A DNA stretch of 64,000 nucleotides, taken from the NCBI GenBank assembly GCA_902799185.1, contig CADBZO010000002.1:78278-142277 (forward strand). The letters are read 5' to 3'. The notes under the pieces are model-generated. The model did no database searches, was not told the DNA's origin, and saw only the letters and a list, made by a program, of their open reading frames with translations. Origin of the DNA: an uncultured Bacteroidales bacterium. Lineage in GTDB: Bacteria; Bacteroidota; Bacteroidia; Bacteroidales; Paludibacteraceae. Both the position numbers and the translations under genes were made by a program. Shown here piece after piece: positions 1-64,000 of this stretch (its first letter is position 1; each line of letters starts with the position of its first letter).

Positions 1-1272
1 GTAAGCGGGTCTAACAACTTGACGGTGATTAACAACCTGCTAATCAAGACTTCGCTCGGTACGATTTCCGGAGATGAGACCAATACTAATGGTAAGAGTG
101 GAGAAATAACAAACGGCAACAAAATCGTTGCTAATGGCGATGTGTTCATCGAGATTGAGCTGACACAAGATGCAGAAGCTTCTTATGGTTGGTACGCATT
201 CTCTGTTCCGTTCCCTGTTGATGCAATGAACGGCGTTTACTACGGCAACACCAAACTGACCAACGAAGACGGTTACGCTATCATGAGTTATCACGGTGAC
301 GTACGTGCCCAAGGTCAATACGCATGGAAGAAATACCGTGGCATCATGCAGCCGGGTGTGCTCTATATCATTGCTGTGGGCGACACGGACTACAAGACTT
401 TGCGTTTCAAGAAAGTAGCAGGAGCTGATTTGATAGCAAGCAATAGCGTTGCTGTTAAGGCATATCCGTTAAATGGCGGTACTACCGGTGACAATGGCTG
501 GAATGGTATCGGCAACCCGAATCTGCAAGTATCGCGTTACACCGGATCGTATCTTATACAGTTCCTGGATCACCAAGCGAATAGTTTCAAGGTACGGAAT
601 GCCAGCGCTGTAAACCTGATGGTAGGTAGTGCATTTATGATGCAGAGTACTGCTACAGAGAATATCACTATTACAGCAGGAAACGACGGAAGTATTGCTT
701 TGGCTCCTGCGCGTGAGATGAACGCAGAAGAGAACACTCTCTATGAGGTTAAGCTTAGGAATAATACAACAAACATAGTAGAGGACAACTTGTTCTTCAT
801 GGCTCGCGAGGATGCTACTAACAGTTATGAGACAGGTTACGATCTGGTGAAGCTGTCCATGGGCGAAGCCAAATGCGCACAGATGTACGTTCCTGCTTAC
901 GGCACAAAACTCTGCGCTGCGGACTTCCCGTTAGTAAACGACAAGGCTGAATATCCGCTGACTATTACTGCTCCGGCAGACGGTACGTACCGCATCGAGA
1001 TGCCGACGGAGAACGAGGACGCTACGTTGTATCTGACGAAAGACGGCCGCGCTATCTGGGACCTGTCGATGAGTGCTTGCGAGGTAGAGCTGACCAAGGG
1101 CACGACGGAGAGCTACGGCCTGCTGCTTGTGCGCAAGGCTCCGGGCGTGGCGACTGGCAACCTCACCCCGACCCTCTCCCAAGGCGAGGGAGCGAAGATC
1201 CTCATTGACGAGCACGTATATATTCTCCGCGGCGGACAAATGTACGACGTAACCGGCAAAGCAGTCAAGTAA
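1..1272 (+). CDS. C-terminal part of a large secreted/surface protein (5' end outside window)
   Basis: The reading frame is open from the first base, so this is the 3' part of a longer gene; 423 codons are visible. The protein is rich in Asn, Thr, Tyr and Gly with alternating beta-type segments, as in Bacteroidales cell-surface proteins. It ends in a short tail (ILRGGQMYDVTGKAVK) of the kind that closes many exported Bacteroidales proteins; this suggests export, but I do not see a canonical T9SS C-terminal domain. A GC-rich palindromic repeat is read in frame near the end (NLTPTLSQGEGA, about 35 residues before the stop). No enzymatic motif is recognised, so the function is unknown. A 48-aa peptide gene follows about 110 bp downstream. 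Confidence 0.75.
   Translation, partial: VSGSNNLTVINNLLIKTSLGTISGDETNTNGKSGEITNGNKIVANGDVFIEIELTQDAEASYGWYAFSVPFPVDAMNGVYYGNTKLTNEDGYAIMSYHGDVRAQGQYAWKKYRGIMQPGVLYIIAVGDTDYKTLRFKKVAGADLIASNSVAVKAYPLNGGTTGDNGWNGIGNPNLQVSRYTGSYLIQFLDHQANSFKVRNASAVNLMVGSAFMMQSTATENITITAGNDGSIALAPAREMNAEENTLYEVKLRNNTTNIVEDNLFFMAREDATNSYETGYDLVKLSMGEAKCAQMYVPAYGTKLCAADFPLVNDKAEYPLTITAPADGTYRIEMPTENEDATLYLTKDGRAIWDLSMSACEVELTKGTTESYGLLLVRKAPGVATGNLTPTLSQGEGAKILIDEHVYILRGGQMYDVTGKAVK
1161..1192 (+). repeat. GC-rich palindromic repeat inside coding sequence
   Basis: A CCCTCTCCC/GAGGGAG-type palindrome is read in frame as NLTPTLSQGEG just before the C-terminal tail of the surface protein. The same class recurs in this window at 18387, 22352, 26984, 30521, 33268, 46129 and 56165. 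Confidence 0.6.
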
Positions 1273-1286
1273 AGTGACTAAGTACC

Positions 1287-1323
1287 AAGTGAAAAGTGAA
1301 AATTGAAAATTGAAAAGTGAAAG
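1287..1323 (+). repeat. Heptamer array (AGTGAAA/ATTGAAA type)
   Basis: Successive 7-bp units of the form AAAGTGA/AAATTGA lie between the surface-protein stop and the 48-aa peptide gene. It is one of the many period-7 arrays of this window. Confidence 0.7.
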
Positions 1324-1380
1324 GGGCACGGGGTGCCGGAAACGGCATCCCGAGTTCCGAAAACAAGAAACAGAAAAATT

Positions 1381-1527
1381 ATGAAGAAGATGTATAAGAA
1401 ACCAGAAATTGAAACAATGGTGTTACCGGAAGACGCATTAATGGATCAAATTGCTAAGCCGTGTTCGTCTGAAGGACCATTAGTAGGTGCTCCGGAAAGA
1501 CGTCCGGCATCGGGCGATCCGTATTAA
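1381..1527 (+). CDS. 48-aa peptide, MKK-Y-KPEIE type
   Basis: A short ORF begins MKKMYKKPEIETMVLPEDAL and ends PASGDPY. The start with several Lys residues, then a Tyr-Lys-Pro-Glu-Ile-Glu block, resembles small unnamed proteins often found next to exported proteins in Bacteroidales. It has one Cys (CSSEG) in its second half and no membrane segment. I chose the ATG at 1381 because upstream codons in this frame are spacer-like (hairpin and heptamer repeat) and the peptide from this ATG has the family look. The function is unknown; precursor or leader peptides and structural accessory peptides are both possible. It may share a transcript with the surface-protein gene upstream. Confidence 0.5.
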   Translation: MKKMYKKPEIETMVLPEDALMDQIAKPCSSEGPLVGAPERRPASGDPY

Positions 1528-1540
1528 ACCGTTCACCCAA

Positions 1541-1669
1541 CAGAGACGTTAAGGATGCGAACGAGATGCGTTCGTGAGTCTCTGCTAAAAGTACCAACCA
1601 CGAAAGGCAGTCTCCGGGCTGCCTTTGGCGGTTGTGGGGGGGGGGATTGTTATCGGGATGGTATCCCGA
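1541..1669 (+). other. Spacer with three strong hairpins
   Basis: Downstream of the 48-aa peptide gene lie three consecutive stem-loops. Hairpin 1 (1541-1584) pairs CAGAGAC with GTCTCTG and, inside that, CGAACG with CGTTCG. Hairpin 2 (1595-1635) pairs AAAGGCAG with CTGCCTTT, closed outside by CAACC/GGTTG. Hairpin 3 (1651-1669) pairs ATCGGGAT with ATCCCGAT. None is followed by a clear T-run, so a simple intrinsic terminator is not obvious. This could be a structured 3' UTR or a small RNA. Confidence 0.45.
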
Positions 1670-1748
1670 TGCAACGGACGCTGTTAAGGATGGGGTGTGA
1701 TGCAAAATGGCGAAAAATAGTCCCTTGGGCACTTTTTTTGTGAAATAA

Positions 1749-1780
1749 TTTGTATATGTGAATAATTTTTTGTACTTTTG
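1749..1780 (+). promoter_or_regulatory. Bacteroidetes-type promoter for the toxin-antitoxin remnant
   Basis: TTTG at 1749-1752, 20 nt, then TACTTTTG at 1773-1780. The start codon of the downstream gene is at 1806. Confidence 0.65.
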
Positions 1781-1805
1781 CAGCGGAAAGGAAATTTATT
1801 GAGCT

Positions 1806-2036
1806 ATGGAAGCGGTACAACATCAACAATTCGGATTAAACCCAATGCAACTGCATTTGGTCAGTATGCTCAATTTCAATAATACGGAGGCCGCAGAACA
1901 ACGACTCAAAAGAGCTTTGGAACAGTTTTATCTATCGGAGTTTGAGGCTACAAAAGCGACCATGTTCGCTAATGGCGAGCTGACAGAAGAGATGATAGAA
2001 CGCGGTGCAAAAAAACATTTCCGTACTCCGTATTAA
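1806..2036 (+). CDS. Putative antitoxin of a PIN-type toxin pair
   Basis: A 76-aa acidic/helical protein that begins MEAVQHQQFGLNPMQLHLVS and ends HFRTPY. It is followed after one base by the start of a PIN-domain ORF, and small proteins of this kind precede PIN toxins in Bacteroidales; the role as antitoxin is therefore inferred from context and general look. No helix-turn-helix is obvious. It has its own Bacteroidetes-type promoter at 1749-1780. Its partner toxin is truncated (2038-2184), so the gene appears to be an orphan antitoxin. A plain unknown protein cannot be excluded. Confidence 0.55.
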   Translation: MEAVQHQQFGLNPMQLHLVSMLNFNNTEAAEQRLKRALEQFYLSEFEATKATMFANGELTEEMIERGAKKHFRTPY

Positions 2037-2037
2037 C

Positions 2038-2184
2038 ATGAATATCGTTCTGGATTCAAATGTGATATTGCAAGTGGCTTTTACCCAGAAGCCGCTACGG
2101 ATCGTTTTACTAATCATTACAAGGCATAATTATGGCAGCATTAGGTTATCCTTTTTGTCCGGTGCATCCGGGAGAGGTGATTAA
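2038..2184 (+). pseudogene. Truncated PIN-domain (VapC-like) toxin remnant
   Basis: The ORF starts MNIVLDSNVILQVAFTQKP, which is the N-terminal beta-strand of PIN nucleases with the first catalytic Asp (D6). PIN toxins are usually 130-150 aa with further acidic residues; this ORF has 48 codons, and after about residue 20 the sequence no longer looks like a PIN fold and reads out in another frame over the start of the next gene (2132). I infer an internal deletion that joined the 5' end of the toxin gene to the front of the HigA-like gene. The remaining peptide should have no nuclease activity. Confidence 0.6.
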
Positions 2185-2443
2185 GGACGAGATGGAAGTG
2201 CGTAATATCTCACAAAGAGAGTTCGCGCGGCAAGTGAATGTGTCCTATACAGCATTGAATGAACTGCTGAACGGTAAACGTCCGCTAACGCCAACCACAG
2301 CTCTGATGTTTGAAGCGGCGTTGAATCTGCCGGCGGACGCATTGATGAATATACAGACGAAGTACACAATGCAAACGGCGCGGCAAGATAAAAAAATCCA
2401 ATCATGGCTGGAGCGTATTCCGCGAGTAGCCGCAATGCTATAA
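2132..2443 (+). CDS. higA: HigA-family antitoxin (XRE-type HTH)
   Basis: A 103-aa protein with the HigA signature: PVHPGEVIKDEM at residues 8-19, then a helix-turn-helix (ISQREFARQVNVSYTALNEL) at about 28-47, then NGKRPLTPTTALMFEAALN. HigA proteins bind the operator of their own operon and neutralise the RNase toxin HigB. HigB normally lies directly upstream, but here the upstream ORF is a truncated PIN toxin and no HigB-like frame is visible, so this is an orphan antitoxin or a regulator that has taken another role. It overlaps the PIN remnant by 53 bp in a different frame. Confidence 0.8.
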   Translation: MAALGYPFCPVHPGEVIKDEMEVRNISQREFARQVNVSYTALNELLNGKRPLTPTTALMFEAALNLPADALMNIQTKYTMQTARQDKKIQSWLERIPRVAAML

Positions 2444-2458
2444 ACCATAACAACAGAT

Positions 2459-2766
2459 AATTGCATTCTATTCGTCAAAAAAATGCCCGAACGCTTGCAG
2501 AAAAATGGATTTTTCTTCATATGCATTTGCATATGTCGATTTTTTGTTGTACCTTCGACCTCCTCCCCCATGAATGGGGACCCCTTCGAAAGTACGTTCG
2601 CGTCCTGCGGTACATACATAGCCACCGCGGGCATTTTTTTTGACGAGCCGATGGCTTCCTGTTTCGCACGGATACATACCGTCTTATGCAAGCATAGCCG
2701 CTATCTATCCGCGCAAAACAGATAGAATTGCATTCTATTCGTCAAAAAAATGCCCGAACGCTTGCA
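2459..2766 (+). repeat. 41-bp direct repeat and inverted partial copy upstream of tsaB
   Basis: An exact 41-bp sequence occurs at 2459-2499 and 2726-2766. Its inner part (GTCAAAAAAATGCCCG) is also present in inverted orientation at about 2628-2646 with one extra T. Both direct copies run into a promoter-like sequence (TTGCATATG ... TTGTACCTT); the first has a decayed -7 box. The rest of this 389-bp spacer holds no ORF that I can support. Confidence 0.75.
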
Positions 2767-2792
2767 TATGTGCAGAATTTGTTGTACCTTTG
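2762..2792 (+). promoter_or_regulatory. Promoter for tsaB
   Basis: TTGC at 2762-2765 (in TTGCATATGTG), 19 nt, then TACCTTTG at 2785-2792, 40 bp before the tsaB start. A degenerate copy lies at about 2528-2556. Confidence 0.7.
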
Positions 2793-2832
2793 CAGCCGTT
2801 TTTTGATGAATCACTAATTGGGAAGAGAGCCT

Positions 2833-3666
2833 ATGACGATACTTTGTATCGAAACAAGTACTTCGGTTTGCTCGGCAGCCATCTGTCAGGACGGGCAGCC
2901 GGTGAAGCAATATATCTGCCGCGAGGGGAGTAACCACGCGCAGTTGTTACCCCGTTATATAGAACAGCTGCTGGACGATGCTCGTCAAGGGAACATGACC
3001 CTTGACGCCGTAGCGTTGAGTGAGGGACCGGGCAGCTATACCGGTCTGCGTATCGGTACCGCTACCGCCAAGGGACTATGCTACGGACTGAACGTACCGC
3101 TGATACCCGTTCCGACTCTGGAGGTGCTCTGCGAAGCAGCAAGGGAGATGTACAAGGGGACAATGTACCATGTACAAGATATTATCCTCGTGCCGATGAT
3201 CGACGCCCGGCGTATGGAGGTCTATACGGATGTACAAAGGGACAAGGGACAATGTACAAAGGACAAGGGACAATGTACAAAGGACAATGTACAATGTACA
3301 AAGGACGATGTACGAGGTACAAAGGACGATGTACGAGGTACGATGGAGAACCGGGCACGGGCGGTAGTCGTGGAGAGTGAGGAAAGCCTGTGGGATGTAC
3401 GAAGGGACGATGTACCAAGTACGAAGGTAATTTATTATTTCGGCGACGGGGCTGCCAAATGCCGGCCGGTGCTGCAAGGCGAGCGGTGGCATTACCTGCC
3501 GGATGTTGTGCCGGAAGCGCAGTACATGGGTATGATAGTAGAAAGGCAAAAGTCGAAAGCCGAAAGCAGCGGTATATTGAGCGGGGTTGAACCGGCTTAC
3601 TACGAGCCGTTCTATCTCAAAGAGTTCATCGCCGCCCCCAGTCATGTCAAAGGACTGAAATCTTAA
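2833..3666 (+). CDS. tsaB: tRNA threonylcarbamoyladenosine biosynthesis protein TsaB, with repeat-encoded insertion
   Basis: TsaB is the ASKHA-fold partner of TsaD and TsaE in the transfer of threonylcarbamoyl to A37 of ANN-decoding tRNAs. The frame shows the family start (MTILCIETSTSVCSAAI), SEGPGSYTGLRIG at about 64-76 and PMIDARRMEVY at about 121-131. At 277 aa it is longer than the usual ~230. The extra length is a run rich in Lys, Gly, Gln, Asp and Cys (residues about 134-171 and 188-197) translated from arrays of the 7-bp units TGTACAA/AGGACAA/TGTACGA. The insertion follows the conserved MIDARRMEVY segment, at a place where a surface loop is expected. The ATG at 2833 was chosen because the conserved N-terminus begins there; an upstream TTG at 2818 is less likely. 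Confidence 0.93.
   Translation: MTILCIETSTSVCSAAICQDGQPVKQYICREGSNHAQLLPRYIEQLLDDARQGNMTLDAVALSEGPGSYTGLRIGTATAKGLCYGLNVPLIPVPTLEVLCEAAREMYKGTMYHVQDIILVPMIDARRMEVYTDVQRDKGQCTKDKGQCTKDNVQCTKDDVRGTKDDVRGTMENRARAVVVESEESLWDVRRDDVPSTKVIYYFGDGAAKCRPVLQGERWHYLPDVVPEAQYMGMIVERQKSKAESSGILSGVEPAYYEPFYLKEFIAAPSHVKGLKS
3232..3424 (+). repeat. Heptamer arrays inside tsaB
   Basis: From 3232 to 3343 there are 16 consecutive 7-bp units (variants of TGTACAA, GGGACAA, AGGACAA, TGTACGA, GGTACGA). A second shorter array lies at 3396-3424. Both are read through in frame without a stop. Confidence 0.85.
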
Positions 3667-3681
3667 AAACAGTACATTTTT

Positions 3682-3699
3682 ACGGGCCGTTCAGCCCGT
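3682..3699 (+). terminator. Weak hairpin after tsaB
   Basis: ACGGGC (3682-3687) and GCCCGT (3694-3699) form a 6-bp stem with a 6-nt loop, followed by only two to three T. It is a possible terminator for tsaB. Confidence 0.35.
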
Positions 3700-3713
3700 T
3701 TGGGACAAGGTAA

Positions 3714-3746
3714 AGAGTCCGATAAGAGTCCGATAAGAGTCCGATA
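3714..3746 (+). repeat. 11-bp tandem repeat
   Basis: Three exact copies of AGAGTCCGATA lie between tsaB and the porW-like gene. Confidence 0.85.
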
Positions 3747-3767
3747 AAATAGGCAATAATACCGTAA

Positions 3768-6371
3768 ATGGGTAAAATCTTAAAAATAGTAAACTTTTGG
3801 GCAGCAGGTTTAAGCCTGCTTTTCCTCTCTTCCTGTTCCACCCAGAAGAACACCTGGGCGACGCGTTCTTTCCACCAGACGAAAGTCCGTTATAACATTC
3901 TCCATAACGGTAATATCAAATACGAGGAAGGCCTGAAAGCCATCCGCGACGCGCACACCGACGACTATACGCAGGTGCTGCCGCTCTATCCGGTGAGTGA
4001 CCACAAGGCTGCAGAAGCCGCTACCGCCCAGATGGATGTCACCATCGAGAAATGCCGCAAGTGCATCAAACTGCACTCTATCAAAGCCAGACCCAAGCGC
4101 AACCCCAAGAAAGCCAATGACCCCAAATACAAACTCTGGCTGCAGTCGGAGGAGTTTAACAACAAGATGGGGCTGGCATGGATTCGGTTGGGCGAGGCGG
4201 AGTTCCACAAAGGCGATTTCTTAGGCTCCGTGAGTACGATGCGGTATATCATCAACCATTACCAGAACGACCCGGACATGATTGCGCAGGCGCAGTTATG
4301 GATTGCCCGCGGTTACGCCGAGATGGGATGGCAGTACGAGGCGGAGGACATGCTCAACCGCGTGCAGATAGACGCGCTGAGCAAGCGTCACGCCCGTCTT
4401 TTTGCTGCCGTCAAAGCCGATGTGCTGCTTCACGGCAAGCATTACCATGAGGCTATCCCCTTCGTCAAGATAGCTATCCCCCACGAGAAACGCAAGGTCT
4501 ATCGTCCCCGGTTCGCCTATGTGTTAGGCCAGCTCTATGAGATGGAGAACAACCGCGACGAGGCAGTACACGCCTACCGGTCGGTAGTGCGCATGGCGCC
4601 GCCGGTGGAGATGGAGTTCAACGCCCGCATACGGATGGCGGAGCTGGGCGGAAAGAACTCGCTGCGCAAGCTCCGGACGATGACCAAACAGTCGAAATAC
4701 AAAGACAAGCTCGACCGCATCTACGGCGCCATGGGTAATATCCATCTGGCGTCGCATGACACCGCCCAAGCGCTGGCGATGTACGAGAAAGCCATCGCAG
4801 AGGCTACCGAGGCCGGCGTGGCGAAGGCGGCGGTGCTGGTTCGCGCCGGGGATATCTATTACGACCGCCGCGAGTACGCCCAGGCGCAGCCGCTCTACCG
4901 CGAAGCGGTGACGATCCTGACGGCGGAGAACGATGCGTATGCCCGCATCCAGAAACGGTCGGAGATACTGGACGAACTGATTGTCGCCTATGAGCAGGCG
5001 CAGTTGCAGGACTCGCTGCAGCGTATCAGTCATCTCCCGGAAGAGGAGCAGCGCGCCATCGCAGACAAGATCATCGCCGACCTCATTGCCGCCGAGCAGG
5101 CCGACTCCGCCAAACAGGCACAGGAGGCGCGTGAACTGGCGCGGGGCGACCAGGGACTCCGCAGCGTGAACACCGCGAACATGTTAGGCGGAGGCATGGG
5201 GCAGAAAGGCGAGTGGTATTTCTACAACCCGCAACTCATCCAACAGGGCAAGCAGGAATGGCTCCGCCGGTGGGGCAACCGTAAGCTGGAGGACAACTGG
5301 CGGCGGCAGAACAAGCAAGTGGTTGTCACGGAGGAACAGATACCCGAGGAAGAGAGTATGGAGGCAGGCACGGATTCGGCAGTCCTGGACAGCACGGCCG
5401 TCAGACCCGCCACGATAGAGACGGATAACCATAAGCCGGAGTATTACCTCCAGCAGATCCCGCGTACGCCGCAGGACTACGCCGCCAGCGACAGCCTCTG
5501 GCGCGAGGCGATGGTAGCGCTCTATTTCATCTATCTGAACAAGGTAGAGGACGAGCCGCTGGCCGAAGAGACCTTCCGCGAGCTGGAGAAGCGGTTTGCC
5601 GGTCATCCGTGTATGGACGATATCTATGAGGACAAGCGCCTGCGTGCGCTGCGTCACGACGAGGCGTACATAGCGCGCATGCGTCATATGCTGGACGCAC
5701 AGGACTCGCTCTATGCGGCTACCTACGACGCTTATACCCGGGGCTGGTACGGCGAGGTGAAAGCCAACAAGAAGAGAGCCGAGCAGGAGTTCCCGCAAAG
5801 CCGTCTGATGCCCCGGTTCCTCTTCCTCAATGCCGTCTCCGTGGCGCGCACCGAGGGGCAGGAGGCGTTTACCGCCGAGCTCCGCGCTATCGTGGAGAAA
5901 CACGGCGAGACGGAGTTGGGCGCTATGTCGAAAGACATGCTCGCTATGATGGGCCAGGGTATGGAGAGCAAGCAGGGCGGTGCTACCGGCTCGTTAGCCG
6001 AGATGCGCGGCCAGACCGACAGCAGCACGGCCGAGGAGGAAGCCGGTTCGCAAGAACTGCAATGGAGCGAGGACCGCAAACAGCCGTCCGTGGCACTGCT
6101 GGTTCTGCCGCAGGCTGACGAGCAGGCACTCAACGAAGTGCTGTATGAAGTGGCGCTGTTCAACTTCAGCCAGTTCCTGATACGTGATTTTGAATTACAG
6201 AAGATGCCCGTCTTCGGCGAAGGATGCGCGCTGCGTATCAGCGGGTTCGCCGATCTGGATGAGGCGGAGTGGTGGACTGGACTGGTGCAGCAAGACGCGC
6301 ATATGCAGTCTGTGCTTCTCGGCGTCGAGATCAAGACCGTAGCCGAGGTCAATCTTCCGCTGGTGAAATAA
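3768..6371 (+). CDS. porW: PorW/SprE-type TPR lipoprotein of the type IX secretion system
   Basis: An 867-aa outer-membrane lipoprotein: hydrophobic signal segment and lipobox LSSC with Cys23, then the family start (STQKNTWATRSFHQTKVRYN, ILHNGNIKYEEG), then a long alpha-helical region with TPR-like repeats (for example about residues 120-330, WIRLGEAEFHKGDFLGS and YVLGQLYEMENNRDEA). In Flavobacterium and Porphyromonas, SprE/PorW links the PorKN ring and the secretion complex and is needed for T9SS function. The length fits the family. It suggests that the exported proteins in this window (1-1272, 57343-60478) and the orphan C-terminal domain at 32678 use T9SS. The C-terminal quarter is rich in Glu, Gln, Ala and Ser, probably a linker. 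It is monocistronic; 11-bp repeats lie just upstream. Confidence 0.85.
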   Translation: MGKILKIVNFWAAGLSLLFLSSCSTQKNTWATRSFHQTKVRYNILHNGNIKYEEGLKAIRDAHTDDYTQVLPLYPVSDHKAAEAATAQMDVTIEKCRKCIKLHSIKARPKRNPKKANDPKYKLWLQSEEFNNKMGLAWIRLGEAEFHKGDFLGSVSTMRYIINHYQNDPDMIAQAQLWIARGYAEMGWQYEAEDMLNRVQIDALSKRHARLFAAVKADVLLHGKHYHEAIPFVKIAIPHEKRKVYRPRFAYVLGQLYEMENNRDEAVHAYRSVVRMAPPVEMEFNARIRMAELGGKNSLRKLRTMTKQSKYKDKLDRIYGAMGNIHLASHDTAQALAMYEKAIAEATEAGVAKAAVLVRAGDIYYDRREYAQAQPLYREAVTILTAENDAYARIQKRSEILDELIVAYEQAQLQDSLQRISHLPEEEQRAIADKIIADLIAAEQADSAKQAQEARELARGDQGLRSVNTANMLGGGMGQKGEWYFYNPQLIQQGKQEWLRRWGNRKLEDNWRRQNKQVVVTEEQIPEEESMEAGTDSAVLDSTAVRPATIETDNHKPEYYLQQIPRTPQDYAASDSLWREAMVALYFIYLNKVEDEPLAEETFRELEKRFAGHPCMDDIYEDKRLRALRHDEAYIARMRHMLDAQDSLYAATYDAYTRGWYGEVKANKKRAEQEFPQSRLMPRFLFLNAVSVARTEGQEAFTAELRAIVEKHGETELGAMSKDMLAMMGQGMESKQGGATGSLAEMRGQTDSSTAEEEAGSQELQWSEDRKQPSVALLVLPQADEQALNEVLYEVALFNFSQFLIRDFELQKMPVFGEGCALRISGFADLDEAEWWTGLVQQDAHMQSVLLGVEIKTVAEVNLPLVK

Positions 6372-6377
6372 CACACC

Positions 6378-6466
6378 GCGTGCCATTCTTCCCAACAAAA
6401 AAAGGACGGTCGTTGACCATCCTTTCGTCGGGAACTAAAGCGTGCCATTCTTCCCAACAAAAAAAG
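6378..6466 (-). repeat. Duplicated 27-bp unit with terminators behind tRNA-Pro
   Basis: The same 27 bp occur at 6378-6404 and 6440-6466, each followed (on the minus strand, preceded) by a terminator hairpin and by the TTCCCGAC that also forms the tRNA 3' end. The layout suggests that a tRNA 3'-end/terminator unit was duplicated. Confidence 0.7.
6397..6425 (-). terminator. Distal intrinsic terminator behind tRNA-Pro
   Basis: On the minus strand AAAGGATGGTC/GACCGTCCTTT forms an 11-bp stem with one mismatch and runs into a T7 tract. Confidence 0.7.
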
Positions 6467-6482
6467 AGAACCGAAGTTCTCT
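6458..6482 (-). terminator. Intrinsic terminator of tRNA-Pro
   Basis: On the minus strand AGAGAAC, loop TTCG, GTTCTCT, then T7: a perfect stem with a UUCG tetraloop, 5 nt after the tRNA 3' end. Confidence 0.9.
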
Positions 6483-6486
6483 TCTG

Positions 6487-6560
6487 TCGGGAAGACGTGA
6501 TTCGAACACGCGACCTCCGGTCCCCCAGACCGTTGCGCTACCGGGCTGCGCCACTTCCCG
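6487..6560 (-). tRNA. tRNA-Pro(GGG)
   Basis: Minus-strand cloverleaf: acceptor CGGGAAG/CTTCCCG, D arm GCGC/GCGC, anticodon loop CTGGGGG with anticodon GGG, T arm GCGTG TTCGAAT CACGT, discriminator A. CCA is not encoded. It has its own promoter (6590-6620) and terminator (6458-6482). Confidence 0.93.
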
Positions 6561-6589
6561 CTCACGTTCGTTTTTAACGAAAGCGGGTG

Positions 6590-6620
6590 CAAAGGTACTG
6601 CTTTTTTTTGACATACGCAA
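6590..6620 (-). promoter_or_regulatory. Promoter for tRNA-Pro
   Basis: Minus strand TTGC (6620-6617), 19 nt, then TACCTTTG (6597-6590), 30 bp upstream of the tRNA. Confidence 0.75.
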
Positions 6621-6645
6621 ATAAATTGCATTTTTTTTAACAAAA

Positions 6646-7980
6646 ATGAGTAAAAAATTCTATATTGAGACCTACGGATGCCAAATGAACGTGGCAGACA
6701 GCGAGGTTGTAGCCGCTATCATGGAGACGACGGACGCCGAGATTACCGACCGGTGGGAGGAGGCGGACACGATTCTGCTCAACACCTGTTCCATCCGCGA
6801 CAACGCGGAGCAGAAGGTAGGTGCCCGTTTGCGTGAACTGAAGGGACTGATGAGCAGAAAGTCGAAAGACAAAAGACAAAAGACCACTATCGGAGTTATC
6901 GGCTGCATGGCGGAGCGCATGGGACAGGAACTGATAGACGCGTACGGCGTGGATTTCGTAGCCGGTCCCGACGCGTATCTCGATATCCCGAACCTGCTGG
7001 CGCAATGCGAGCAGGGACATAAGGCGATGAACGTGGAGCTCAGTACCACGGAGACCTACCGCCAGATCATCCCGTCCCGCATAGGCCGCTCTATCAGCGG
7101 GTTTGTGTCCATCATGCGGGGTTGTAACAACTTCTGCTCGTACTGCGTAGTGCCATACACCCGCGGGCGTGAGCGCAGCCGGGATGTGGAGTCGATCCTC
7201 AACGAGGTGAAGGACCTGCAGGCGCGCGGATACAAAGAGGTGACACTTCTGGGCCAGAACGTGAACTCCTACCGCTTCATCCGTCCGGACGGCGAGACGG
7301 TGGATTTTGCGGACCTGCTGGAGATCGTAGCGGACGCCGTGCCTCAGATGCGTATCCGGTTCACCACCAGTCACCCCAAAGACATGTCGGACAAGACCTT
7401 GGAGGCTATCAGCCGCCATAAGAACCTTTGTAAGTTCATCCATCTGGCGGTACAGTCCGGCTCCAATCATATCCTCAAGCTCATGAACCGCAAATACACG
7501 CGGGAGTGGTATCTGGACCGCATCGCCGCTATCCGGCGTATCTTGCCTACGGCCGCTATCAGCACGGATATCTTCTGCGGCTTCCACGACGAGACGATAG
7601 AGGATCACCAACAGACCCTCTCCCTCATGCGCGAGGTAGGGTTCGACAGTGCGTTCATGTTCAAATATTCGGAACGCCCGGGCACGTACGCGCACAAGCA
7701 TCTGCCGGATAACATCTCCGAGGAGGAGAAGGTGCGGAGGCTCAATGAGATCATTGCGCTGCAGACGCAACTCTCGCTGGAGTCCAACCGCCGCGAGATA
7801 GGCAAAGAGGTAGAGGTGCTGGTAGAGGGTTTCTCCAAACGGAGCCACGATGACATGTACGGCCGGACGGAGCAATACAAGACTGTGGTCTTCCCGCGCA
7901 CCGGCCAGAAGATAGGCGATCTGGTCAAAATACGCATTTTGGACGCCTCTGCCGCTACATTAAGGGGCAAAATCATATAA
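6646..7980 (+). CDS. miaB: tRNA-2-methylthio-N6-dimethylallyladenosine synthase MiaB
   Basis: A radical-SAM methylthiotransferase that converts i6A37 to ms2i6A37 in tRNA. Visible are the N-terminal UPF0004 cluster domain (YGCQMN with Cys12, NTCSIRDNA, GVIGCMAER), the radical-SAM motif CNNFCSYC (Cys160, 164, 167) with PYTRGRERSR, and a C-terminal TRAM-like domain (EVLVEGFSKRS). The 444-aa length is normal. Residues about 71-79 (RKSKDKRQK) come from a heptamer array and sit in the loop before IGVIGCMAE. The start MSKKFYIETYGCQMN is typical. The start lies 86 bp from the divergent tRNA-Pro. Confidence 0.96.
   Translation: MSKKFYIETYGCQMNVADSEVVAAIMETTDAEITDRWEEADTILLNTCSIRDNAEQKVGARLRELKGLMSRKSKDKRQKTTIGVIGCMAERMGQELIDAYGVDFVAGPDAYLDIPNLLAQCEQGHKAMNVELSTTETYRQIIPSRIGRSISGFVSIMRGCNNFCSYCVVPYTRGRERSRDVESILNEVKDLQARGYKEVTLLGQNVNSYRFIRPDGETVDFADLLEIVADAVPQMRIRFTTSHPKDMSDKTLEAISRHKNLCKFIHLAVQSGSNHILKLMNRKYTREWYLDRIAAIRRILPTAAISTDIFCGFHDETIEDHQQTLSLMREVGFDSAFMFKYSERPGTYAHKHLPDNISEEEKVRRLNEIIALQTQLSLESNRREIGKEVEVLVEGFSKRSHDDMYGRTEQYKTVVFPRTGQKIGDLVKIRILDASAATLRGKII
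6855..6883 (+). repeat. Heptamer array inside miaB
   Basis: Units AAAGTCG/AAAGACA/AAAGACA, read in frame as RKSKDKRQK. Confidence 0.7.
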
Positions 7981-8014
7981 AAAGACAGAAAAACTGCATT
8001 TTTTTGCCAAAATA

Positions 8015-8046
8015 TTTGGTCATGTCAAATAAAAGCAGTACTTTTG
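8015..8046 (+). promoter_or_regulatory. Promoter of the greA transcript
   Basis: TTTGG at 8015-8019 and TACTTTTG at 8039-8046, about 120 bp before the small ORF at 8169 and 240 bp before greA. Confidence 0.75.
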
Positions 8047-8092
8047 CACCGAAAACAAATAAATTTTCATAGTTAAGGTTTAGGTTTAATGG

Positions 8093-8165
8093 CAATAGGA
8101 GGCTGTGAAGTTTCCTATTGTTTTTAGAAAAACTAACGTACTATCCGCAAGGAGGTACTTTTTTT
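8093..8165 (+). promoter_or_regulatory. Leader with two terminator-like hairpins upstream of greA
   Basis: CAATAGGA (8093-8100) pairs with TCCTATTG (8113-8120) and is followed by T5. A second hairpin has GTAC (8138-8141) and TCC paired with GGA and GTAC (8155-8158), a GCAA loop and a T7 tract (8159-8165). A possible ribosome binding site (AAGGAGG, 8149-8155) lies inside the second hairpin. This is compatible with transcription attenuation or with a short leader RNA. Confidence 0.5.
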
Positions 8166-8168
8166 AGT

Positions 8169-8273
8169 ATGAAAGAGGAACTAACAAATACCCCGGTCTA
8201 TCCGGATATGACGGATCCGGAAGAGGTTCGCAAAGCGATTATTGCGAACGAGATACTTAATAGAAAATATTAA
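8169..8273 (+). CDS. 34-aa acidic peptide upstream of greA
   Basis: A short ORF starts MKEELTNTPVYPDMTDPEEV and ends NEILNRKY, with a strong purine-rich sequence (AAGGAGG) 13 bp before its ATG, which is uncommon in this genome. It lies 12 bp before greA on the same transcript. No family is recognised. It could be a leader peptide or a small regulatory protein; coding is supported only by the ribosome-binding-site-like sequence and position. Confidence 0.4.
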   Translation: MKEELTNTPVYPDMTDPEEVRKAIIANEILNRKY

Positions 8274-8285
8274 TAAAGATATATT

Positions 8286-8756
8286 ATGGCAGTAACTTAC
8301 ATGACCGAAGAAGGTCTTCAAAAACTGAAAGCAGAGCTCCAGCAACTGGAGACGGTAGAGCGTCCTCGTGTGATTGCAGCGATCGCAGAGGCTCGTGAGA
8401 AAGGCGATCTGAGCGAGAACGCCGAATATGATGCTGCAAAAGAGGAGCAGGGTATCCTGGAGAGCAAGATTGCGCATATCAAAGCCAAACTGATGGAGGC
8501 TCGCGTGCTGGATACCAAGGATATCAAGACGGACGAGGTGCAGATCCTGACGAAAGTGCGCGTACGCGTACGCAACACCGGCAAGGAGAAGACCTACCAG
8601 CTCGTGACCGAAGGCGAGGCGAACTCGCTGGAGGGAAAAATCTCGGTGACTACCCCGATTGCCAAAGGTCTGATGGGTAAGAAAGTAGGCGAGGTGGCGA
8701 AAGTACAGGTGCCTGCCGGATTGATGGAATACGAGATTCTGGAGATCTCGCTCTAA
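8286..8756 (+). CDS. greA: Transcription elongation factor GreA
   Basis: GreA enters the secondary channel of RNA polymerase and stimulates cleavage of backtracked RNA. The 156-aa frame shows the N-terminal coiled coil (YMTEEGLQKLKAELQQLETV, with the acidic tip GDLSENAEYDAAKEEQ at about 39-54, including the conserved Asp and Glu) and the C-terminal FKBP-like domain (ISVTTPIAKGLMGKKVGEVAKVQVP at about 120-144). Length and start are normal. It is preceded by a leader with two hairpins and a 34-aa ORF and followed by a HIT gene 34 bp later, probably one operon. Confidence 0.97.
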   Translation: MAVTYMTEEGLQKLKAELQQLETVERPRVIAAIAEAREKGDLSENAEYDAAKEEQGILESKIAHIKAKLMEARVLDTKDIKTDEVQILTKVRVRVRNTGKEKTYQLVTEGEANSLEGKISVTTPIAKGLMGKKVGEVAKVQVPAGLMEYEILEISL

Positions 8757-8790
8757 TGACCCAATGGAAAATAACTAAATTGTAAATCGC

Positions 8791-9198
8791 ATGACACTCT
8801 TCACACGCATCATCAAAGGCGAGATCCCGAGCTACAAGGTAGCGGAGGACGAGAAGAACTACGCTTTTTTGGATATCAACCCGTTGGTGAAAGGCCACAC
8901 GCTCGTCATCCCGAAGCTTCCGGAACCGGAGAGCGACTATCTGTTTGACCTGACGGACGAGCAGTATATGAGCCTCATGGCGTTCGCCAAGAGAGTAGCG
9001 AAGGGTCTGAAAGCCGCCACGGGCTGCAAGCGCGTAGGCGTAGCGGTATTAGGCATGGAGGTGAACCACGTACATATCCATCTCGTACCGATGAACAGCG
9101 AGAAAGATATGCTCTTCACCAACCCCAAACTGAGCCTGCCGGCCGAGGAGATGGCGTTCATAGCCAACTCCATCGCAGAGGCCGTGGAGAAAGTTTAA
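8791..9198 (+). CDS. HIT family protein (Hint-type nucleotide hydrolase)
   Basis: A 135-aa histidine-triad protein: FTRIIKGEIPSYKV at the start, NPLVKGHTLVIPK at about 31-43 and the catalytic HVHIHL at residues 93-98. Such proteins hydrolyse purine nucleotide phosphoramidates and related AMP adducts. It follows greA after 34 bp. The stop codon TAA (9196-9198) is formed by a heptamer array shared with the convergent psuG gene. Confidence 0.93.
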   Translation: MTLFTRIIKGEIPSYKVAEDEKNYAFLDINPLVKGHTLVIPKLPEPESDYLFDLTDEQYMSLMAFAKRVAKGLKAATGCKRVGVAVLGMEVNHVHIHLVPMNSEKDMLFTNPKLSLPAEEMAFIANSIAEAVEKV

Positions 9199-9218
9199 AG
9201 TTTAGAGTTTAGAGTTAT
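9191..9218. repeat. Heptamer array holding two convergent stop codons
   Basis: Units AAAGTTT/AAAGTTT/AGAGTTT/AGAGTTA. The HIT stop (9196-9198, plus) and the psuG stop (9215-9217, minus) both lie in it. Confidence 0.75.
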
Positions 9219-10129
9219 AGTTCCGAGAGGGCCGTCGCAGTCAGAGCTGCCAGACGGGCGTTATTGAGCACCAGTCGGATATTGGCTTCCAGACTGTCGC
9301 CGCCGGTGAGTTCTTTCACCTTGGCCAGTAAGAAAGGTGTGCATTGTTTACCATGCACGCCTTTTTTGTCGGCCTCTGCCAACGCCTGTCTGATAGCGGC
9401 GTTGATGACATCCTCCGGCATCGAATACTGCTCGGGGATGGGGTTGGTGACCAGCATGCCGCCTTTGAGTCCGCAGTCCGTCTTGGCCCGGAAGGCGGCT
9501 GCCAGTTCCTCGGGGGAGTCGATGCGGTAATCGACACGGAAGCCGCTGTGGCGCGTGTAGAACGCCGGCAGTTCGTCCGTCCGGTATCCGATGACGGGCA
9601 CGCCTTTGGTCTCCAGGTATTCGAGGGTCAGACCTAAATCCAGGATCGACTTGGCTCCTGCGCAGATGACCATCACCGGCGTCTGAGCCAGCTCCTCCAG
9701 GTCAGCAGAGATGTCGAAGGTCTGCTGTGCGCCGCGGTGTACGCCGCCTATGCCGCCGGTAGCGAAGACCCGGATGCCCGCCATGGCGGCGATGATCATC
9801 GTCGTGGTGACGGTTGTAGCTCCGTCTGCTCCGCGGGCCAGGAGAACAGGCAGGTCACGGCGCGAGGCCTTGGTGATCTCTGTGCCTTTCTTTCCCAGAT
9901 ACTCGATCTCTTCGGCGGTGCACCCGGCTTTGAGTTTGCCGCCAAGGATGGCGATGGTAGCGGGTACGGCACCATTGTCACGGATCGTCTGCTCCACGCG
10001 TAGCGCCGTCTCCACGTTCTGCGGGTACGGCATACCGTGGCTGATGATGGTCGATTCCAAGGCCACTACCGGCTTGCCGGCTTGCAGCGCTTCCTGCACC
10101 TCCGGCGATATACTCAGATACTGATTCAT
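9215..10129 (-). CDS. psuG: Pseudouridine-5'-phosphate glycosidase PsuG
   Basis: PsuG reversibly splits pseudouridine 5'-phosphate into uracil and ribose 5-phosphate (the reverse reaction forms the C-C bond). The 304-aa frame shows the family features [16 protein letters not shown] at about 24-38, [12 protein letters not shown] at about 98-109, [14 protein letters not shown] at about 121-134 and [13 protein letters not shown] at about 186-198. Length is normal. No PsuK kinase gene is next to it in this window, so the pathway partner must lie elsewhere. It has its own promoter (10236-10267) and a structured leader of about 100 nt. Confidence 0.95.
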
Positions 10130-10170
10130 ATGCGTGATGATTATTGCCTAAACCTATATAAAACAAAGAA

Positions 10171-10188
10171 GGTTGTCTCCCGACAACC
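10171..10188 (-). promoter_or_regulatory. Hairpin in the psuG leader
   Basis: GGTTGTC/GACAACC with a 4-nt loop, a perfect 7-bp stem; on the minus strand it is followed by a U-rich run. It lies between the promoter and psuG. The upstream leader part (TTTTCATGGT ... TTAAGGTTAAG) resembles the greA leader (TTTTCATAGTTAAGGTTTAG). Confidence 0.5.
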
Positions 10189-10235
10189 CAATCTTTTTAC
10201 TTAACCTTAAATCTAATACCATGAAAAACACGGTG

Positions 10236-10267
10236 CAAAGGTACTGCTTTTTGGCGATATGACCAAA
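10236..10267 (-). promoter_or_regulatory. Promoter for psuG
   Basis: Minus strand TTTGG (10267-10263), then TACCTTTG (10243-10236). Confidence 0.75.
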
Positions 10268-10352
10268 TATTTTTGCAAAAAAGTGTTATAAAACATATTT
10301 TTGTAAAGTACGATTTGCAAATACAGGTTATATGGGCTTGATATACATCCTT

Positions 10353-11033
10353 TTAGTTCTCATCTAATAAATCAGGCCTCCGTTCCTTGGTATGAGCCAG
10401 CGACTGCTCGTAGAGCCACTCTTCCACCTTCGCCTGGTGGCCGCTGAGGAGTATATCCGGCACTTTCCATCCTTTGTAGTCCGCAGGGCGTGTATAGACA
10501 CCGGCCTCCAGCAGTCCGTCCTGGAAAGAGTCGTTGAGGGCGGACTCCACGTCTCCCAGTGCGCCGGGCAGAAGCCGCACGATAGCGTCGGTCATCATCG
10601 CCGCCGGCATCTCACCCCCGGTGAGCACGAAATCGCCGATGCTGTACTCACGCGTGATCAGGTGATCGCGCACGCGCTGGTCCACGCCTTTGTAATGGCC
10701 GCAGAGGATGATGATATTCTCCTTGAGGGAGAGCTCGTTGGCGGCTTTCTGGTCAAACCGCTCGCCGTCCGGGGCGGTGAAGATAATCTCGTCGTAGTGG
10801 CGCTCGGAGGTGAGGTGGGTGATAAGACGGTCGATAGGCTCTATCTGAAGCACCATCCCGGCGCCGAAACCGAAGGCGTAGTCATCCACCTTACGGTGCT
10901 TGTCCAGCGTCCAGTCACGCAGGTTATGCACGTATATCTCGCAGAGACCTTTGTTCTTCGCGCGCTGGATGATGGAGTGGTTGAGCGGAGATTCCAACAG
11001 CTCCGGGCAACATGTGATGATATCTATTCTCAT
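10353..11033 (-). CDS. trmD: tRNA (guanine-N1-)-methyltransferase TrmD
   Basis: TrmD methylates G37 of tRNAs reading CNN and prevents +1 frameshifting. The 226-aa SPOUT protein shows the start [20 protein letters not shown], the conserved [13 protein letters not shown] at about 51-63 and the knot region [15 protein letters not shown] and [14 protein letters not shown] (SAM binding) at about 110-150. Length is slightly short but complete. It is the last gene of the minus-strand cluster hemD-rnpA-yidD-trmD; the 39-bp gap to yidD holds a palindromic CATGCATG sequence. Confidence 0.96.
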
Positions 11034-11051
11034 AATTTCTTTTTTTATCGG

Positions 11052-11076
11052 CCATGCATGGTCGATGCATGATTAG
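11052..11076 (-). repeat. Palindromic heptamer-like motif (CCATGCATGGTCGAT)
   Basis: A 15-bp word here (11052-11066) recurs exactly at 50989-51003 inside pepD. Both sit in short period-7 surroundings. Confidence 0.55.
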
Positions 11077-11309
11077 GGTACGGGGTCGTATCCCGAGCCG
11101 CCCCAGGGGTGGCAGCGGAGGATGCGTTTGATGCCGAGCCAGCCGCCTTTGAGAATCCCGTATTTGAGTACCGCCTCCACCATATACTGGCTGCACGTAG
11201 GCGTGTAACGGCAGGACGGCGGTGTCAGCGGGGAGATGAAGACCCGGTAGAAATAGACGGGGAGGAGGAACATCTTGCGGAGCACGATTTTCCACGGTGC
11301 ATGGGTCAT
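11073..11309 (-). CDS. yidD: Membrane protein insertion efficiency factor YidD
   Basis: A small amphipathic protein that helps YidC-dependent membrane insertion. The signature [20 protein letters not shown], with its Cys residues, is followed by [28 protein letters not shown], which is highly typical. The start is uncertain: ATG at 11309 (MTHAPWK) gives 78 aa. An ATG at 11330 would add residues translated from a GGTCATT heptamer array and overlap rnpA by 11 bp. The position directly after rnpA is the usual one. Confidence 0.92.
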
Positions 11310-11335
11310 TTGTGACGGGTCATTGGTCATGGATT
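11304..11335 (-). repeat. Heptamer array at the rnpA/yidD border
   Basis: Units GGGTCAT/TTGTGAC/GGGTCAT/TGGTCAT on the plus strand. The array covers the last codons of rnpA and the possible start codons of yidD. Confidence 0.6.
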
Positions 11336-11694
11336 CTCTTGAGGGCTTTGATGACTGCTTTCTCTATCGTGGCGAAGGGCTGCTCCTCCTTGTCGATATA
11401 GTTGAAGGCTATCATGAAGTTAGAAGTCAGACCGCTGTTGCTGTTAGAAGTCAGGATCCCTTGATGGAGCCTGTACGCCTCGCGCATCAGACGGCGCAGA
11501 CGGTTACGTTTGACGGCGCGTTTGAAAAGCGATTTGGGAGCCCAGACGAGCACTTCTGTAGCAGCCGTTTGTCCTTCGGGAACCTTCTCCCATGTAACGC
11601 GCATAGGCCACGCCGTGAAGCGCTTGCCCTCTTTGTACAGGCGCGTGATGCGCTCCTGACCGCAGAGTTTGTGCTGTTTGGGAAAAGTATTCAT
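11320..11694 (-). CDS. rnpA: Ribonuclease P protein component RnpA
   Basis: The protein subunit of RNase P, which matures tRNA 5' ends. The 124-aa frame shows [21 protein letters not shown] at the start and the RNR motif ([20 protein letters not shown]) at about 58-77. Residues about 81-92 ([13 protein letters not shown]) come from two copies of a TTAGAAGTCAG-type repeat (11418-11455) and sit in a loop before the last strand and helix. I chose ATG 11694; six bases further upstream is a TTG in a heptamer array. It lies between hemD and yidD. Confidence 0.94.
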
Positions 11695-11724
11695 TCTCAA
11701 TTCTCAATTCTCAATTCTCAATTA
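11694..11724 (-). repeat. Heptamer array (CTCAATT)n, left flank of 84-bp element
   Basis: Four units of CTCAATT (plus strand) directly before the rnpA start on one side and the 84-bp element on the other. Confidence 0.8.
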
Positions 11725-11808
11725 ACAAAGCGTCCTAGGGACTTTTGTACAAAATTAATAGAAAGTACGTATCTTAAAACGTTGTACCAACCTCCAAAAT
11801 CCCTTTGT
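11725..11808. repeat. 84-bp element, copy 1, with ACAAAG/CTTTGT inverted ends
   Basis: It begins ACAAAGCGT and ends CCCTTTGT, so six terminal bases are inverted repeats. Copy 2, of the same length, lies at 51491-51574; by hand alignment 68 of 84 positions agree. The most conserved parts are ACAAAGCGT, GTACAAA, TTAATAG, AGTACGTATCTTAAAA, TTGTACCAA and CCCTTTGT. Both copies are directly flanked on both sides by heptamer arrays. No ORF is seen. Confidence 0.75.
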
Positions 11809-11849
11809 ACATTGTAAATTGTACATTGTACATTGTACATGGTACATTC
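11807..11849. repeat. Heptamer array (TGTACAT)n, right flank of 84-bp element
   Basis: Units TGTACAT/TGTAAAT/TGTACAT/TGTACAT/TGTACAT/GGTACAT, ending directly at the hemD stop codon. Confidence 0.8.
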
Positions 11850-12596
11850 TTATTGGTTCTTGTCCAGATAATCGGCTATCGCCATGGGCAGGGAGGCGAA
11901 GGTCTTGCCCGGCCCGGCCTCTATGTCCACGCGGAAACCGGCGTCCTCCAATGCCCGCACCGTACCTTCGCCGAAAGCGGCGATGAGCGTCTTGCCTTGC
12001 TTCCAGTCGGGGAAGTTCTCGCAGAGCGAGGTCACACCAGCCGGCGTGAAAAGGGCGATGAGGTCGTAGTCGAACGGTTTGTCCTTCGGCCAGGGGGTCG
12101 TCACCGTGCGGTACATGATCGCCGGCTGCACCTCGATACGGTTCTCGGCGAACATGTTGATCTGGTCCTGGCTGTGGATATCGGAGAGTACCATGAGGTA
12201 TTTCTCGTTGGGACGGCGGTGCATCGCCGGCAGCAGGTCCTCGAACTTGTTACCCGTCTCGGGGAAGAACACTTTGCGCTTGCGGTAGTTGATGAACTTC
12301 TGCAGATAGAGACCTACCTGCTCGGAGTTGCAGTAGTAGTGCATGGAGTCGGGTACGGTCAGCCGCATCTCCTCGCATAACCGGAAATAATGTTCGGCTC
12401 CCAGACGGGAGTTGAGAATCACCGCCGTGTAGTCCAGCGGGTTGATATGCTGCTGACGGAATTCCCGAGCCGTCAGACCCTCAATGTGAATAAACTGGTA
12501 GAAGTCACACTGTACGCCGTATTGTTCTTCCAGACGGCTGTACGGGTTATGCGCCGTTTCCGGACGCGGTTGGGAAAATAGAATTTTCTGTATCAT
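11850..12596 (-). CDS. hemD: Uroporphyrinogen-III synthase family protein
   Basis: A 248-aa protein of the HemD family as found in Bacteroidetes: start ILFSQPRPETAHNPYSRLEE, two Rossmann-like lobes (VILNSRLGAEHYFRL at about 59-73; LIALFTPAGVTSLCENFPDW at about 182-201; LIAAFGEGTVRALEDAGF at about 208-225). The classical enzyme closes hydroxymethylbilane to uroporphyrinogen III. No other haem gene is in the window, and this family is present in Bacteroidales that lack the full pathway, so the substrate is not certain. It overlaps the DUF4271 gene by 4 bp and is followed by the 84-bp element and rnpA. Confidence 0.85.
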   Translation of the reverse strand: MIQKILFSQPRPETAHNPYSRLEEQYGVQCDFYQFIHIEGLTAREFRQQHINPLDYTAVILNSRLGAEHYFRLCEEMRLTVPDSMHYYCNSEQVGLYLQKFINYRKRKVFFPETGNKFEDLLPAMHRRPNEKYLMVLSDIHSQDQINMFAENRIEVQPAIMYRTVTTPWPKDKPFDYDLIALFTPAGVTSLCENFPDWKQGKTLIAAFGEGTVRALEDAGFRVDIEAGPGKTFASLPMAIADYLDKNQ

Positions 12597-13246
12597 AGAA
12601 TCTTAATCATTATCGAGGAAAGATACAGGAGTCCGCCCGTCGGCAGGATCTCCATCGTACCTATATACAGGGCAATATACAGGACAGCCGCCGGCGAGGA
12701 GACAAACGTCCGTGCCGCGCGGTAGGTCCATATCATCAGGAACAGGGCCGCCACGCCTGCGCATACCCACCGCACGGCGTCCAGCGAACCTATATACATC
12801 GTTACCAACAGGGCCGGATAGAGCAGGCAGGCGGCCAGGGTGGTGGCGTCTCCGTATTGCTCGTACACCGGTGCAAAACGGCGCGAGAGCATGAATGTGT
12901 AGTCCAGCAGGCCATTGCCCGCCATCTTCAGCAGCACCAATCCGAACGTGACTCCCAGCACCGCTGCATACGCAGCGAAGGAGAACTCCCCGCCCGGATA
13001 GACGCACAGGCCGGCGCCCATCGCTATCGTACCCAGCCGGAAGAGGGTAATCAGTATCTGGCCGTAGAGATTACTGGGCGCAGCCTTGTAGGTGCGGTCG
13101 TTATGCGAAAGGAGAGAGCTGTGCGCCTGGCTGATGATACCGGGCTGCATGAACTCGCTGACTACGCCGCAGAGGAGCAGGATGAACATCGTCCATCCCC
13201 ACCACGAGGCGCTCCAAGGGGTCAGTATGTGCTCTATTGTGTTCAC
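12593..13246 (-). CDS. DUF4271 membrane protein
   Basis: A 217-aa integral membrane protein with about five to six hydrophobic helices (for example WTMFILLLCGVVSEFM near residue 18, FAAYAAVLGVTFGLVLL near 90, AACLLYPALLVTMYIG near 139). It has the layout of the Bacteroidetes DUF4271 family, which is usually encoded directly upstream of hemD, as here (ATGA overlap of 4 bp). The function is unknown; the coupling suggests a membrane role connected with the hemD product. Confidence 0.75.
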   Translation of the reverse strand: MNTIEHILTPWSASWWGWTMFILLLCGVVSEFMQPGIISQAHSSLLSHNDRTYKAAPSNLYGQILITLFRLGTIAMGAGLCVYPGGEFSFAAYAAVLGVTFGLVLLKMAGNGLLDYTFMLSRRFAPVYEQYGDATTLAACLLYPALLVTMYIGSLDAVRWVCAGVAALFLMIWTYRAARTFVSSPAAVLYIALYIGTMEILPTGGLLYLSSIMIKIL

Positions 13247-13249
13247 GGG

Positions 13250-14521
13250 TTATGCTTCTCTCTCTTCGGCCCAGATAAACAGTTTGTCTCCGCGGCGGAT
13301 GAGGGTGCCGGTCTTGAGGGAGAAGAACTGCCCTTTGGCTACGCGTTCCGTCGGCCGGCCTTTCGCGTCCCGCATCCCTTCCGCCCGGCACTCATAGACA
13401 CCGGTCGTCTCGCCGGTGATGAGCAGATCCTGACCTTGCTCTATCGCCTCCACGGCTTCCACTACGAACTCCGCTACACTCAGGTTCTTGAAGAAATTGG
13501 TGCATTTGGCGGCGTAGATCTTCTTCCGGGTGGCTTTGTTGCCGTACGAGCGGGTCCATTCACCCAGTCGCTGGCCTTGGTAGTAACCGTCCCAGAAACC
13601 GCGGTTGAAGACCCGGCTGAGCCGTTCGTCCCAATCGGCTATCTTCGGCCCGATGACGGCGTCGTCGGCGTACTCGCCGCGTTGCCAGGCTTCCACCGCC
13701 TCTTTGTAGCACCGCACGACGGTAGCTACGTACTCGGCACCGCGGGCACGGCCTTCGATCTTCAGCACCCGCACCCCGGCGTCCAGCAGTTTGTTGAGGA
13801 AACCGATGGTCTTGAGGTCCTTGGGGCTCATGATATACTGGTTGTCGATATCCAGCTCCAGGTCGGACGACTTGTCTTTGACGGTATAGCCTCTGCGGCA
13901 CACCTGCACGCAGGCGCCGCGGTTGGCGGAGAGACCGTAGTTATTGAGGGAGAGGTAGCATTTGCCGCTCACAGCCATGCATAACGCGCCGTGGCAGAAC
14001 ATCTCGATGCGGATCGGCTCTCCGCTGCGGCCGCATATATGCTGCTCCTGTATGTCGCGGTAGATAGAAGCCACCTGCTCCATGTTCAGTTCCCGCGCCA
14101 GCACGACTACGTCGGCAAACTGCGCATAGAACCGCAGCGCCTCGGTGTTGGCGATATTGAGCTGGGTGGAGAGGTGTACCTCCTGGCCGATGCTGTTGGC
14201 GTACTGCATCACGGCTATGTCGGAAGCGATGATAGCATCCACGCCTGTCTCATGCGCCTTATCGACGATCGTGCGCATCAACGCCAGGTCCTCCGGGTAC
14301 ATCACGGTGTTGACCGTCAGGTAGGTCTTCACGCCCGCCTCGCGGCAGATCGCCACGATGCGGCTCATGTCCTCCGTCGTGAAATTGACCGAACTGCGGG
14401 CACGCATGTTCAGGTGCTCAATGCCGAAATAGACGGAGGTGGCACCGGCCTGTATTGCCGCTGCCAGGCTCTCCCAGCACCCTACGGGCGCCATGATATT
14501 TACTATTTGGTCATTTACCAT
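13250..14521 (-). CDS. Peptidase U32 family protein (TrhP/YegQ-like)
   Basis: U32 proteins of this type act in tRNA uridine hydroxylation (TrhP with prephenate-derived cofactor) or collagen degradation. The 423-aa protein shows the TIM-barrel start APVGCWESLAAAIQAGATSVYFG, VHLSTQLNIANTEAL at about 125-139 and the U32 signature with the four conserved Cys between about residues 176 and 210 (MFCHGALCMAVSGKCY, GACVQVCRRG), likely iron-sulphur ligands. The start is either ATG 14521, inside a heptamer array, or ATG 14494 (MAPVGCWESL), which fits the family better. It starts 51 bp after asd on the same strand. Confidence 0.88.
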   Translation of the reverse strand: MVNDQIVNIMAPVGCWESLAAAIQAGATSVYFGIEHLNMRARSSVNFTTEDMSRIVAICREAGVKTYLTVNTVMYPEDLALMRTIVDKAHETGVDAIIASDIAVMQYANSIGQEVHLSTQLNIANTEALRFYAQFADVVVLARELNMEQVASIYRDIQEQHICGRSGEPIRIEMFCHGALCMAVSGKCYLSLNNYGLSANRGACVQVCRRGYTVKDKSSDLELDIDNQYIMSPKDLKTIGFLNKLLDAGVRVLKIEGRARGAEYVATVVRCYKEAVEAWQRGEYADDAVIGPKIADWDERLSRVFNRGFWDGYYQGQRLGEWTRSYGNKATRKKIYAAKCTNFFKNLSVAEFVVEAVEAIEQGQDLLITGETTGVYECRAEGMRDAKGRPTERVAKGQFFSLKTGTLIRRGDKLFIWAEEREA

Positions 14522-14540
14522 TTTGTCATTTATCTGTCAG
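14498..14540 (-). repeat. Heptamer array at the U32 start
   Basis: Units of the type GGTCATT/TACCATT/TTGTCATT between asd and the U32 gene; the first nine codons of the longer U32 frame (VNDQIVNI) come from it. Confidence 0.6.
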
Positions 14541-14572
14541 GCCTTAAGCCGGTCTGTCAGCGTTAGCGTTCT

Positions 14573-15586
14573 TTATTCTGTCAGCGTAGCGGTCTTTACC
14601 AAGTACTCCGCTATCTGTACGGCATTGAGTGCCGCACCTTTGCGTATCTGGTCGCTCACGCACCAGAAACTCAGTCCGTTCTCGTCTGTCAGATCCTTGC
14701 GCACACGGCCGACGAACACCTCGTCGCTGCCGCTCAGGAAGAGGGGCATGGGGTATATCTTCTTCTCCGGCTCGTCCATCAGGACGCATCCCGGTGCTGC
14801 GGCGAAGGCGGCTTGGGCTTCCGCTACCGACACCGGCCGCTCCGTCTCTATCCACACGCTCTCGCTGTGGGCACGGAGGGAAGGCACGCGTACGCAGGTA
14901 GCGCTGACACGGATGTCCGAGTGCATGATCTTACGCGTCTCGTGGTACATCTTCAGCTCCTCCTTGGTATAACCGTTCTCGGTGAAGACATCAATATGGG
15001 GGATGAGGTTATAAGCCAGCTGGTAGGCGAATTTCTCTACCGTAGGCGTTTCGCCCGCCACGATCTGGCGGTATTGGTTTTCCAGTTCTTTCATCGCCTG
15101 CGCCCCGGCTCCGGAAGCCGCCTGGTAGGTGGCTACATGTACGCGCTTGATATGCGTAAGACGCTCGATAGCCTGCAGCGCTACGACCATCTGGATGGTG
15201 GTGCAGTTGGGGTTGGCGATGATATTACGCGGACGGACTAACGCATCCGCCGCATTGACCTCCGGCACAACCAGCGGTACGTCCTCCTCCATGCGGAACG
15301 CGGAGGAGTTGTCAATCATGATGGTGCCGAAACGGGTGATGTCCTCCGCATACGTACGTGACGCGCTTGCGCCCGCGGAGACAAAAGCAATATCGACGCC
15401 CTTGAAAGCGTCGTCGTGTTGCAGCAGCTGAACGGTCAGTTCTCTGCCGCGGAAAGTGTATGTCCGTCCGGCACTGCGTTCCGACCCGAATAGTCGCAAC
15501 TCGGAGCACGGGAACTGCCGCTGTTCCAAGACAGCCAGCAGTTCCTGTCCGACGGCGCCGGAAGCGCCTACAATAGCTATGACCAT
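14573..15586 (-). CDS. asd: Aspartate-semialdehyde dehydrogenase
   Basis: Reduces aspartyl-4-phosphate to aspartate semialdehyde with NADPH, the branch point to lysine/diaminopimelate, threonine and methionine. The 337-aa protein has the nucleotide-binding start [20 protein letters not shown], the [10 protein letters not shown] motif at about 70, the catalytic Cys in [11 protein letters not shown] at about residue 130, and [14 protein letters not shown] at about 157. The length is normal. The start is 2 bp from the stop of the upstream winged-helix gene, suggesting one transcript. Confidence 0.97.
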
Positions 15587-15588
15587 GG

Positions 15589-15783
15589 TTATGCCAAAGC
15601 GATAACTGGTTCAGCCTCTGTCTCGGTGAAGGTGATTTTGCTCTCACGCGCCAACCAACCCAGAGCCAGATACAGCTCCTCGTTTTTCAGTTTGGTAACT
15701 TTCTTCAGTGCTTTCAGTCCTTGTGCACCATTCTGCAGAGCACCCCAAATGAGGCCTGCGTTTTCTCCGATTTTTGTAATCAT
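15589..15783 (-). CDS. Small winged helix-turn-helix protein (DUF2582 type)
   Basis: A 64-aa protein, [20 protein letters not shown] at the start and [19 protein letters not shown] at about residues 34-52. This is the pattern of the small winged-helix proteins (DUF2582) common in Bacteroidetes, where the helices hold the Gly-Trp-Leu-Ala-Arg-Glu motif. The role is not known; DNA binding is presumed from the fold. It precedes asd by 2 bp on the same strand. Confidence 0.75.
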
Positions 15784-15842
15784 AAGACCTTAAATTTATT
15801 TGGTTAGACTAATCAGGCGCTTGTTACGGGGCGCCCTTCCCG

Positions 15843-17102
15843 TTATTCCTCCCATTTCTTGAAGATCAGACACGCGTTGTGTCCTCCGAAACCGAAGGTG
15901 TTACTCAGCGCATACTTGATATCGCGTTTCTGGGCTTTGTCGAATGTGAAGTTGATACGGTAGTCAATCTCTTCGTCCGCGTCCTCGGGGTCGTGGTTGA
16001 TCGTGGGCGGGATGATACCGTCTTTCAGCGCCATGATACATGCCAGGGCCTCTACGGCACCGGTGGCTCCGATGAGGTGCCCGGTCATGGACTTGGTGGA
16101 GTCGAGGTTCATCTCATACACATGCTCGCCGAAGACCCGCTGGATGGCTTTTACCTCCGTCACGTCTCCTAAGGGCGTGGAGGTGCCGTGGGTGTTGATG
16201 AAATCAATAGCCTCCGGTTGCAATCCGGCATCTTTGAGTGCCAGCCGCATGACGCGTTCTGCGCCCTTGCCCTCCGGATCGGGGGCGGTCATGTGGTACG
16301 CATCGGAGGTCATGCCTTCGCCTACTATCTCGGCGTAGATCTTCGCGCCGCGCGCTTTCGCATGCTCGTATTCCTCCATGATGATACAGGCTGCTCCTTC
16401 GCCCAGTACAAAACCGTCACGGCTCTTGGAGAACGGACGGCTGGCGGTCGTAGGCGAGTCGTTGCGCGTAGAAAGGGCGTGGAGGGAGTTGAAACCGCCG
16501 ATACCCGTATAGGTGATATCTGCGTCGGCGCCGCCCGTCAGCAGCACGTCGGCGTGCCCCAGACGGATCTGGTCGAAAGCCGAACCTACGGCGTGGGACG
16601 ACGAGGAGCAGGCGGTGCTGACCGAGAAACTCGGGCCGCCCAACCCGAAACGGATGGATATCTGCCCCGCTGCAATGGAGGGGATGGCTTTAGGAATCAT
16701 GAACGGGTTGAAACGAGGCACGCCGTCGCCTTTGGCGAAGTCGATGATCTCCTCCTCGGTGGAATGCAGACCTCCCATGCCGCTGCCCCAGATCACTCCT
16801 ACGCGGCTGCGGTCCTCTTTCTCCAAATCCAAGCCGCTGTCGCGCAGTGCCTCATCGGCCACGCAGACAGAGAACTGGGAGTAACGGTCCATCTTCCGTG
16901 CCTCCTTACGGTCGATCACGGTGGTGGGGTCAAACCCCTTCACCTCTCCGGCAAACTGTGTCTTGAACAGGCTGGCGTCGAACGCTGTGATCGGACCGAT
17001 ACCGTTCTTGCCGCTGATCAGCGCCTGCCAGGTCTCCGGGGCGGAATTGCCTACCGGAGTGAGTGCTCCGAGGCCTGTTATTACAACTCGTCTTAACTCC
17101 AT
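15843..17102 (-). CDS. fabF: 3-oxoacyl-ACP synthase II FabF
   Basis: Condenses malonyl-ACP with acyl-ACP in fatty-acid elongation. The 419-aa frame shows VVITGLGALTPVG at the start, the active-site Cys in VSTACSSSSHAVG at about residue 170, His in INTHGTSTPLGD at about 307-318, KSMTGHLIGATGAVEALA at about 337-354 (second His) and NTFGFGGHNACLIF near the end. The length is normal. It lies 77 bp after acpP, the usual order acpP-fabF. Confidence 0.98.
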   Translation of the reverse strand: MELRRVVITGLGALTPVGNSAPETWQALISGKNGIGPITAFDASLFKTQFAGEVKGFDPTTVIDRKEARKMDRYSQFSVCVADEALRDSGLDLEKEDRSRVGVIWGSGMGGLHSTEEEIIDFAKGDGVPRFNPFMIPKAIPSIAAGQISIRFGLGGPSFSVSTACSSSSHAVGSAFDQIRLGHADVLLTGGADADITYTGIGGFNSLHALSTRNDSPTTASRPFSKSRDGFVLGEGAACIIMEEYEHAKARGAKIYAEIVGEGMTSDAYHMTAPDPEGKGAERVMRLALKDAGLQPEAIDFINTHGTSTPLGDVTEVKAIQRVFGEHVYEMNLDSTKSMTGHLIGATGAVEALACIMALKDGIIPPTINHDPEDADEEIDYRINFTFDKAQKRDIKYALSNTFGFGGHNACLIFKKWEE

Positions 17103-17179
17103 AAATAGCGATTCGTATAAATATAGCGTACGAGTTTACAGTGTGCCCGTAAACTCGTACTCCTTTTGCGGAAATAGAT

Positions 17180-17416
17180 TTACTTTACTGCGTTCTCGAC
17201 GTATGCGATTGCGTCGCCTACAGTAGCGATCTTCTGGGTGTCCTCATCCGGAATAGAGATACCGAACTCTTTCTCAAACTCCATGATCATCTCTACGGTG
17301 TCCAGAGAATCAGCACCAAGATCGGTTTGGAAATTAGCGTCATTGGTTACCTGCGATTCTTCTACACCAAGCTTATCAACGATGATCGCTTTTACTTTTG
17401 CTTCAATTTCTGCCAT
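17180..17416 (-). CDS. acpP: Acyl carrier protein
   Basis: A 78-aa acidic four-helix protein that carries acyl chains on 4'-phosphopantetheine. The prosthetic-group Ser is Ser37 in [16 protein letters not shown]. The N-terminus [20 protein letters not shown] is typical. It is the first gene of the acpP-fabF unit and is preceded by a promoter at 17501-17532. Confidence 0.98.
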
Positions 17417-17500
17417 AATACTAAAAATTTAGTGATTAAATATGTGTGTTTTTATTAATATCCGTAATGTTCTATTGCCGCATATTTCGGAAATAGGCCA

Positions 17501-17532
17501 CAAAATTACTGCTTTTTTCTGATATATGCAAA
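17501..17532 (-). promoter_or_regulatory. Promoter for acpP-fabF
   Basis: Minus strand TTTGC (17532-17528), then TAATTTTG (17508-17501), 85 bp upstream of acpP. Confidence 0.65.
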
Positions 17533-17541
17533 TTTTTTGGA

Positions 17542-18369
17542 TTATTTTTCGATTTTGTTATCTAAAAATAACACAATCTTACCTAAATAGGCACCGCTTT
17601 TGCTCATTTGGGCTACAGGGATGCTGTCTCCGTCGAGGTTCGCCACCCTCAGGTCGTCGTATAACTTATGGGTATGTCCGCCGATGACAGCGTCTATGCC
17701 ACGGGTGTTCGCCGCCAGCCGGGTGTCGCATGCGTCTTCCGGTGTCTTGCCGTAGGTGCCCATATGGCTGAGGCAGATCACCAGGTCGCAGCCCTGAGCC
17801 CGAAGGGTGTCCGCTGCGGCCTGCGCCACAGGGTAGGGGGCAAGATACCGGGCGGGAAGGAAGTTCTTGTCCGCTATCAGCCCTTTGGGGTCGCACCCCA
17901 GACCGAAGAGACCGATCTTCAGACCGCCCTTATGCAGGATTACCCATGGCTTCACCATCCCTTCCATCGCCGTGCCGGTGAAATCATAGTTGGCGCACAC
18001 TACCGGGAATTGCGCTCCGCGAAGGATGACGGCGAGGGTGTCGAGCCCGTTGTCAAACTCATGGTTGCCGAGCGTAGCGGCGTCGTAACCCATCCGGTTC
18101 ATCGCGTCTATCTCCACCCGACCGTGATAGAGGTTGAAATACGGGGTGCCCTGACAGAAATCGCCTGCGTCCAACAGCAGCAGGTCCGGGTCCGCCTTGC
18201 GCTCCCGGGCGATCAGTCCCATCCGTTGTGCATAACCGCCGGTACCGTTGGAGCGGGGTTCGACCTGCGAGTGGGTGTCGTTGGTATGCAGGATCGTCAA
18301 GTGGTCCGCCTGCGGCGTGCAGGCTGCGAGACAAAGAATAAAGAATAATGAATAATGAATATTTCTCAT
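17542..18369 (-). CDS. 5'-nucleotidase-type metallophosphatase, catalytic half (lipoprotein)
   Basis: The N-terminal metallophosphoesterase domain of UshA-like 5'-nucleotidases as a stand-alone protein: ILHTNDTHSQVEP (metal ligands Asp and His), LLLDAGDFCQGTPYFN, GYDAATLGNHEFDNGLD, DLVICLSHMGTYG and IDAVIGGHTHKLY. There is no C-terminal nucleotide-binding domain; that half is encoded as a separate lipoprotein at 47646-48392. In Bacteroides-type genomes the two halves are usually neighbours. I chose ATG 18369 (MRNIHYSLFFILCLAAC, lipobox LAAC); 12 bp upstream is another ATG. The hydrophobic part of the signal peptide is encoded by a heptamer array (18332-18366). Confidence 0.88.
   Translation of the reverse strand: MRNIHYSLFFILCLAACTPQADHLTILHTNDTHSQVEPRSNGTGGYAQRMGLIARERKADPDLLLLDAGDFCQGTPYFNLYHGRVEIDAMNRMGYDAATLGNHEFDNGLDTLAVILRGAQFPVVCANYDFTGTAMEGMVKPWVILHKGGLKIGLFGLGCDPKGLIADKNFLPARYLAPYPVAQAAADTLRAQGCDLVICLSHMGTYGKTPEDACDTRLAANTRGIDAVIGGHTHKLYDDLRVANLDGDSIPVAQMSKSGAYLGKIVLFLDNKIEK
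18332..18366 (-). repeat. Heptamer array encoding a signal-peptide core
   Basis: Units TAATGAA/TAATGAA/TAAAGAA/CAAAGAA (plus strand), read on the minus strand as NIHYSLFFILCL of the lipoprotein signal sequence. Confidence 0.8.
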
Positions 18370-18386
18370 ACTACCTATCAAATTTC

Positions 18387-18420
18387 CTTCTCCCCCTTCG
18401 AGAGGGGGGCGGGGGGTGTC
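18387..18420. repeat. GC-rich palindrome between mutL and the 5'-nucleotidase gene
   Basis: CTCCCCCTTCGAGAGGGGGG followed by CGGGGGGTGTC; same class as 46129 and 56165. Confidence 0.7.
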
Positions 18421-18427
18421 CTCAAAT

Positions 18428-20239
18428 CTAAAATCTCCTTCCTATTTCGTCGTTGCCTATCAGCGAGACGACGGTCTTGCCGTCCGGCGTGCGGGTGTAT
18501 TGGGGCAGCCGCAAGAGGCGTGAGACGAGGTCCTGGCGTTCGTTCTCGGTCAGCGTCTTGCCGGTAGGTATGGCGGCGCTCTCCGCCAGCGAGAGGGCTA
18601 TCTGTTCGCGCCACTCCTCGCGGGTGTTGGCGTCCCGCTCCTGCACGCGCAGCAGGATCTCCTGTACTACCGGCACGGCGCTGCGGTCGGCTATCTGTGC
18701 CGGTACGCCCTGGATGGAATAGCTGTCAGGGCTCAGCTGTTCGATGTCAAACCCGATCGTCTGCAGGTCGGGCAGGATAGTGCTCAGCAGTGCCATCTCG
18801 TTACGTGGCAGCGCCAGCACTTCGGGGAAGAGGAGCTGTTGCATGGCTCCCTGGGTGTGCGTCAGTTGGTCCATGAACTGCGCATAGAGCACCGCCACAT
18901 GGGCGCGGTGCTGGTGAATGAACAGCAGCCCGTCCGCACGCGGTGCTATCAGGTACCGCTCGTCGAACTGCCATACCGGCCCGGCTATCACCTCCGGCTC
19001 TTGCAGCCCCGGGAAGATGTGCTCCTGAGCCTGCGGCTCCGTGATGACGTGCTCCCGGGAGGCCGGCATCCCTTCGTAGAGCCCTTCCCAGCCTTTCGAC
19101 GCTTTGTCGGGATAGACGGCGTTACGCGCATGGAAAGGGTTGTAATGCGGATCGACACTCACCTGAGGCCGGCTCACCGGACCGTCGGTCGGCACAGGGA
19201 TGTCGAGGGCACCGGCGGTGTCGAAATCAATCTGCGGAGCGAGGGTGAACTTACCCAGCGCCTCCCGCACGGAAGCCATCAGGATCTGGAAGATAGCCTG
19301 CTCGTCCGCGAACTTGATCTCCGTCTTTGTCGGGTGGATATTCACGTCGATGGACTCCGGAGAGATGTTGAAATAGATAAAGAACGACGGCTGGTAGTCG
19401 TTGGGCAGCATACCTGAATAGGCGGTCTGCACGGCCTTGAGGAAGTACGGATGGCGCATGTACCGGCCGTTGACGAAGAAATACTGCTCCGCCTTGCGGG
19501 TGGCTGATTCGGGCTTGACCACGAAACCGGATACAGACACCAGTTCCGTCTCGGTCTTGATCTCCACGAACGACGAGGTGTAGGCGTTCCGCTTGGGGTT
19601 GCCGAAGACTGCCTCGATACGCTGTTTCTCCGTGCCGGCAGGCAGCTCGTGCAGGATCTCGTCGTTATGGACGAAAGTGAACGCCACCTTCGGATAGACC
19701 AGCACGATGTGGTAGAACTCCGTCAGGAGGTTCCGCAGCTCCGTCTGGTCGGTCTTGAGGAACTTACGCCGGACGGGGACGTTGAAGAAGAGGTTGGATA
19801 CCTTGATGTTCGTTCCTACGGGGCAGGAGCACACCTCCTGGCGGATGAACTCCGAGCCGTGGATCTCTAACAGCGTACCTGTCTCGTCCTCCGCCCGCCG
19901 GGTGGTCATCTCCACCTGCGACACCGCGCAGATGGACGGCAGCGCCTCCCCGCGGAAACCCATCGTACGGAGCGAGAACAGATCCTGTGCCTCGCGGATC
20001 TTGCTGGTGGCGTGGCGTTCGAAAGCCAGACGGGCGTCCATCTCGCTCATGCCTATCCCGTCATCTATCACCTGCAGCAGCGTCCGGCCCGCGTCACGGA
20101 CAATCACCCGGACATGCGTCGCATGGGCGTCCAGGCTGTTCTCCACGAGCTCTTTCAGGCACGACGCAGGACGTTGGATGACCTCTCCCGCCGCGATCTG
20201 GTTCGCTACGCTGTCCGGTAACAGATGAATGATATCCAC
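18428..20239 (-). CDS. mutL: DNA mismatch repair protein MutL
   Basis: The GHKL ATPase that links MutS to downstream repair steps. The 603-aa frame has the N-terminal motifs IAAGEVIQRPASCLKELVEN (about 13-32), VIDDGIGMSEMDARLAFERH (about 57-76) and TMGFRGEALPSI (about 92-103), a variable linker, and the C-terminal dimerisation domain (VWQFDERYLIAPRADGLLFI at about 390-410). The length is normal. The start codon is GTG (20237-20239). A small membrane protein gene lies 6 bp upstream, as often in Bacteroidales. Confidence 0.97.
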   Translation of the reverse strand: MDIIHLLPDSVANQIAAGEVIQRPASCLKELVENSLDAHATHVRVIVRDAGRTLLQVIDDGIGMSEMDARLAFERHATSKIREAQDLFSLRTMGFRGEALPSICAVSQVEMTTRRAEDETGTLLEIHGSEFIRQEVCSCPVGTNIKVSNLFFNVPVRRKFLKTDQTELRNLLTEFYHIVLVYPKVAFTFVHNDEILHELPAGTEKQRIEAVFGNPKRNAYTSSFVEIKTETELVSVSGFVVKPESATRKAEQYFFVNGRYMRHPYFLKAVQTAYSGMLPNDYQPSFFIYFNISPESIDVNIHPTKTEIKFADEQAIFQILMASVREALGKFTLAPQIDFDTAGALDIPVPTDGPVSRPQVSVDPHYNPFHARNAVYPDKASKGWEGLYEGMPASREHVITEPQAQEHIFPGLQEPEVIAGPVWQFDERYLIAPRADGLLFIHQHRAHVAVLYAQFMDQLTHTQGAMQQLLFPEVLALPRNEMALLSTILPDLQTIGFDIEQLSPDSYSIQGVPAQIADRSAVPVVQEILLRVQERDANTREEWREQIALSLAESAAIPTGKTLTENERQDLVSRLLRLPQYTRTPDGKTVVSLIGNDEIGRRF

Positions 20240-20245
20240 TCCTTA

Positions 20246-20482
20246 TTATATTAATATATAGAATGTGAAGACGAGCAATCCCAACAGCACGATCCAGAAT
20301 AGCAGCCGCGACTCTTTCTTCTTGCGCAGCTCCGTCATGTTCTTCTCGTGCTCCTCGCGGAAGGACCCGTGATGAAGACGCGCAAGTTTTTTATCCTTGC
20401 GCGCCTCCTTATCCTCGTCGTAATAAATGGGGCGATAGTCCCACTCACGGGGTTTGTTTACTTTCGGAAACAGAACCGACAT
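20246..20482 (-). CDS. Small membrane-anchored protein upstream of mutL
   Basis: A 78-aa protein with a charged N-terminal part (PREWDYRPIYYDEDKEARKD) and one C-terminal membrane helix (LLFWIVLLGLLVFTFYILI), i.e. tail-anchored. The gene starts 7 bp after the OmpA/TPR lipoprotein gene and ends 6 bp before mutL. The type is commonly seen next to mutL in Bacteroidales; its function is unknown. Confidence 0.7.
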   Translation of the reverse strand: MSVLFPKVNKPREWDYRPIYYDEDKEARKDKKLARLHHGSFREEHEKNMTELRKKKESRLLFWIVLLGLLVFTFYILI

Positions 20483-20489
20483 TGGTCAA

Positions 20490-22175
20490 TTATTTCACGA
20501 TTGCCTGGAACTCGGCCTCCTCAGCGAACTTGGCGAACTCGATGTCGTCTTTAGCGCGCTCTTTGAGGGCTGCGTCCTTGGCTACGGCTGCTTTCAGGTT
20601 CTCGTAAACGGCAGCTTTGTCATTGGTGCGTGCGCCTACGATAGCTTTCAGATAAGCGGTGGTAGCATTCGGCTCTTTGACGTTGTTCAGGGTCTGACGG
20701 GCAGCTGCGTAGTCCTCGTTGAGGATCTGCTGAACGGCAGCGTTGTTGGATGCGGTGTTGCCGTAAGCTTTCTTGGCAGCAGCGTAGTCACCCTTCTTCG
20801 TGTAGAGCGTACCCAGAGCGGCGTTCAGGTTAGCCTTCGTGCCGGCAGCCTTGCCCAGGTACTCCTCGGCTTTGGCGAGGTCGTTGTCAGCCATAGCGGC
20901 CAGACCGGCGTTGTAGTTCACGTCCGGATCGTTCGGCTGGATCTCCAGAGCCTTGGCGTAGCAGCGGCGTGCCTCGGCGATGTTACCCTCTGCGAAATAG
21001 AGCTCGCCCATACCGTTGTAAGCGCGGTAGTCGTTGTACAGCTCGGCTGCCTTCTGGTAGATAGCCATCTGCTCTTTGGCGTCCTTGGTCAGCGTTGCGG
21101 CATACAGCAACTCCTCTACGCTCAGCTGGGCAGCGTCGGTCTTGGCCAGTGCGGCAATCTCCTCGTCACTCTTGCCGATTAGGTCGGTGGTGAGGATCAG
21201 ACGGCTGCGGCGGAGTGCCGGCAGTACCTCGTCTGCGATGGTCTTATAGACGGCGCTCAGGTTCTTGATCTGAGCCTCGCGCTCCTCGGGATCGCTGTAC
21301 ATACCCAGCACACGGAGTACCAGGTCTTTGTCCTGCATGTTGCTCTGCTCAACGGCTGCCTGGAATCCTGCCCAGTCCTCAGCGGTGATGTTAGCCTCTA
21401 CCTCGTTGGTCACTTTGTTCTTCTTCAGGTCTTTCTTGAGGAAGTCCTGAGCGGCTTTCTGACGGTTCTTGGCCAGTTTCTCGTTCAGATCCATACCACC
21501 GTCCGGGGAAGCGTAACCGCTAACCTCGATCTTGTTGATGGCTTTCTTCTCGTCTGCCTGAGCGTCCTTGATAGCGGCCTGCAGCGCTTTCATCTCCTCG
21601 CTCTTCGTCTCCGAGCTGCGGAGGGTTGCCTGCTGGATGAGGAACTTGATGTCAGCCTCGGTCATCTCCTGAATGATACGCTGGAACTTGTCCGGCGTAG
21701 CTGCCAGTTGGTTGTCCTGAGCCTCGGCCAGCTCGTCGGTCACGAGCACACCGTCTGCTACTTTGATCTCCGGGATCTCAATCACTTTCTTGCCTACGCG
21801 GGCCTCGAAGCGCAGATACAGCTCCGACTTGCGCATCTCCGGCTCGTATTTGAACGAGCAGCTCTGGGTGTATTTGCCACCCTGCTTGTAGTTCACGGTC
21901 TTGCCGTTCTCTTTGGCCTTCTCGCCTACATAGGTTACAGGCTCGCCCAGTGCCTCTTTGCCTGCGTATTTCAGGACAGGAGTAACAACCAGCACGCCTT
22001 TCTTGGCAAATTTCTTTGCGGGGAAAGTACCGGTGATCTGAGCATCTACTTTGTCGCCCACCTTCTGCAGCGGGTTCGGGTTAACGGACAACTGGTCCGG
22101 ATTCGGTAACGTCTTGTTACACGAAGCCAACAATGCTACGGCAGCAATGAGGCTAAAGAATAAACTTTTCTTCAT
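20490..22175 (-). CDS. OmpA-like/TPR lipoprotein
   Basis: A 561-aa exported protein: signal sequence with lipobox LLASC (Cys19), then a beta-rich domain (about 30-190), an OmpA-like segment (INKIEVSGYASPDGGMDLNE, about 212-231, and KNRQKAAQDFLKK) that may bind peptidoglycan, and C-terminal TPR repeats (AYNGMGELYFAEGNIAEARR; CYAKALEIQPNDPDVNYNAG; LGTLYTKKGDYAAAKKAY). It is probably anchored in the outer membrane and faces the periplasm. The promoter lies at 22265-22295; mutL and the small membrane protein follow on the same strand. Confidence 0.8.
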   Translation of the reverse strand: MKKSLFFSLIAAVALLASCNKTLPNPDQLSVNPNPLQKVGDKVDAQITGTFPAKKFAKKGVLVVTPVLKYAGKEALGEPVTYVGEKAKENGKTVNYKQGGKYTQSCSFKYEPEMRKSELYLRFEARVGKKVIEIPEIKVADGVLVTDELAEAQDNQLAATPDKFQRIIQEMTEADIKFLIQQATLRSSETKSEEMKALQAAIKDAQADEKKAINKIEVSGYASPDGGMDLNEKLAKNRQKAAQDFLKKDLKKNKVTNEVEANITAEDWAGFQAAVEQSNMQDKDLVLRVLGMYSDPEEREAQIKNLSAVYKTIADEVLPALRRSRLILTTDLIGKSDEEIAALAKTDAAQLSVEELLYAATLTKDAKEQMAIYQKAAELYNDYRAYNGMGELYFAEGNIAEARRCYAKALEIQPNDPDVNYNAGLAAMADNDLAKAEEYLGKAAGTKANLNAALGTLYTKKGDYAAAKKAYGNTASNNAAVQQILNEDYAAARQTLNNVKEPNATTAYLKAIVGARTNDKAAVYENLKAAVAKDAALKERAKDDIEFAKFAEEAEFQAIVK

Positions 22176-22264
22176 AGGTTAAAAATTGTTTATTTAAGTT
22201 GTTGGTTGTGCTTTATAAGTGTCGTTTGGTCGTGCGCACACACTGCCTGCACGCTAATCGGCTG

Positions 22265-22295
22265 CAAAATTAGTAATAATTTTTGACATACGCAA
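22265..22295 (-). promoter_or_regulatory. Promoter for the OmpA/TPR lipoprotein operon
   Basis: Minus strand TTGC (22295-22292), then TAATTTTG (22272-22265), 90 bp upstream of the gene. Confidence 0.65.
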
Positions 22296-22351
22296 GTATT
22301 TGCGACATTTTTTCATAAAAACTTTGTATTATTACGCCAATTCCCGCTCTT

Positions 22352-22445
22352 TAACCCCTTTTAAAGGGGGAGAATAACCCCACCCGGCCTCCCCACAAGG
22401 GGAGGAGAAGACACCCCCCAGCCCCCTCTCAGAGGGGGAGAAGAA
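22352..22445. repeat. Cluster of three GC-rich palindromes
   Basis: CCCCTTTTAAAGGGG, CCTCCCCACAAGGGGAGG and CCCCCTCTCAGAGGGGGAG follow each other. The last one supplies the stop codon (TGA, 22429-22431) of the minus-strand gene. Confidence 0.75.
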
Positions 22446-23112
22446 GTTGGCGCGGATTGGGACAGATACGCGGGCGGAAGCGAAAGGTGTTGGCGCGGCC
22501 GGGGAGGATGGGGATGAAGGAGAGGTCGGAAGCAAGGGAGGCTTCGGCGAGGTGATTTAGGTAGTCGGTGGTGATTTCTATGTTTATAGTCGGCTCTTGA
22601 GACTCCTGATTTTGAGCTCTTTGGGCTTCGGCTTGGAGCTGACGGTAGATATATACGTAGGTATATTGGTAGAAGCGGGAATAGGGTTTGAGGCCTGGTT
22701 CGGGCTTGGCTCCGCCTTTGCAGACCGTATAATAATGGTGGAAGAAACGGAGCTTCCATTCGAGGGCTTCGATCGAGTGGTCATGCTCCAAGGCGTGGGC
22801 TCGGCGCTGGGCTTCCTTGATGAGGTTGCGGTTAGCCACACAAGCCGCTGACCATTGTTTCGGGAAATGGTAGGTATAGAGTTCGAAGAGGCCGTTGCGG
22901 TAGCGGGAGGGACGTACGACGATGTGTTTACGGTACTTGCGTCCTTCCTTCTCCGAGTTCATGGCTCCCCAAAGGGCATTGATGCCTCCTATATCCATAC
23001 GGAAGTAATGCACGCCCCTTTTGCGGGGAGTGGCGGTAGGCGGGAGTTGAACGAAAAAGGCGCCGACGGATTTCAAACCGTTAATAACGCGTGTTTTGAG
23101 GTGTTTTGGCAT
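22429..23112 (-). CDS. Protein of unknown function
   Basis: A 227-aa basic protein rich in Tyr, His and Arg: MPKHLKTRVINGLKSVGAFF at the start, HYFRMDIGGINALWGAMN at about 35-52, LEWKLRFFHHYYTVCKGGAK at about 112-131 and YQYTYVYIYRQLQAEAQ after that. There is no signal peptide or membrane helix, and no family is recognised. Its last residues (LLLPL) and its stop codon are provided by a GC-rich palindrome, so the native C-terminus may have been replaced. The ATG at 23112 is chosen because the codons upstream are 11-bp tandem repeats. A promoter lies at 23329-23360. Confidence 0.55.
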   Translation of the reverse strand: MPKHLKTRVINGLKSVGAFFVQLPPTATPRKRGVHYFRMDIGGINALWGAMNSEKEGRKYRKHIVVRPSRYRNGLFELYTYHFPKQWSAACVANRNLIKEAQRRAHALEHDHSIEALEWKLRFFHHYYTVCKGGAKPEPGLKPYSRFYQYTYVYIYRQLQAEAQRAQNQESQEPTINIEITTDYLNHLAEASLASDLSFIPILPGRANTFRFRPRICPNPRQLLLPL

Positions 23113-23186
23113 ATGTTGTAAATAGTTGTAGGTGTGTGGTTTATGTGATGTTTGTGTTTGACAAAGTCTAGGATTCGTCCGAGGCT

Positions 23187-23272
23187 GGTCCAATGTTTGT
23201 CCAATGTTCGTCCAATGTTCGTCCAATGTTCGTCCGATGTTGGTCTGAAGTTGGTCCTATGTTGGGCCGGGA
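23187..23272 (-). repeat. 11-bp tandem repeat (CAATGTTCGTC)n
   Basis: About seven degenerate copies of CAATGTTCGTC lie between the promoter and start of the unknown protein. The GTCCGAT word recalls the 11-bp repeat at 3714. Confidence 0.8.
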
Positions 23273-23328
23273 GGGAGGTGGTTTGGGATGGTTTTAGGAT
23301 CAATCGGGGATGTTTCTGAAATCGGGTA

Positions 23329-23360
23329 CAAAGATACAACAATTTTTTGGAATATGCAAA
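23329..23360 (-). promoter_or_regulatory. Promoter for the unknown protein gene
   Basis: Minus strand TTTGC (23360-23356), then TATCTTTG (23336-23329). The rest of the 400-bp spacer 23113-23512 holds the 11-bp repeats and the divergent promoter at 23474. Confidence 0.65.
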
Positions 23361-23473
23361 TTTTTTGGAGAGAAACCCTCTCTCCCTTCCTCCTGCTCTC
23401 CCTCTGCTTGCGGAACTACGGAATCATTTCTGGCGGAAAAAAACATAAAAATACTGAAAAAATGCGTGCGCGC

Positions 23474-23504
23474 TTGCATATGTGCAAAAAAAGTTGTACC
23501 TTTG
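23474..23504 (+). promoter_or_regulatory. Promoter for the lipoprotein gene at 23513
   Basis: TTGC (in TTGCATATGTG) at 23474, then TACCTTTG at 23497-23504. The ATG at 23513 is only 8 nt further, so the mRNA should be nearly leaderless. Confidence 0.75.
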
Positions 23505-23512
23505 TAGCCGAT

Positions 23513-24058
23513 ATGAGAAAAAGACTGCCAAAAATAGCCAAAGGTGTAGCGGCTCGTGTCGTAGCGGGCATCGCTGTGTGCGTCATGGCGGGCGTGGTGA
23601 TGACGGGTTGTAACAAACCGTCGAAGGTGGAGCAGTACCGTGCGGAGAAACACGAGCGGGACTCTGCCGGTCTGGCGGACCAGAAGCGGAGTATGGCCTA
23701 TTACGAGCAGCAGTTGGCGGAGGTGACGCCCAAGGCGGATTCGCTCTTGGCGTATTTCCGATACGAGAAGAACGACAAGTACCAGGACCACGGCAACTAC
23801 GTGGTGCAGAACGCGAAGCTGAAGGTGTGGAACGAGCTGCGGGTGCTGGTGCGTGACGACGGCGGGGCGTTGCTGGTGTATAAGAACGGCAAGCGTCTGA
23901 GCGACGGACAGGTGGCGGAGTTAGTGCAGAAAGAAGACAAGGCGGTGCTCTGCGCCATGGAGCTCCAAACCGTGATGCGCGACATACGCGAGTTGGAGAA
24001 ACGTATCCAACGGACCTCGCTGGAGATACAGAAATACGAAAAACGATTGCAACTATGA
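23513..24058 (+). CDS. Lipoprotein of unknown function
   Basis: A 181-aa exported protein with a basic start (MRKRLPKIAKGVAAR), a hydrophobic segment and lipobox VMTGC (Cys33). The mature part is helical and charged (KVEQYRAEKHERDSAGLADQ; final coiled coil LEKRIQRTSLEIQKYEKRLQL). A central QDHGNYVVQNAKLKVWNELR segment is present. No family name is recognised. The last four bases overlap the start of the SRPBCC gene (ATGA), so the two are translationally coupled. The promoter ends 8 nt before the ATG. Confidence 0.75.
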   Translation: MRKRLPKIAKGVAARVVAGIAVCVMAGVVMTGCNKPSKVEQYRAEKHERDSAGLADQKRSMAYYEQQLAEVTPKADSLLAYFRYEKNDKYQDHGNYVVQNAKLKVWNELRVLVRDDGGALLVYKNGKRLSDGQVAELVQKEDKAVLCAMELQTVMRDIRELEKRIQRTSLEIQKYEKRLQL

Positions 24059-24486
24059 GTGAAACGAAATACGAGAGCAAGATCACCTCGGCGCGCTGCT
24101 CGGCGCAGGAGATTTACCGGGTGTTGAGTAACCTGCAGAACCTGGAACGCGTGCGCGAGTTCATTCCGCAGGATAAGATTCAAGAGATGGAGATAGAGCC
24201 TGACCGCGTGCGTATGAAAGTGGACGGCCTGGCGCAGAAGATCACCATCGCCATCGTGGACCGGATTGAGAACGACACCGTGAAGTTCGGTGCCGAAGGG
24301 ATTCCCATGGATGCTAACTTCTGGATCCAACTCAAGGAGGTGAGCCCCACTGACACGCGTATCAAACTGACAGTGAAGGCGGATATACCGTTCATGTTCA
24401 AGATGATGGTGGATAAGAAACTGCAGCAGGGGCTCGACCAGGCGGCGGACATGTTGGCGCAGTTCCCCTACGGTCAGTGGAGTTGA
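24055..24486 (+). CDS. SRPBCC family protein (polyketide cyclase-like fold)
   Basis: A 143-aa START/Bet-v1-like protein: ESKITSARCSAQEIYRVLSN at about 6-25, then alternating strands (VRMKVDGLAQKITIAIVD; FWIQLKEVSPTDTRIKLTV) and a C-terminal helix (MVDKKLQQGLDQAADMLAQF). Such proteins bind hydrophobic ligands; the specific ligand is unknown. The start overlaps the preceding lipoprotein gene by 4 bp. The stop TGA is the first unit of a GTTGACA/GTTGAAA heptamer array. Confidence 0.8.
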   Translation: MSETKYESKITSARCSAQEIYRVLSNLQNLERVREFIPQDKIQEMEIEPDRVRMKVDGLAQKITIAIVDRIENDTVKFGAEGIPMDANFWIQLKEVSPTDTRIKLTVKADIPFMFKMMVDKKLQQGLDQAADMLAQFPYGQWS

Positions 24487-24515
24487 CAGTTGACAGTTGA
24501 AAGTTGAAAGTTGAT
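24479..24515 (+). repeat. Heptamer array (GTTGACA/GTTGAAA)
   Basis: Five units start at the stop codon of the SRPBCC gene; the array contains TGA stops in several frames. Confidence 0.8.
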
Positions 24516-24529
24516 ATTTAGATTGATAT

Positions 24530-25207
24530 ATGAAAACACCAAAGATTCACAGAGAGGGCCGCGGACTGATTGTCGGCACGGTGCTGCTGCTCTTTATCAT
24601 CAATGTGCCGATTTATCTGTTCGTCCAGCCCCACTGGGTGTTCGCCGTCACGCTGATTCTCACGGCGATGCTGCTGGTCTTCGTGACCTATTTCTTCCGT
24701 AACCCGGTACGTATCCTGGAGATAGATGACCCGAACTTCATCATCGCTCCGGCGGACGGCCGCGTGGTAGTGGTGGAGCCGACGGACGAGAACGAGTATT
24801 TCCATGAGCGGAAATTACAGGTGTCGATCTTCATGTCGCCCTTCAACGTGCACGCCAACTGGTACCCCATCGAGGGAACTATCCTCGTGAGCGAGCACCA
24901 GAAAGGTCATCACAAGGGCGCGTGGCTGCCGAAATCGAGCACGGAGAACGAGCGCAGTCTGGTAGTCATCGAGACGCCGAACAAAGTGCAGATAGCCGTC
25001 CGGCAGATAGCCGGCGCCATGGCACGCCGTATCGTCACCTACGCCAAACCCGGCCACCAGGCGCACCGTAACACCCATCTGGGTTTCATCAAATTAGGCA
25101 GCCGCGTGGATATGTACCTGCCGCTGGATACGGAGATGTTCGTAGCCGTAGGCGAGGCTGTACGAGGCAATGAAACCATTATTGGACGACTTGCTGATGG
25201 AAATTAA
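24530..25207 (+). CDS. psd: Phosphatidylserine decarboxylase (short, archaeal-type)
   Basis: Forms phosphatidylethanolamine by pyruvoyl-dependent decarboxylation. The 225-aa protein has an N-terminal membrane region (GLIVGTVLLLFIINVPIYLF, WVFAVTLILTAMLLVFVTYF), APADGRVVVVE at about 82-92, FMSPFNVHANWYP at about 102-114 and the self-cleavage site Gly190-Ser191 in LGSRVD, where the Ser becomes the pyruvoyl group. The pssA gene that often follows is absent; deoC follows instead after a long heptamer array. The stop codon TAA lies at the beginning of that array. Confidence 0.93.
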   Translation: MKTPKIHREGRGLIVGTVLLLFIINVPIYLFVQPHWVFAVTLILTAMLLVFVTYFFRNPVRILEIDDPNFIIAPADGRVVVVEPTDENEYFHERKLQVSIFMSPFNVHANWYPIEGTILVSEHQKGHHKGAWLPKSSTENERSLVVIETPNKVQIAVRQIAGAMARRIVTYAKPGHQAHRNTHLGFIKLGSRVDMYLPLDTEMFVAVGEAVRGNETIIGRLADGN

Positions 25208-25261
25208 AAATTGAAAATTACGAATTACGAATTACGAATTACGAGTTAAAAATTACGAACC
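25201..25261 (+). repeat. Heptamer array (AATTACG)n between psd and deoC
   Basis: AAATTGA/AAATTAC units, then four GAATTAC units, then AGTTAAA/AATTACG, filling the whole spacer up to the deoC ATG. Confidence 0.85.
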
Positions 25262-26143
25262 ATGAATAAGTTTGAAGAATTATTCGCGCAGTACCCCTGC
25301 CCGTTTACCGATGAGCAAGTGAAGGCTCAGGTAGAAGAGATCAAAACCAAGCATTTTGACGAGAACAATAACGTAGAGGTGTGGAAACAATGCCTCCACC
25401 AGATCGACTATACCACCCTTTCCGCGGACGACACCGTGGCTAAGGTGGAGAAGATGGCGAACGCGGTCAATAATTTCGAGAAAGACTTCCCCGGTATCCC
25501 GAACGTAGCGGCTATCTGTGTCTATCCGGCGATGGCGGAGTATGTGCGCCGTGCGCTGAAGGATCCGCAGTTCCGGATCGCTTGCGTCAGCGGAGGATTC
25601 CCTGCATCGCAGACCTTCCTGGAGGTCAAAGTGGCAGAGACCGCCATGGCGATCAAAGCCGGCGCTACGGAGATAGATATCGTCCTCTCTGTAGGCAAGT
25701 TCCTGGAGGGCAACTACCAGGAGTGCTTCGATGAGATAAGCGAACTCAAGGCGGTTTGCGGAGACAAGCATCTCAAAGTGATTCTCGAAACCGGTCTGCT
25801 CAAGACGGCGGAGAACATCTGGAAAGCCTCTATCCTCTCCATGGCGGCAGGCTGCGATTTCATCAAGACCTCAACCGGCAAGATAGCCGTCAACGCTACG
25901 CCGGAAGCTACCTTCGTTATGTGCCACGCGATCAAGGCCTGGCGCGAGAAGACAGGCGTGAAGATGGGTTACAAACCCGCCGGAGGCGTTTCTACTACAG
26001 AGGAAGCCGTTCTGCATTTCACCCTCGTCAAAGAGATCCTCGGCGAGGAGTGGCTCAACAACGAGTCCTTCCGTTTCGGCGCTTCCCGTCTGGCAAACAA
26101 CTTGTTGTCTTCTATAGTAGGGAAAGAGACGAAGTATTTTTAG
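25262..26143 (+). CDS. deoC: Deoxyribose-phosphate aldolase DeoC
   Basis: Cleaves 2-deoxyribose 5-phosphate to glyceraldehyde 3-phosphate and acetaldehyde. The 293-aa protein belongs to the longer DeoC type: VAAICVYPAMAEYV at about 82-95, ACVSGGFPASQTFLEVKV at about 106-123, the TIM-barrel catalytic Asp in ATEIDIVLSVGKFLEGNY and the Schiff-base Lys in DFIKTSTGK at about residue 202. The start MNKFEELFAQYPCPFTDEQ is directly behind a heptamer array. The stop is followed by another array before the next gene. Confidence 0.95.
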   Translation: MNKFEELFAQYPCPFTDEQVKAQVEEIKTKHFDENNNVEVWKQCLHQIDYTTLSADDTVAKVEKMANAVNNFEKDFPGIPNVAAICVYPAMAEYVRRALKDPQFRIACVSGGFPASQTFLEVKVAETAMAIKAGATEIDIVLSVGKFLEGNYQECFDEISELKAVCGDKHLKVILETGLLKTAENIWKASILSMAAGCDFIKTSTGKIAVNATPEATFVMCHAIKAWREKTGVKMGYKPAGGVSTTEEAVLHFTLVKEILGEEWLNNESFRFGASRLANNLLSSIVGKETKYF

Positions 26144-26175
26144 TAGAAAGTCGAAAGACAAAAGTCGAAAGATGA
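26142..26175 (+). repeat. Heptamer array (AAAGTCG/AAAGACA)
   Basis: Units GAAAGTC/GAAAGAC/AAAAGTC/GAAAGAT fill the spacer between deoC and the next gene, whose ATG is formed at its end. Confidence 0.75.
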
Positions 26176-28493
26176 ATAAGATTCTAAGCAAGAGATTTTT
26201 CTCACCCAATGTAGCGGAGCTCGTAGTAGAGGCTCCGCTCATTGCGCGTAGCCGCAGAGCCGGTCATTTTGTAATCATCCGTGTGGACAACAAGTCGGAG
26301 CGCGTGCCGCTGACTATCGCCGGCGCTGATATGGAGAAAGGTACCATCACGCTGGTGGTACAGCAGGTAGGTGCATCAACCCATAAGTTACTGGCAATGG
26401 AGCCGGGGGAGTGCATCCATGACGTAGTTGGTCCGCTCGGCCGCGCTACGCGTATAGAGAAATACGGTACGGTAGTGTGCGCCTGCGGAGGCGTGGGAGC
26501 CGCTCCCATGCTGCCTATCGCAGAAGCGCTGAAAAAAGCCGGCAACAAAGTCATCACCGTACTCGCCGCGAGAAACAAAGACCTGATTATCCTGAAGGAC
26601 GAACTGGCTCAGTGGTCCGACGAACTGATTGTCATGACCGACGACGGTTCGATGGGCAAGCAGGGCGTGGTGACTGTCGGCGTGGAAGAAGTCATCAACC
26701 GCGAGCAAGTGGACAAGTGCGTGACGATCGGTCCGGCTATCATGATGAAGTTCGTGGCGCTGACGACCGCCAAGTATAACATCCCCACGGAGGCTTCGCT
26801 CAACACCATCATGGTCGATGGTACGGGGATGTGCGGCGCGTGCCGTGTGACGGTAGGAGGCAAGACGAAGTTCGTCTGTGTGGACGGACCGGAGTTCGAC
26901 GCCCACGAGGTGGACTGGACGGAGATGCTGAGCCGCATGAAGAGCTACAAAGCCGAAGAAGCAGAGGCGATGGAGAGATTTAATAACCCCACCCCAACCC
27001 TCCCCACAAGGGAGAGAGAAGAGTGTACTCCAAACGCCCCATTCTCCTCCCTTGAGGGGAGGTCGGGAGGGGTTTCCGTTCCCCCTTTCACCGGCACGGC
27101 CAAAGACCGTGTGGCGATAGCGCGTGTGCAGATGCCGGAGCTGCGACCGGAGGTGCGCGTGAAGAGCCTGCATGAGGAGGTAAACCAGGGACTGACGTTC
27201 GACCAGGCTATCACGGAGAGCCACCGCTGCCTCAACTGTAAGAACCCCACCTGCGTACAGGGCTGTCCGGTGAATATTAACATCCCGGGATTCATCAAGA
27301 AGCTGGAGAGCGGCGATATACTCGGAGCAGCCGCTATCATCAAAGAGAGCTCGTCGCTGCCTGCTGTCTGCGGACGTGTCTGCCCGCAGGAGAAACAATG
27401 CGAAGCGCATTGTATCCACCTCAAGATGGGTCACCCTGCCGTTGCCATCGGCTACCTCGAACGCTTCGTGGCGGACTATAGTAATGGACAAAGGGACAAT
27501 GTACAATGTACAAAGGAGAATGCTGAAAGATCCAAAATCGCCGTTGTGGGCTCCGGTCCTGCCGGTCTGACCTTCGCCGGAGATGCCGCCAAGTACGGCT
27601 ATGAGGTGCACGTCTTCGAGGCGCTGCACGAGATAGGCGGTGTGCTTAAATACGGCATCCCGGAGTTCCGTCTGCCGAACGCCATCGTGGACAAAGAGAT
27701 TGACGGCCTGCGGGCCCTCGGCGTGCAGTTCCATACGGACACCATCATCGGTAAGACCATCTCCGTCAAGGAACTGGAGAAGCAGGGCTTCAAGGGAGTC
27801 TTTGTGGGCTCGGGAGCCGGACTGCCGCGGTTCATGAATATCCCCGGCGAGAACCTCAACGGCGTACTCTCTTGCAATGAATACCTCACGCGTGTGAACC
27901 TGATGGACGCTTCCAACCCGGAGACGGACACGCCGTTGCTGTACGGCAAGAACGTAGCCGTCATCGGCGGCGGTAACACCGCCATGGATGCCGTTCGTAC
28001 GGCGAAGCGCTTGGGCGCAGAGCGGGCGATGATTATCTACCGCCGTAGCGAAGAAGAGATGCCGGCGCGTGTCGAGGAGGTGAAACATGCCAAGCAGGAA
28101 GGTATCGAGTTCATGACGCTGCATAACCCCATTGAGTACCACGCCGACGAGAACGGACGCGTATGCGAGGCGGTGCTGCAAGTGATGGAGCTGGGCGAAC
28201 CCGACGAGAGCGGCCGCCGCAGTCCGGTGCCGGTAGAAGGCAAGACACTCACCATTCCGGTGGACCTGGTGATCGTGGCGGTAGGAGTGAGTCCGAACCC
28301 GCTGATCCCGTCGTCCGTGGAAGGACTGGAGATAGGCAAGAAAGGCACGATTGTTGTGAATGAGCAGATGCAGTCGGCTATCCCGACGCTTTTCGCCGGA
28401 GGAGACATCGTACGAGGAGGCGCTACCGTCATCCTGGCTATGAGCGACGGGCGCAAAGCCGCCAAAGCCATGCACGAGTACTTGGAAAGTTGA
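26172..28493 (+). CDS. NfnA/NfnB-like fusion (DHOD electron transfer subunit + glutamate synthase small-chain-like oxidoreductase)
   Basis: A 773-aa fusion common in Bacteroidetes. Residues 1-275: FAD/NAD-binding PyrK-like part (HFVIIRVDNKSERVPLTI, ACGGVGAAPMLPIAEAL) with a [2Fe-2S] motif MCGACRVTVGGKTKFVC. From about 310: GltD-like part with 4Fe-4S motifs (CLNCKNPTCVQGCPVN, CGRVCPQEKQCEAHC), FAD motif VVGSGPAGLTFAG and NADPH motif VIGGGNTAMDAVRTAKR. It probably acts as ferredoxin-dependent NADH:NADP oxidoreductase (Nfn-type) or as glutamate synthase small subunit; no large glutamate synthase subunit is nearby. The domain linker is a pair of GC-rich palindromes (26984-27088), and residues about 437-450 are from a TGTACAA heptamer array. 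Confidence 0.9.
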   Translation: MNKILSKRFFSPNVAELVVEAPLIARSRRAGHFVIIRVDNKSERVPLTIAGADMEKGTITLVVQQVGASTHKLLAMEPGECIHDVVGPLGRATRIEKYGTVVCACGGVGAAPMLPIAEALKKAGNKVITVLAARNKDLIILKDELAQWSDELIVMTDDGSMGKQGVVTVGVEEVINREQVDKCVTIGPAIMMKFVALTTAKYNIPTEASLNTIMVDGTGMCGACRVTVGGKTKFVCVDGPEFDAHEVDWTEMLSRMKSYKAEEAEAMERFNNPTPTLPTREREECTPNAPFSSLEGRSGGVSVPPFTGTAKDRVAIARVQMPELRPEVRVKSLHEEVNQGLTFDQAITESHRCLNCKNPTCVQGCPVNINIPGFIKKLESGDILGAAAIIKESSSLPAVCGRVCPQEKQCEAHCIHLKMGHPAVAIGYLERFVADYSNGQRDNVQCTKENAERSKIAVVGSGPAGLTFAGDAAKYGYEVHVFEALHEIGGVLKYGIPEFRLPNAIVDKEIDGLRALGVQFHTDTIIGKTISVKELEKQGFKGVFVGSGAGLPRFMNIPGENLNGVLSCNEYLTRVNLMDASNPETDTPLLYGKNVAVIGGGNTAMDAVRTAKRLGAERAMIIYRRSEEEMPARVEEVKHAKQEGIEFMTLHNPIEYHADENGRVCEAVLQVMELGEPDESGRRSPVPVEGKTLTIPVDLVIVAVGVSPNPLIPSSVEGLEIGKKGTIVVNEQMQSAIPTLFAGGDIVRGGATVILAMSDGRKAAKAMHEYLES
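26984..27088 (+). repeat. Two GC-rich palindromes forming the domain linker of the fusion
   Basis: CCCTCCCCACAAGGGAGAG and CTCCCTTGAGGGGAGG units, read in frame as TPTLPTREREE and SSLEGRSGGVS between the two enzyme modules. Confidence 0.75.
27481..27529 (+). repeat. Heptamer array inside the fusion gene
   Basis: Units ACAAAGG/GACAATG/TACAATG/TACAAAG, read in frame between the second 4Fe-4S motif and the FAD-binding motif. Confidence 0.8.
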
Positions 28494-28520
28494 AAGTTGA
28501 AAGTTGAAAGTTGAAAGTTT
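28485..28520 (+). repeat. Heptamer array (GTTGAAA)n at a stop/start junction
   Basis: Four units of AAGTTGA contain the TGA stop of the fusion gene (28491-28493) and the TTG start of dacB (28511-28513). Confidence 0.85.
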
Positions 28521-29893
28521 TAGCAGCGATATTATTGGCGGTTAACTTCCTGACCAGCCACCCGATTACGGGGCAGGCGAATATGTCTGTGCTGGTGCAG
28601 AACCTCAACACGGGTGAGGTGATCGACGAGTACCGTTCGGACAAGGTGGTGCCGCCTGCGTCGGTGATGAAACTGCTGACGACGGCTGCGGCGCTGGAGA
28701 TGATGGGACCCGGATTCCGGTTCCCTACTGTCCTGGAGTACACCGGCACGATAGAGAACGGCGTGCTGCACGGCGACCTCTATGTCCGCGGCGGGTGTGA
28801 CCCCTCGTTGGGATGGAAAGGAAGGAACGCTTTTCTGAACCAGTGGGTGAAAGCCGTGAAGGCGGCGGGCATCCAACGCATCCATGGGGCTGTGGTAGCC
28901 GACATGACGATGCTGGACGGCGAGGCGCAGAACCCCAACTGGCTCTGCGAGGACGCGGGAAACTACTACGCCCCGGGGATCTTTGCACTCAACTACTACG
29001 GCAACACGATGAATATCGTGCTGGAGAGCGGAGCGCCGGGTACGGTGGCACGTGTCCTCAAGACCGAACCGGCGGTGAGTGATATACGGTTCATCAACCA
29101 TATACGGTGCGACAAGATCACCTACGACGGCGCCTTCGTGAGCGGTCTGCCCTACAGCTGCGAGCGTTACCTGACAGGTGCCGTACCGTCCAATCTCGGG
29201 ACGTTCGGCGTCAAAGGTGACCTGCCGAACCCCGGTCTGCTGCTGGCACGTCATTTCACCGCCAAGCTGCGTGAGGCGGGGGTGGAGGTCCGTCACGAGG
29301 CTTCGTACCTCGCGGACTACAACCCGCTGACCCCTCCCCGTACGGAGCTGTATATCCATTACTCGGAACCGCTGTCGGAGATCATCAAGGAGACGAACGT
29401 TAACAGCAACAACCTCTATGCGGAGACGCTGTTCCGGTATCTGGGCAGCCGTTATACCCTGCCCGGTACAATCCATAATAGTCAGGATCTGTTGCGCGAC
29501 TACTGGCGCCGCCGCGGGGTGAGCGTGCAGAACGCCATCATCAAAGACGGTTGCGGACTCGCGCCGCAGGACGCTGTCAGCGCGAAGGCCTTTGTGCAGC
29601 TGCTGACGGTGATGCACACGAGCCCGAACGCCGAGGCGTGGATGGCCTCGCTACCCGTGAGCGGCAAGAGCGGCACCCTGACTTCGCTCTGTCCGAAGAC
29701 CGTCCTCGAAGGACGTATCCACGCCAAGAGCGGCACCATAGCCGGCACGAAGAATTTCGCAGGGTACATAGACGCACCCAATGGCGACACCTGGGTCTTC
29801 GCTATCCTCATCAACTCCGCACCCGGCAAGGCGAAGAACATACAACACGTGATTCAAAAATACCTCTTGGATGTATATAGCGTGCACCAATAG
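28511..29893 (+). CDS. dacB: D-alanyl-D-alanine carboxypeptidase/endopeptidase (PBP4, DacB)
   Basis: A periplasmic serine peptidase that trims peptidoglycan cross-links. The 460-aa protein has a short signal peptide (KVLAAILLAVNFLTS), SVMK (Ser51, Lys54) in PPASVMKLLTTAAALEMMG, the SNN-type motif VNSNNLYAETL at about 297-307 and the KSG triad HAKSGTIAGTKNFAGY near 400. Length fits PBP4. Its start codon must be the TTG at 28511: an in-frame TGA lies two codons upstream and the first internal ATG (28583) would remove the signal peptide. The TTG and the stop of the preceding gene both belong to a GTTGAAA array. Confidence 0.93.
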   Translation: MKVLAAILLAVNFLTSHPITGQANMSVLVQNLNTGEVIDEYRSDKVVPPASVMKLLTTAAALEMMGPGFRFPTVLEYTGTIENGVLHGDLYVRGGCDPSLGWKGRNAFLNQWVKAVKAAGIQRIHGAVVADMTMLDGEAQNPNWLCEDAGNYYAPGIFALNYYGNTMNIVLESGAPGTVARVLKTEPAVSDIRFINHIRCDKITYDGAFVSGLPYSCERYLTGAVPSNLGTFGVKGDLPNPGLLLARHFTAKLREAGVEVRHEASYLADYNPLTPPRTELYIHYSEPLSEIIKETNVNSNNLYAETLFRYLGSRYTLPGTIHNSQDLLRDYWRRRGVSVQNAIIKDGCGLAPQDAVSAKAFVQLLTVMHTSPNAEAWMASLPVSGKSGTLTSLCPKTVLEGRIHAKSGTIAGTKNFAGYIDAPNGDTWVFAILINSAPGKAKNIQHVIQKYLLDVYSVHQ

Positions 29894-30671
29894 TACCAAC
29901 ACGCTCATGAAAGCAATGCTGGCGCGAGGTGAATGGCACGAAGGAGAAAGACTCCTACGCGCAGGCTTTCAGACGGCCGGACGTGGTCAGACCGGAAACG
30001 GTTGGGAGAGCGAGGAAGGAAAGAACCTGCTCTGCTCCGTTTTATTGAACTCTCAGCATTCAGCCGTCAGCGAGGCAAGACCTGCTTTCTTTCTCAACGT
30101 CCTTGTCTCTGTAGCGGTGCATAGAATTCTCCATTCCCAACTCTCCATTCTCCATTCTCAACTAGCCATCAAGTGGCCCAACGACATCTATTATGGAGAC
30201 AGGAAGATAGCAGGCATACTGATAGAAAACGCCATCATCGGCAGCGAGTTGAAGTACGCCGTTGCCGGTATCGGGCTCAATGTGAACCAGACGGTTTTCG
30301 TCTCCAACGCTCCTAATCCCGTCTCGCTCAGGCTGATTGACGGCGAGGAACGGGACATAGAGACCCTGTCTCGCTTGCTCATGACCGAAATAGAGACAAC
30401 CGAGCAGCAGAGCCCGGAGGAAGTATGGCGTTATTACAAAGCACACCTCTACCGGCGCGAAGGCTTCTGGCCGTTCGTAGAAAGAGAAGTGAGTGTCGCC
30501 CCTACCATGAACTACTCCCCCTCTCTTGAGGAGAGCGACGGGGAGAGGTTGGATAAGTCACCTTTCCTCGCCCGCATCGCAGATATCCTGCCAGACGGAG
30601 AGATCGTCCTGCAAGACCAACAGGGTAAAGAACGAAAATACCACTTCAAACAAGTGCGATACGTTTTATAA
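29871..30671 (+). CDS. birA: Biotin--[acetyl-CoA-carboxylase] ligase, with repeat-encoded insertions
   Basis: Activates biotin to biotinyl-5'-AMP and transfers it to carrier proteins; no N-terminal DNA-binding domain, so it is the class I ligase. The 266-aa frame shows TNSTNTLMKAMLA, the biotin loop AGRGQTGNGWESEEGKNL at about 36-53 and KWPNDIYYGDRKIAGILIEN at about 102-121. Residues about 85-100 (RILHSQLSILHSQL) directly before KWPND are encoded by a CTCCATT/CTCAACT heptamer array, and a GC-rich palindrome is read as SPSLEESDGERLD at about 218-230. The start overlaps dacB by 23 bp. Confidence 0.93.
   Translation: MYIACTNSTNTLMKAMLARGEWHEGERLLRAGFQTAGRGQTGNGWESEEGKNLLCSVLLNSQHSAVSEARPAFFLNVLVSVAVHRILHSQLSILHSQLAIKWPNDIYYGDRKIAGILIENAIIGSELKYAVAGIGLNVNQTVFVSNAPNPVSLRLIDGEERDIETLSRLLMTEIETTEQQSPEEVWRYYKAHLYRREGFWPFVEREVSVAPTMNYSPSLEESDGERLDKSPFLARIADILPDGEIVLQDQQGKERKYHFKQVRYVL
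30122..30166 (+). repeat. Heptamer array inside birA
   Basis: Units CTCCATT/CCCAACT/CTCCATT/CTCCATT/CTCAACT, in frame as LHSQLSILHSQL. Confidence 0.85.
30521..30560 (+). repeat. GC-rich palindrome inside birA
   Basis: CTCCCCCTCTCTTGAGGAGA followed by GCGACGGGGAGAGG, in frame as SPSLEESDGER. Confidence 0.6.
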
Positions 30672-30712
30672 AATACAAGATATTAATTATTCATTATTAA
30701 TTATTCATTATA
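30672..30712 (+). repeat. Heptamer array (ATTATTC/ATTAATT) between birA and rfbB
   Basis: TTAATTA/TTCATTA units fill the spacer up to the rfbB ATG. Confidence 0.7.
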
Positions 30713-31846
30713 ATGCAAAGCATCATCATCACCGGCGGCGCCGGATTTATCGGAAGCCACGTAGTACGGCTCTTCGTGAACAAGTACCCCGACTACCGCA
30801 TCATCAATGTGGACAAACTGACGTATGCCGGTAATCTGGCGAACCTCAAAGACATCGAGGACAAACCCAACTACCGCTTCGTGCGTGCCGACATCTGCGA
30901 TTTTGACACCATCTACGCCCTCATGCAGGAGGAGCACGTGACGGGCGTCATCCATCTGGCGGCGGAGAGCCACGTGGACCGCTCCATCAAAGACCCGTTC
31001 ACCTTCGCCCGCACGAACGTCATGGGTACGCTCTCCATGCTGCAGGCAGCCAAACTGTATTGGGAGTCCCTGCCGGATAAATACGAGGGCAAGCGGTTCT
31101 ATCACATCTCCACCGATGAGGTCTATGGGGCGCTGGAGTTGACCCACCCGGAGGGTATCGAACCGCCCTTCACCACCAAAGCCTCCTCCGCGGAGCACCA
31201 TCTGGCGTACGGCAAGGATTTCTTCTACGAGACCACCAAGTACAACCCCCACTCGCCGTACTCCGCTTCGAAGGCTTCCAGTGACCATTTCGTACGGGCT
31301 TTCCATGACACCTATGGTATGCCGACCATCGTCACCAACTGCTCCAACAACTACGGTCCCTACCAGTTCCCCGAGAAACTGATCCCGCTCTTCATCAATA
31401 ATATCCGCCACCGCAAACCCCTGCCGGTCTATGGCAAGGGCGAGAACGTACGAGACTGGCTCTACGTGGAGGACCATGCACGGGCGATAGACCTCATCTT
31501 CCATCAAGGCAAAGTGGCTGAGACCTATAATATCGGCGGCTTCAACGAGTGGAAGAACATCGACATCGTCAAGACCATCATCAAGACTGTGGACCGGCTG
31601 CTGGGACGCAAGGAGGGCGAAGACCTCGACCTCATCACCTATGTCACCGACCGCGCCGGCCACGACCTGCGTTACGCTATCGACTCCACGAAGCTGCAAC
31701 GCGAACTCGGCTGGGAGCCCTCCCTGCAGTTCGAGGAAGGTATCGAGAAGACCGTCCGCTGGTATCTCGACAACCAGGAGTGGCTGGATAACATCACCTC
31801 CGGCGACTATGAGAAATACTACGAGGAGATGTACAAAGGACGGTGA
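30713..31846 (+). CDS. rfbB: dTDP-glucose 4,6-dehydratase
   Basis: Converts dTDP-glucose to dTDP-4-keto-6-deoxyglucose, the first committed step to dTDP-rhamnose and other deoxysugars. The 377-aa SDR protein has IITGGAGFIGSHVVRLF at the start, LAAESHVDRSI at about 82-92, the YxxxK motif YSASKASSDHFVRAFH at about 182-197 and NCSNNYGPYQFPEKLIPL at about 206-223. It is slightly longer than average. No rfbA, rfbC or rfbD is next to it, so the other steps are encoded elsewhere. A strong terminator follows. Confidence 0.96.
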   Translation: MQSIIITGGAGFIGSHVVRLFVNKYPDYRIINVDKLTYAGNLANLKDIEDKPNYRFVRADICDFDTIYALMQEEHVTGVIHLAAESHVDRSIKDPFTFARTNVMGTLSMLQAAKLYWESLPDKYEGKRFYHISTDEVYGALELTHPEGIEPPFTTKASSAEHHLAYGKDFFYETTKYNPHSPYSASKASSDHFVRAFHDTYGMPTIVTNCSNNYGPYQFPEKLIPLFINNIRHRKPLPVYGKGENVRDWLYVEDHARAIDLIFHQGKVAETYNIGGFNEWKNIDIVKTIIKTVDRLLGRKEGEDLDLITYVTDRAGHDLRYAIDSTKLQRELGWEPSLQFEEGIEKTVRWYLDNQEWLDNITSGDYEKYYEEMYKGR

Positions 31847-31855
31847 ATCTCTGCA

Positions 31856-31895
31856 AAAAAAGCCGCTACGCGAGAGTGAGGCGTAGCGGCTTTTT
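31856..31895 (+). terminator. Intrinsic terminator of rfbB
   Basis: AGCCGCTACGC and GCGTAGCGGCT form a perfect 11-bp stem with an 8-nt loop, followed by T5. On the other strand it also has a T-run and could serve the convergent gene. Confidence 0.95.
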
Positions 31896-31939
31896 ACAAA
31901 TCTGCCGGATCAAACATTCCTGCTGCCGGTGCATAAAGG

Positions 31940-32578
31940 CTAAAAACTACTCAAATCATCCGAGTGTTTAGTCAAGCGGTGGTTTATGATTTGCAGATAA
32001 ACGGCACTTAGATAAGGATAAAGAATCAGGGCGTATTCGTTGTCAAAAACATCGTTTCCATAGAAATTGACCATAGTGCAGTAGTTCGGGGTTACCACTT
32101 CTTCCAGTGTCTCCAGCATATCGCTATAGGTGTCAAAGGTCTGTTTGGCGGAAGTTTCTTCGTGCTTGAGATTATAAGTTGCACTGACCATATTTGCGAA
32201 CGCTTTGGATTGCGCTATTTCGTTCATCCATTGCGCAAACACAAGCTTCTGAATGTCGAAATCACCGGAACGCAAAGTCATCTCCGCATTGCCGGTATTG
32301 TGGATAGTGACCTCTTTGAGGATACCGTTTTCGGTCTTTTGGTAACGGCCGTTGCTCCCTTTGGTAAAACCTTGTTCTTCCAGCAGGACACCTGTTTCCG
32401 TCTCAGTCTTGCCGATGCAGGCTTTGAGAAGCGTAAAATCGTTGGTCACATCCTCCTGTTCTTCGGAGGCATATGTAATTGGCTGAGATACGGGGGAGTC
32501 CACCGTCTCTGCTTCCTTCTTGCTGCATGCAGCTACTAATCCTGCAAGTACAGCGAGTAAAAAAATTCTTGTTCTCAT
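31940..32578 (-). CDS. Lipoprotein of unknown function
   Basis: A 212-aa exported protein with signal peptide and lipobox LVAAC (Cys18). The mature part starts with an acidic Ser/Thr-rich spacer (SKKEAETVDSPVSQPITYAS) and continues with LLKACIGKTETETGVLLEEQ and a helical C-terminal half. The base composition is richer in A+T than in neighbouring genes. No family recognised. It has its own promoter at 32625-32655. Confidence 0.7.
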   Translation of the reverse strand: MRTRIFLLAVLAGLVAACSKKEAETVDSPVSQPITYASEEQEDVTNDFTLLKACIGKTETETGVLLEEQGFTKGSNGRYQKTENGILKEVTIHNTGNAEMTLRSGDFDIQKLVFAQWMNEIAQSKAFANMVSATYNLKHEETSAKQTFDTYSDMLETLEEVVTPNYCTMVNFYGNDVFDNEYALILYPYLSAVYLQIINHRLTKHSDDLSSF

Positions 32579-32624
32579 AATCCTTTATATTTACAAATTG
32601 TAAGCATTTGCCATAAATTTGCTG

Positions 32625-32655
32625 CAAAGGTACTACTTTTTTGTCAAATAACAAA
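32625..32655 (-). promoter_or_regulatory. Promoter for the lipoprotein gene
   Basis: Minus strand TTTG (32655-32652), then TACCTTTG (32632-32625), 46 bp upstream of the ATG. Confidence 0.7.
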
Positions 32656-32677
32656 ATATTTTGCACATTTTTTGTGT

Positions 32678-32767
32678 TTATAGCATTATTTTGGTCTGCG
32701 TAACAATGTTTCCGTTCTCCTTGAGCAACAATACATAAGTTCCGAGCGGAAGATTACTAATGTCCAT
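32678..32767 (-). pseudogene. Orphan T9SS C-terminal sorting domain fragment
   Basis: The minus strand encodes MDISNLPLGTYVLLLKENGN followed by IVTQTKIML and a stop. This is the last part of the type A T9SS C-terminal domain (pattern I-D-I-S-x-L-P-x-G-T-Y-x-L). The frame is open a little further upstream (about ILLKEQ) but is different from that of the TPR gene ending at 32776. It is probably the remnant of a lost T9SS cargo gene. Confidence 0.6.
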
Positions 32768-32775
32768 TTGTTCTT

Positions 32776-33501
32776 TTAATAATATGCTTGGGCTTTAGCA
32801 ATCATGATAGTCGGGTTGTATGCAGATGGGATACATATCTTATCAACTAAATCTATCACATCTTTATATTGTTTTGCTCGAATAGCAAGCAGGATTTTAG
32901 TCATTAAGACTGCCTCTGAGAAGTCGTCAGATTGATTAGAACCCTCAATTTTTCTTAACAATGCCAATGTCTCCTCTTTCTTGCCTTGTTCCGCTAACTC
33001 ATACGCCATGTCATTGAGTGCATAGTAATAGGCAGTGGTGTCGCCCCCCAGCAAAAAGCTGTTGGCAGACCGCTCATACATATCATACGAAAGCGGGAAC
33101 TCACCTGCCAGATGACAGATAGAACCCATGTTGCTGTACACGCGTCCGAGGATATGGTAATCGCGTGTGTGGGAATGGGTGGCGGCGATGAACGCCTGCA
33201 TGGCTTCTACGGGATTGTCTTTCGCGCGGAGGAGTTTGCCGTAATGGTAACAGGCATGAGAAAAAAACTCTCCCCCCGCCCTCCCCACAAGGGAGGGGGC
33301 TGAATGCTTTTTCAGCGTCTCATAGGCCTGTGCGAGGGTGGTGGAGTCGCCATGGTCCACGCCGTACATCTGTCCTGCCTGCCAGAGGCTGTCTGCCTGC
33401 GCCACGACAGTTTCCGCCTCGCGAACCGGGCGGGAAGTACAGGAAGAGAATGCTATCCCCCACACTGCAAACCATATGATGAGTCCTTTGGCGCGAAGCA
33501 T
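32776..33501 (-). CDS. TPR lipoprotein
   Basis: A 241-aa protein with signal peptide and lipobox FSSC (Cys20), then TPR-like helices (GQMYGVDHGDSTTLAQAYET; ILGRVYSNMGSICHLAGEFP; ALNDMAYELAEQGKKEETLA). Related Bacteroidales proteins are often longer, with a membrane and coiled-coil C-terminus, so this one may be shortened; it stops just before the T9SS C-terminal fragment at 32678-32767, which is in another frame. A GC-rich palindrome is read as SAPSLVGRAGGEFF at about 67-80. It starts 4 bp after the AraC-type gene, suggesting that the two form an operon. Confidence 0.7.
   Translation of the reverse strand: MLRAKGLIIWFAVWGIAFSSCTSRPVREAETVVAQADSLWQAGQMYGVDHGDSTTLAQAYETLKKHSAPSLVGRAGGEFFSHACYHYGKLLRAKDNPVEAMQAFIAATHSHTRDYHILGRVYSNMGSICHLAGEFPLSYDMYERSANSFLLGGDTTAYYYALNDMAYELAEQGKKEETLALLRKIEGSNQSDDFSEAVLMTKILLAIRAKQYKDVIDLVDKICIPSAYNPTIMIAKAQAYY
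33268..33304 (-). repeat. GC-rich palindrome inside the TPR lipoprotein gene
   Basis: CCCTCCCCACAAGGGAGGGG on the plus strand, read on the minus strand as APSLVGRAGGE. Confidence 0.7.
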
Positions 33502-33505
33502 ATGC

Positions 33506-34351
33506 TTATCCTACGCGGTAGGCCTTCGGCGTGACGCCTACGTGGGATTTGAAGAAGCGGTTGAAGAACGCCACGTTGTCAAATCCCAGGCTGAGGGCTA
33601 TCTCTTTGATCTGCAGGTTGGTGATCTTGAGTTGGCTCTTGGCGTCGGTGATGATCGCTTCGATGATGATGTCTCCCGCCGTACGCTCTCCTACCGCTTT
33701 GATGGTAGAGCAGAGGTGGGGAAGCGTGAGCCGCATAGCCTCGGCATACTGGCTCACGTGGTGCCACTCGTGGTAGTGCTTCAGCACGAGTTGGCAGTAT
33801 TCCTGGTAGATCTCCGTCTTGCGGTCCATGGGTTTGACGAGGTACTCGTCCTGCTCATGGGCGTATTTGGCATAACTGGTCTGGAGGAGGTTGAAGATAT
33901 GTACCATCTTCTCCGTGTCCAGCATCGTCGGCTCGGCGTTGAGTGCCGCTACGATGGTGTCGTACATCGAGCAGAGCACTTTCGCGTGGTTTTCGCTCAC
34001 GCTGATCTTGGGCGAGTGGAGCTGCAGGGCCTTGAGCGACATACGGTTGTTCACCGTGTGTTTCTCCAGAAACGAGCTGCCGAAGACGACCCAATATACG
34101 AGTGCGTCCTCCGAGGTCTCGCGGATGAGGAAGAAACTGCCGGGCTCTAACAGCAGAATATCATTGGCTTTGAACTCGTAATCCGTCACGTTGATGGTAG
34201 CGTGTGCCGTGCCGCGCACCAGCATGGCGTACACGCCGCATTTGATTTTGCATGGGAAACGGCCGTATTCGTTCATCAACTTGCCGCTGGCATCACCGAT
34301 CATATAGTCGCCGTACGGACAATCTACAATAGGGATATTATTCTCTTTCAT
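33506..34351 (-). CDS. AraC family transcriptional regulator
   Basis: A 281-aa regulator. The N-terminal half has the cupin-like sensor (CGVYAMLVRGTAHATINVTD; NDILLLEPGSFFLIRE) and the C-terminal half the double helix-turn-helix (ITNLQIKEIALSLGFDNVAF and NRFFKSHVGVTPKAYR). The ligand is unknown. I chose ATG 34351 (MKENNIPIVDCPYGDYM) because the longer frame would translate promoter and repeat sequence. The promoter at 34378-34409 ends 26 bp upstream. It is followed after 4 bp by the TPR lipoprotein gene, a likely co-transcribed target or partner. Confidence 0.88.
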   Translation of the reverse strand: MKENNIPIVDCPYGDYMIGDASGKLMNEYGRFPCKIKCGVYAMLVRGTAHATINVTDYEFKANDILLLEPGSFFLIRETSEDALVYWVVFGSSFLEKHTVNNRMSLKALQLHSPKISVSENHAKVLCSMYDTIVAALNAEPTMLDTEKMVHIFNLLQTSYAKYAHEQDEYLVKPMDRKTEIYQEYCQLVLKHYHEWHHVSQYAEAMRLTLPHLCSTIKAVGERTAGDIIIEAIITDAKSQLKITNLQIKEIALSLGFDNVAFFNRFFKSHVGVTPKAYRVG

Positions 34352-34377
34352 CTTAATAAATGTACTAAAATCTGGTG

Positions 34378-34409
34378 CAAAGATAGTACTTTTTTTTGAA
34401 ATATGCAAA
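34378..34409 (-). promoter_or_regulatory. Promoter for the AraC-type gene
   Basis: Minus strand TTTGC (34409-34405), then TATCTTTG (34385-34378). Confidence 0.65.
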
Positions 34410-34430
34410 TAAAAGTATATTTTTTTTAGA

Positions 34431-34475
34431 CAAAAGTAGCAAGTAGAAAGACAAAAGAGAAAAGACAAAACAAAA
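34431..34475. repeat. Heptamer array (AAAGACA)n
   Basis: Units AGACAAA/AGTAGCA/AGTAGAA/AGACAAA/AGAGAAA/AGACAAA between the rpsT terminator and the AraC promoter. Confidence 0.7.
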
Positions 34476-34501
34476 AGAGGAACCGCTATTGCAGTTCCTC
34501 C
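34474..34501 (-). terminator. Intrinsic terminator of rpsT
   Basis: Minus strand GAGGAACTGC/GCGGTTCCTC with a short AATA loop and then T5. Confidence 0.85.
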
Positions 34502-34521
34502 GTTTGACCTTTGCGTATTGG

Positions 34522-34776
34522 TTACGCCATTTTGTTTACAAAGCGAGCCAGTTTCGATTTGAGGTTGGCAGCCTTGTTGTTGTGGATAATGTGGCGTTTA
34601 GCCAGCTTGTCCAGCATCGAGCTTACCTTCGGCAGTGCAGCAGCAGCTGCTGCTTTGTCGGTAGTCTTGCGCAAGTCACGCACAGCGTTACGTGCGGTTT
34701 TAGCGTAGTAATGGTTGTGTGCTTTGCGCGCAGCCGTCTGGCGAATACGCTTCAAAGAGCTTTTATGGTTTGCCAT
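34522..34776 (-). CDS. rpsT: 30S ribosomal protein S20
   Basis: An 84-aa very basic, Ala-rich three-helix protein of the 30S subunit: [20 protein letters not shown] at the start, [20 protein letters not shown] in the middle and [15 protein letters not shown] at the end. It lies behind tRNA-Glu on the same strand without a promoter of its own, so it is probably cotranscribed with the tRNA; the combination is common in Bacteroidales. A terminator follows. Confidence 0.97.
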
Positions 34777-34893
34777 GTTCTTTGTTTGTTTTATCGCCCA
34801 TATATGGTTTATACCGTTTCCGGGCGGGTTTTTAGTAATATCCCTTGGCGATGAGAGGAAAAGCCTCGGGACGTGACTTTAGGGAAGGTCTAG

Positions 34894-34965
34894 TAGTGCC
34901 AAGGGGAATCGAACCCCTATTGCAAGAATGAAAATCTTGAGTACTAACCGTTATACGATGGCACC
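34894..34965 (-). tRNA. tRNA-Glu(TTC)
   Basis: Minus-strand cloverleaf: acceptor GGTGCCA/TGGCACT, anticodon arm CAAGA TTTTCAT TCTTG with anticodon TTC, T arm AGGGG TTCGATT CCCCT, discriminator A. CCA is not encoded. It is followed by rpsT. Confidence 0.95.
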
Positions 34966-34982
34966 GCGCTCAAAAGCGGGTG

Positions 34983-35014
34983 CAAAGGTACAACAATTTT
35001 TTGAATTGACCAAA
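34983..35014 (-). promoter_or_regulatory. Promoter for tRNA-Glu/rpsT
   Basis: Minus strand TTTGG (35014-35010), then TACCTTTG (34990-34983), 18 bp upstream of the tRNA. Confidence 0.8.
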
Positions 35015-35030
35015 TATTTTTGCATTTTTT

Positions 35031-36038
35031 TTATTCTGAGGTGCGTTTTTGTACCCAAAATGCCAAATATTCCTGCTCCGGCTGTCCCGGAGTGGGGATA
35101 AATTCGAGTTGAGAGTTGAAAGTTGAAAGTTGAGAGTTAAGCAATCCCAATGCCTCCAGATCCATGATGGTGGAGTAACCGGAGCGGACGATGATGTGCT
35201 TCGCCCCCAAGAGAGCAGATGCCAATTCTTTATCCCCCATAGATGGTACGATTGTCAAATTGCCTCGTTTGATACGTGTGTTCGGCCGATGCAACAGTCC
35301 CTGGACGATAAGCACTTGCTCCGCTGAGTTTTGATACCGCGCGGTGATCTCGCTCTCCAGCAGCGTCCGCTGCGGCTCCAGACCGGAGAGAACGGCGACG
35401 GTGGAGTAACTCGGAGAGTTCAGATTATTCTGATTAACCGGATTATTCTGAAACCGGCTCAATGGCCCGATATAAGACAAGGTACAAAGGGACGATGTAC
35501 GATGTACGAAGGATTTTTGAGGATGCCCCAATTCGCCGCTCAGGCTCTTTTCCCGTTCCTCATAGTCCGGGATCCACACCTTATTATAGCGCGTGTATAT
35601 ACGCGCGTGTATCTTGGCGGCGAGAGGTTCGGCCCACCGCCAGCCTTCAGGCAGACGGATATGCAACTGGTGGGTGATATAGATGCACTCGGTGTTCCGG
35701 CTGTACAGTCCGAAGCGGTTGTCGGAGATTACCCGGTCTATATGTTCCTCGCGCAGCACGGCTTGCAGCATGGTGTGGTCTTGTACCGCCCATCTTAGAA
35801 GCTTTGGCAGGGCTTTCAGCATCGCCCACACCTGGCTGCGACCTTTGCCGTAACGCAGTTGCAGCGGTGCCAGATAGACGTATCTCAGTTTGGGAAAATG
35901 GCGTCGCAGAAGTGTCAGACTCTCGCCGTCGCCGCCGAGGATGACCTCATGGTCTTCGTCCAGAAAACGCTGCACCAGAGGAACACACCTGCCGGCGTGG
36001 CCCAACCCCCAGTTCAGTGGTGCTACAAGAATGGTCAT
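35031..36038 (-). CDS. Glycosyltransferase family protein (MurG-like fold), with repeat-encoded insertions
   Basis: A 335-aa GT-B fold protein related to MurG and GT28: ILVAPLNWGLGHAGRCVPLV at residues 3-22, GDGESLTLLRRHFPKLRYVY, TECIYITHQLHIRLPEGW, then the donor-binding C-terminal half (VLIVQGLLHRP, AKHIIVRSGYSTIMDLEALG). Acceptor and donor are unknown. Two heptamer-derived segments are visible: about residues 176-190 (HRTSSLCTLSYIGPL, from TGTACGA units at 35462-35517) between the halves, and about 300-312 (LLNSQLSTFNSQLEF, from GTTGAAA-type units) near the end. The gene starts 36 bp after the radical-SAM gene. Confidence 0.8.
   Translation of the reverse strand: MTILVAPLNWGLGHAGRCVPLVQRFLDEDHEVILGGDGESLTLLRRHFPKLRYVYLAPLQLRYGKGRSQVWAMLKALPKLLRWAVQDHTMLQAVLREEHIDRVISDNRFGLYSRNTECIYITHQLHIRLPEGWRWAEPLAAKIHARIYTRYNKVWIPDYEEREKSLSGELGHPQKSFVHRTSSLCTLSYIGPLSRFQNNPVNQNNLNSPSYSTVAVLSGLEPQRTLLESEITARYQNSAEQVLIVQGLLHRPNTRIKRGNLTIVPSMGDKELASALLGAKHIIVRSGYSTIMDLEALGLLNSQLSTFNSQLEFIPTPGQPEQEYLAFWVQKRTSE
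35106..35147 (-). repeat. Heptamer array inside the glycosyltransferase gene (3' part)
   Basis: Plus strand GTTGAGA/GTTGAAA/GTTGAAA/GTTGAGA/GTTAAGC; on the coding strand it is stop-free and reads LNSQLSTFNSQLE. Confidence 0.85.
35462..35520 (-). repeat. Heptamer array inside the glycosyltransferase gene (middle)
   Basis: Plus strand GTACAAA/GGGACGA/TGTACGA/TGTACGA/AGG units, same vocabulary as in tsaB. Confidence 0.8.
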
Positions 36039-36041
36039 TTT

Positions 36042-36072
36042 AGCAGAAAGACAAAAGTCGAAAGTAAAAAGC
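36042..36072 (-). repeat. Heptamer array between radical-SAM and glycosyltransferase genes
   Basis: Units AGAAAGA/CAAAAGT/CGAAAGT/AAAAAGC. Confidence 0.65.
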
Positions 36073-36074
36073 TA

Positions 36075-36863
36075 TCAGGCGGATATTTGGATATCGAACC
36101 CCTTGGCTCTCAGTGGTGCGGCGATACGCTCCATTTCTTCGCGGGAGATCTTCTCCAGGTGCTCCTCGGGTGTCTTGCGGTCGATGACATAGATCATGAT
36201 CTGCTTGGGTCGCAGTTTCTCCACCGTCCGGTACCACGCCTCCAGTTCGGCGGGGGTGGTGTTGTCAATCGGTTGTCCGTCATGTTCGCCGCGTAGGAAA
36301 CAGGTCTGCAGGGTGAAGTCGCCGTCGAACTGCGCGAGCCATTCCATGATCCGTGCTACTGTCAACCCTTCGTTCACCGGCAGGTCTATCCGCCGCATCA
36401 TGGTGTCGGTGGCGGCGTCGAGTTTGAGGATACGGTTGTCGCACCGCCGGAGTGCCGCCACTACGTCCGGCCGCCCTAATTGGGTGGAGTTGGAGAGCAC
36501 GCTCACTTTCGCCGAAGGGCAATAGCGGTCCCGCAGGGCGCAGGTGTCCTCGATGATACCTGCGAAATCGGGGTGCAGGGTAGGCTCGCCGTTGCCGGAG
36601 AAAGTGATGACATCAAGACATTGACCATTTACTATCTCCTGCAACTTCGTCTCCAGTGCCGTTTTCACTTCCTCGCGGGTGGGGAGAACGGGGTGTAGCA
36701 CAGGGCTGTTCCAACCGCACTCGCAATAGACGCAGTTGAAGGTGCATAGTTTATGGTCCAGCGGCATGATCTCCATGCCCAGGCTGGTACCTAAACGCCG
36801 GCTGTGTATGGGCCCGTAGGCAATACTATCGAAAAGCATATTTATGATTGATGATTTAGACAT
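36075..36863 (-). CDS. Radical SAM protein
   Basis: A 262-aa enzyme with the cluster motif CTFNCVYC (Cys40, Cys44, Cys47) in DHKLCTFNCVYCECGW, followed by VITFSGNGEPTLHPDF at about 84-99 and VLSNSTQLGRPDVV at about 121-134. It resembles the small wyosine-type radical-SAM group often annotated only as radical SAM protein. The exact reaction is unknown. It overlaps the 3' end of dnaG by 8 bp and precedes the glycosyltransferase. Confidence 0.88.
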   Translation of the reverse strand: MSKSSIINMLFDSIAYGPIHSRRLGTSLGMEIMPLDHKLCTFNCVYCECGWNSPVLHPVLPTREEVKTALETKLQEIVNGQCLDVITFSGNGEPTLHPDFAGIIEDTCALRDRYCPSAKVSVLSNSTQLGRPDVVAALRRCDNRILKLDAATDTMMRRIDLPVNEGLTVARIMEWLAQFDGDFTLQTCFLRGEHDGQPIDNTTPAELEAWYRTVEKLRPKQIMIYVIDRKTPEEHLEKISREEMERIAAPLRAKGFDIQISA

Positions 36864-38838
36864 TTATCACCCGGTTGCCGAGCAGTTTGCAGATCTCGTT
36901 GCGTTGTTCCAGCAGTTTGGGGTGGTGTTGCAGAAGGGTCATCTGGGTGTCTATGTCCCCTTTCTCCTGCGCCTCTTTGAGCGCCTGCTCCAGTTGGTCG
37001 ATCTGCATGTTGATGACTGTCAGTTTGATCTCGTATAGTAGCCGTGCCACCAGGTCGCCTATCCGCTCGTCTTTGTCGGGTTTGGCAAACCGGTATTTCT
37101 CGGCGATCATCTCCACCGCCATGGCGCTGACCTGCGGGTCTGGGTGGAACTTATAGAACTGCTCCGCTTTGAATCCCTCGTCTTTGCTGTGCCGCTTGAA
37201 CTCGTCGATGATGGTCTGATAAACCGGCAGCGGTGGTTGTATCTCGTCACCCTCCAACGTCCAGATGATCACATCGCCGATGGAGTATATCCCACCGTCC
37301 TCCATCTGTATCTGTTGCTCGCCGTGACGGACAATCAGCTGGATAAGGTTGTAGTAGTTGCTTTTTAATTGATTCGGTAATATCTGATCCGTGAATTGAA
37401 TATTCCCCAAGATATTATCTTCCTCATTGTCTGATTGAGAGAAAGAGCTTTCTTCCGCTTGATTATCAGAGTGCCTGTTTTCTTCCTCTTGACGTTTCTT
37501 CTCGTCTTCTAATTTTTTATGGCGTAATGCATCTGTGCCCTGTTTTAAACTTTGTTCATCTACATTCAGTTCCATAGAGCAATCTCGAATGTAATTTCTT
37601 CGAGTGATGACATCTGGAATAACAGCTATGGAATTTGCAATGTCTCGAACTAACGCATTACGTTTTTGTGGATCATTGCCCGCTTCTTTGCTTAATAGTT
37701 TCAGTTTGAACCGGATAAAATCCGTCTGGTGCTCTTCGATATAGCGGATAAACTCCGTGGAGTCGTGGCTCTGGGCGTAGCTGTCAGGATCCTCGCCGTC
37801 CGGCAGAAGTACCACTTTGACGTTAAACCCGGCCTCGAGGAACATGTCGATACCCCGCAGCGCCGCATGAATACCGGCGGCGTCGCCGTCATAGAGGACG
37901 GTTATATTGGAGGTGAACCGTTTGATGAGCCAGATCTGCGGTTTGGTGAGCGCCGTGCCGCCGCTCGCTACCACGTTCTCGATACCCGACTGGTGCATCG
38001 AGATGACGTCCATCTGGCCTTCCACCAGATAGCACATGTCCGCCCGGGCGATAGCCTGTTTGGCTTGGAAGAGACCGTAGAGCTCGTTGGTCTTGGAGTA
38101 GATGATGGAGTCGGGCGAGTTGACGTATTTGCCTACGTTGTCTTTCTTCTTGAGGATACGTCCGGCGAAAGCGACAGGTTTGCCGCTGACGGTGAAGATA
38201 GGGAAGATGACGCGGTCGCGGAAACGGTCGTACAGCCGTCCGTCTTCGCTTTTGCCTACCACACCCACACCAATCTTGGTATCGACATTGTTGGTGATGA
38301 ACTGCTCCTGGAACCCTTTGGCCTTCAGTGCCTGCGCGAGCGGATTGCCCCGCTCCGGCGAGTAGCCTAACTGGTATTTGCGGATGATATCGTCCCTCAG
38401 TCCCCGTTCCCGGAAATAACTCAGACCGATAGCCTGACCGTCCGGGGTGTCCCAAAGCTGGGACTGGAACCATTTGTTGGCAAAATCATTGACCACGAAC
38501 ATCGACTCGCGGTCGTCCTGCCGCTGCTGCTCCTCGGCGGTCATCTCCCGCTCCGGCACCTCAATATGGTATTTGCGTCCCAGCTGCTTGAGCGCCTCCA
38601 CGTAGGAGCATTGCTCTATCTCCATGACGAAACCTACGGCGTTGCCGCTTACGCCGCAACCGAAGCACTTGTATATACCTTTGGAGGGACTGACGGTGAA
38701 CGAACCGGTCTTCTCGTTATGGAACGGACAGAGCCCGATGAGGTTCGCCCCGCGTTTGCGAAGCGTGACATAATCGCCTACCACCTCTTCTATCTTTGCT
38801 GCAGCGTGGATGCGTTCTATGACTTCTCTAGGTATCAA
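36856..38838 (-). CDS. dnaG: DNA primase DnaG
   Basis: Synthesises RNA primers for replication. The 660-aa frame has the zinc-binding domain (LCPFHNEKTGSFTV, YKCFGCG; about 37-66), the catalytic core with RVIFPIFTVSGKPVAFAGRI and the TOPRIM acidic motifs (EGQMDVISMHQSGI at about 272-285, LYDGDAAGIHAA at about 314-325), and a variable C-terminal helicase-binding domain. The start is TTG at 38838: the family start (IPREVIERIHAAAKI) begins there, an in-frame TGA is two codons upstream, and the next Met is at about residue 71. The TTG lies in a GTTGAGA-type heptamer array that also contains the stop of the preceding gene. The stretch 37345-37720 is unusually A+T-rich. Confidence 0.96.
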   Translation of the reverse strand: MIPREVIERIHAAAKIEEVVGDYVTLRKRGANLIGLCPFHNEKTGSFTVSPSKGIYKCFGCGVSGNAVGFVMEIEQCSYVEALKQLGRKYHIEVPEREMTAEEQQRQDDRESMFVVNDFANKWFQSQLWDTPDGQAIGLSYFRERGLRDDIIRKYQLGYSPERGNPLAQALKAKGFQEQFITNNVDTKIGVGVVGKSEDGRLYDRFRDRVIFPIFTVSGKPVAFAGRILKKKDNVGKYVNSPDSIIYSKTNELYGLFQAKQAIARADMCYLVEGQMDVISMHQSGIENVVASGGTALTKPQIWLIKRFTSNITVLYDGDAAGIHAALRGIDMFLEAGFNVKVVLLPDGEDPDSYAQSHDSTEFIRYIEEHQTDFIRFKLKLLSKEAGNDPQKRNALVRDIANSIAVIPDVITRRNYIRDCSMELNVDEQSLKQGTDALRHKKLEDEKKRQEEENRHSDNQAEESSFSQSDNEEDNILGNIQFTDQILPNQLKSNYYNLIQLIVRHGEQQIQMEDGGIYSIGDVIIWTLEGDEIQPPLPVYQTIIDEFKRHSKDEGFKAEQFYKFHPDPQVSAMAVEMIAEKYRFAKPDKDERIGDLVARLLYEIKLTVINMQIDQLEQALKEAQEKGDIDTQMTLLQHHPKLLEQRNEICKLLGNRVINV

Positions 38839-38852
38839 CTCTCAACTACTCT
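38831..38852 (-). repeat. Heptamer array at the porin stop/dnaG start
   Basis: Minus strand AGAGTAGTTGAGAGTTGATA: the TAG stop of the porin gene and the TTG start of dnaG are both inside. Confidence 0.7.
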
Positions 38853-39631
38853 TTGTACCAGATATACACGCCGAGTTTGATTTGCCACTGGTCCAGCCGT
38901 CCGCGGGTATAGCGGTCGTAGGTATCGCCGGTCTGGTTGACAAACTGCTGGTGTTTGTAGGGGTTGATCAGACCGAAGTCATAACCGCCGCGGAGGAAAT
39001 AGCGCTTGTATTGGAATCCGGCACCTACACCCCATGTGACATTCAGATGCCGCAGGGTGTTGTTGTCCTCTATCTCCTGCAGTTTCTTCGGCGTGTTCTC
39101 TCCGGAGTTGTTGCCGTAAGCGTTATACCACTCGCCGTGCTCGGTGGTGATCTCGTCGGTCTTCGGATCCCAGGTCTGGGAGTCGAATCGCATCTTGAAA
39201 CCGATACCATACTGGATGGTTGGACCGGTGTAGAGCATGAGATAGGTCTCTTTGGCTATCTCGAACTTATACTGCCAGTCTACGAATATCTCCGCCTGGT
39301 GGTAGGTGATCAGCATCCGGCTGCGGGGGTATTGGTTGTTCGGGTACAAGGGCTCCCATTTGCCCTGCGAGGCACCGAAGGTGTAGTTGATGCCGATCGA
39401 ACTACCGAATCCTGCTACATAACTGGCGTCATATACCACACCAACCTTGAAGCCTTTCAGCCGTACGGTGTTGGCTAATGAGTCTTTCGGATAGTCGGTG
39501 TAGGGACTGTTGAGTCGGATGATCGGTTGTGCCCATCCTATCTGCACGCCGAACCCTTGTTTGGGGCGCTCTACGGCCATGACTCCCATCGCCATGCACG
39601 CCGCCATGAGTGTTAGAAATACTTTCTTCAT
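38846..39631 (-). CDS. Outer membrane beta-barrel protein (porin family)
   Basis: A 261-aa protein with signal peptide MKKVFLTLMAACMAMGVMA and a beta-rich mature part in which aromatic and Gly residues alternate (FGVQIGWAQPIIRLN; VGVVYDASYVAGFGSSIGIN; WQYKFEIAKETYLMLYTGPT; FQYKRYFLRGGYDFGLINPY), ending KLGVYIWYKE with a terminal aromatic strand. This fits an OmpW/OprF-like small barrel of the porin family (outer membrane protein beta-barrel domain). The cargo is unknown. ATG 39631 begins the signal peptide. It lies 7 bp after the OstA-like gene. Confidence 0.85.
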   Translation of the reverse strand: MKKVFLTLMAACMAMGVMAVERPKQGFGVQIGWAQPIIRLNSPYTDYPKDSLANTVRLKGFKVGVVYDASYVAGFGSSIGINYTFGASQGKWEPLYPNNQYPRSRMLITYHQAEIFVDWQYKFEIAKETYLMLYTGPTIQYGIGFKMRFDSQTWDPKTDEITTEHGEWYNAYGNNSGENTPKKLQEIEDNNTLRHLNVTWGVGAGFQYKRYFLRGGYDFGLINPYKHQQFVNQTGDTYDRYTRGRLDQWQIKLGVYIWYKE

Positions 39632-39638
39632 ATCTTGT

Positions 39639-41243
39639 CTATTTGGTCTTTGTTCCTTGCTCCGTGTACCGTGCTTTCTTGGGTACTTTCCGGAAAACGT
39701 CGTCTTTGTTGACAGGCCGGCTCTCTTCTTCCCAGAAGAACAACGCCAGCCGCTCTGCCCCTTCGGGTATCTGGTCGAGCGGGTAGAGCGCACCGGTGGT
39801 CTCTTTGGTAAACCGGATACGTTGGATCTCCTGGTTCTCCACATACACGCGGATATAACTGCTCTCGGTGTTGTTCACGCCTATATACCCGCCGCCTTCC
39901 TCCTCGGGGTAATAGACCGTCAGGGCGTTGCCGCTCACATCGACGGTCTTCACCTCGCCGTCAATGAGGTAGGCGGTGATCTCCTTGCCGCTCATCTGGT
40001 TGTATATCTCCAAGGTGTCGTTCATCACGCACAGGGCGTTCTTGATACCTACTGCGTGGTCCACCGTGCCGTTGATGATATACACCCGCATAGAGTCGGC
40101 GGATATCTGCTGGTTCTCGCTCCAGCAGATGGGGTCGGTGAAAAGGTATATCGTGGAGTCCGAACCGAGATAGACCATCGAGTCGCACACCATCTGCATG
40201 TCGTCGCGATAGACGCGCACGCCGTGGTAGGCACGCACGCGGCGGTAGGTGCTGTCGGTGATGGTGCTGTCTGCCGCTATCAGACTGTCGGGATAGAACA
40301 CCTCTTCGGTGAACAGCGTGTCGGCGTGGATATAGGCGTAGTGCAGGCTGTCCGACCAGTCCACCATCAGGGCGCTGTCGGTCGCAAAACCGCGACTCCC
40401 TTCCTCCCACATCTCTCCGTACTCGCCGTAGAGCGTGGCGTGTTGCGCTGTGTCGTTCATAGCCATGTGGCCTAACACTTGGCCGAAACCGATAGCCTTG
40501 TCGTAGTAGATGGTGTCGCCGGTCATGGACTTGCCGTCCGAGTGTTCTACTACAGAGCGGTCCAGCAGCATGGACTGCTCATTGGCGGTGTTGTACCATC
40601 CGCGGGAGGAGAGGATAGTCGTCTCTTCCTCATAGACGATGGTGGTCGGCGAGACGATATCCGCCACTTTTGTGTCGGTGTTATAGAGCAGGGTGTCGCC
40701 GGTGAGGGTGAATTTCGGGTTGGTCAGTATCACCTCATGGCTGAAGGTAGCCTGTTTGGTCTTCGGGCGGTAGTTACCAAGAACGGAGGTGAGAGTGTTA
40801 AGCGAGTCTCTGATCTCGCCGCCGGAGTAGTAATAGGCGATGCCGGCGTGGCGGTCGTAGTTCAGACTGTCGGTTGTCAGTACAGTGGGGTTCTCCTCCT
40901 CGCGGCCATGGATGAGTATCACGTTTCGCCGCATGCGCGCCAGCTTGGTGTTGCCGTCGTAAAACAGCTTCTCGCCGAAACCCTTCAGTGTGTCGCCTTG
41001 TACAAAGCGGATATGACCGAAAGCGTCGAGGGAGTTCGTTCCCTCGTAGAAATACGCGCTGTCGCAGTACATCAGCGCCTCGTCATGGCGGAAGACTACG
41101 TCGCCTTTCAGGATCTGGGCATTGGCTATCCGCTCCTCGTCAAAACTGAGGTTATCCGCCCGCTCCAGGTACACCATCGTCTGGGAAATTGAAAATTGAG
41201 AATTGAAAATTGAAAGGAAGAAGAGGATGAGCAATCCGTTCAT
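39639..41243 (-). CDS. OstA-like protein (LptA/LptD-N family)
   Basis: A 534-aa periplasmic protein of the OstA family, which carries lipopolysaccharide to the outer membrane in other bacteria. It has repeating beta segments (NAQILKGDVVFRHDEALMYC; TLTGDTLLYNTDTKVADIVS; MTGDTIYYDKAIGFGQVLGH; SMVYLGSDSTIYLFTDPICW). The start is ATG 41243 with AAGGAGGAAG directly before it. The signal peptide MNGLLILFFLSIFNSQFSIS is partly encoded by a TCAATTT/TCAATTC heptamer array (41186-41216). It is encoded 60 bp after the SurA-like gene and before the porin, an outer-membrane biogenesis cluster. Confidence 0.85.
   Translation of the reverse strand: MNGLLILFFLSIFNSQFSISQTMVYLERADNLSFDEERIANAQILKGDVVFRHDEALMYCDSAYFYEGTNSLDAFGHIRFVQGDTLKGFGEKLFYDGNTKLARMRRNVILIHGREEENPTVLTTDSLNYDRHAGIAYYYSGGEIRDSLNTLTSVLGNYRPKTKQATFSHEVILTNPKFTLTGDTLLYNTDTKVADIVSPTTIVYEEETTILSSRGWYNTANEQSMLLDRSVVEHSDGKSMTGDTIYYDKAIGFGQVLGHMAMNDTAQHATLYGEYGEMWEEGSRGFATDSALMVDWSDSLHYAYIHADTLFTEEVFYPDSLIAADSTITDSTYRRVRAYHGVRVYRDDMQMVCDSMVYLGSDSTIYLFTDPICWSENQQISADSMRVYIINGTVDHAVGIKNALCVMNDTLEIYNQMSGKEITAYLIDGEVKTVDVSGNALTVYYPEEEGGGYIGVNNTESSYIRVYVENQEIQRIRFTKETTGALYPLDQIPEGAERLALFFWEEESRPVNKDDVFRKVPKKARYTEQGTKTK
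41186..41216 (-). repeat. Heptamer array encoding the OstA-like signal peptide
   Basis: Plus strand AAATTGA units (AAATTGA/AAATTGA/GAATTGA/AAATTGA); on the coding strand LSIFNSQFSIS, stop-free. Confidence 0.85.
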
Positions 41244-41273
41244 CTTCCTCCTTGCATCTTTCGCACTATTTAT

Positions 41274-41303
41274 CCTTTCACTTTTCACTTATCACCTTTC
41301 ACC
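41274..41303 (-). repeat. Heptamer array between the SurA-like and OstA-like genes
   Basis: Plus strand CTTTCAC/TTTTCAC/TTATCAC/CTTTCAC units directly after the SurA-like stop codon. Confidence 0.75.
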
Positions 41304-42677
41304 TTAATGCAGCCAGTTGGGGTACTCGAAATCGCATCCCTGCCACTCCGGAGCTATCTGCACGAAGGTCGTCTTCTGTTTCTGCAGGATCCAGTTATGC
41401 AGCAGCTCCTCGCCTTGTTTCTGCTCCAGCATGGATTTGATAGCCTGGAAATCGTCGGTGAGGTTGGCGCGGTGCACGTCGGTCTTCTTCTTCACCCGCA
41501 CGATAGCGCACACTTCGCGGTTCTTCTGTTGGTCCATCATCACGAACGGCTGCGACACCTCTCCTTCGTTCAGGTTGTAGATCTGTTTGGCTATCTCCGG
41601 CGCCAGTTCCTGGTATTCGAACCGGCTGCTGCCGGTGTTGGGGTTGATCATCAGACCGGCGTTCATCACGGTGTTCTTGTCCTGCGAGAAACGGATCACC
41701 GCTTGCTCAAAGAGCAGACTGTCCGATGCTATCAGCTGGCGGATGGAGTCGAGTCGCTCGATGGCTCTGATCTTGTCTTCGGCGCTGATACGCGGACGGA
41801 TGAGGATATGACGGCAGTTGATGCGGTCGCCTTTCTTCTCGATGAGCTGGATGATATGATAGCCGTATTCGGTCTGTACCACGCGTGAGATGCGCTTGGG
41901 GTCGGAGAGGTTGAATGCCACCTCGGCAAACTCCGGCACCAGTTGCCCCTTGCCTACAAAACCTAACTCACCGCCGCGCTTGGCGCTCTCCGTGTCCTCC
42001 GAATAGAGGCGGGCGAGCATGCTGAAATCGGCGGTTCCGTTCTGGATGCGCTCCGTGAACTCCCGCAGCCGCTGTTTCACACGCTCCGTCTCTTCTACCG
42101 GTACGGGAGGCTCAAAACTGAGGATCTGCACCTCCACCTGGGCAGGCATCATCGGAATGGAGTCTGCCGGCAGGGCATTGTAGTACCTCCGTATCTCCGC
42201 CGGGGTGGGCTTGATGGAGGAGGTCAGCTTCTGCTGCATCTGCTGGATGATCATCTGGTTGCGGACCATGACCATCATTTCCTCGCGTATCTCACTGGAG
42301 GGCTTGCGGAAATACTCCTCCATCTTCTCCTTCGAACCGATCTGATTGATATAATAGTTGAGACGCATGTCCACCTGGTGGCTCACCGACGACTCGTTAG
42401 CCTCTACGGAGTCCAGCTCCGCCTGGTGAAGAAACAGTTTCTGCACCGCCATCTGCTCGGGAATGACGCAATAGGGGTCGCCCTTGATCTGCTGGCCTTC
42501 ATATTGGGCTCTGAGGCGTTCTTCCTCTACCTCGCTGCGGAGGATAGCTTCGTCGCCTACCACCCACACCACCTCGTCTATCACACCCTGTGCATAGGAA
42601 ATGGAGAATTGAAAACTGAAAATTGAAAGGACTATCAGTCCCCGCAATTTTCCCAATATACATTTTTTATCTTTCAT
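41304..42677 (-). CDS. SurA-like peptidylprolyl isomerase
   Basis: A 457-aa periplasmic chaperone/PPIase. The mature start GVIDEVVWVVGDEAILRSEV is the SurA N-domain signature, followed by a helical region and two parvulin domains (MLARLYSEDTESAKRGGELG, FVGKGQLVPEFAEVAFNL, VQTEYGYHIIQLIEKKGDRI, then HILIRPRISAEDKIRAIERL). SurA assists folding of outer-membrane proteins. The signal peptide LSIFSFQFSISYA is partly encoded by a heptamer array (42595-42629). It overlaps the preceding PPIase-like gene by 4 bp. Confidence 0.92.
   Translation of the reverse strand: MKDKKCILGKLRGLIVLSIFSFQFSISYAQGVIDEVVWVVGDEAILRSEVEEERLRAQYEGQQIKGDPYCVIPEQMAVQKLFLHQAELDSVEANESSVSHQVDMRLNYYINQIGSKEKMEEYFRKPSSEIREEMMVMVRNQMIIQQMQQKLTSSIKPTPAEIRRYYNALPADSIPMMPAQVEVQILSFEPPVPVEETERVKQRLREFTERIQNGTADFSMLARLYSEDTESAKRGGELGFVGKGQLVPEFAEVAFNLSDPKRISRVVQTEYGYHIIQLIEKKGDRINCRHILIRPRISAEDKIRAIERLDSIRQLIASDSLLFEQAVIRFSQDKNTVMNAGLMINPNTGSSRFEYQELAPEIAKQIYNLNEGEVSQPFVMMDQQKNREVCAIVRVKKKTDVHRANLTDDFQAIKSMLEQKQGEELLHNWILQKQKTTFVQIAPEWQGCDFEYPNWLH
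42595..42629 (-). repeat. Heptamer array encoding the SurA-like signal peptide
   Basis: Plus strand AATGGAG/AATTGAA/AACTGAA/AATTGAA; on the coding strand LSIFSFQFSIS. Confidence 0.85.
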
Positions 42678-43507
42678 TTTTCGTAGAACTTTACTTTCCC
42701 TTCTTTCACGGCTTCGTTGTAGAGCCGGTTACGCTCCTGGCGGAGGAACGATACCTGCCGCTCGTTGAGGATGATTTTCTCTATCAGCGGCCGTGCATAG
42801 TCGAGCGGCATCGCCTCGCCGCGCATGTGTTTGTCGGTGATCTGGAGGATATAGGTCTTGGTGGAGTCCGCCACCTCGATGCGGTCGTTGTACCGTATCT
42901 TGTTCTCCAGCTCCGCACGCTCAATAGGGATCTGGGCGATGATCTCGGTGGTGGTCAGCCATTTGTCGGTGAAGAGCTCATAACCGCTGGCGTTTTGATA
43001 TACGTATTTCTCAATGTCGTCCAGCTTGAGTTTGACCAGCCACTGACGCAGTTTGGATACGTTGGGCGCATCTTTATGCACGACGACCAGCACTCCCCGG
43101 AGAATACTCTCGCTCAGGATAAAGCGGTTGGGCATCTGCTCGTAGATGGCCGCAATGGCGCTGTCGGCTACGGTCTTAGGCATCCGTTTGGCTACCAGCC
43201 TCTCTTCGTACGCCTGCGCGTATAACGTGCGCCTGTATTCGGCTACCAACGCCTCTATCTGTTCGTTGGTGTGTGCCGTGGCGTTGCGGTACAACAAAAT
43301 ATCCTCCGCCCATTGGCGGATATACCGTTCGGCTGCCTGCGTGCTGTCCTCGCTGCTCAGACCCAGGGTCAGCGAATCGAGGGTGGAGCGGTACAAGTAA
43401 TGGCCGTCCAACTCCACGGCTGCACCGGCTTGCTGCTTCTTCTCCAGCACCTGACAACCCGCCAGAAACGCCGCGCAAAATATGATCCAAAGTTTCAATT
43501 GCTGCAT
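42674..43507 (-). CDS. PPIase-like periplasmic lipoprotein
   Basis: A 277-aa lipoprotein (FCAAFLAGC, Cys18), then helical segments (AAERYIRQWAEDILLYRNAT; IEALVAEYRRTLYAQAYEER) as in the N-terminal domain of SurA/PrsA-type chaperones, and a C-terminal part (ITDKHMRGEAMPLDYARPLI). A complete parvulin core is not evident, so it may be a chaperone without isomerase activity. It is the first gene of the cluster that continues with the SurA-like and OstA-like genes (ATGA overlap with the SurA-like start). The promoter lies at 43525-43555. Confidence 0.75.
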   Translation of the reverse strand: MQQLKLWIIFCAAFLAGCQVLEKKQQAGAAVELDGHYLYRSTLDSLTLGLSSEDSTQAAERYIRQWAEDILLYRNATAHTNEQIEALVAEYRRTLYAQAYEERLVAKRMPKTVADSAIAAIYEQMPNRFILSESILRGVLVVVHKDAPNVSKLRQWLVKLKLDDIEKYVYQNASGYELFTDKWLTTTEIIAQIPIERAELENKIRYNDRIEVADSTKTYILQITDKHMRGEAMPLDYARPLIEKIILNERQVSFLRQERNRLYNEAVKEGKVKFYEK

Positions 43508-43524
43508 AAAACCCTAATATGGTG

Positions 43525-43555
43525 CAAAATTACAATTTAATTTTGATATAGCAAA
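43525..43555 (-). promoter_or_regulatory. Promoter of the SurA/OstA cluster
   Basis: Minus strand TTTGC (43555-43551), then TAATTTTG (43532-43525); the ATG follows 17 bp later. Confidence 0.65.
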
Positions 43556-43623
43556 ATATAGTTTGCATTTTGTGCTTTTTATCCAGCAAAATAGAGAAAA
43601 AAATGTATTTATGCCTTAAAAAC

Positions 43624-43654
43624 TTGCATGTTTGCAAAAAAAATAGTACCTTTG
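43624..43654 (+). promoter_or_regulatory. Promoter for mdh
   Basis: TTGC (in TTGCATG) at 43624, then TACCTTTG at 43647-43654; an A+T-rich leader of about 80 nt follows. Confidence 0.8.
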
Positions 43655-43740
43655 CACGCTTTTTACATAAATAGTAAAAACACGGGTTTGGAAAAATCAT
43701 AAATCTGCAATTATAAACATAAATAAAAAAATATTCGATT

Positions 43741-44682
43741 ATGTCTAAAGTAACTGTTGTAGGCGCAGGAAACGTAGGTGCTACTTGCGCAAATGTACTG
43801 GCTGTAAATGAGGTAGCCAACGAAGTGTGTCTGATTGATATCAAGGAGGGTTTCGCTGAGGGTAAGGCGATGGATATTATGCAGACGGCTCAGCTCATGG
43901 GGTTTGATACCGTCGTAACCGGTGTGACGAATGATTATAGCAAGACCAGCGGCAGCGATGTAGTGATCATCACTTCCGGTCTGCCCCGCAAGCCGGGAAT
44001 GACCCGCGAGGAGCTCATCGGCGTGAATGCGGGTATCGTGAAATCGGTGTGCGACCAGGTGCTCAAATACAGCCCGAACGCTATCCTCGTAGTGGTTTCC
44101 AACCCGATGGATACGATGGCGTACTTGACCCTTCATGCACTCGGTCTGCCGCGTAACCGCGTGATTGGTATGGGTGGTGCTCTTGACAGCGCCCGTCTGA
44201 AATACTTCCTGAGCCAGGCGCTCAAATGCAACGCCAATGACGTGGACGGTTTCGTGATCGGCGGCCATGGGGACACTACTATGATTCCTCTGACCAGTTA
44301 TACAACCTACAAGGGTATCAACGTGTCCGAGTTCCTCTCGGCTGAGGAGCTGGAGAACGTAGTGAAGAGCACCATGGTAGGCGGTGCTACGCTGACCGGC
44401 CTGCTCGGTACCTCCGCCTGGATGGCTCCGGGTGCCGCTGCTGCTTCGGTGGCTGAGGCTATTATCAAGGACCAGAAGAAAATGATTCCTTGCTCCGCCG
44501 CCCTGGAGGGTGAGTACGGCATGAAGGATATTACGATCGGTGTGCCCTGTATCATCGGCAAGAACGGTATCGAGAAGATTCTGGAGCTTAATATCTCCGA
44601 GGAGGAGCGTGCCAAACTGCACGAGTCCGAGGCTGCTGTACGTAAGACCACCGCTATCTTAAAGGAGTTGAATGTCCTTTAA
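43741..44682 (+). CDS. mdh: Malate dehydrogenase
   Basis: NAD-dependent malate/oxaloacetate interconversion. The 313-aa LDH-like protein shows VVGAGNVGATCANVLA at residues 5-20, SGLPRKPGMTREELIGVNA with the substrate Arg, VVSNPMDTMAYL at about 119-130, the catalytic His in GGHGDTTMIPL at about residue 176, and DSARLKYFLSQAL. The length is normal. It has its own strong promoter and is followed by a long heptamer region before the spt gene. Confidence 0.97.
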   Translation: MSKVTVVGAGNVGATCANVLAVNEVANEVCLIDIKEGFAEGKAMDIMQTAQLMGFDTVVTGVTNDYSKTSGSDVVIITSGLPRKPGMTREELIGVNAGIVKSVCDQVLKYSPNAILVVVSNPMDTMAYLTLHALGLPRNRVIGMGGALDSARLKYFLSQALKCNANDVDGFVIGGHGDTTMIPLTSYTTYKGINVSEFLSAEELENVVKSTMVGGATLTGLLGTSAWMAPGAAAASVAEAIIKDQKKMIPCSAALEGEYGMKDITIGVPCIIGKNGIEKILELNISEEERAKLHESEAAVRKTTAILKELNVL

Positions 44683-44806
44683 TAAGTTGAATGTTGAAAG
44701 TTGAGAGTTGAGAGAAGCCGTCTGGTGGAAAGTTGAAAGAGAAACTTATAACTTAAAACTTGCAAACTTCTCTAAACTCTAAACTCTAAACTCCAAACTA
44801 TCAATC
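44683..44806 (+). repeat. Heptamer arrays between mdh and spt
   Basis: Several types follow each other: GTTGAAA/GTTGAGA, then AACTTAT/AACTTAA/AACTTGC, then CTAAACT repeated three to four times. They fill nearly the entire spacer. Confidence 0.8.
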
Positions 44807-44807
44807 A

Positions 44808-45992
44808 ATGGATTTGTTCGATAAATGCGACCATTTTGAGACCCTCAAACAGGTTCGCAAACTGGATATATATCCGTATTTCCACGAGCTGGAGAGCCGT
44901 CAGGCACCGGTGGTGCAGATGGAGAACCACCGCGTGATCATGCTGGGCAGTAATAACTACCTCGGTTTCACGGAAAACGAGGCGGTTATTGCCGCCGGTC
45001 ATGCGGCGCTCGACAAATACGGGACAGGTGTGTCCGGCAGCCGTTTCCTGAATGGTACGCTGGACCTGCACCTGCAACTGGAGAAGGAGATAGCCGCTTT
45101 CACGGGTTATGAGGAGTGCATGACCGTCTCGACGGGCTTCCAGACCAACCTCGCTATCATCTCCGCTATCGCCGGTAAGGACGATTATATCCTCAACGAC
45201 CGCGAGAACCACGCTTCTATCTACGACGCTTGCCGTCTTTCATACGCCAAGGTGCTCCGTTACCGCCACTCGGACATGGAGGACCTCGAACGCCAGCTCA
45301 AGTCGATTCCCGAGAACGCAGGCAAACTGATTATCACCGACGGAGTCTTCTCCATGCGCGGTGACATCTGCAAGCTGCCTCAGATCTGTGCGCTGGCGGA
45401 GAAATACGGAGCGCGTGTGATGGTGGACGATGCGCACGGCTTTGGTGTGCTCGGCCCCGGAGGACGCGGTACGGCGGCTCATTTCGGGCTGACCGACAAG
45501 GTGGATATCACGATGCTCACCTTCTCCAAGTCGCTCGCTTCGATAGGCGGATGTATGCTGACGAGCCACCGTGTAGCCGACTGGCTGCGCCATGTGAGCC
45601 GTCCGTTTATCTTCTCCGCCTCGATCACGCCCTGCTCCGCCGCTACGGCGCTGGAGGCGTTGCACCAGCTTATCCTCGACCCGGAGAGACCCGTGCGTCT
45701 GATGAAGATAGCGAAGTATTTCCAGAAACAGCTGCTGGCTAACGGCGTGCGTATCATCGAGGCGCCGACGCCTATCGTGCCTATCTTCACTTATAAGACG
45801 CTCGACACCCTCTATTTCGGTAAGAAGATGTTCGAAGAAGGCGTGTACGTCAACCCGGTGATTGCTCCGGCGTGTGTGGAAGGCGAGTGTCTGCTCCGCA
45901 CCACGCTTATGGCTACTCATACTGAGCCGGTCATCGACGAAGCGGTGGAGATTATCGCCCGCGTACTCAAAGAGGGTGCCCCGCAAATGTAA
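44808..45992 (+). CDS. spt: Serine palmitoyltransferase (sphingolipid synthesis)
   Basis: A 394-aa alpha-oxoamine synthase. It condenses an acyl-CoA with serine to 3-ketosphinganine, the first step of Bacteroidetes sphingolipids. Visible are MLGSNNYLGFTEN at about 45-57, TGVSGSRFLNGTLDLHLQLE at about 71-90, the PLP-contacting VDDAHGFGVLGPGGRGT at about 207-223 and the Schiff-base Lys241 in TFSKSLASIGG. The length and motifs resemble the Bacteroides Spt more than BioF or Kbl. The following SDR gene may encode the ketosphinganine reductase. Alternative: 8-amino-7-oxononanoate synthase, which I consider less likely. Confidence 0.88.
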   Translation: MDLFDKCDHFETLKQVRKLDIYPYFHELESRQAPVVQMENHRVIMLGSNNYLGFTENEAVIAAGHAALDKYGTGVSGSRFLNGTLDLHLQLEKEIAAFTGYEECMTVSTGFQTNLAIISAIAGKDDYILNDRENHASIYDACRLSYAKVLRYRHSDMEDLERQLKSIPENAGKLIITDGVFSMRGDICKLPQICALAEKYGARVMVDDAHGFGVLGPGGRGTAAHFGLTDKVDITMLTFSKSLASIGGCMLTSHRVADWLRHVSRPFIFSASITPCSAATALEALHQLILDPERPVRLMKIAKYFQKQLLANGVRIIEAPTPIVPIFTYKTLDTLYFGKKMFEEGVYVNPVIAPACVEGECLLRTTLMATHTEPVIDEAVEIIARVLKEGAPQM

Positions 45993-46004
45993 ATTCAATA
46001 CCCC

Positions 46005-46820
46005 ATGCGTACCCTGATAATAACCGGTGGCAGTTCGGGCATAGGAAAAGCAACAGCCTCGCTCTTTGCAGAGCGGGGCTGGTGTGTTTTTGAGTTAAGC
46101 CGCCATGGCGCCCAGCCGCCTGTAACCTCTTCTCCCCCTCTGAGAGGGGGACGGGGGGTGTCTCATGTCTATTGCGACGTGTGCTCCGAGGAGAGCTGCC
46201 GTACGGCGGTAGCGGAGGTGCTCTCGCAGACCGGCCATATAGATGTCGTCATCTCCAATGCCGGTTACGGCATCTCCGGGCCGATAGAGTTCACGCCTGT
46301 AGCTGAGGCGGAGCACCAGATGGACGTCAATTTCATGGGAGCTGTGCGGTTCACCCAGGCTATTCTGCCGCAGCTGCGCAAGCAGCGTGCCGGGCGGATT
46401 ATCTATACCTCCTCCGTGGCAGCTGTCCTCGCTGTGCCGTACCAGGCGTTCTATTCCGCCTCCAAGGCGGCCATCAACGCCTTGGCGCTCTCGCTGGCGA
46501 ACGAACTGCGCGAGTTCGGTATATCCGTCTCCGTACTCATGCCCGGCGACGTGTCCACCGGCTTCACTGATGCGCGCCGTAAGTCCGCCGACGGTGCCGG
46601 GGTCTATCGCCATGCCGACCAAGCTATCCGTGCCATGGAGAAAGACGAACGCGGAGGTATGCAGCCGCGTGAAATGGCGGAGCTCTTCTATCATATAGCT
46701 ACCTGCCGCTCACCCCGTCCGCAGTACGTCGGAGGTGCATTGTACAGGTTCTTCTGTTTTCTCAACTGCCTCCTTCCTACCCGTCTTGTCAACTGGATTG
46801 AAGGTAAAATGTACAGCTGA
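46005..46820 (+). CDS. SDR family oxidoreductase, possible 3-ketosphinganine reductase
   Basis: A 271-aa classical short-chain dehydrogenase: TGGSSGIGKATASLFAERGW at about 6-25, DVVISNAGYGISGPIEF at about 81-97, catalytic Ser in IYTSSVAAVLA, Tyr150 and Lys154 in YSASKAAINALALSLANELR, and a longer hydrophobic C-terminus (YRFFCFLNCLLPTRLVNWIE) that could associate with the membrane. It starts 12 bp after spt, and a reductase for 3-ketosphinganine is the next step, so this role is plausible but inferred. A GC-rich palindrome is read as SSPPLRGGRGVSH at about 43-55. Confidence 0.75.
   Translation: MRTLIITGGSSGIGKATASLFAERGWCVFELSRHGAQPPVTSSPPLRGGRGVSHVYCDVCSEESCRTAVAEVLSQTGHIDVVISNAGYGISGPIEFTPVAEAEHQMDVNFMGAVRFTQAILPQLRKQRAGRIIYTSSVAAVLAVPYQAFYSASKAAINALALSLANELREFGISVSVLMPGDVSTGFTDARRKSADGAGVYRHADQAIRAMEKDERGGMQPREMAELFYHIATCRSPRPQYVGGALYRFFCFLNCLLPTRLVNWIEGKMYS
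46129..46162 (+). repeat. GC-rich palindrome inside the SDR gene
   Basis: CTCCCCCTCTGAGAGGGGG followed by ACGGGGGGTGTC, in frame. Confidence 0.8.
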
Positions 46821-46823
46821 TTT

Positions 46824-47714
46824 ATGCACATCCGAATTATCTCACCGTCCGGGGCGATAGACCCGCTTTATATCGACCAAGCCGTTGCACGCCTGCGCGC
46901 GTGGGGATTTAAGGTTAGCGAGGGTGCGCACGCGCGCGATGCGTGGGGGCGCTTCGCCGGTACGGACGAAGACCGCCTCGCCGACCTTGCGGAGGCGATG
47001 GCCGACCCCGAGGTGGATCTCATCCTCTGCAGCCGCGGCGGATACGGGCTGCAACGGATCATCGACCGTGTACCGCCTGTCACCAAACCGGTCCTCGGCT
47101 TCAGTGATATCACCGCCTTGCACCAGGCGGCAGGCCTGACCGCGCAACCTACGCTTCATAGCATTATGTGCAAGCACATAGCTACCCTCCCGGAGGACAG
47201 CGAACCGCTCCTCGCCTTGCGCCGGGCGCTCGCCGGCGAGACACTCGAATACCGCTTCCCCTCGCACCCCCTCAATCGTCCCGGTGATGTATCCGCACCC
47301 CTTGTCGGCGGCAACCTCTCCGTCCTCTACGGCCTACAAGGCACACTCTATGACCTGCGGTCAAATGTCAAATGTCAAATGTCAAATGTCAAATCTCAAA
47401 AGCCCCTGCTTTTGATTGAGGACATCGCGGAGCGGCATTACCATATAGACCGCATGATGCGCAACCTGCGTCTCTCCGGCGTGCTGGCGAACATCTCCGG
47501 ACTTATCGTCGGCCAGTTCTCCGACTGCGAGGATGACCCCTTGATGCACGCTTCAGTCTATGAGACAATAAAAGAGGCAGTCGCGGATTACGACTACCCC
47601 TTGATTTTCAACGCCCCTGTCGGGCATGTGGAGCATAATCTCCCCTTATGGCTTCACGGCCATACGTCCGTCCACTGCGGCGCGGATGGTGTCCTGCTCA
47701 CGAACAGCCTCTAA
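46824..47714 (+). CDS. ldcA: LD-carboxypeptidase (peptidase S66, LdcA), with repeat-encoded insertion
   Basis: Removes the terminal D-Ala from murein tetrapeptides during cell-wall recycling. The 296-aa protein has IRIISPSGAIDPLYID at the start, ILCSRGGYGLQRIID at about 70-84, the nucleophile Ser94 in GFSDITALHQAAG, LLLIEDIAERHYHIDRMM (Glu) at about 193-210 and the His in NAPVGHVEHNLPLWLHG at about 269. Residues about 180-192 (SNVKCQMSNVKSQK) derive from GTCAAAT heptamers and lie in the loop before LLLIEDIAE. The 3' end overlaps the convergent 5'-nucleotidase gene by 69 bp. Confidence 0.93.
   Translation: MHIRIISPSGAIDPLYIDQAVARLRAWGFKVSEGAHARDAWGRFAGTDEDRLADLAEAMADPEVDLILCSRGGYGLQRIIDRVPPVTKPVLGFSDITALHQAAGLTAQPTLHSIMCKHIATLPEDSEPLLALRRALAGETLEYRFPSHPLNRPGDVSAPLVGGNLSVLYGLQGTLYDLRSNVKCQMSNVKSQKPLLLIEDIAERHYHIDRMMRNLRLSGVLANISGLIVGQFSDCEDDPLMHASVYETIKEAVADYDYPLIFNAPVGHVEHNLPLWLHGHTSVHCGADGVLLTNSL
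47362..47403 (+). repeat. Heptamer array inside ldcA
   Basis: GTCAAAT repeated four times plus GTCAAAT/CTCAAAA variants, read as SNVKCQMSNVKSQ. Confidence 0.85.
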
Positions 47715-48392
47715 ATACAGATCGCGGATAAGCAGCTCGCTGTCCCAATACTCCGTGTACCGCGCCAGTGCGTCCATGTGGTCCGCTCCGCCGGACAGGT
47801 AATCGCTGGTCGCTACGGTGTAAAGCCCTTTCGGATTCGCCGCCTTGCCGCCGATGGTGACAACTGCGGTCTTCCCTTCCTCCTTCGTGCATTCCTTGAC
47901 CCGCATTCCTGCTACGCCTTGTCCGCCATAGACGGTGAACGACTCGCACAGGTCGATTACGTCCTCGCCCTTGAGGGTCAGCACCACCAGCTTGTTGTCA
48001 AATGGCATAAGTTCGAATACCATCCCGCGGGTGATCGGTCCGGCAGGCCACGGGCAACGCATGCCGCCCATGTTCACGATAGCTATATCCACTTTCCCGG
48101 GATACACTTTCTTCGCCGCCTCCCACAGGGCGTCGCTTGCCCAGTTCAGCATCGGGCACTCCGGCGTACCCAGCCAAAGCGGCTCCGGCGCGTAGCCTAA
48201 CTGCTCGCTCATCTCTTTCTCCATGTCGGCTTTGACGGGCGCCAGATAAGCCAGATAGGCGCTGTCCTGGATGCTGTCCGCCGCCTCGTTGACGGCAATA
48301 GCCTCCGTCGTGCATCCGGTCACCTGTACGTTCCGGCGGCCGCAGGCGGAGAGGAGAACTGCCAATAAGAAGAAATATACTATTTGTTTCAT
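47646..48392 (-). CDS. 5'-nucleotidase C-terminal domain protein (lipoprotein)
   Basis: A 248-aa lipoprotein (MKQIVYFFLLAVLLSAC, Cys17) with only the C-terminal, nucleotide-binding domain of UshA-type 5'-nucleotidases: NWASDALWEAAKK, IAIVNMGGMRCPWPAGPITR, MVFELMPFDNKLVVLTLKG and the substrate-stacking region LYTVATSDYLSGGADHM. The catalytic half is at 17542-18369, about 29 kb away. The two halves probably work together in the periplasm. ATG 48392 starts the signal peptide. The 3' end overlaps ldcA (convergent) by 69 bp. Confidence 0.88.
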   Translation of the reverse strand: MKQIVYFFLLAVLLSACGRRNVQVTGCTTEAIAVNEAADSIQDSAYLAYLAPVKADMEKEMSEQLGYAPEPLWLGTPECPMLNWASDALWEAAKKVYPGKVDIAIVNMGGMRCPWPAGPITRGMVFELMPFDNKLVVLTLKGEDVIDLCESFTVYGGQGVAGMRVKECTKEEGKTAVVTIGGKAANPKGLYTVATSDYLSGGADHMDALARYTEYWDSELLIRDLYLEAVREQDTIRAAVDGRMAVKP

Positions 48393-48414
48393 ACCTGTAT
48401 AGTAAATGACGATG

Positions 48415-48445
48415 CAAAGGTACTGCATTTTTTTGACATATGCAA
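48415..48445 (-). promoter_or_regulatory. Promoter for the 5'-nucleotidase C-terminal gene
   Basis: Minus strand TTGC (48445-48442), then TACCTTTG (48422-48415); 23 bp to the ATG. Confidence 0.75.
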
Positions 48446-48474
48446 GAGAAAAAGGAAAAAATCGCACGGCATAC

Positions 48475-48505
48475 TTGCATATGTGCGATTTTTGTAGTAC
48501 CTTTG
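48475..48505 (+). promoter_or_regulatory. Promoter for the MATE transporter
   Basis: TTGC (in TTGCATATGTG) at 48475, then TACCTTTG at 48498-48505; 15 bp to the ATG. It is back to back with the minus-strand promoter 30 bp away. Confidence 0.8.
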
Positions 48506-48520
48506 CAGTCTGTTTGCCTT

Positions 48521-49930
48521 ATGGATTATACTTTTCGTGAAATAATGCCGTATTACAAGCGCAACCTGAAGGTGGCGTTTCCGGTGATGCTGACCCAACT
48601 CGGGGCGGCGCTGGTAGGGCTTTTTGACTCGATCATGGTAGGGCATTACAGTACGGCGGATTTGGCGGCGGTGAGTTTTTCCAATGCTATTTTCTTTACC
48701 GTGATGGTCTTTGCCATGGGAGCCGTGATGGGGGTCACGCCGCTGGTGGGACACGTCCACGGACGGCTGGAGAAACTGCTCCAAACCGGCACCACGGATG
48801 AGGAGATAAGGCATAAGCAGGAGCAGATAGCCTCTTTTCTCATCAACGGTTTGGTCTTCACGGGGATCATGTGCCTCTGCTCGCTGGCGTTGCTGGCTCC
48901 CTGTATCCCTTATCTGGACGCTTTCGGCCAGGAGCCGGAGGTCGTAGCCTGCGCACGGCCGTACTATACCCTCATCGTGCTCTCCATCGTGCCGTTCATG
49001 CTGTTCTGTTTCTTCAAACAGTTCCTCGAGGGCTTGGGCAATACCTGGGTGGCGATGGTCATCACCATCGGCTGCAACCTCCTTAATATAGGTCTCAACT
49101 GGGTGTTTATCTTCGGCCATTGTGGCTTCGACCCGATGGGAGCCGAGGGAGCAGGGTGGGCTACCCTCATCGCCCGCTCGCTGATGCCGCTCTGTTTTCT
49201 GGCGGCGATGATTGCCAAAGCCGGCTGGCGGCGGTATCTGGAGACGCTGCGGGGATGGATGATCACGCGGCGCGAGGTGGAGCACCTCCTGGCGATAGGT
49301 GCACCGATAGGCTTGCAGTCGTTTGCCGAGGCCTTCCTCTTCACCGCCTCGTTTATCATCATCGGCTGGATTAGCAAGGAGGCACTGGCGGCGCACCATA
49401 TAGCCAACCAGATGGCGGATCTCACGTTCATGCTCGCTCAGGGTATCGGTGCCGCTACAACCATACGTGTCTCCCACCAGCTCGGCAAGGGCGACCTGCA
49501 CGCCGTCCGGATGGCGAGCAGAGCGTCAGTGCACCTCTGCCTGCTGATGAACACCATCGGGGCAGCTATCATGATCTTCGGAAGAAACTATATCCCTTAT
49601 ATCTTCACCTCCGACCCGGAGGTCATTCCTATCGCCTCTTCGCTGCTCGTCATCGCCGGCACGTTCCAGTACGCCGACGGCTTGCAGTGTATCGGCGCGG
49701 CGATGCTCCGCGGTATCCAGGACGTACGGGTGCCGATGCGGATAGCGCTGATTGCCTATATAGGTATAGCCCTGCCCTTAGGGCTCGTACTCACTTTCCC
49801 TGCCGGGATGGGCGCTGAAGGAATGTGGCTGGCGTTTGTGATTGCGCTGGCTATCCCCGCCGTCCTTTTCCATGTACGTTTCAATAGAAGAATGAAAAAA
49901 ATGAGCAAATATGAAAATGACCCAATGTGA
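48521..49930 (+). CDS. MATE family efflux transporter
   Basis: A 469-aa membrane protein with 12 predicted helices in two homologous halves (PVMLTQLGAALVGLFDSIMV near residue 20; PIGLQSFAEAFLFTASFIII near 263). MATE pumps export cationic drugs or metabolites against Na+ or H+. The pattern MVGHYSTADLAAVSFSNAIF at about 38-57 and AHHIANQMADLTFMLAQGIG at about 290-309 is typical. The start ATG 48521 (MDYTFREIMPYYKRNLK) lies just behind the promoter. It overlaps pepD by 20 bp. Confidence 0.93.
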   Translation: MDYTFREIMPYYKRNLKVAFPVMLTQLGAALVGLFDSIMVGHYSTADLAAVSFSNAIFFTVMVFAMGAVMGVTPLVGHVHGRLEKLLQTGTTDEEIRHKQEQIASFLINGLVFTGIMCLCSLALLAPCIPYLDAFGQEPEVVACARPYYTLIVLSIVPFMLFCFFKQFLEGLGNTWVAMVITIGCNLLNIGLNWVFIFGHCGFDPMGAEGAGWATLIARSLMPLCFLAAMIAKAGWRRYLETLRGWMITRREVEHLLAIGAPIGLQSFAEAFLFTASFIIIGWISKEALAAHHIANQMADLTFMLAQGIGAATTIRVSHQLGKGDLHAVRMASRASVHLCLLMNTIGAAIMIFGRNYIPYIFTSDPEVIPIASSLLVIAGTFQYADGLQCIGAAMLRGIQDVRVPMRIALIAYIGIALPLGLVLTFPAGMGAEGMWLAFVIALAIPAVLFHVRFNRRMKKMSKYENDPM

Positions 49931-51386
49931 AAATGTATTTGAGATTTTCTCTCAAATATGCAAAGTACCCCGTCCTTCCAAACACGAGGAGAAGATCAGC
50001 CGCTGGCTGCAGGACTTCGCTGCGGCTCACGGTATCGAGTGTGTCGCCGACGAGGCGATGAACGTCATCATGCGCGTGCCCGCTACTCCCGGCTACGAGG
50101 ACCACGAAGGCGTGATCCTCCAGGCGCATATGGACATGGTGTGCGAGAAAGACGGTAACGTAGAGCATGATTTCCTCAAAGACCCCATCGAGACCTATGT
50201 GGACGGCGAGTGGCTCAAAGCCAAAGGCACGACGCTCGGCGCGGACAACGGTATCGGTATCTCCATGGCGCTCGCGGCTATCACCGATTCCGAACTGCAG
50301 CACCCCGCTATCGAGTGCCTCTTCACCGTCGATGAGGAGACCGGACTCACCGGCGCCATGAAACTGCAGGATGGCATGCTCCGTGCCAAACGGCTCATCA
50401 ACCTCGACTCCGAGGACGACGGCCAGATATTCATCGGCTGCGCCGGTGGTATCGACACCCTCGCCAAGATGCACTATGAGCCGGTAAATGAACAAATGGT
50501 AAATGACCAAATGAATAAATTAGCTATCCGCTTGTCCGTAAGCGGATTGCTCGGCGGTCACTCCGGCGATGATATCAACAAGGGTCACGCCAACGCCAAC
50601 CAGCTCATCGTCTGGTTCCTGGCGCGTATATGGCCGCAGACGGAGCTGCAGCTCGCCTCCATCCACGGCGGTAACCTCCGCAACGCCATCGCCCGCGAGG
50701 CGGAGGCGGTGGTGGTGATTCCGATGGCGTACAAGGAGCAGATACGTATCGAGTGGAATCAGTTCGTCGCGCAGATGGAAGGCGTCTTCGGAGAGGTGGA
50801 GAAAGACATGCGTCTGGAGTTGGAGACCACCGACATGCCCGCAACGCTCATCCCTGCCGACAAAGCCTACCGCCTTGTCATGGCGCTCTGCGAGTGCCCC
50901 CACGGCATGATCGCCATGTCCAAAGACATGCCCGGACTCGTTGAGACCTCCACCAACCTCGCCTCCATCAAGATGTGCCATGAATCGACCATGCATGGTC
51001 GATCATTTATCGAGATCAATACCTCCCAGCGGTCGTCCAAGGAGGAAGCGAAGCACCATCTCAAATGGGCGGTGGAGCAGGCGCTGGCGATGGCTTGCGA
51101 CGAGGTCACCCACGGCGACGGCTATCCGGGATGGGCACCGAATCCCCACTCGCCGCTCTTGGAGACGGTCAGGAAAGCTTATGTCGATCTCTTCAAAGAC
51201 GAACCCAAAGTGCTGGCTATCCACGCCGGACTGGAGTGCGGACTTTTCCTGGAGAAATACCCGTACCTCGACATGGTCTCCGTAGGTCCGCAGATGTACG
51301 GCGTCCACTCTCCCCAGGAGCGTCTCTCCATTCCTTCCACCGAACGCTGCTACCGCTGGCTCTGCCAAACCCTCAAATCCCTATAA
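49911..51386 (+). CDS. pepD: Aminoacyl-histidine dipeptidase PepD (M20), with repeat-encoded linker
   Basis: A 491-aa cytosolic metallodipeptidase. Metal ligands are visible in QAHMDMVCEK at about 76-85, GADNGIGISMALAA at about 114-127, TVDEETGLTGAMKL at about 144-157 and LDSEDDGQIFIGCAGG at about 166-181; the C-terminal His is in LAIHAGLECGLFLEKYP near 445. The lid domain follows QMVNDQMNKLAIRLSVSG. The segment NEQMVNDQMNKLA at the domain border is from AAATGAC heptamers (50484-50520). A CATGCATG palindrome (50984-51006) is read in frame as ESTMHGRSF. The start overlaps the MATE gene. Confidence 0.95.
   Translation: MKMTQCENVFEIFSQICKVPRPSKHEEKISRWLQDFAAAHGIECVADEAMNVIMRVPATPGYEDHEGVILQAHMDMVCEKDGNVEHDFLKDPIETYVDGEWLKAKGTTLGADNGIGISMALAAITDSELQHPAIECLFTVDEETGLTGAMKLQDGMLRAKRLINLDSEDDGQIFIGCAGGIDTLAKMHYEPVNEQMVNDQMNKLAIRLSVSGLLGGHSGDDINKGHANANQLIVWFLARIWPQTELQLASIHGGNLRNAIAREAEAVVVIPMAYKEQIRIEWNQFVAQMEGVFGEVEKDMRLELETTDMPATLIPADKAYRLVMALCECPHGMIAMSKDMPGLVETSTNLASIKMCHESTMHGRSFIEINTSQRSSKEEAKHHLKWAVEQALAMACDEVTHGDGYPGWAPNPHSPLLETVRKAYVDLFKDEPKVLAIHAGLECGLFLEKYPYLDMVSVGPQMYGVHSPQERLSIPSTERCYRWLCQTLKSL
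50484..50520 (+). repeat. Heptamer array inside pepD
   Basis: Units AAATGAA/CAAATGG/TAAATGA/CCAAATG/AATAAAT, in frame at the domain border. Confidence 0.7.
50978..51010 (+). repeat. Palindromic insertion inside pepD
   Basis: TCGACCATGCATGGTCGA is a perfect 18-bp palindrome; 15 bp of it recur at 11052-11066. Confidence 0.7.
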
Positions 51387-51393
51387 TTGGGGA

Positions 51394-51424
51394 TTGCACA
51401 CGTCGCAAAAAAGCAGTACCTTTG
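51394..51424 (+). promoter_or_regulatory. Promoter for the FeoB-like gene
   Basis: TTGC at 51394, then TACCTTTG at 51417-51424. A 210-bp leader with heptamer arrays and the second 84-bp element follows. Confidence 0.75.
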
Positions 51425-51430
51425 TAGCCG

Positions 51431-51490
51431 ATTTACAAAGTACAATGTACAATGTACAATGTACAATTTACAATTTACAATTTACAATTT
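51431..51490 (+). repeat. Heptamer array (TACAATG)n/(TACAATT)n, left flank of 84-bp element
   Basis: After ACAAAG come three TACAATG units and then four TACAATT units, joining the 84-bp element directly. Confidence 0.9.
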
Positions 51491-51574
51491 ACAAAGCGTT
51501 CTGGCAACTATGGTACAAACTTAATAGTTAGTACGTATCTTAAAATATTGTACCAAACCCCGTAAGCCCTTTGT
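51491..51574. repeat. 84-bp element, copy 2
   Basis: Same length and same ends (ACAAAGCGT ... CCCTTTGT) as copy 1 at 11725-11808, 16 differences by hand count. It lies in the leader of the FeoB-like gene, between two heptamer arrays. Confidence 0.75.
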
Positions 51575-51633
51575 TAATTGATAATTGTTAATTGTTAATT
51601 GTTAATTATTAATTATTAATTGTTAATTATAAA
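51571..51633 (+). repeat. Heptamer array (TTAATTG/TTAATTA)n, right flank of 84-bp element
   Basis: About eight units (TTAATTG/ATAATTG/TTAATTG/TTAATTG/TTAATTA/TTAATTA/TTAATTG/TTAATTA) run to the TTG start of the FeoB-like gene. Confidence 0.9.
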
Positions 51634-53304
51634 TTGTTTAAAGTTGCCGTTATAGGACTCCCGCAGAGCGGGAAGAGTGCCCTCACCCGGGCTTTGCAGA
51701 AGCTGGCGCAGGAGGGCGGTCACGCCTTGCAGTTTACCGAGGTGCACCACCCCGACGAGCTGCACGGCCATGCCTACGACCTGGTGCTGCAGGTGCTGGA
51801 CTCGACGCGGCTGGAGGAGTCGCTCATGCTCACCCCGCATATTATCGACGAGCATGAGAAGATTGTGCTGGCTATCGGGCGGTACGACCTCCTGCTGGCT
51901 ACCGACCACTCGCTCGACATCCCCACGCTGCAGCAGCTCATCGGCGTGCCTACCTGCCGCGTGTCGGTGCGGCAGAACTACGGTCTGGACGAGTGTCTCC
52001 ACACGCTCGTCACTACGGTGCAACGGCCTCTCTCCACGGCGCACCCGATCTACCACCTCCGCGACCAGGCGGAGGAGGACGCCTACCGTGCCTACGTCCA
52101 CGGCGTGCTCACCCGGACGCTTACCCACGCCCCTAATGACGCCCACCAGACACGGTTGGAGAAGATAGACAAGGTGCTGACCAACCCCTGGCTCGGTTTC
52201 CCCGTCATGCTCGGTATCCTGTATCTCGTCTTCTGGTGTACCTTTACCCTCGGCGCGTACCCCCAGGACTGGATAGAGCAGGGGATCAACGCCCTCTGCG
52301 ACTTCAGCCACGCCCATATGGCGGACGGCTGGCTCTCCGGACTGCTCATCGACGGCGTGCTGCAAGGGGTAGGGGCGGTATTGGCGTTCCTGCCGAATAT
52401 CATCATTCTCTTTTTCTTCATCTCCCTCATGGAGGACAGCGGATATATGGCGCGTGAGGCGTATATCATGGATGCCGTCATGCACCGCGTAGGGCTCCAC
52501 GGCCGTTCGTTCGTGCCGATGCTGATGGGCTTCGGCTGTAACGTACCGGCTATCATGGCGGCGCGGGACATACAGAACCCCAAGGACCGGGTGCTGACGA
52601 TGCTCATGGTGCCGTATATGTCGTGCTCGGCACGGCTGCCGGTGTATATGCTGTTTGTGGATACGTTCTTCGCGAGCCATAAGGCGCTCGTCATGATCTC
52701 CCTCTACGCTATAGGTATATGCCTGTCCGTCCTTTTTGCGGCGGTGATGAAACGTACGCCGTGGTTCCGCCAGGACCGTGACGACTCGGTCAACGAGTTG
52801 CCGGATTTCCGGATGCCCAAGGCGCGTGCCACCGCGGCGCATATATGGGAGCGCGTAGCGGATTACCTGCAGAAAATATGTACGGTCATCCTCTGGGCGT
52901 CGATTATCATCTGGGCATTGGAGTATTTCCCTTCGCAGGACCTCAATGACCTCGAGAACTCTTACCTTGCCATGATTGGCAAGGCGGTCTCCCCGCTGCT
53001 GGCGCCGTTAGGCTTCGACTGGAAGATGTCGGTCTGCCTGCTCACAGGCCTGCCGGCGAAAGAGGCTATCGTCTCTACGCTGGCTATCCTCTATGGCGGG
53101 GACCTCTCGGCGGCGGGTTTCACGCCGCTCACGGCGTTCTCTTTCCTGCTCTTCGTGCTGCTCTATTTCCCCTGCGTGGCGACTATAGCTACCCTTCGTC
53201 GCGAGGCAGGGCGTGTCTGGGCGTGGTTTACCGTGTTCCACTCCCTCGCCCTCGCATGGCTCGTGTCGTTTGTAGTGTATCAGGTGGGAATGCTGCTCAG
53301 CTGA
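51634..53304 (+). CDS. feoB: FeoB-like ferrous iron transporter with a reduced G domain
   Basis: A 556-aa protein. The membrane part is FeoB: LVFWCTFTLGAYPQDWIEQG, FFISLMEDSGYMAREAYIMD, the gate segment MGFGCNVPAIMAARDIQNPK, MVPYMSCSARLPVYMLFVDT and GLPAKEAIVSTLAILYGG. The G domain keeps a P-loop (GLPQSGKS, residues 8-15) but then jumps to the region DLVLQVLDSTRLEESLMLTP: the G2 and the DLPG (G3) segments are missing and the NMxD (G4) motif is GRYD. It is therefore probably not a normal GTPase. The start is TTG in a TTAATTG array; in-frame stop at 51610 and no better start. No feoA is nearby. It overlaps uvrB by 8 bp (convergent). Confidence 0.88.
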   Translation: MFKVAVIGLPQSGKSALTRALQKLAQEGGHALQFTEVHHPDELHGHAYDLVLQVLDSTRLEESLMLTPHIIDEHEKIVLAIGRYDLLLATDHSLDIPTLQQLIGVPTCRVSVRQNYGLDECLHTLVTTVQRPLSTAHPIYHLRDQAEEDAYRAYVHGVLTRTLTHAPNDAHQTRLEKIDKVLTNPWLGFPVMLGILYLVFWCTFTLGAYPQDWIEQGINALCDFSHAHMADGWLSGLLIDGVLQGVGAVLAFLPNIIILFFFISLMEDSGYMAREAYIMDAVMHRVGLHGRSFVPMLMGFGCNVPAIMAARDIQNPKDRVLTMLMVPYMSCSARLPVYMLFVDTFFASHKALVMISLYAIGICLSVLFAAVMKRTPWFRQDRDDSVNELPDFRMPKARATAAHIWERVADYLQKICTVILWASIIIWALEYFPSQDLNDLENSYLAMIGKAVSPLLAPLGFDWKMSVCLLTGLPAKEAIVSTLAILYGGDLSAAGFTPLTAFSFLLFVLLYFPCVATIATLRREAGRVWAWFTVFHSLALAWLVSFVVYQVGMLLS

Positions 53305-55312
53305 GTGCCTGCAGCTTGTTCTGCATCTCGATCATCTCGTCGCGTAAGCGGGCTGCCGTCTCGAAATCGGTAGCCTTGGCGGCGGCGAGCATCTGCTTGC
53401 GTTTGTTCTCGATGGCTTTCTCCAGCGTCCCGGCGTTCATCTTCTGCCACTCGGCAGTCTTCCAGCTCTCGCGGATGGCCGCCTCTACGCGCTGTTTCTC
53501 CGCCTCCGGGTCTTTGTAGAGACTCGCCAGAGCGGAGGTGTTGATCTCTTTCTTGATAGCCGTCGGTGTGATGCCGTGCTCGGCGTTGTAGCGCATCTGG
53601 ATAGTGCGTCGGCGGTTCGTCTCGTCGATGGTAGCCTGCATGGCGGGCGTGATCTTGTCGCCGTAGAGGATCGCCTTGCCGTTCACGTGACGCGCCGCAC
53701 GGCCTACCGTCTGCGTCAGACTCCGCTGGTCGCGCAGGAAACCCGTCTTGTCGGCGTCCAGAATGGCTACCAGGGAGACCTCCGGCAGGTCGAGTCCTTC
53801 GCGCAGCAGGTTCACGCCTACCAGCACGTCGTACTCCCCGCGCCGTAAGTCCTCCATGATCTTCACGCGCTCGATGGTGTCTATGTCCGAATGGATATAG
53901 GCGGACTTGATTCCGTACCGCCGCAGGTACTCGTCCAGTTCCTCCGCCATCCTCTTGGTCAGGGTCGTCACTAACACACGCTCGTTGCGATGGATACGCG
54001 TCTTGATCTCGTCCATGAGGTCGTCCACCTGGTTCTCCGTCGGACGCACGTCTATCTCCGGGTCGAGCAGGCCCGTAGGACGGATGAGCTGGTCGATGAC
54101 GATACCCTCCGAGCGGTTCAACTCGTACTCGTCCGGCGTGGCGGAGACGTATATCGTCTGTCCGGTCTTGGCTTCGAACTCGTCGAACTTCAGCGGACGG
54201 TTGTCCCGTGCCGCCGGGAGCCGGAAACCGTAGGTCACGAGGTTGTCCTTGCGGGCTTTGTCGCCGCCGTACATGCCCCGTATCTGCGGGACGGTCACGT
54301 GGCTCTCGTCGATGACGAGCAACATGTCTTTCGGGAAATAATCCAAGAGGCAATAAGGCGGCGTACCCTCCTCCCGGCCGTCGAAATAACGGCTGTAGTT
54401 CTCCACCCCCGAGCAGTAGCCCAACTCGTCCAGCATCTCCAAGTCGTATTTCACCCGCTCCTCGATACGTTTGGCGTACAGCTCCTCGCCGATGGAGGTG
54501 AAATATTCTATCTGTTTGGCGAGGTCCGCCTGTATCTGCTCTTTGGCGGCGGCGATACGCTCCTTGGAGGTCAGGAAGATGGTAGCGGGCGAGAGGTTGT
54601 AGTGCTCAAACTCCTCGATCACCTGCCCGCTGATGGGGTCGATGGTGAGGATAGCGTCTATCTCGTTGCCGAAAAACTCAATCCGCACGATATAGTCGGC
54701 GTAGGCGAGGGCGATGTCTATCGTGTCGCCTTTCACGCGGAACCGCCCGCGCGCGAGTTCTATATCATTACGCACGTACTGCGCGGAGACAAGTTGCTTG
54801 AGCAGGCTGTCCATCGGCATCTGCTTGCCCCGCTCCAGCTCGATGACGTTCTGCGTGAAGTCCTGCGGACTGCCCAGGCCGTAGATGCAGCTCACCGATG
54901 AAACAATGATGACATCTTTCCGCCCGGAGAGCAATGCCGCTACGGCAGAGAGGCGCAGCCGGTCGATCTCCTCGTTGATACTCAGGTCTTTCTCGATATA
55001 GAGGTCCGTGGAGGGGATATAGGCCTCGGGCTGGTAGTAGTCGTAATAGGAGACGAAATACTCCACCGCGTTATGCGGGAAGAAGGCCTTCATCTCCGAG
55101 TAGAGCTGCGCCGCGAGGGTCTTGTTATGACTCATGATGAGGGTGGGGCGGTTCACCTCTTTGATGACGTTGGCTATCGTGAATGTCTTGCCGCTGCCCG
55201 TCACGCCGAGCAGCACCTGCGCTTCCGCGCCGGCGTTCAGACCCGCTACCAGCGCCTCTATCGCTTGCGGCTGGTCACCCGTAGGCTTGTATGGACTCTC
55301 TAATTGGAACAT
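53297..55312 (-). CDS. uvrB: Excinuclease ABC subunit UvrB
   Basis: The damage-verifying helicase-like subunit of nucleotide excision repair. The 671-aa frame has FQLESPYKPTGDQPQAIEAL at the start, Walker A LLGVTGSGKTFTIANV at about 37-52, the beta-hairpin VEYFVSYYDYYQPEAYIPST at about 89-108, the DESH box LLVIDESHVTVPQIRGMY at about 330-347, helicase motifs (GVNLLREGLDLPEVSLVAIL) and a C-terminal UVR domain (RLRDEMIEMQNKLQ). Length normal. The promoter is not obvious; a 9-bp tandem repeat lies upstream. Confidence 0.98.
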   Translation of the reverse strand: MFQLESPYKPTGDQPQAIEALVAGLNAGAEAQVLLGVTGSGKTFTIANVIKEVNRPTLIMSHNKTLAAQLYSEMKAFFPHNAVEYFVSYYDYYQPEAYIPSTDLYIEKDLSINEEIDRLRLSAVAALLSGRKDVIIVSSVSCIYGLGSPQDFTQNVIELERGKQMPMDSLLKQLVSAQYVRNDIELARGRFRVKGDTIDIALAYADYIVRIEFFGNEIDAILTIDPISGQVIEEFEHYNLSPATIFLTSKERIAAAKEQIQADLAKQIEYFTSIGEELYAKRIEERVKYDLEMLDELGYCSGVENYSRYFDGREEGTPPYCLLDYFPKDMLLVIDESHVTVPQIRGMYGGDKARKDNLVTYGFRLPAARDNRPLKFDEFEAKTGQTIYVSATPDEYELNRSEGIVIDQLIRPTGLLDPEIDVRPTENQVDDLMDEIKTRIHRNERVLVTTLTKRMAEELDEYLRRYGIKSAYIHSDIDTIERVKIMEDLRRGEYDVLVGVNLLREGLDLPEVSLVAILDADKTGFLRDQRSLTQTVGRAARHVNGKAILYGDKITPAMQATIDETNRRRTIQMRYNAEHGITPTAIKKEINTSALASLYKDPEAEKQRVEAAIRESWKTAEWQKMNAGTLEKAIENKRKQMLAAAKATDFETAARLRDEMIEMQNKLQALS

Positions 55313-55318
55313 CTATTG

Positions 55319-55390
55319 TCATCCTAGTTATTCTAGTTATTCTAGTTGTTCTAGTCTGTCTAGTCGTCCTATTCATCCTAGTCCGCATAG
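55319..55390. repeat. 9-bp degenerate tandem repeat (TATTCTAGT)n
   Basis: About seven units (TATTCTAGT/TATTCTAGT/TGTTCTAGT/CTGTCTAGT/CGTCCTATT/CATCCTAGT) between rplS and uvrB. Confidence 0.75.
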
Positions 55391-55420
55391 AAAAAAGGGG
55401 AGCCATTTGGTTCCCCTTTG
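55391..55420 (-). terminator. Intrinsic terminator of rplS
   Basis: Minus strand AAAGGGGAACC/GGCTCCCCTTT with a short loop, then T-run. Confidence 0.85.
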
Positions 55421-55423
55421 ATC

Positions 55424-55777
55424 TTACTTAACGCGACGCTCTTGGATGCGGGCTTTCTTACCCGTACGCTCGCGGAGGTAATACAGTTTCGAACGACGTA
55501 CTTTACCGTACTTGTTCACGGTAATGCTCTCGATGAAGGGGCTGTCCATCGGGAAGATACGCTCTACGCCGATGTTTCCGCTCATCTTACGAACCGTGAA
55601 ACGCTTCTTGTCCTCGCTGCCGTGAATGCAGATCACGTCGCCGCGGAACTCCTGGACACGCTCTTTGTTACCCTCTTTGATACGGTAGCCTACCGTAATC
55701 TGGTCGCCTGCCTTGAACGCAGGGAACTCTTTCTTCTCGCCGGCAAAAGCTTGCTCGGCTACTTTCATCAAATCCAT
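55424..55777 (-). CDS. rplS: 50S ribosomal protein L19
   Basis: A 117-aa protein at the 30S/50S interface: FKAGDQITVGYRIKEGNKER at about 20-39, VQEFRGDVICIHGSEDKKRF at about 40-59, MSGNIGVERIFPMDSPFIES and KLYYLRERTGKKARI at the end, all typical. It is monocistronic with a promoter at 55894-55925, a structured leader (55809-55868) that may serve autoregulation, and a terminator. Confidence 0.98.
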   Translation of the reverse strand: MDLMKVAEQAFAGEKKEFPAFKAGDQITVGYRIKEGNKERVQEFRGDVICIHGSEDKKRFTVRKMSGNIGVERIFPMDSPFIESITVNKYGKVRRSKLYYLRERTGKKARIQERRVK

Positions 55778-55808
55778 TTTTTCTTTCTTTTTTATGGATT
55801 AGTAATCT

Positions 55809-55868
55809 CACAACAGGCATTTACTACTATTCGGTCGGACCTAATTCAATCGCCAGAGGCCTGTTATG
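55809..55868 (-). promoter_or_regulatory. Structured rplS leader (possible ribosomal-protein leader)
   Basis: On the minus strand CATAACAGGC (55868-55859) pairs with GCCTGTTGTG (55818-55809) in a 10-bp helix with one G-U pair. The enclosed 40 nt hold a small GGT/ACC hairpin. The position between promoter and rplS suggests an L19-binding leader. Confidence 0.5.
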
Positions 55869-55893
55869 GCGCCTTTTCTCGCAAAAAAGCATG

Positions 55894-55925
55894 CAAAGGT
55901 ACAACAAATTTATGAATTGACCAAA
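55894..55925 (-). promoter_or_regulatory. Promoter for rplS
   Basis: Minus strand TTTGG (55925-55921), then TACCTTTG (55901-55894). Confidence 0.75.
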
Positions 55926-55951
55926 TAATTCGGCATTTTTTTACGTTTTTC

Positions 55952-55982
55952 TTGCATATTTGCGAAAAAAGCAGTACTTTTG
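55952..55982 (+). promoter_or_regulatory. Promoter for aroC (leaderless)
   Basis: TTGC at 55952, then TACTTTTG at 55975-55982; the aroC ATG begins only 4 nt later at 55987, at the expected transcription start. Confidence 0.75.
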
Positions 55983-55986
55983 TGGC

Positions 55987-57141
55987 ATGAATAACAATAC
56001 TTTCGGAGATAAATGGTCGTTCACCTCTTTCGGTGAGTCCCATGGAGCAGCCGTAGGCGGTGTGCTCGACGGCGTGCCTGCCGGCCTGCATATAGATATG
56101 AACCTGATCCGCGAGGAACTTGCCCGCCGCGCCGGCAAACACTCAACACTCAACACTCAACACTCAACTCCCTTCTCCCCCTCTGAGAGGGGGTCGGGGG
56201 GTGTCCCCAATCCAACTCCCTTCTCCCCCTCTGAGAGGGGGTCGGGGGGTGTCCCCACTCCCCCCGTTTCTCCCCGCGCCCTGCGCGAACCCGACGAGGT
56301 CGAATGGCTCTCCGGCGTCATAAATGATAACTCTCAACTGTCAACTGTCAACTTTCAACTACACTCAACACTCAACACTCAACACTCAACTGCCCTTGTC
56401 ACCCTCGGTACTCCTATCGCCTTTATCATCCGGAACAAAGACGCGCGCCCGGAGGACTACGAGTGGCTCAAACACTCTTACCGCACCGGGCACGCCGACA
56501 AGGTCTATGAACTCAAATACGGTATCCGCGACTGGCGCGGAGGAGGCAGAGCCTCCGCACGGGAGACGGCCGCACGCGTCGTAGCCGGGTGTATTGCCAA
56601 ACAGCACCTCGCCGCCAAAGGTGTGCACATCCATGCGCGCTTAGTCCAAGTAGGCAGCGAGACCGACCCCGCACGTTTCGCCCAGACCATCGCCGACTAC
56701 CAACGCCAAGGCGACTCCATCGGCGGTATCGTCGAGTGTACCGTCACCGGATTGCCTGCCGGCACAGGAGAACCGCTCTTCCATAAGCTCCAGGCGGAAC
56801 TGGCGTTCGCCGTCATGTCCATCAACGCCTGCAAAGGCTTCGAGTACGGCACCGGCTTCGCCGGAGTCACGCAGCCCGGCTCCGCCATCAACCACCTCTC
56901 CGGAGGTATCGCCGGAGGTATTTCAGACGGCACACCCCTCACCTTCCGCGCCGTCTTCAAACCTACACCCTCCACACCCAAGGCACTTGCTAATGTACAA
57001 GGGGACGATGTACCATGTACTAATGTACAAGGGGACGATGTACAATGTACAAAGGTCGGTCGCCATGATCCTTGCGTGGCTGTACGCGCGGTGCCTGTCG
57101 TCGAAGCCATGACCGCCCTCGCCCTCGTCAATTTTCTCTGA
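55987..57141 (+). CDS. aroC: Chorismate synthase AroC with large repeat-encoded insertions
   Basis: Makes chorismate from EPSP with reduced FMN. Family signatures: TFGDKWSFTSFGESHGAAVG at residues 4-23, GVPAGLHIDMNLIREELARR, REPDEVEWLSGVI, TLGTPIAFIIRNKD, the GGGRASARETAARVVAGCIA motif and TGFAGVTQPGSAINHLSGGI. The 384-aa protein has two insertions: residues about 50-100 and 113-137 (from ACTCAAC heptamers and two GC-rich palindromes) and about 335-358 (from TGTACAA/GGGACGA units). The first interrupts the segment that in other AroC proteins reads RRPGQS; only RRAGKHS is left, so activity is uncertain although the frame is intact. ATG 55987 is directly at the promoter. Confidence 0.9.
   Translation: MNNNTFGDKWSFTSFGESHGAAVGGVLDGVPAGLHIDMNLIREELARRAGKHSTLNTQHSTPFSPSERGSGGVPNPTPFSPSERGSGGVPTPPVSPRALREPDEVEWLSGVINDNSQLSTVNFQLHSTLNTQHSTALVTLGTPIAFIIRNKDARPEDYEWLKHSYRTGHADKVYELKYGIRDWRGGGRASARETAARVVAGCIAKQHLAAKGVHIHARLVQVGSETDPARFAQTIADYQRQGDSIGGIVECTVTGLPAGTGEPLFHKLQAELAFAVMSINACKGFEYGTGFAGVTQPGSAINHLSGGIAGGISDGTPLTFRAVFKPTPSTPKALANVQGDDVPCTNVQGDDVQCTKVGRHDPCVAVRAVPVVEAMTALALVNFL
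56136..56397 (+). repeat. Composite heptamer and palindrome insertion inside aroC
   Basis: ACTCAAC units at 56140-56168, two near-identical GC-rich palindromes (56169-56204 and 56218-56253), then after a native-looking stretch GTCAACT/TTCAACT and ACTCAAC units at 56331-56392. The whole is in frame. Confidence 0.85.
56993..57056 (+). repeat. Heptamer array inside aroC (3' part)
   Basis: TGTACAA/GGGGACGA/TGTACCA/TGTACTA variants, twice, read as NVQGDDVPCTNVQGDDVQCT. Confidence 0.8.
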
Positions 57142-57253
57142 GAAAATTGTGAAATAATCGTGCCCCTTGTGGGCTAAGAAATATACCAAAAGTCGAACAT
57201 TTGCAAAATAGATTTTACAATTTGCCAATAATCCGTAAAAATTGTTCAGATTA

Positions 57254-57285
57254 TTTGGTTATGTCCCTCAAAAGCAGTACCTTTG
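57254..57285 (+). promoter_or_regulatory. Promoter for the surface protein gene
   Basis: TTTGG at 57254, then TACCTTTG at 57278-57285; 58 bp before the ATG at 57343. Confidence 0.75.
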
Positions 57286-57342
57286 TGTGAAATTTTGACA
57301 ATTTAAGGTATAGTGATGTTATATTCAAAGACTGTATCAACC

Positions 57343-59382
57343 ATGAAACAATGGTTGCTTTTCTTTTACGTATTCCTATTTTTATGCGTAACGCCCGCCC
57401 GCGTATATATATATGGAGCGGGGTTGGTGGACGACCCCGAAGTGTCCGTTCCGGCCGGGGCGTATGTCACCTTTTCTACCGTCTATAACGGCAAGCGTTA
57501 TTACTTGGGTATAGACACCGTGCAGGCCAAGGCCGATAAAGACACCGTAACCTGGTACGACGGACCGTGCTACGCCGCTATGTGGCAAGCGGGCGGTTTG
57601 TACAGCCCTACGGGAACCAGGTTGGACGACGAGAACTACCTCCGTACGCTCAAAAGCGTGTGGATTGCCGAGCGGTGCAGCCGGCCCAAATACCTCTCGC
57701 TGGGTACCGACCGCGGTACGTACAGCCCGGTAGTGCTGCGCGACACGGCTCAGGCCACCCTGTGGTTTGCACAAAAAGACCGGATTGAGAGCGGCAGGTT
57801 TATCGAAGGTTATCTCTATTATTACTCTGCGGCGACCGGTGTGGAGGTCTATCGCTATCTGAGTTACGACCCCTTGTACGGTTTCAGCCGTGCGCTGCCG
57901 GGCCGTCCGGCGGTAACCACGCGTATGCTCGTGTGGGAACGGAAGACGGGTAATGACCTGCGGTTCGAGTTCACGCCGGAGACGTATGTGTTCGGTCTGG
58001 AGACAACGGGTGATACCACCGCCTTGCCGCTGACCTCCAAGGTGGTTTATTTCAAGAATGTGGACCGTTTCCGCAGCCGGGAGGGACGTATGGATGTCTA
58101 TGCCCGCGAACCGGAGAAGGTGGACAACCAGGAGGTGCTGGTGGAAGAACCGTATAAGCTGTTCGGTTACTACGAATGGGCGTCCCACCCGCGTACAGAG
58201 GGGCAGAAACCCGCTTCTTTCAAAGACAAGGATACCTACGACGGCAACTCGAGGATGCAATATTACAACACCTACGACCATGTAAAAGAGTCGAGTGGGT
58301 CGAGTGAGATTGTGGGCGCATGGCGCGACAGTACGCTACTGCATGTGCGTAACAAAGGTTTTACGCGCGGCAATGACGGTCTTTGGCACGACACGTTGTA
58401 CGCTATCGGTTCCGCTCCGTTCGACAGGGAGGAGACACGCTTTGTAGGCAAGGGCACCGGCGGCGATCCTGAGGCAGGTTATTACGTGGACCATATGGAT
58501 TACCTGCGTATCCATTTCCGCTGCGAGGGCGAGGAGTACACCGACTCGGCGCTGTTTGTTCGCCAGGTCTTCCACGAGCAGCCCTTCACCACGCTGAACC
58601 TGTCCTCCAGTCCGAACGACGGTGTGTTGGCAAAAGAAGCGGGCTCCATGGACTTCACGATTGCTGCGCATTACACCTCCGGCAACCGTATCCTGTTTGC
58701 CGGCGGCGCTGTTGCCGAAACGATGATCTTGGAGGAGGATGACCTGACCGTTGAAGAAGCCAACTTGACCATCGAGGTCCTGGACGCCAACGGAGAGGCT
58801 TTTGAAGACGGGAAGGCATGGTTGACCGCCGCCAAATCAGGGAAAACCATTACCGCTACCGCCACGGAGAACACCTCTGCGGAGAACCGCGTGGCGCAGA
58901 TACGGTACACTTATCATTACGTCCACTCCTCGGCGACAGGGGACGAGGCCACCGCCACCCGCTCGCTGTGGATTACGCAGAAAGGTAAGGCGGATGGTAA
59001 TGCTGAGATCTATGTCTTCAGCCACAAAGGCGATGACGACGGAGACGGGCTGCAGGACGTTCACGAGAAGACATACACCTATTATGCCATCCCGGGCGAG
59101 GAGCTGCAACTGCCGGTGCATTATGACCTATGGGGCTATTACCGCTGGTTCCAATACGACGGGGCAAACAAAGACCGGGATTTGCTCTATGGCGGCACTT
59201 GGACATGGAAAGCCGAGCCGACGAACCATCTGGAGGACGCCAACCTGAATAGTTTCATGCCCATCAACCCCACTACCGACAACACCTCCCGCGGACGGTG
59301 GGACATGGCTATTAACAACCATTTTACAATAGGCAAACAGACGCCCGTCTCGATGCCGACGGCGTGGTCGGTGTGTCTCTGA
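57343..59382 (+). CDS. Large exported surface protein, 5' part (frameshifted)
   Basis: A 679-codon frame starting with a signal peptide (MKQWLLFFYVFLFLCVTPAR). The mature part is rich in Tyr, Thr, Asp and Gly with beta-type strands (VPAGAYVTFSTVYNGKRYYL; YAAMWQAGGLYSPTGTRLDD; RYTYHYVHSSATGDEATATR) and no recognised catalytic motif; it looks like a large Bacteroidales cell-surface protein, possibly exported through T9SS. Near 59340 the frame is lost: continuing in the next frame gives DARLDADGVVGVSLKAL, a natural continuation. One missing base would explain this. An alternative start is ATG 57316. Confidence 0.7.
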   Translation: MKQWLLFFYVFLFLCVTPARVYIYGAGLVDDPEVSVPAGAYVTFSTVYNGKRYYLGIDTVQAKADKDTVTWYDGPCYAAMWQAGGLYSPTGTRLDDENYLRTLKSVWIAERCSRPKYLSLGTDRGTYSPVVLRDTAQATLWFAQKDRIESGRFIEGYLYYYSAATGVEVYRYLSYDPLYGFSRALPGRPAVTTRMLVWERKTGNDLRFEFTPETYVFGLETTGDTTALPLTSKVVYFKNVDRFRSREGRMDVYAREPEKVDNQEVLVEEPYKLFGYYEWASHPRTEGQKPASFKDKDTYDGNSRMQYYNTYDHVKESSGSSEIVGAWRDSTLLHVRNKGFTRGNDGLWHDTLYAIGSAPFDREETRFVGKGTGGDPEAGYYVDHMDYLRIHFRCEGEEYTDSALFVRQVFHEQPFTTLNLSSSPNDGVLAKEAGSMDFTIAAHYTSGNRILFAGGAVAETMILEEDDLTVEEANLTIEVLDANGEAFEDGKAWLTAAKSGKTITATATENTSAENRVAQIRYTYHYVHSSATGDEATATRSLWITQKGKADGNAEIYVFSHKGDDDGDGLQDVHEKTYTYYAIPGEELQLPVHYDLWGYYRWFQYDGANKDRDLLYGGTWTWKAEPTNHLEDANLNSFMPINPTTDNTSRGRWDMAINNHFTIGKQTPVSMPTAWSVCL

Positions 59383-60478
59383 AGGCATTGACCGAACCGA
59401 CGCTGTCTTACCGTCAGATTTTTGACATCCGTCCGGCGAAAGAGCAGGCAGACAAGATGGCACGCTGCCGCACCGGAGCAGAAGAGTGGATGGAAAAACA
59501 CACCGTAATAGCACCGGCGGGCAGGGCCATCACGCTGGAGCAGCAGTACCCCGTGAGCGACAAGAACACCAACGACGTGGAGGACCACCTGCAATATATC
59601 TATTACTACAACGCCAAAGACGCCGATACGGGAACAGACCCCGACTCCGGTTATGAAAATTATAACAAGGCAGCTACGTACGCCCGTATAGGACGCAGCC
59701 GTACGGATGGAGACGAGCACCTGGAGCTGATTGATTTCACCAACCTGCCGGACGGCACGTACACTGTCCTGATGGTGAACCCGCGTGCCACGGGCGGTTA
59801 CGCATTGGGCTACAGGGGATCCACGACGTTTAACTACAACGGCTGGAGCAGTACCATGAGTTCTGCCGAGGAGCTTGAAACATGGCTGGAGGAACACGTG
59901 ATGAAGCAGAACGCCTACCGCCTCACCCTCACCAAAGAAGGGGAACAGATAGAGGTAGCATACAATGGTTATTATTATATCACGGCGAACCGCAGTGGTG
60001 CTTTCTTGGATAATTGGGCGATGCAGTGGACGCCCAGCCACTGGTGGGCGTATGAGTATAGTATCAATTATAGTGCCATTACTCCTTCCGAAACTCCCTC
60101 CGGCATGTCCAATACGGTACAGCTGCTCATGAAATATACTTCTATCCTGGGTATCAGTTCGCTCAGTGTAAAAGGATACCTGCACGCCAAGAACGCTGCA
60201 GGAACCAGCAATGCTTTTCATATAGTAGATAATGAACGTTTCGAGGGCGGAGATATCAACCGTTCCTGGGTGTTCTATCGCATTGTGCCCGGCGGCTCGG
60301 AGCACAAGGAGACGCCGCGTTGGGAAAAGAGCACCAATAACTCCGAATGGACGGAAGTGGCGCGCGAGGGGCGCAACACCTCCGGCTACACGATGCTGGG
60401 CAACGGCTATCTGTCCATCAGCGAGAACACCCATACCCACCCCAACGAGACGGTTTACTACCGCCTCCGCACCGAGCA
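59340..60478 (+). pseudogene. Surface protein, continuation in shifted frame, cut by the contig junction
   Basis: This is the continuation of the preceding frame: DARLDADGVVGVSLKALTEP, then beta-rich sequence (TVIAPAGRAITLEQQYPVSD; LIDFTNLPDGTYTVLMVNPR; SWVFYRIVPGGSEHKETPRW; NTHTHPNETVYYRLRTEHF). The segment LPDGTYTVLMVN is a carboxypeptidase-regulatory-like strand pair. Composition is as in the rest of the Bacteroidales part until about 60,475, where it changes to high GC and the true C-terminus is missing. Nominally the frame stays open to 61892, but beyond the junction it is antisense to ychF and not coding. Confidence 0.6.
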
Positions 60479-60761
60479 TTTCCAGGCCAAGTACGACGCG
60501 CTGCTGGCAGCCGCCCAACACGGCGCGGTGCTGGTTTCGCCCGCGGTTTCGCCAGGCGAAAAGCGCGCGCTCGACGCCGCGCTCGGCGCGGGCGGAAGCG
60601 CGATCCACCTCGAATCCCGCCCGGTGAACCTCTACTACAAGCCGGCGGGACTCCGGCTCGCCGCTCTCTCCGGTAAAACGACCGGGGTCCTCCACTTCGT
60701 TCCGGACCCCTGGACGTACCTACTTTCGCCCGGCCTCCGGCGCGGAGAGCCGCAGGAAAAC
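60475..60761 (+). other. Junction region and gene fragment of high GC
   Basis: From about 60,475 GC rises sharply. The plus frame reads FQAKYDALLAAAQHGAVLVS, then PAVSPGEKRALDAALGAG, and a further 45 residues that look like protein (NLYYKPAGLRLAAL, VLHFVPDPWTYL), so it may be the middle of another gene cut at both ends. I do not recognise the family with confidence. No stop occurs before the convergent ychF gene. Confidence 0.4.
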
Positions 60762-61862
60762 CTACACGTTGAACAGGAACTCGACCATGTCGCCGTCCTG
60801 CATCTCGTACTCCTTGCCCTCCTCGCGGACAAGGCCGAGCTCGCGGCACTTCAGCTCCCCGCCGTGCGCGACGAAGTCCTCGTAGCGCACGACCTTCGCG
60901 CGGATGAAGCCGCGCTCGAAGTCGCTGTGGATCACGCCCGCGCACTTCGGCGCCTTCCAGCCGCGCCGGAACGTCCAGGCGCGCACCTCCTTGGGGCCGG
61001 CGGTGAGGAACGAGGCGAGGCCGAGCGTGCGGTAGCCGGTCTTCACGATGACGTCGAGGCCGCTCTCGGAGATGCCGTAGGAGGCGAGGAACTCGGCGCG
61101 CTCCTCGTCGGAGAGGCCCGCCATGTCCTGCTCCACCGCGGCGCAGATGCGGACGCACTCGCAGCCCGCCTTCTCCGCGAGGGCGCGCAGCGCGGCCTCG
61201 TGGGCGTTGCCGGCGGGGAGGCCGGCCTCGTCGACGTTCGCGACGTAGATGACCTTCTTGTCCGTGAGGTAGCGGCCCTCGCGCAGCGCCTCGGCGAGCA
61301 GGTCGTCGTCGTGGCGGTCGAAGGTGCGCACCGGCGCGCCGCCCTCCAGGTGGGCCTTGAGCGCCTCCAGGACCTCGAGCTCGGGGCGGACCTTCGGGTC
61401 GACCTTGGCGAGCTTGCCGACGCGGGCGACGCGCGCCTCGAGCACCTCGAGGTCGGCGAGCAGCAGCTCGTTCTCGATGATCGCGACGTCGCGCGCGGGG
61501 TCGATGGACCCCTCCACGTGGACGATGTCGCCGTTCTCGAAGCAGCGGACGACCTCGAGGATCGCGTTCGCGTCGCGGATGTTCGCGAGGAACTTGTTGC
61601 CGAGGCCCTCGCCCTTGCTGGCGCCCTTCACCAGTCCCGCGATGTCGACGAACTCGACCGTGGCGTGGATGACGTTCTGCGGGTGGACCATGTCCGCGAG
61701 GACCGCGAGGCGCGGGTCGGGGACGGGCACGACCGCCGTGTTGGGCTCGATCGTGCAGAAGGGGAAGTTCTCCGCCTTCGCGTTCTGAGCGCGGGTGAGG
61801 GCGTTGAAGAGGGTGGACTTGCCGACGTTGGGCAGGCCGACGATGCCGATGTTGAGTGCCAT
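60762..61862 (-). CDS. ychF: Redox-regulated ATPase YchF (OLA1 family)
   Basis: A 366-aa translation-associated P-loop protein that prefers ATP. Visible are [18 protein letters not shown] (residues 9-26), [20 protein letters not shown] at about 66-85 (G3), ANVDEAG (G4 variant with Glu, typical of YchF) at about 205, and the C-terminal TGS-like domain ending [10 protein letters not shown]. Length normal. Codons are almost all G/C-ending, unlike the genes before 60.4 kb, so it comes from a different genome or region. Confidence 0.96.
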
Positions 61863-62015
61863 GTGCGTGTGTTCCTCGCGTGCGGCGGATGATACACCGC
61901 CGCGGCGCTCGGTTCAAGCCCCAATCGCGCGGGGATTTGCGCGCGGAGCGGCCATGTGGTAGACTCCGGGCCGACATCGTTCCCCGCCTTTCGCCCGCCA
62001 CTCGTCCCCTTGACC

Positions 62016-62918
62016 ATGCCCGTCGACGACTACAATCCCGACATCGCCCGGCGCGACCTGAAGTACTACATCTTCGACTGGGACGACAACATTCTGCGGA
62101 TGCCGACCTACATCCATCTGGAGCGGCGCCTGCGGGACGGCTCGTGGGTGCCGCACCTAGTGTCGACCGCGCTCTTCTCCGTCATCCGCAACGACACGGT
62201 GAACTACCGTCCGCCGCAGGGCCAGTGGGAGAAGGCGTTCGTCGAGTTCCGGGACCCGGCCGAGCGCACGGAGAGCAAGTTCCTCGCCGACGCGCGCACC
62301 GCCATCGACCGCCTGCTCGAGGGCGTCGAGAAGCAGCCGCCATCCTTCAACACCTTCCGCAAGATCCTGCGCGAGGGGCGCATCTTCGCGATCGTCACCG
62401 CGCGCGGCCACGACCCCGCCACGCTGCGCAAGGGCGTGGAGATGTTCATCGACCGAATCCTCTCCGACGCCGAGAAGGCCGAGATGGTGCGCAACCTGCG
62501 CGGCTGGATCGTCTGCTACGAGGGGGAGGCCGCCAACGCGGCGATGACGGACGAACAGGTCGTCGACAACTACCTCTCGATGAACCGCTACCACGCCGTC
62601 ACCAACCCCGCGTTCATCGCGGCGGTGAAGGCGCAGGGCACGCCCGGCGCGGAGAAGTCCGAGACGCGCAAGCAGTTCGCGATCCTCGACTTCCTCGAGT
62701 GGCTCTTCCGGATGATCGAGCGCATCGGCGCGCGCAAGCCGATCTCCGTCGGCTTCTCCGACGACGACCCGGGCAACGTCGCGGCCGTCGCGGACTTCAT
62801 CCGCCACAATCTCGCCGAGCGGTTCCCGTCGGTGAAGTTCGTCGTCTACGACACGTCCGACCCCGACGTCGAGAAGGGCCACAAGCTCGTCGTCTCGGGC
62901 CAGCTGCCGCTCTTTTAG
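62016..62918 (+). CDS. HAD-like protein
   Basis: A 300-aa protein with haloacid-dehalogenase features: DLKYYIFDWDDNILRMPT (motif DWDDN) near residue 17, FAIVTARGHDPATLRKGVEM near 125, and PISVGFSDDDPGNVAAVADF near 247 (acidic motif). The middle part is a helical insertion. The substrate is unknown; a phosphatase is likely. The start ATG 62016 is used because the protein fold begins there; codons upstream in the frame belong to the spacer. High GC. It is divergent from ychF. Confidence 0.75.
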   Translation: MPVDDYNPDIARRDLKYYIFDWDDNILRMPTYIHLERRLRDGSWVPHLVSTALFSVIRNDTVNYRPPQGQWEKAFVEFRDPAERTESKFLADARTAIDRLLEGVEKQPPSFNTFRKILREGRIFAIVTARGHDPATLRKGVEMFIDRILSDAEKAEMVRNLRGWIVCYEGEAANAAMTDEQVVDNYLSMNRYHAVTNPAFIAAVKAQGTPGAEKSETRKQFAILDFLEWLFRMIERIGARKPISVGFSDDDPGNVAAVADFIRHNLAERFPSVKFVVYDTSDPDVEKGHKLVVSGQLPLF

Positions 62919-62977
62919 GTCACATGGTCACACGGTCACACGGTCACACGGTCTCACGTCATTTAGCATTCAGCATT
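62919..62977 (+). repeat. 8-bp tandem repeat (GGTCACAC)n and GCATTCA units in the high-GC part
   Basis: Five copies of GGTCACAC variants followed by TAGCATTCAGCATTCC, filling the spacer between the HAD-like and DedA genes. Confidence 0.8.
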
Positions 62978-62979
62978 CC

Positions 62980-63696
62980 ATGCTCGAAACCATCGCCTCC
63001 CACCTCGAATCGATCGCCGCGCTGGCCCCGCACTGGGGCTTCGCGCTGATCTTCTTCTTCATGGCGGTCGAGAGCTCGTTCATCCCGTTCCCGAGCGAGG
63101 TGGTGATGCTGCCGGCCGGCTTCCTCGCGTTCCGCGGCGAGCTCACGCTCCATTCGCCGTGGCCGGACGCCGCGCTGGCGCTTTTCTTCGGGACGCTCGG
63201 CTCCTTCGCCGGCGCGTGCGTGAACTACTGGCTGGGCCTCAAGCTCGGGCGGCCGTTCCTCTACCGCTACGGCAGGTGGTTCTTCCTCAAGCCCGCCACG
63301 CTGGAGCGCGCGGAGGAGCTCTTCCGGCGCTACGGCGACGTGACGACGTTCGTCTGCCGCCTCGTCACCGTGATCCGCCAGCTCATCTCCATCCCGGCCG
63401 GCTTTGCGCGGATGCCGTTCGGGCGCTTCGCGTTCTTCACCGTCCTCGGCGCCGGCATCTGGAACCTCATCCTGCTTGCCGTCGGCGCGTGGCTCGGGCG
63501 CGAGACGCAGGAGATGACCTACCTCGAGCTCGTGACGCGCGGCAAGGCGCTCGTCGCGGACCACTACGGCTGGATCCTCGCCGGGCTCGCGCTCGTCGTC
63601 GCCGTCTACGCCCTCTGCCACCGCCTCGCCGTCGGCGGCCGCGGCCGCGCCGCGGACGCTTCCGCCCATTCCGCACCGCAGGAGACCTCCACATGA
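62980..63696 (+). CDS. DedA family membrane protein
   Basis: A 238-aa VTT/SNARE-associated membrane protein: FALIFFFMAVESSFIPFPSE with the re-entrant loop motif at about residues 24-43, VMLPAGFLAFRGEL, FGTLGSFAGACVNYWLGLKL at about 70-89, VTTFVCRLVTVIRQLISIPA with the conserved Arg at about 121-140, and a last helix (GWILAGLALVVAVYALCHRL). DedA proteins take part in lipid-carrier recycling and membrane homeostasis. It overlaps the next gene by 4 bp (ATGA). Confidence 0.92.
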   Translation: MLETIASHLESIAALAPHWGFALIFFFMAVESSFIPFPSEVVMLPAGFLAFRGELTLHSPWPDAALALFFGTLGSFAGACVNYWLGLKLGRPFLYRYGRWFFLKPATLERAEELFRRYGDVTTFVCRLVTVIRQLISIPAGFARMPFGRFAFFTVLGAGIWNLILLAVGAWLGRETQEMTYLELVTRGKALVADHYGWILAGLALVVAVYALCHRLAVGGRGRAADASAHSAPQETST

Positions 63697-64000
63697 GCGC
63701 CGAAGAAGAAGAGATGAAGCAGCTTCGCGAGACGATCGCGGAGCTGGAGAAGTTCCACCAGGCGATGCCGGAGGACCGGCAGACGCTGGAGATCCTCGCC
63801 GTCGCCTACGGCAAGGTCGGCGACGCGGCGGGCCAGATCCGCGCGCTCGGCGGCCTCGCGGGCGTCCTGGTGCGCCAGAAGGACTGGGAGCACGCGCGCA
63901 TCATCGCGGAGAACCTCCGCTCGTTCAAGGACGACCCCGCCGCGCAGGCCGCGGCGGACAAGGCCGAGGCCGCGCTCGCCGCCGCCGGGCAGGGCCCGGG
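63693..64000 (+). CDS. N-terminal part of a TPR-like protein (runs off the window)
   Basis: The frame starts MSAEEEEMKQLRETIAELEK and is open to the window end (102 codons). It contains a helical segment (PEDRQTLEILAVAYGKVGDA AGQI) with a TPR-like pattern and Ala-rich helices (DDPAAQAAADKAEAALAA). The start overlaps the DedA stop by 4 bp. The family cannot be named from this part. Confidence 0.6.
   Translation, partial: MSAEEEEMKQLRETIAELEKFHQAMPEDRQTLEILAVAYGKVGDAAGQIRALGGLAGVLVRQKDWEHARIIAENLRSFKDDPAAQAAADKAEAALAAAGQGP

Follow-up and report, generated by a model that had tools for sequence, protein, structure and literature searches.

Seven-base tandem arrays and a dispersed element with inverted heptad arms in uncultured gut Bacteroidales

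The heptameric STRR arrays of cyanobacteria reportedly host small dispersed repeats of 21–27 nt, as Elhai is said to have described in 2008. TAACTGA direct repeats are described from Beggiatoaceae, Cyanobacteria and some Bacteroidetes, mostly between genes and in some ORFs; close relatives either differ mainly in steps of 7 nt or have no such repeats, and some Bacteroidetes carry other heptamers beside TAACTGA (MacGregor 2015, PMC4679880). In Xanthomonas and Nostoc, heptameric SSRs with the units GGGAATC and GGGGAYT are reported as over-represented (PMC4692102). In Porphyromonas gingivalis, one strain carries 19 copies of the BrickBuilt MITE, which is described as intergenic, with inverted-repeat ends and with tandem repeats inside the element; its 23-nt direct repeats lie between a leader and a tail (PMC4596501). 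Borg tandem repeats are reported to evolve fast, to arise independently and to occupy spacers and ORFs (PMC9879509). Here, we describe a group of uncultured gut Bacteroidales that bears many short inserts built of 7-base units; relatives often fill the same slots differently, even within genes.

We analysed a window of 64,000 nucleotides, the whole stretch of DNA presented here, from the genome G000. Tandem Repeats Finder (TRF, score 40) returned 25 period-7 rows, which correspond to 24 distinct arrays when the two rows at 3240-3345 are counted as one; the earlier note had spoken of at least 25 places, which is close. Among exact runs of at least 12 period matches, 19 had period 7 and none had periods 3-6, 10, 12 or 13; periods 8 and 9 gave one each, period 11 two, and the multiples 14 and 21 five and six. 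Twenty first-order Markov sequences of the length of the window contained zero period-7 runs. The genome-wide count, which covers 657,219 of the 2,427,595 bases of G000, gave 126 arrays of period 7, 0-3 for periods 2-6, and 9, 20, 23, 26, 19 and 18 for periods 8, 9, 11, 14, 15 and 21, respectively, versus 2 period-7 arrays in a single second-order Markov sequence. Period 7 is far above chance and above the neighbouring periods in both the window and the 657 kb. The counts support the earlier claim of a genome-wide period-7 system, and the enrichment exceeds chance expectation.

Table 1. Heptad arrays, cassettes and core elements of the window, with the content of the same slots in relatives.
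Feature	Position	Strand	Relatives	Basis
Heptad array AAGTGAA, past ORF ending 1272	1287..1322	.		TRF
AATGTACAAAGGGAC-type cassette array within TsaD-domain ORF (2818-3666)	3230..3345	+		TRF, Pfam
Heptad array AAAGACA within MiaB ORF (6646-7980)	6865..6884	+		TRF, Pfam
Heptad array AAAGTTT, 3' end of HIT-domain ORF	9190..9216	.		TRF, Pfam
Left heptad arm, copy 1, unit AATTCTC x4	11693..11723	-	empty in G144, G003, G022	TRF
81-bp core, copy 1	11724..11804	+		26 copies in G000
Right heptad arm, copy 1, TTGTACA/TTGTAAA, inverted relative to left arm	11805..11848	+		TRF
Heptad array AAAGAAT, 5' end of phosphoesterase ORF	18333..18361	.	common to G144	TRF, Pfam
Heptad array TTGACAG/TTGAAAG	24481..24514	+	absent in many congeners; G050 TTGAGAT	
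Heptad array AATTACG, psd-deoC	25201..25259	.	G144 lacks 7 and 14 bp of array	TRF
GC-rich palindromic block, Nfn ORF	26975..27087	+	G144 other repetitive sequence, 15 bp shorter	
GGACAAAGGGACAATGTACAATGTACAAAGG cassette, Nfn ORF	27489..27520	+	G144 different repeat	
(TTGAAAG)5, Nfn stop / DacB start	28485..28519	+	G144 TTGTAAA/TTGTACA; G050 TTGACAT; absent in other relatives	
In-frame array ATTCTCC in BirA	30126..30169	+	G144 ATTCTCA; G050 ATTGTCA; elsewhere absent or other family	Pfam
Heptad array TATTAAT/TATTCAT	30681..30711	.	G144 identical	
AAAGACA array, degenerate	34447..34478	.	G144 similar	TRF
24-bp TTGANAG insert in ORF 35031-36038 (no Pfam family)	35106..35138	-	different content in G015, G018, G070, G144	
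Arrays AAATTGA and CCTTTCA	41186..41305	.	other repeats in G144; core element in G126	
TTGANAG and TTTAGAG arrays with spacer, between mdh and aminotransferase	44684..44799	.	G144 TTGTAAA/TTGTACA only	Pfam
GTCAAAT array, S66 LD-carboxypeptidase ORF	47360..47400	+	+24 bp versus G003	Pfam
Left heptad arm, copy 2, AATGTAC/AATTTAC	51434..51490	-		TRF
Core, copy 2 (G000:C2:129768-129847)	51491..51570	+		80% identical to copy 1
Right heptad arm, copy 2, chiefly TTGTTAA	51571..51638	+		TRF
AACACTC arrays around 48-bp GC-rich tandem repeat, chorismate synthase ORF	56138..56391	+		TRF, Pfam
AATGTACAAGGGGACGATGTAC cassette within chorismate synthase ORF	56990..57052	+		TRF

Pfam confirmed the following among the placements proposed earlier: arrays lie within the MiaB, TsaD-domain (TsaB-like), BirA, S66 LD-carboxypeptidase and chorismate synthase ORFs, at the Nfn/DacB junction, and in the psd-deoC and mdh-aminotransferase spacers. 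The array assigned to the inside of pepD begins at 51434, after the M20 peptidase ORF has ended (stop at 51386), and is therefore located in a spacer. The stop-free strand was the coding strand in 30 of the 34 in-gene arrays having exactly one such strand, a result that is partly circular, since ORF calling requires an open frame, and is not taken as proof.

The units are mixed but related, as the earlier note had stated. They share a consensus near TTG-N-N-A-R: 81% of 144 arrays (149 minus five N-runs) reach a consensus score of at least 4, whereas shuffled units do so in 38% and genomic 7-mers in 16% of cases, and 15% of unit pairs are 0-1 bases apart, versus 4% for letter-shuffled units. 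Matches to a TTGNNAR triple range from 0 to 230 per genome across one genus. The same triple read backwards is also rich in heptads (92 in G000, 84 in G018, 16 in G021 and 11 in G050), and in G007 it even exceeds the forward pattern (114 vs 16), so the triple count measures the heptad wealth of a genome rather than a strict unit rule. That rule rests on the consensus scoring against shuffled units and genomic 7-mers. A more complex word, TGTACAAAGG, occurs 37 times in the 657 kb of G000, three times near cores and 34 times at 24 separate loci; a single third-order Markov sequence gave 2 occurrences, and in G144 the word was counted 50 times, versus 5 in the control. A few of the 24 loci resemble ordinary coding words. 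We also observed a 44-bp CTTATCTCGGCAAGG...GTATGGA repeat within TTGANAG arrays.

Could local slippage alone have produced the arrays? Chance 7-bp duplications would then arise in place, period 7 being favoured by the footprint of the polymerase, an idea put forward in print (PMC4692102), and shared units would be convergent because AT-rich units slip best. Among 14 same-unit arrays common to G000 and its relative G144, seven have equal and seven unequal lengths; four of the latter differ by whole units (7, 21, 21 and 42 bp), the other three by 2, 3 and 22 bp. Steps of 7, 14 and 21 bp were found at 25207, C7:10867 and C4:1438. Slippage does seem to resize existing arrays. Moreover, six of 14 slots scored as absent contain a perfect unit copy in the relative, and several of the six are shorter arrays, not empty sites; some of the arrays may therefore be local expansions. 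A unit matched its own absent slot at a mean of 6.4 of 7 positions, versus 5.6 for other units, an excess driven by the six slots with a perfect seed. Yet at C2:47877 (5 of 7, mean 5.5) and C4:14078 (6, mean 5.8), the seed is no better than for other units. We take this pattern to reflect two routes of array formation, not one. Because the complex word appears away from cores at 24 loci, an 81-bp core with arms is dispersed and some sites are seedless, slippage alone seems insufficient, as already argued in the earlier note. The unit consensus above composition-matched shuffles also speaks against it, and we regard local slippage as the sole origin as unlikely.

The two array pairs at 11693-11848 and 51434-51638 are the arms of this dispersed element. 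The remaining arrays of the window are solitary. The earlier note had seen the paired arrays without recognising the core between them. The core is partly palindromic, has 26 matches in G000 and five in G050, and its two flanking arrays point in opposite directions. We studied arm orientation in 53 distinct forward-oriented cores from at least eight genomes, filtered by orientation from 82 two-strand profile hits (on the other strand, too, the profile matches many copies). The right arm had the TTG orientation in 52 cores and was undecided in one; the left arm had the opposite orientation in 47 and was undecided in six; neither was ever reversed. Without any core letters, the inverted-arm pattern found matches in 45 of the 121 genomes in the genus, with 63 forward matches in G000, 41 in G083, 26 in G093 and 15 in G050 (overlapping within an array), versus 0-2 per genome for the reversed control. 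The core is present in the matches listed for G083, G093, G070 and G128, and in some of those for G065 and G066. Among 393 genomes of the order, only two of them other congeners and with the best two candidates scored per genome, DNA similarity (E ≤ 1e-4) found no core match except in G000.

Relatives provide sites without the insert, as the earlier note had suggested seeking: we found them in G144, G003, G022 and other congeners, with clean empty borders at some loci. G144 is around 89% identical to G000. Wherever both flanks of a G000 core were found in 839 kb of G144, the core was missing there (6/6), cleanly at 11693-11848 and L152, and at L163 and L166 with partly aligned left flanks. L161, at a contig end with one arm visible, was excluded. 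The empty sites in G144 could also reflect loss. A 6-bp direct duplication flanks one of the six insertions (11693-11848), with no clear duplication at the other five sites; L152 has none, and L151 and L158 are not cleanly readable. Both flanks were found in the sequence of the other genome for 44 of the 126 slots of G000 and 32 of the 118 of G144, and what such a slot holds in that other genome ranges from the same unit through a different unit or a different repeat family to little or nothing at all. Synteny maps used alignment hits of at least 200-250 bp, and the tree came from three genes projected on the window.

These observations raise the possibility that core and arms form a MITE- or REP-like element whose movement depends on a chromosomal transposase recognising ACAAAG...CTTTGT ends, and that all arrays are remains of this element. 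The element is small, multicopy and non-coding, with inverted ends (81-bp core, 26 copies), 23 of the 24 cores with called ORFs on both sides sit outside ORFs, and the sites lacking it in G144, together with the one flank duplication, are consistent with mobility. However, the Y1_Tnp (RAYT) profile matched once in G000, barely over the cut-off (24.1 bits, cut-off 23; partial domain in a 375-aa ORF), and gave no match in G050, which bears cores and is 97% complete. The array-rich G018 and G021, only 54% and 63% complete, gave 0 and 1 inverted-arm matches, so most of their arrays are unlikely to be remains of the element. We consider this explanation rather unlikely. The driver search covered Y1_Tnp and RVT_1; neither a transposase nor a reverse transcriptase could be tied to the element, nor could a target rule. 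In the four most array-rich genomes of the triple count, RVT_1 gave 0 matches in G000, G050 and G021 and 1 in G018 (G000, G021 and G018 are incomplete). A reverse transcriptase, proposed earlier as a possible driver, does not track the array-rich genomes and is not supported; the system itself, its mixed units, the in-frame insertions and the insufficiency of slippage stood.

Selection on the arrays as regulatory or structural sites, such as GTAC boxes bound by proteins, terminators or elements of mRNAs, would fit the three GTAC boxes of the core, spaced 18-19 bp apart, the several copies that adjoin terminator-like hairpins and stop codons, and the retention of some copies at orthologous sites across species. 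We think it quite improbable, given that RNAalifold found conserved stems of just 5 bp on one strand and 4 bp on the other, that the TTGNNAR triple varies so widely within one genus, and that array contexts are near background (divergent 8/82 vs 87/489, crude ORF calls). With the same crude calls, cores had 11 tandem, 10 convergent and 3 divergent contexts, and 2 lay at edges. The single-sequence RNA fold of the core was unexceptional (z -1.3), and the DNA fold of arm, core and arm gave z -2.9. Rfam found two tRNAs and one FopS sRNA in the window.

The explanation that we favour, and hold to be reasonably probable, is that small dispersed cassettes settle in slots that tolerate them, are later resized by 7-bp slippage and are kept by selection where they are in frame. 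The arrays would represent the tandem portion of these cassettes, a whole population of which would enter at tolerant places, e.g., spacers, gene ends and variable protein positions. One kind would consist of the core with its inverted arms, found at many loci in the manner of a miniature inverted-repeat element, and others would be heptad-only or GTAC/GGGAC cassettes. Replication slippage in 7-bp steps (or unequal exchange) would alter copy number and homogenise the unit, so that related species would come to carry different unit types or lengths in the same slot, whereas purifying selection would retain only open, in-frame arrays within genes. Dispersal is probably transposition-like, slippage the likely mechanism of length change and selection the likely filter of frames; the sharing of slots suggests tolerance rather than a targeted site. 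At four sites with both flanks common between species, one core was inverted (L143/L207) and three kept their orientation. The arms might instead arise while the element moves, with the two 3' ends of the palindrome extended outward by repeated copying of a 7-nt TTG unit, as in telomeres; solitary arrays would then be footprints of this end extension at breaks. This would fit the outward direction of all decided arms, the same unit family at both ends, the near-identical cores L141 and L142 with different unit types, and the seedless sites, and we nevertheless find it highly doubtful. In this genus, many sequenced species, pattern counts of 0-230 per genome and some clean empty sites make gain, loss, unit change and slippage separable. 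The inverted-arm element supplies a carrier for part of the arrays, and through the in-frame exchange of cassettes, conserved enzymes visibly change in length.

The comparison with cyanobacterial STRR made in the earlier note is apt. Tandem 7-bp repeats occur at many loci in the window and in G000, here in a host that is not cyanobacterial, its best protein relatives being Bacteroidales MAGs. The 44-bp repeat inside TTGANAG arrays fits dispersed repeats hosted by heptads. The 81-bp core differs from the 21-27 nt reportedly found in STRR, and its two arms are inverted relative to each other, so it was not simply inserted into a one-directional array. For heptad arrays in scattered bacteria at large, we know of no source. 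The TAACTGA system, as described, resembles ours in its heptamer direct repeats, its presence in spacers and some ORFs, and its 7-nt steps; it has a single dominant unit, whereas the units of G000 form a mixed family centred on TTGNNAR and some of the arrays flank a core as inverted arms, and TAACTGA is absent among the unit classes listed for its 657 kb. Heptad arrays in Bacteroidetes had already been published (PMC4679880). The heptads reported in Xanthomonas and Nostoc are likewise enriched at period 7 and vary in length and sequence at the same intergenic place in relatives, but they are G-rich, whereas units in G000 are AT-rich, with TTG, and many lie in genes. BrickBuilt, as described, shares multiple copies, inverted ends, tandem repeats within the element and intergenic location, but has internal 23-nt direct repeats where our element has a unique core between outer inverted 7-bp arrays. 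Borg repeats also occupy spacers and ORFs, but belong to archaeal extrachromosomal elements, with no period-7 rule in the abstract. The heptad arrays themselves are already known elsewhere; the exchange of slot contents and the inverted-arm element are the new parts.

The period-7 signal stands far above expectation. Tandem Repeats Finder (score 40) returned 25 period-7 rows in the window, corresponding to 24 distinct arrays, and runs with at least 12 exact period matches numbered 19 for period 7 and none for periods 3 to 6. In 657,219 bases of the genome carrying the window (G000, a draft of 2.43 Mb, 87% complete; the window is C2:78278-142277) we found 126 period-7 arrays, against two in a Markov control (one sequence). 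The same bases held 0, 1, 9, 20 and 23 arrays of periods 5, 6, 8, 9 and 11, respectively, and 26, 19 and 18 of periods 14, 15 and 21. A slightly lower threshold gave 149 arrays (five being runs of N) of about 36 bp each, 5,300 bases in total. The consensus TTG-N-N-A-R describes the array units far better than it does genomic 7-mers or units with shuffled letters.

The genus varies widely in these heptads. Matches to a triple TTGNNAR pattern, which overlap inside arrays and are not array counts, ranged from 0 to 230 per genome in the genus sample. The richest genomes were G000 (230), G018 (202), G050 (166) and G021 (130), and eleven had 0–3 matches (G005, G008, G009, G011, G013, G020, G023, G024, G044, G049, G052). 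Some of these genomes also scored high in the read-backwards control (92 for G000), since heptads are present in reversed form as well. The best named relatives of the Nfn protein of G000 were eight loci at 85–89% identity, titled as uncultured Bacteroidales or Paludibacteraceae MAGs. By title, one of these eight came from goat reticulum, and further loci from sheep colon, roe deer cecum and yak omasum. The RUG isolates are rumen genomes.

Solitary arrays often occupy positions that hold other repeats, or nothing, in relatives. At the Nfn/DacB junction, G000 has (TTGAAAG)5, its relative G144 has TTGTAAA/TTGTACA in the same TTG register (by eye), G050 has TTGACAT and G018 has TTGATAG, and the junction is empty in G128, G022, G003 and L028. 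The in-frame array of BirA reads ATTCTCC in G000, ATTCTCA in G144 and ATTGTCA in G050; its position is taken by a GGTCTTTGAGCGAAGC-type repeat in G018, G022, G004 and G070, and G128, G136, G142, L023, L025, G006, G003 and L028 are shorter here, with no such array. We could compare 44 of the 126 G000 slots with G144. Of these, 14 held the same or a one-step unit, 11 a different unit and 8 no scored array at similar length, and 11 were absent, i.e., lacked a scored array and were shorter by 14 bp or more. Starting from G144 (32 of 118 slots comparable), the counts were 14, 8, 7 and 3, respectively. These classes were computed; by eye, some "different unit" slots (e.g., 25201) hold one and the same array read in a shifted register, and a shorter or degenerate array is present in some "absent" slots (e.g., C7:10867, C4:841). 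At several slots the relative has a different repeat family (e.g., C4:10570, L299:14482). At the window 35106 slot, G018 has a GC-rich palindromic insert equal in length to the G000 heptad insert. The sharing of slots most plausibly reflects tolerance: few gene positions would accept inserts, and under high insert pressure the same positions would be hit again or refilled.

Two pairs of window arrays flank one common repeated sequence, an 81-bp core (see table). We found 26 matches to this core in G000 (76–100% identity to the query). Both arms were visible by eye in 25 copies; the remaining one lies at a contig end, with one arm seen. Left-arm units are AATTAAC, AATTCTC, AATTTAC, AATGTAC, AATTCAC, AATTATC and variants, and right-arm units are their reverse complements. 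Among 53 distinct forward-oriented cores, arm direction was as expected in 52 right arms (one undecided) and 47 left arms (six undecided), and never opposite. A profile search gave 95 hits (82 distinct sequences), and many copies matched on both strands. The core thus forms an imperfect palindrome, as does the complete element with its two inverted arms.

Core-and-arms elements and other features of the window
Feature	Position	Strand	Remarks
Element, first copy	11693-11848		arms 11693-11723 and 11805-11848
Element, second copy	51434-51638		arms 51434-51490 and 51571-51638
Period-11 array	3713-3747
Period-11 array	23174-23265
Period-8 array	62918-62958		GGTCACAC; window end; stretch 67% G+C
BTncRNA_FopS	10157-10231	minus	Rfam match

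A DNA-similarity search of 61 relatives located the core in G000 and G050. A second one covered 393 genomes of the order, with only two other congeners among them and only two candidates scored per genome, and located the core in G000 alone. A pattern of inverted arms with 60–90 free bases between them matched in 45 of 121 genomes of the genus (reversed control, 0–2 per genome); where a genome has a single match, this is in many cases due to chance or to another repeat. Among the matches listed, all in G083, G093, G070 and G128 carry the core, as do some in G065 and G066. In G126, the orthologue of the window 41186 slot contains the element itself in place of the AAATTGA array of G000. Two G000 copies, L148 and L164, share one flank at 97% identity and differ in their left arms (AATTAAC and AATTCTC), as if arm units changed faster than flanks.

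A 44-bp repeat, CTTATCTCGGCAAGGCCTCGAACGATCGGCTGAAGCCGTATGGA, occurs inside TTGANAG arrays at G000:C1:115674-115806, in its G144 orthologue and at G073:C7:6672, with about one heptad unit on each side in G144 and about six in G000. The period-11 array at window 23186 is 55 bp (five units) longer in G000 than in G144. BTncRNA_FopS is a Bacteroidetes family of paralogous sRNAs (Rfam).

Sites without the insert were found in G144, which aligns to the window in blocks at 85–96% identity (85–89% with other settings). At the first window copy, G144 runs straight through with a single CATTCT, a hexamer that borders the insert on both sides in G000; the insert is missing from G003 and G022 as well. 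Up to 25 G000 cores were looked up in 839 kb of G144; both flanks were located for six, and the core was absent from all six sites. L141 and L152 are clean empty sites, and L163 and L166 depend on partly aligned flanks. The profile search found no core in the same 839 kb. Some copies are common to genomes with both flanks (L143/L207, L144/L224, L147/L167, L165/L208), and these are older than the others. The core is inverted between the agreeing flanks of L143/L207, and keeps its orientation in the other three pairs.

Slippage does seem to change arrays already in place, given the length differences of shared arrays and the perfect unit present in the relative at 6 of 14 absent slots. Among 14 same-unit arrays shared by G000 and G144, seven were of equal length, four differed by 7, 21, 21 and 42 bp, and three by 2, 3 and 22 bp. 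Yet, slippage does not account for every array, because the core recurs at unrelated loci and TGTACAAAGG, the central part of the AATGTACAAAGGGAC cassette, recurs at 24 loci outside cores in G000 (34 occurrences; a few of these loci resemble ordinary coding words). Matches to RVT_1 did not track the array-rich genomes, and for Y1_Tnp G000 had one match just above the cut-off and G050 had none.

Among the open-licence papers that our literature searches listed, none was seen to describe an element in which inverted heptad arms enclose a unique core. Heptad repeats themselves have already been described in Bacteroidetes, and that report also notes close relatives without them or differing by 7-nt steps (PMC4679880). 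Heptameric over-representation and the idea of a polymerase footprint appear in PMC4692102, and BrickBuilt, a MITE with tandem repeats, is described from Porphyromonas in PMC4596501.
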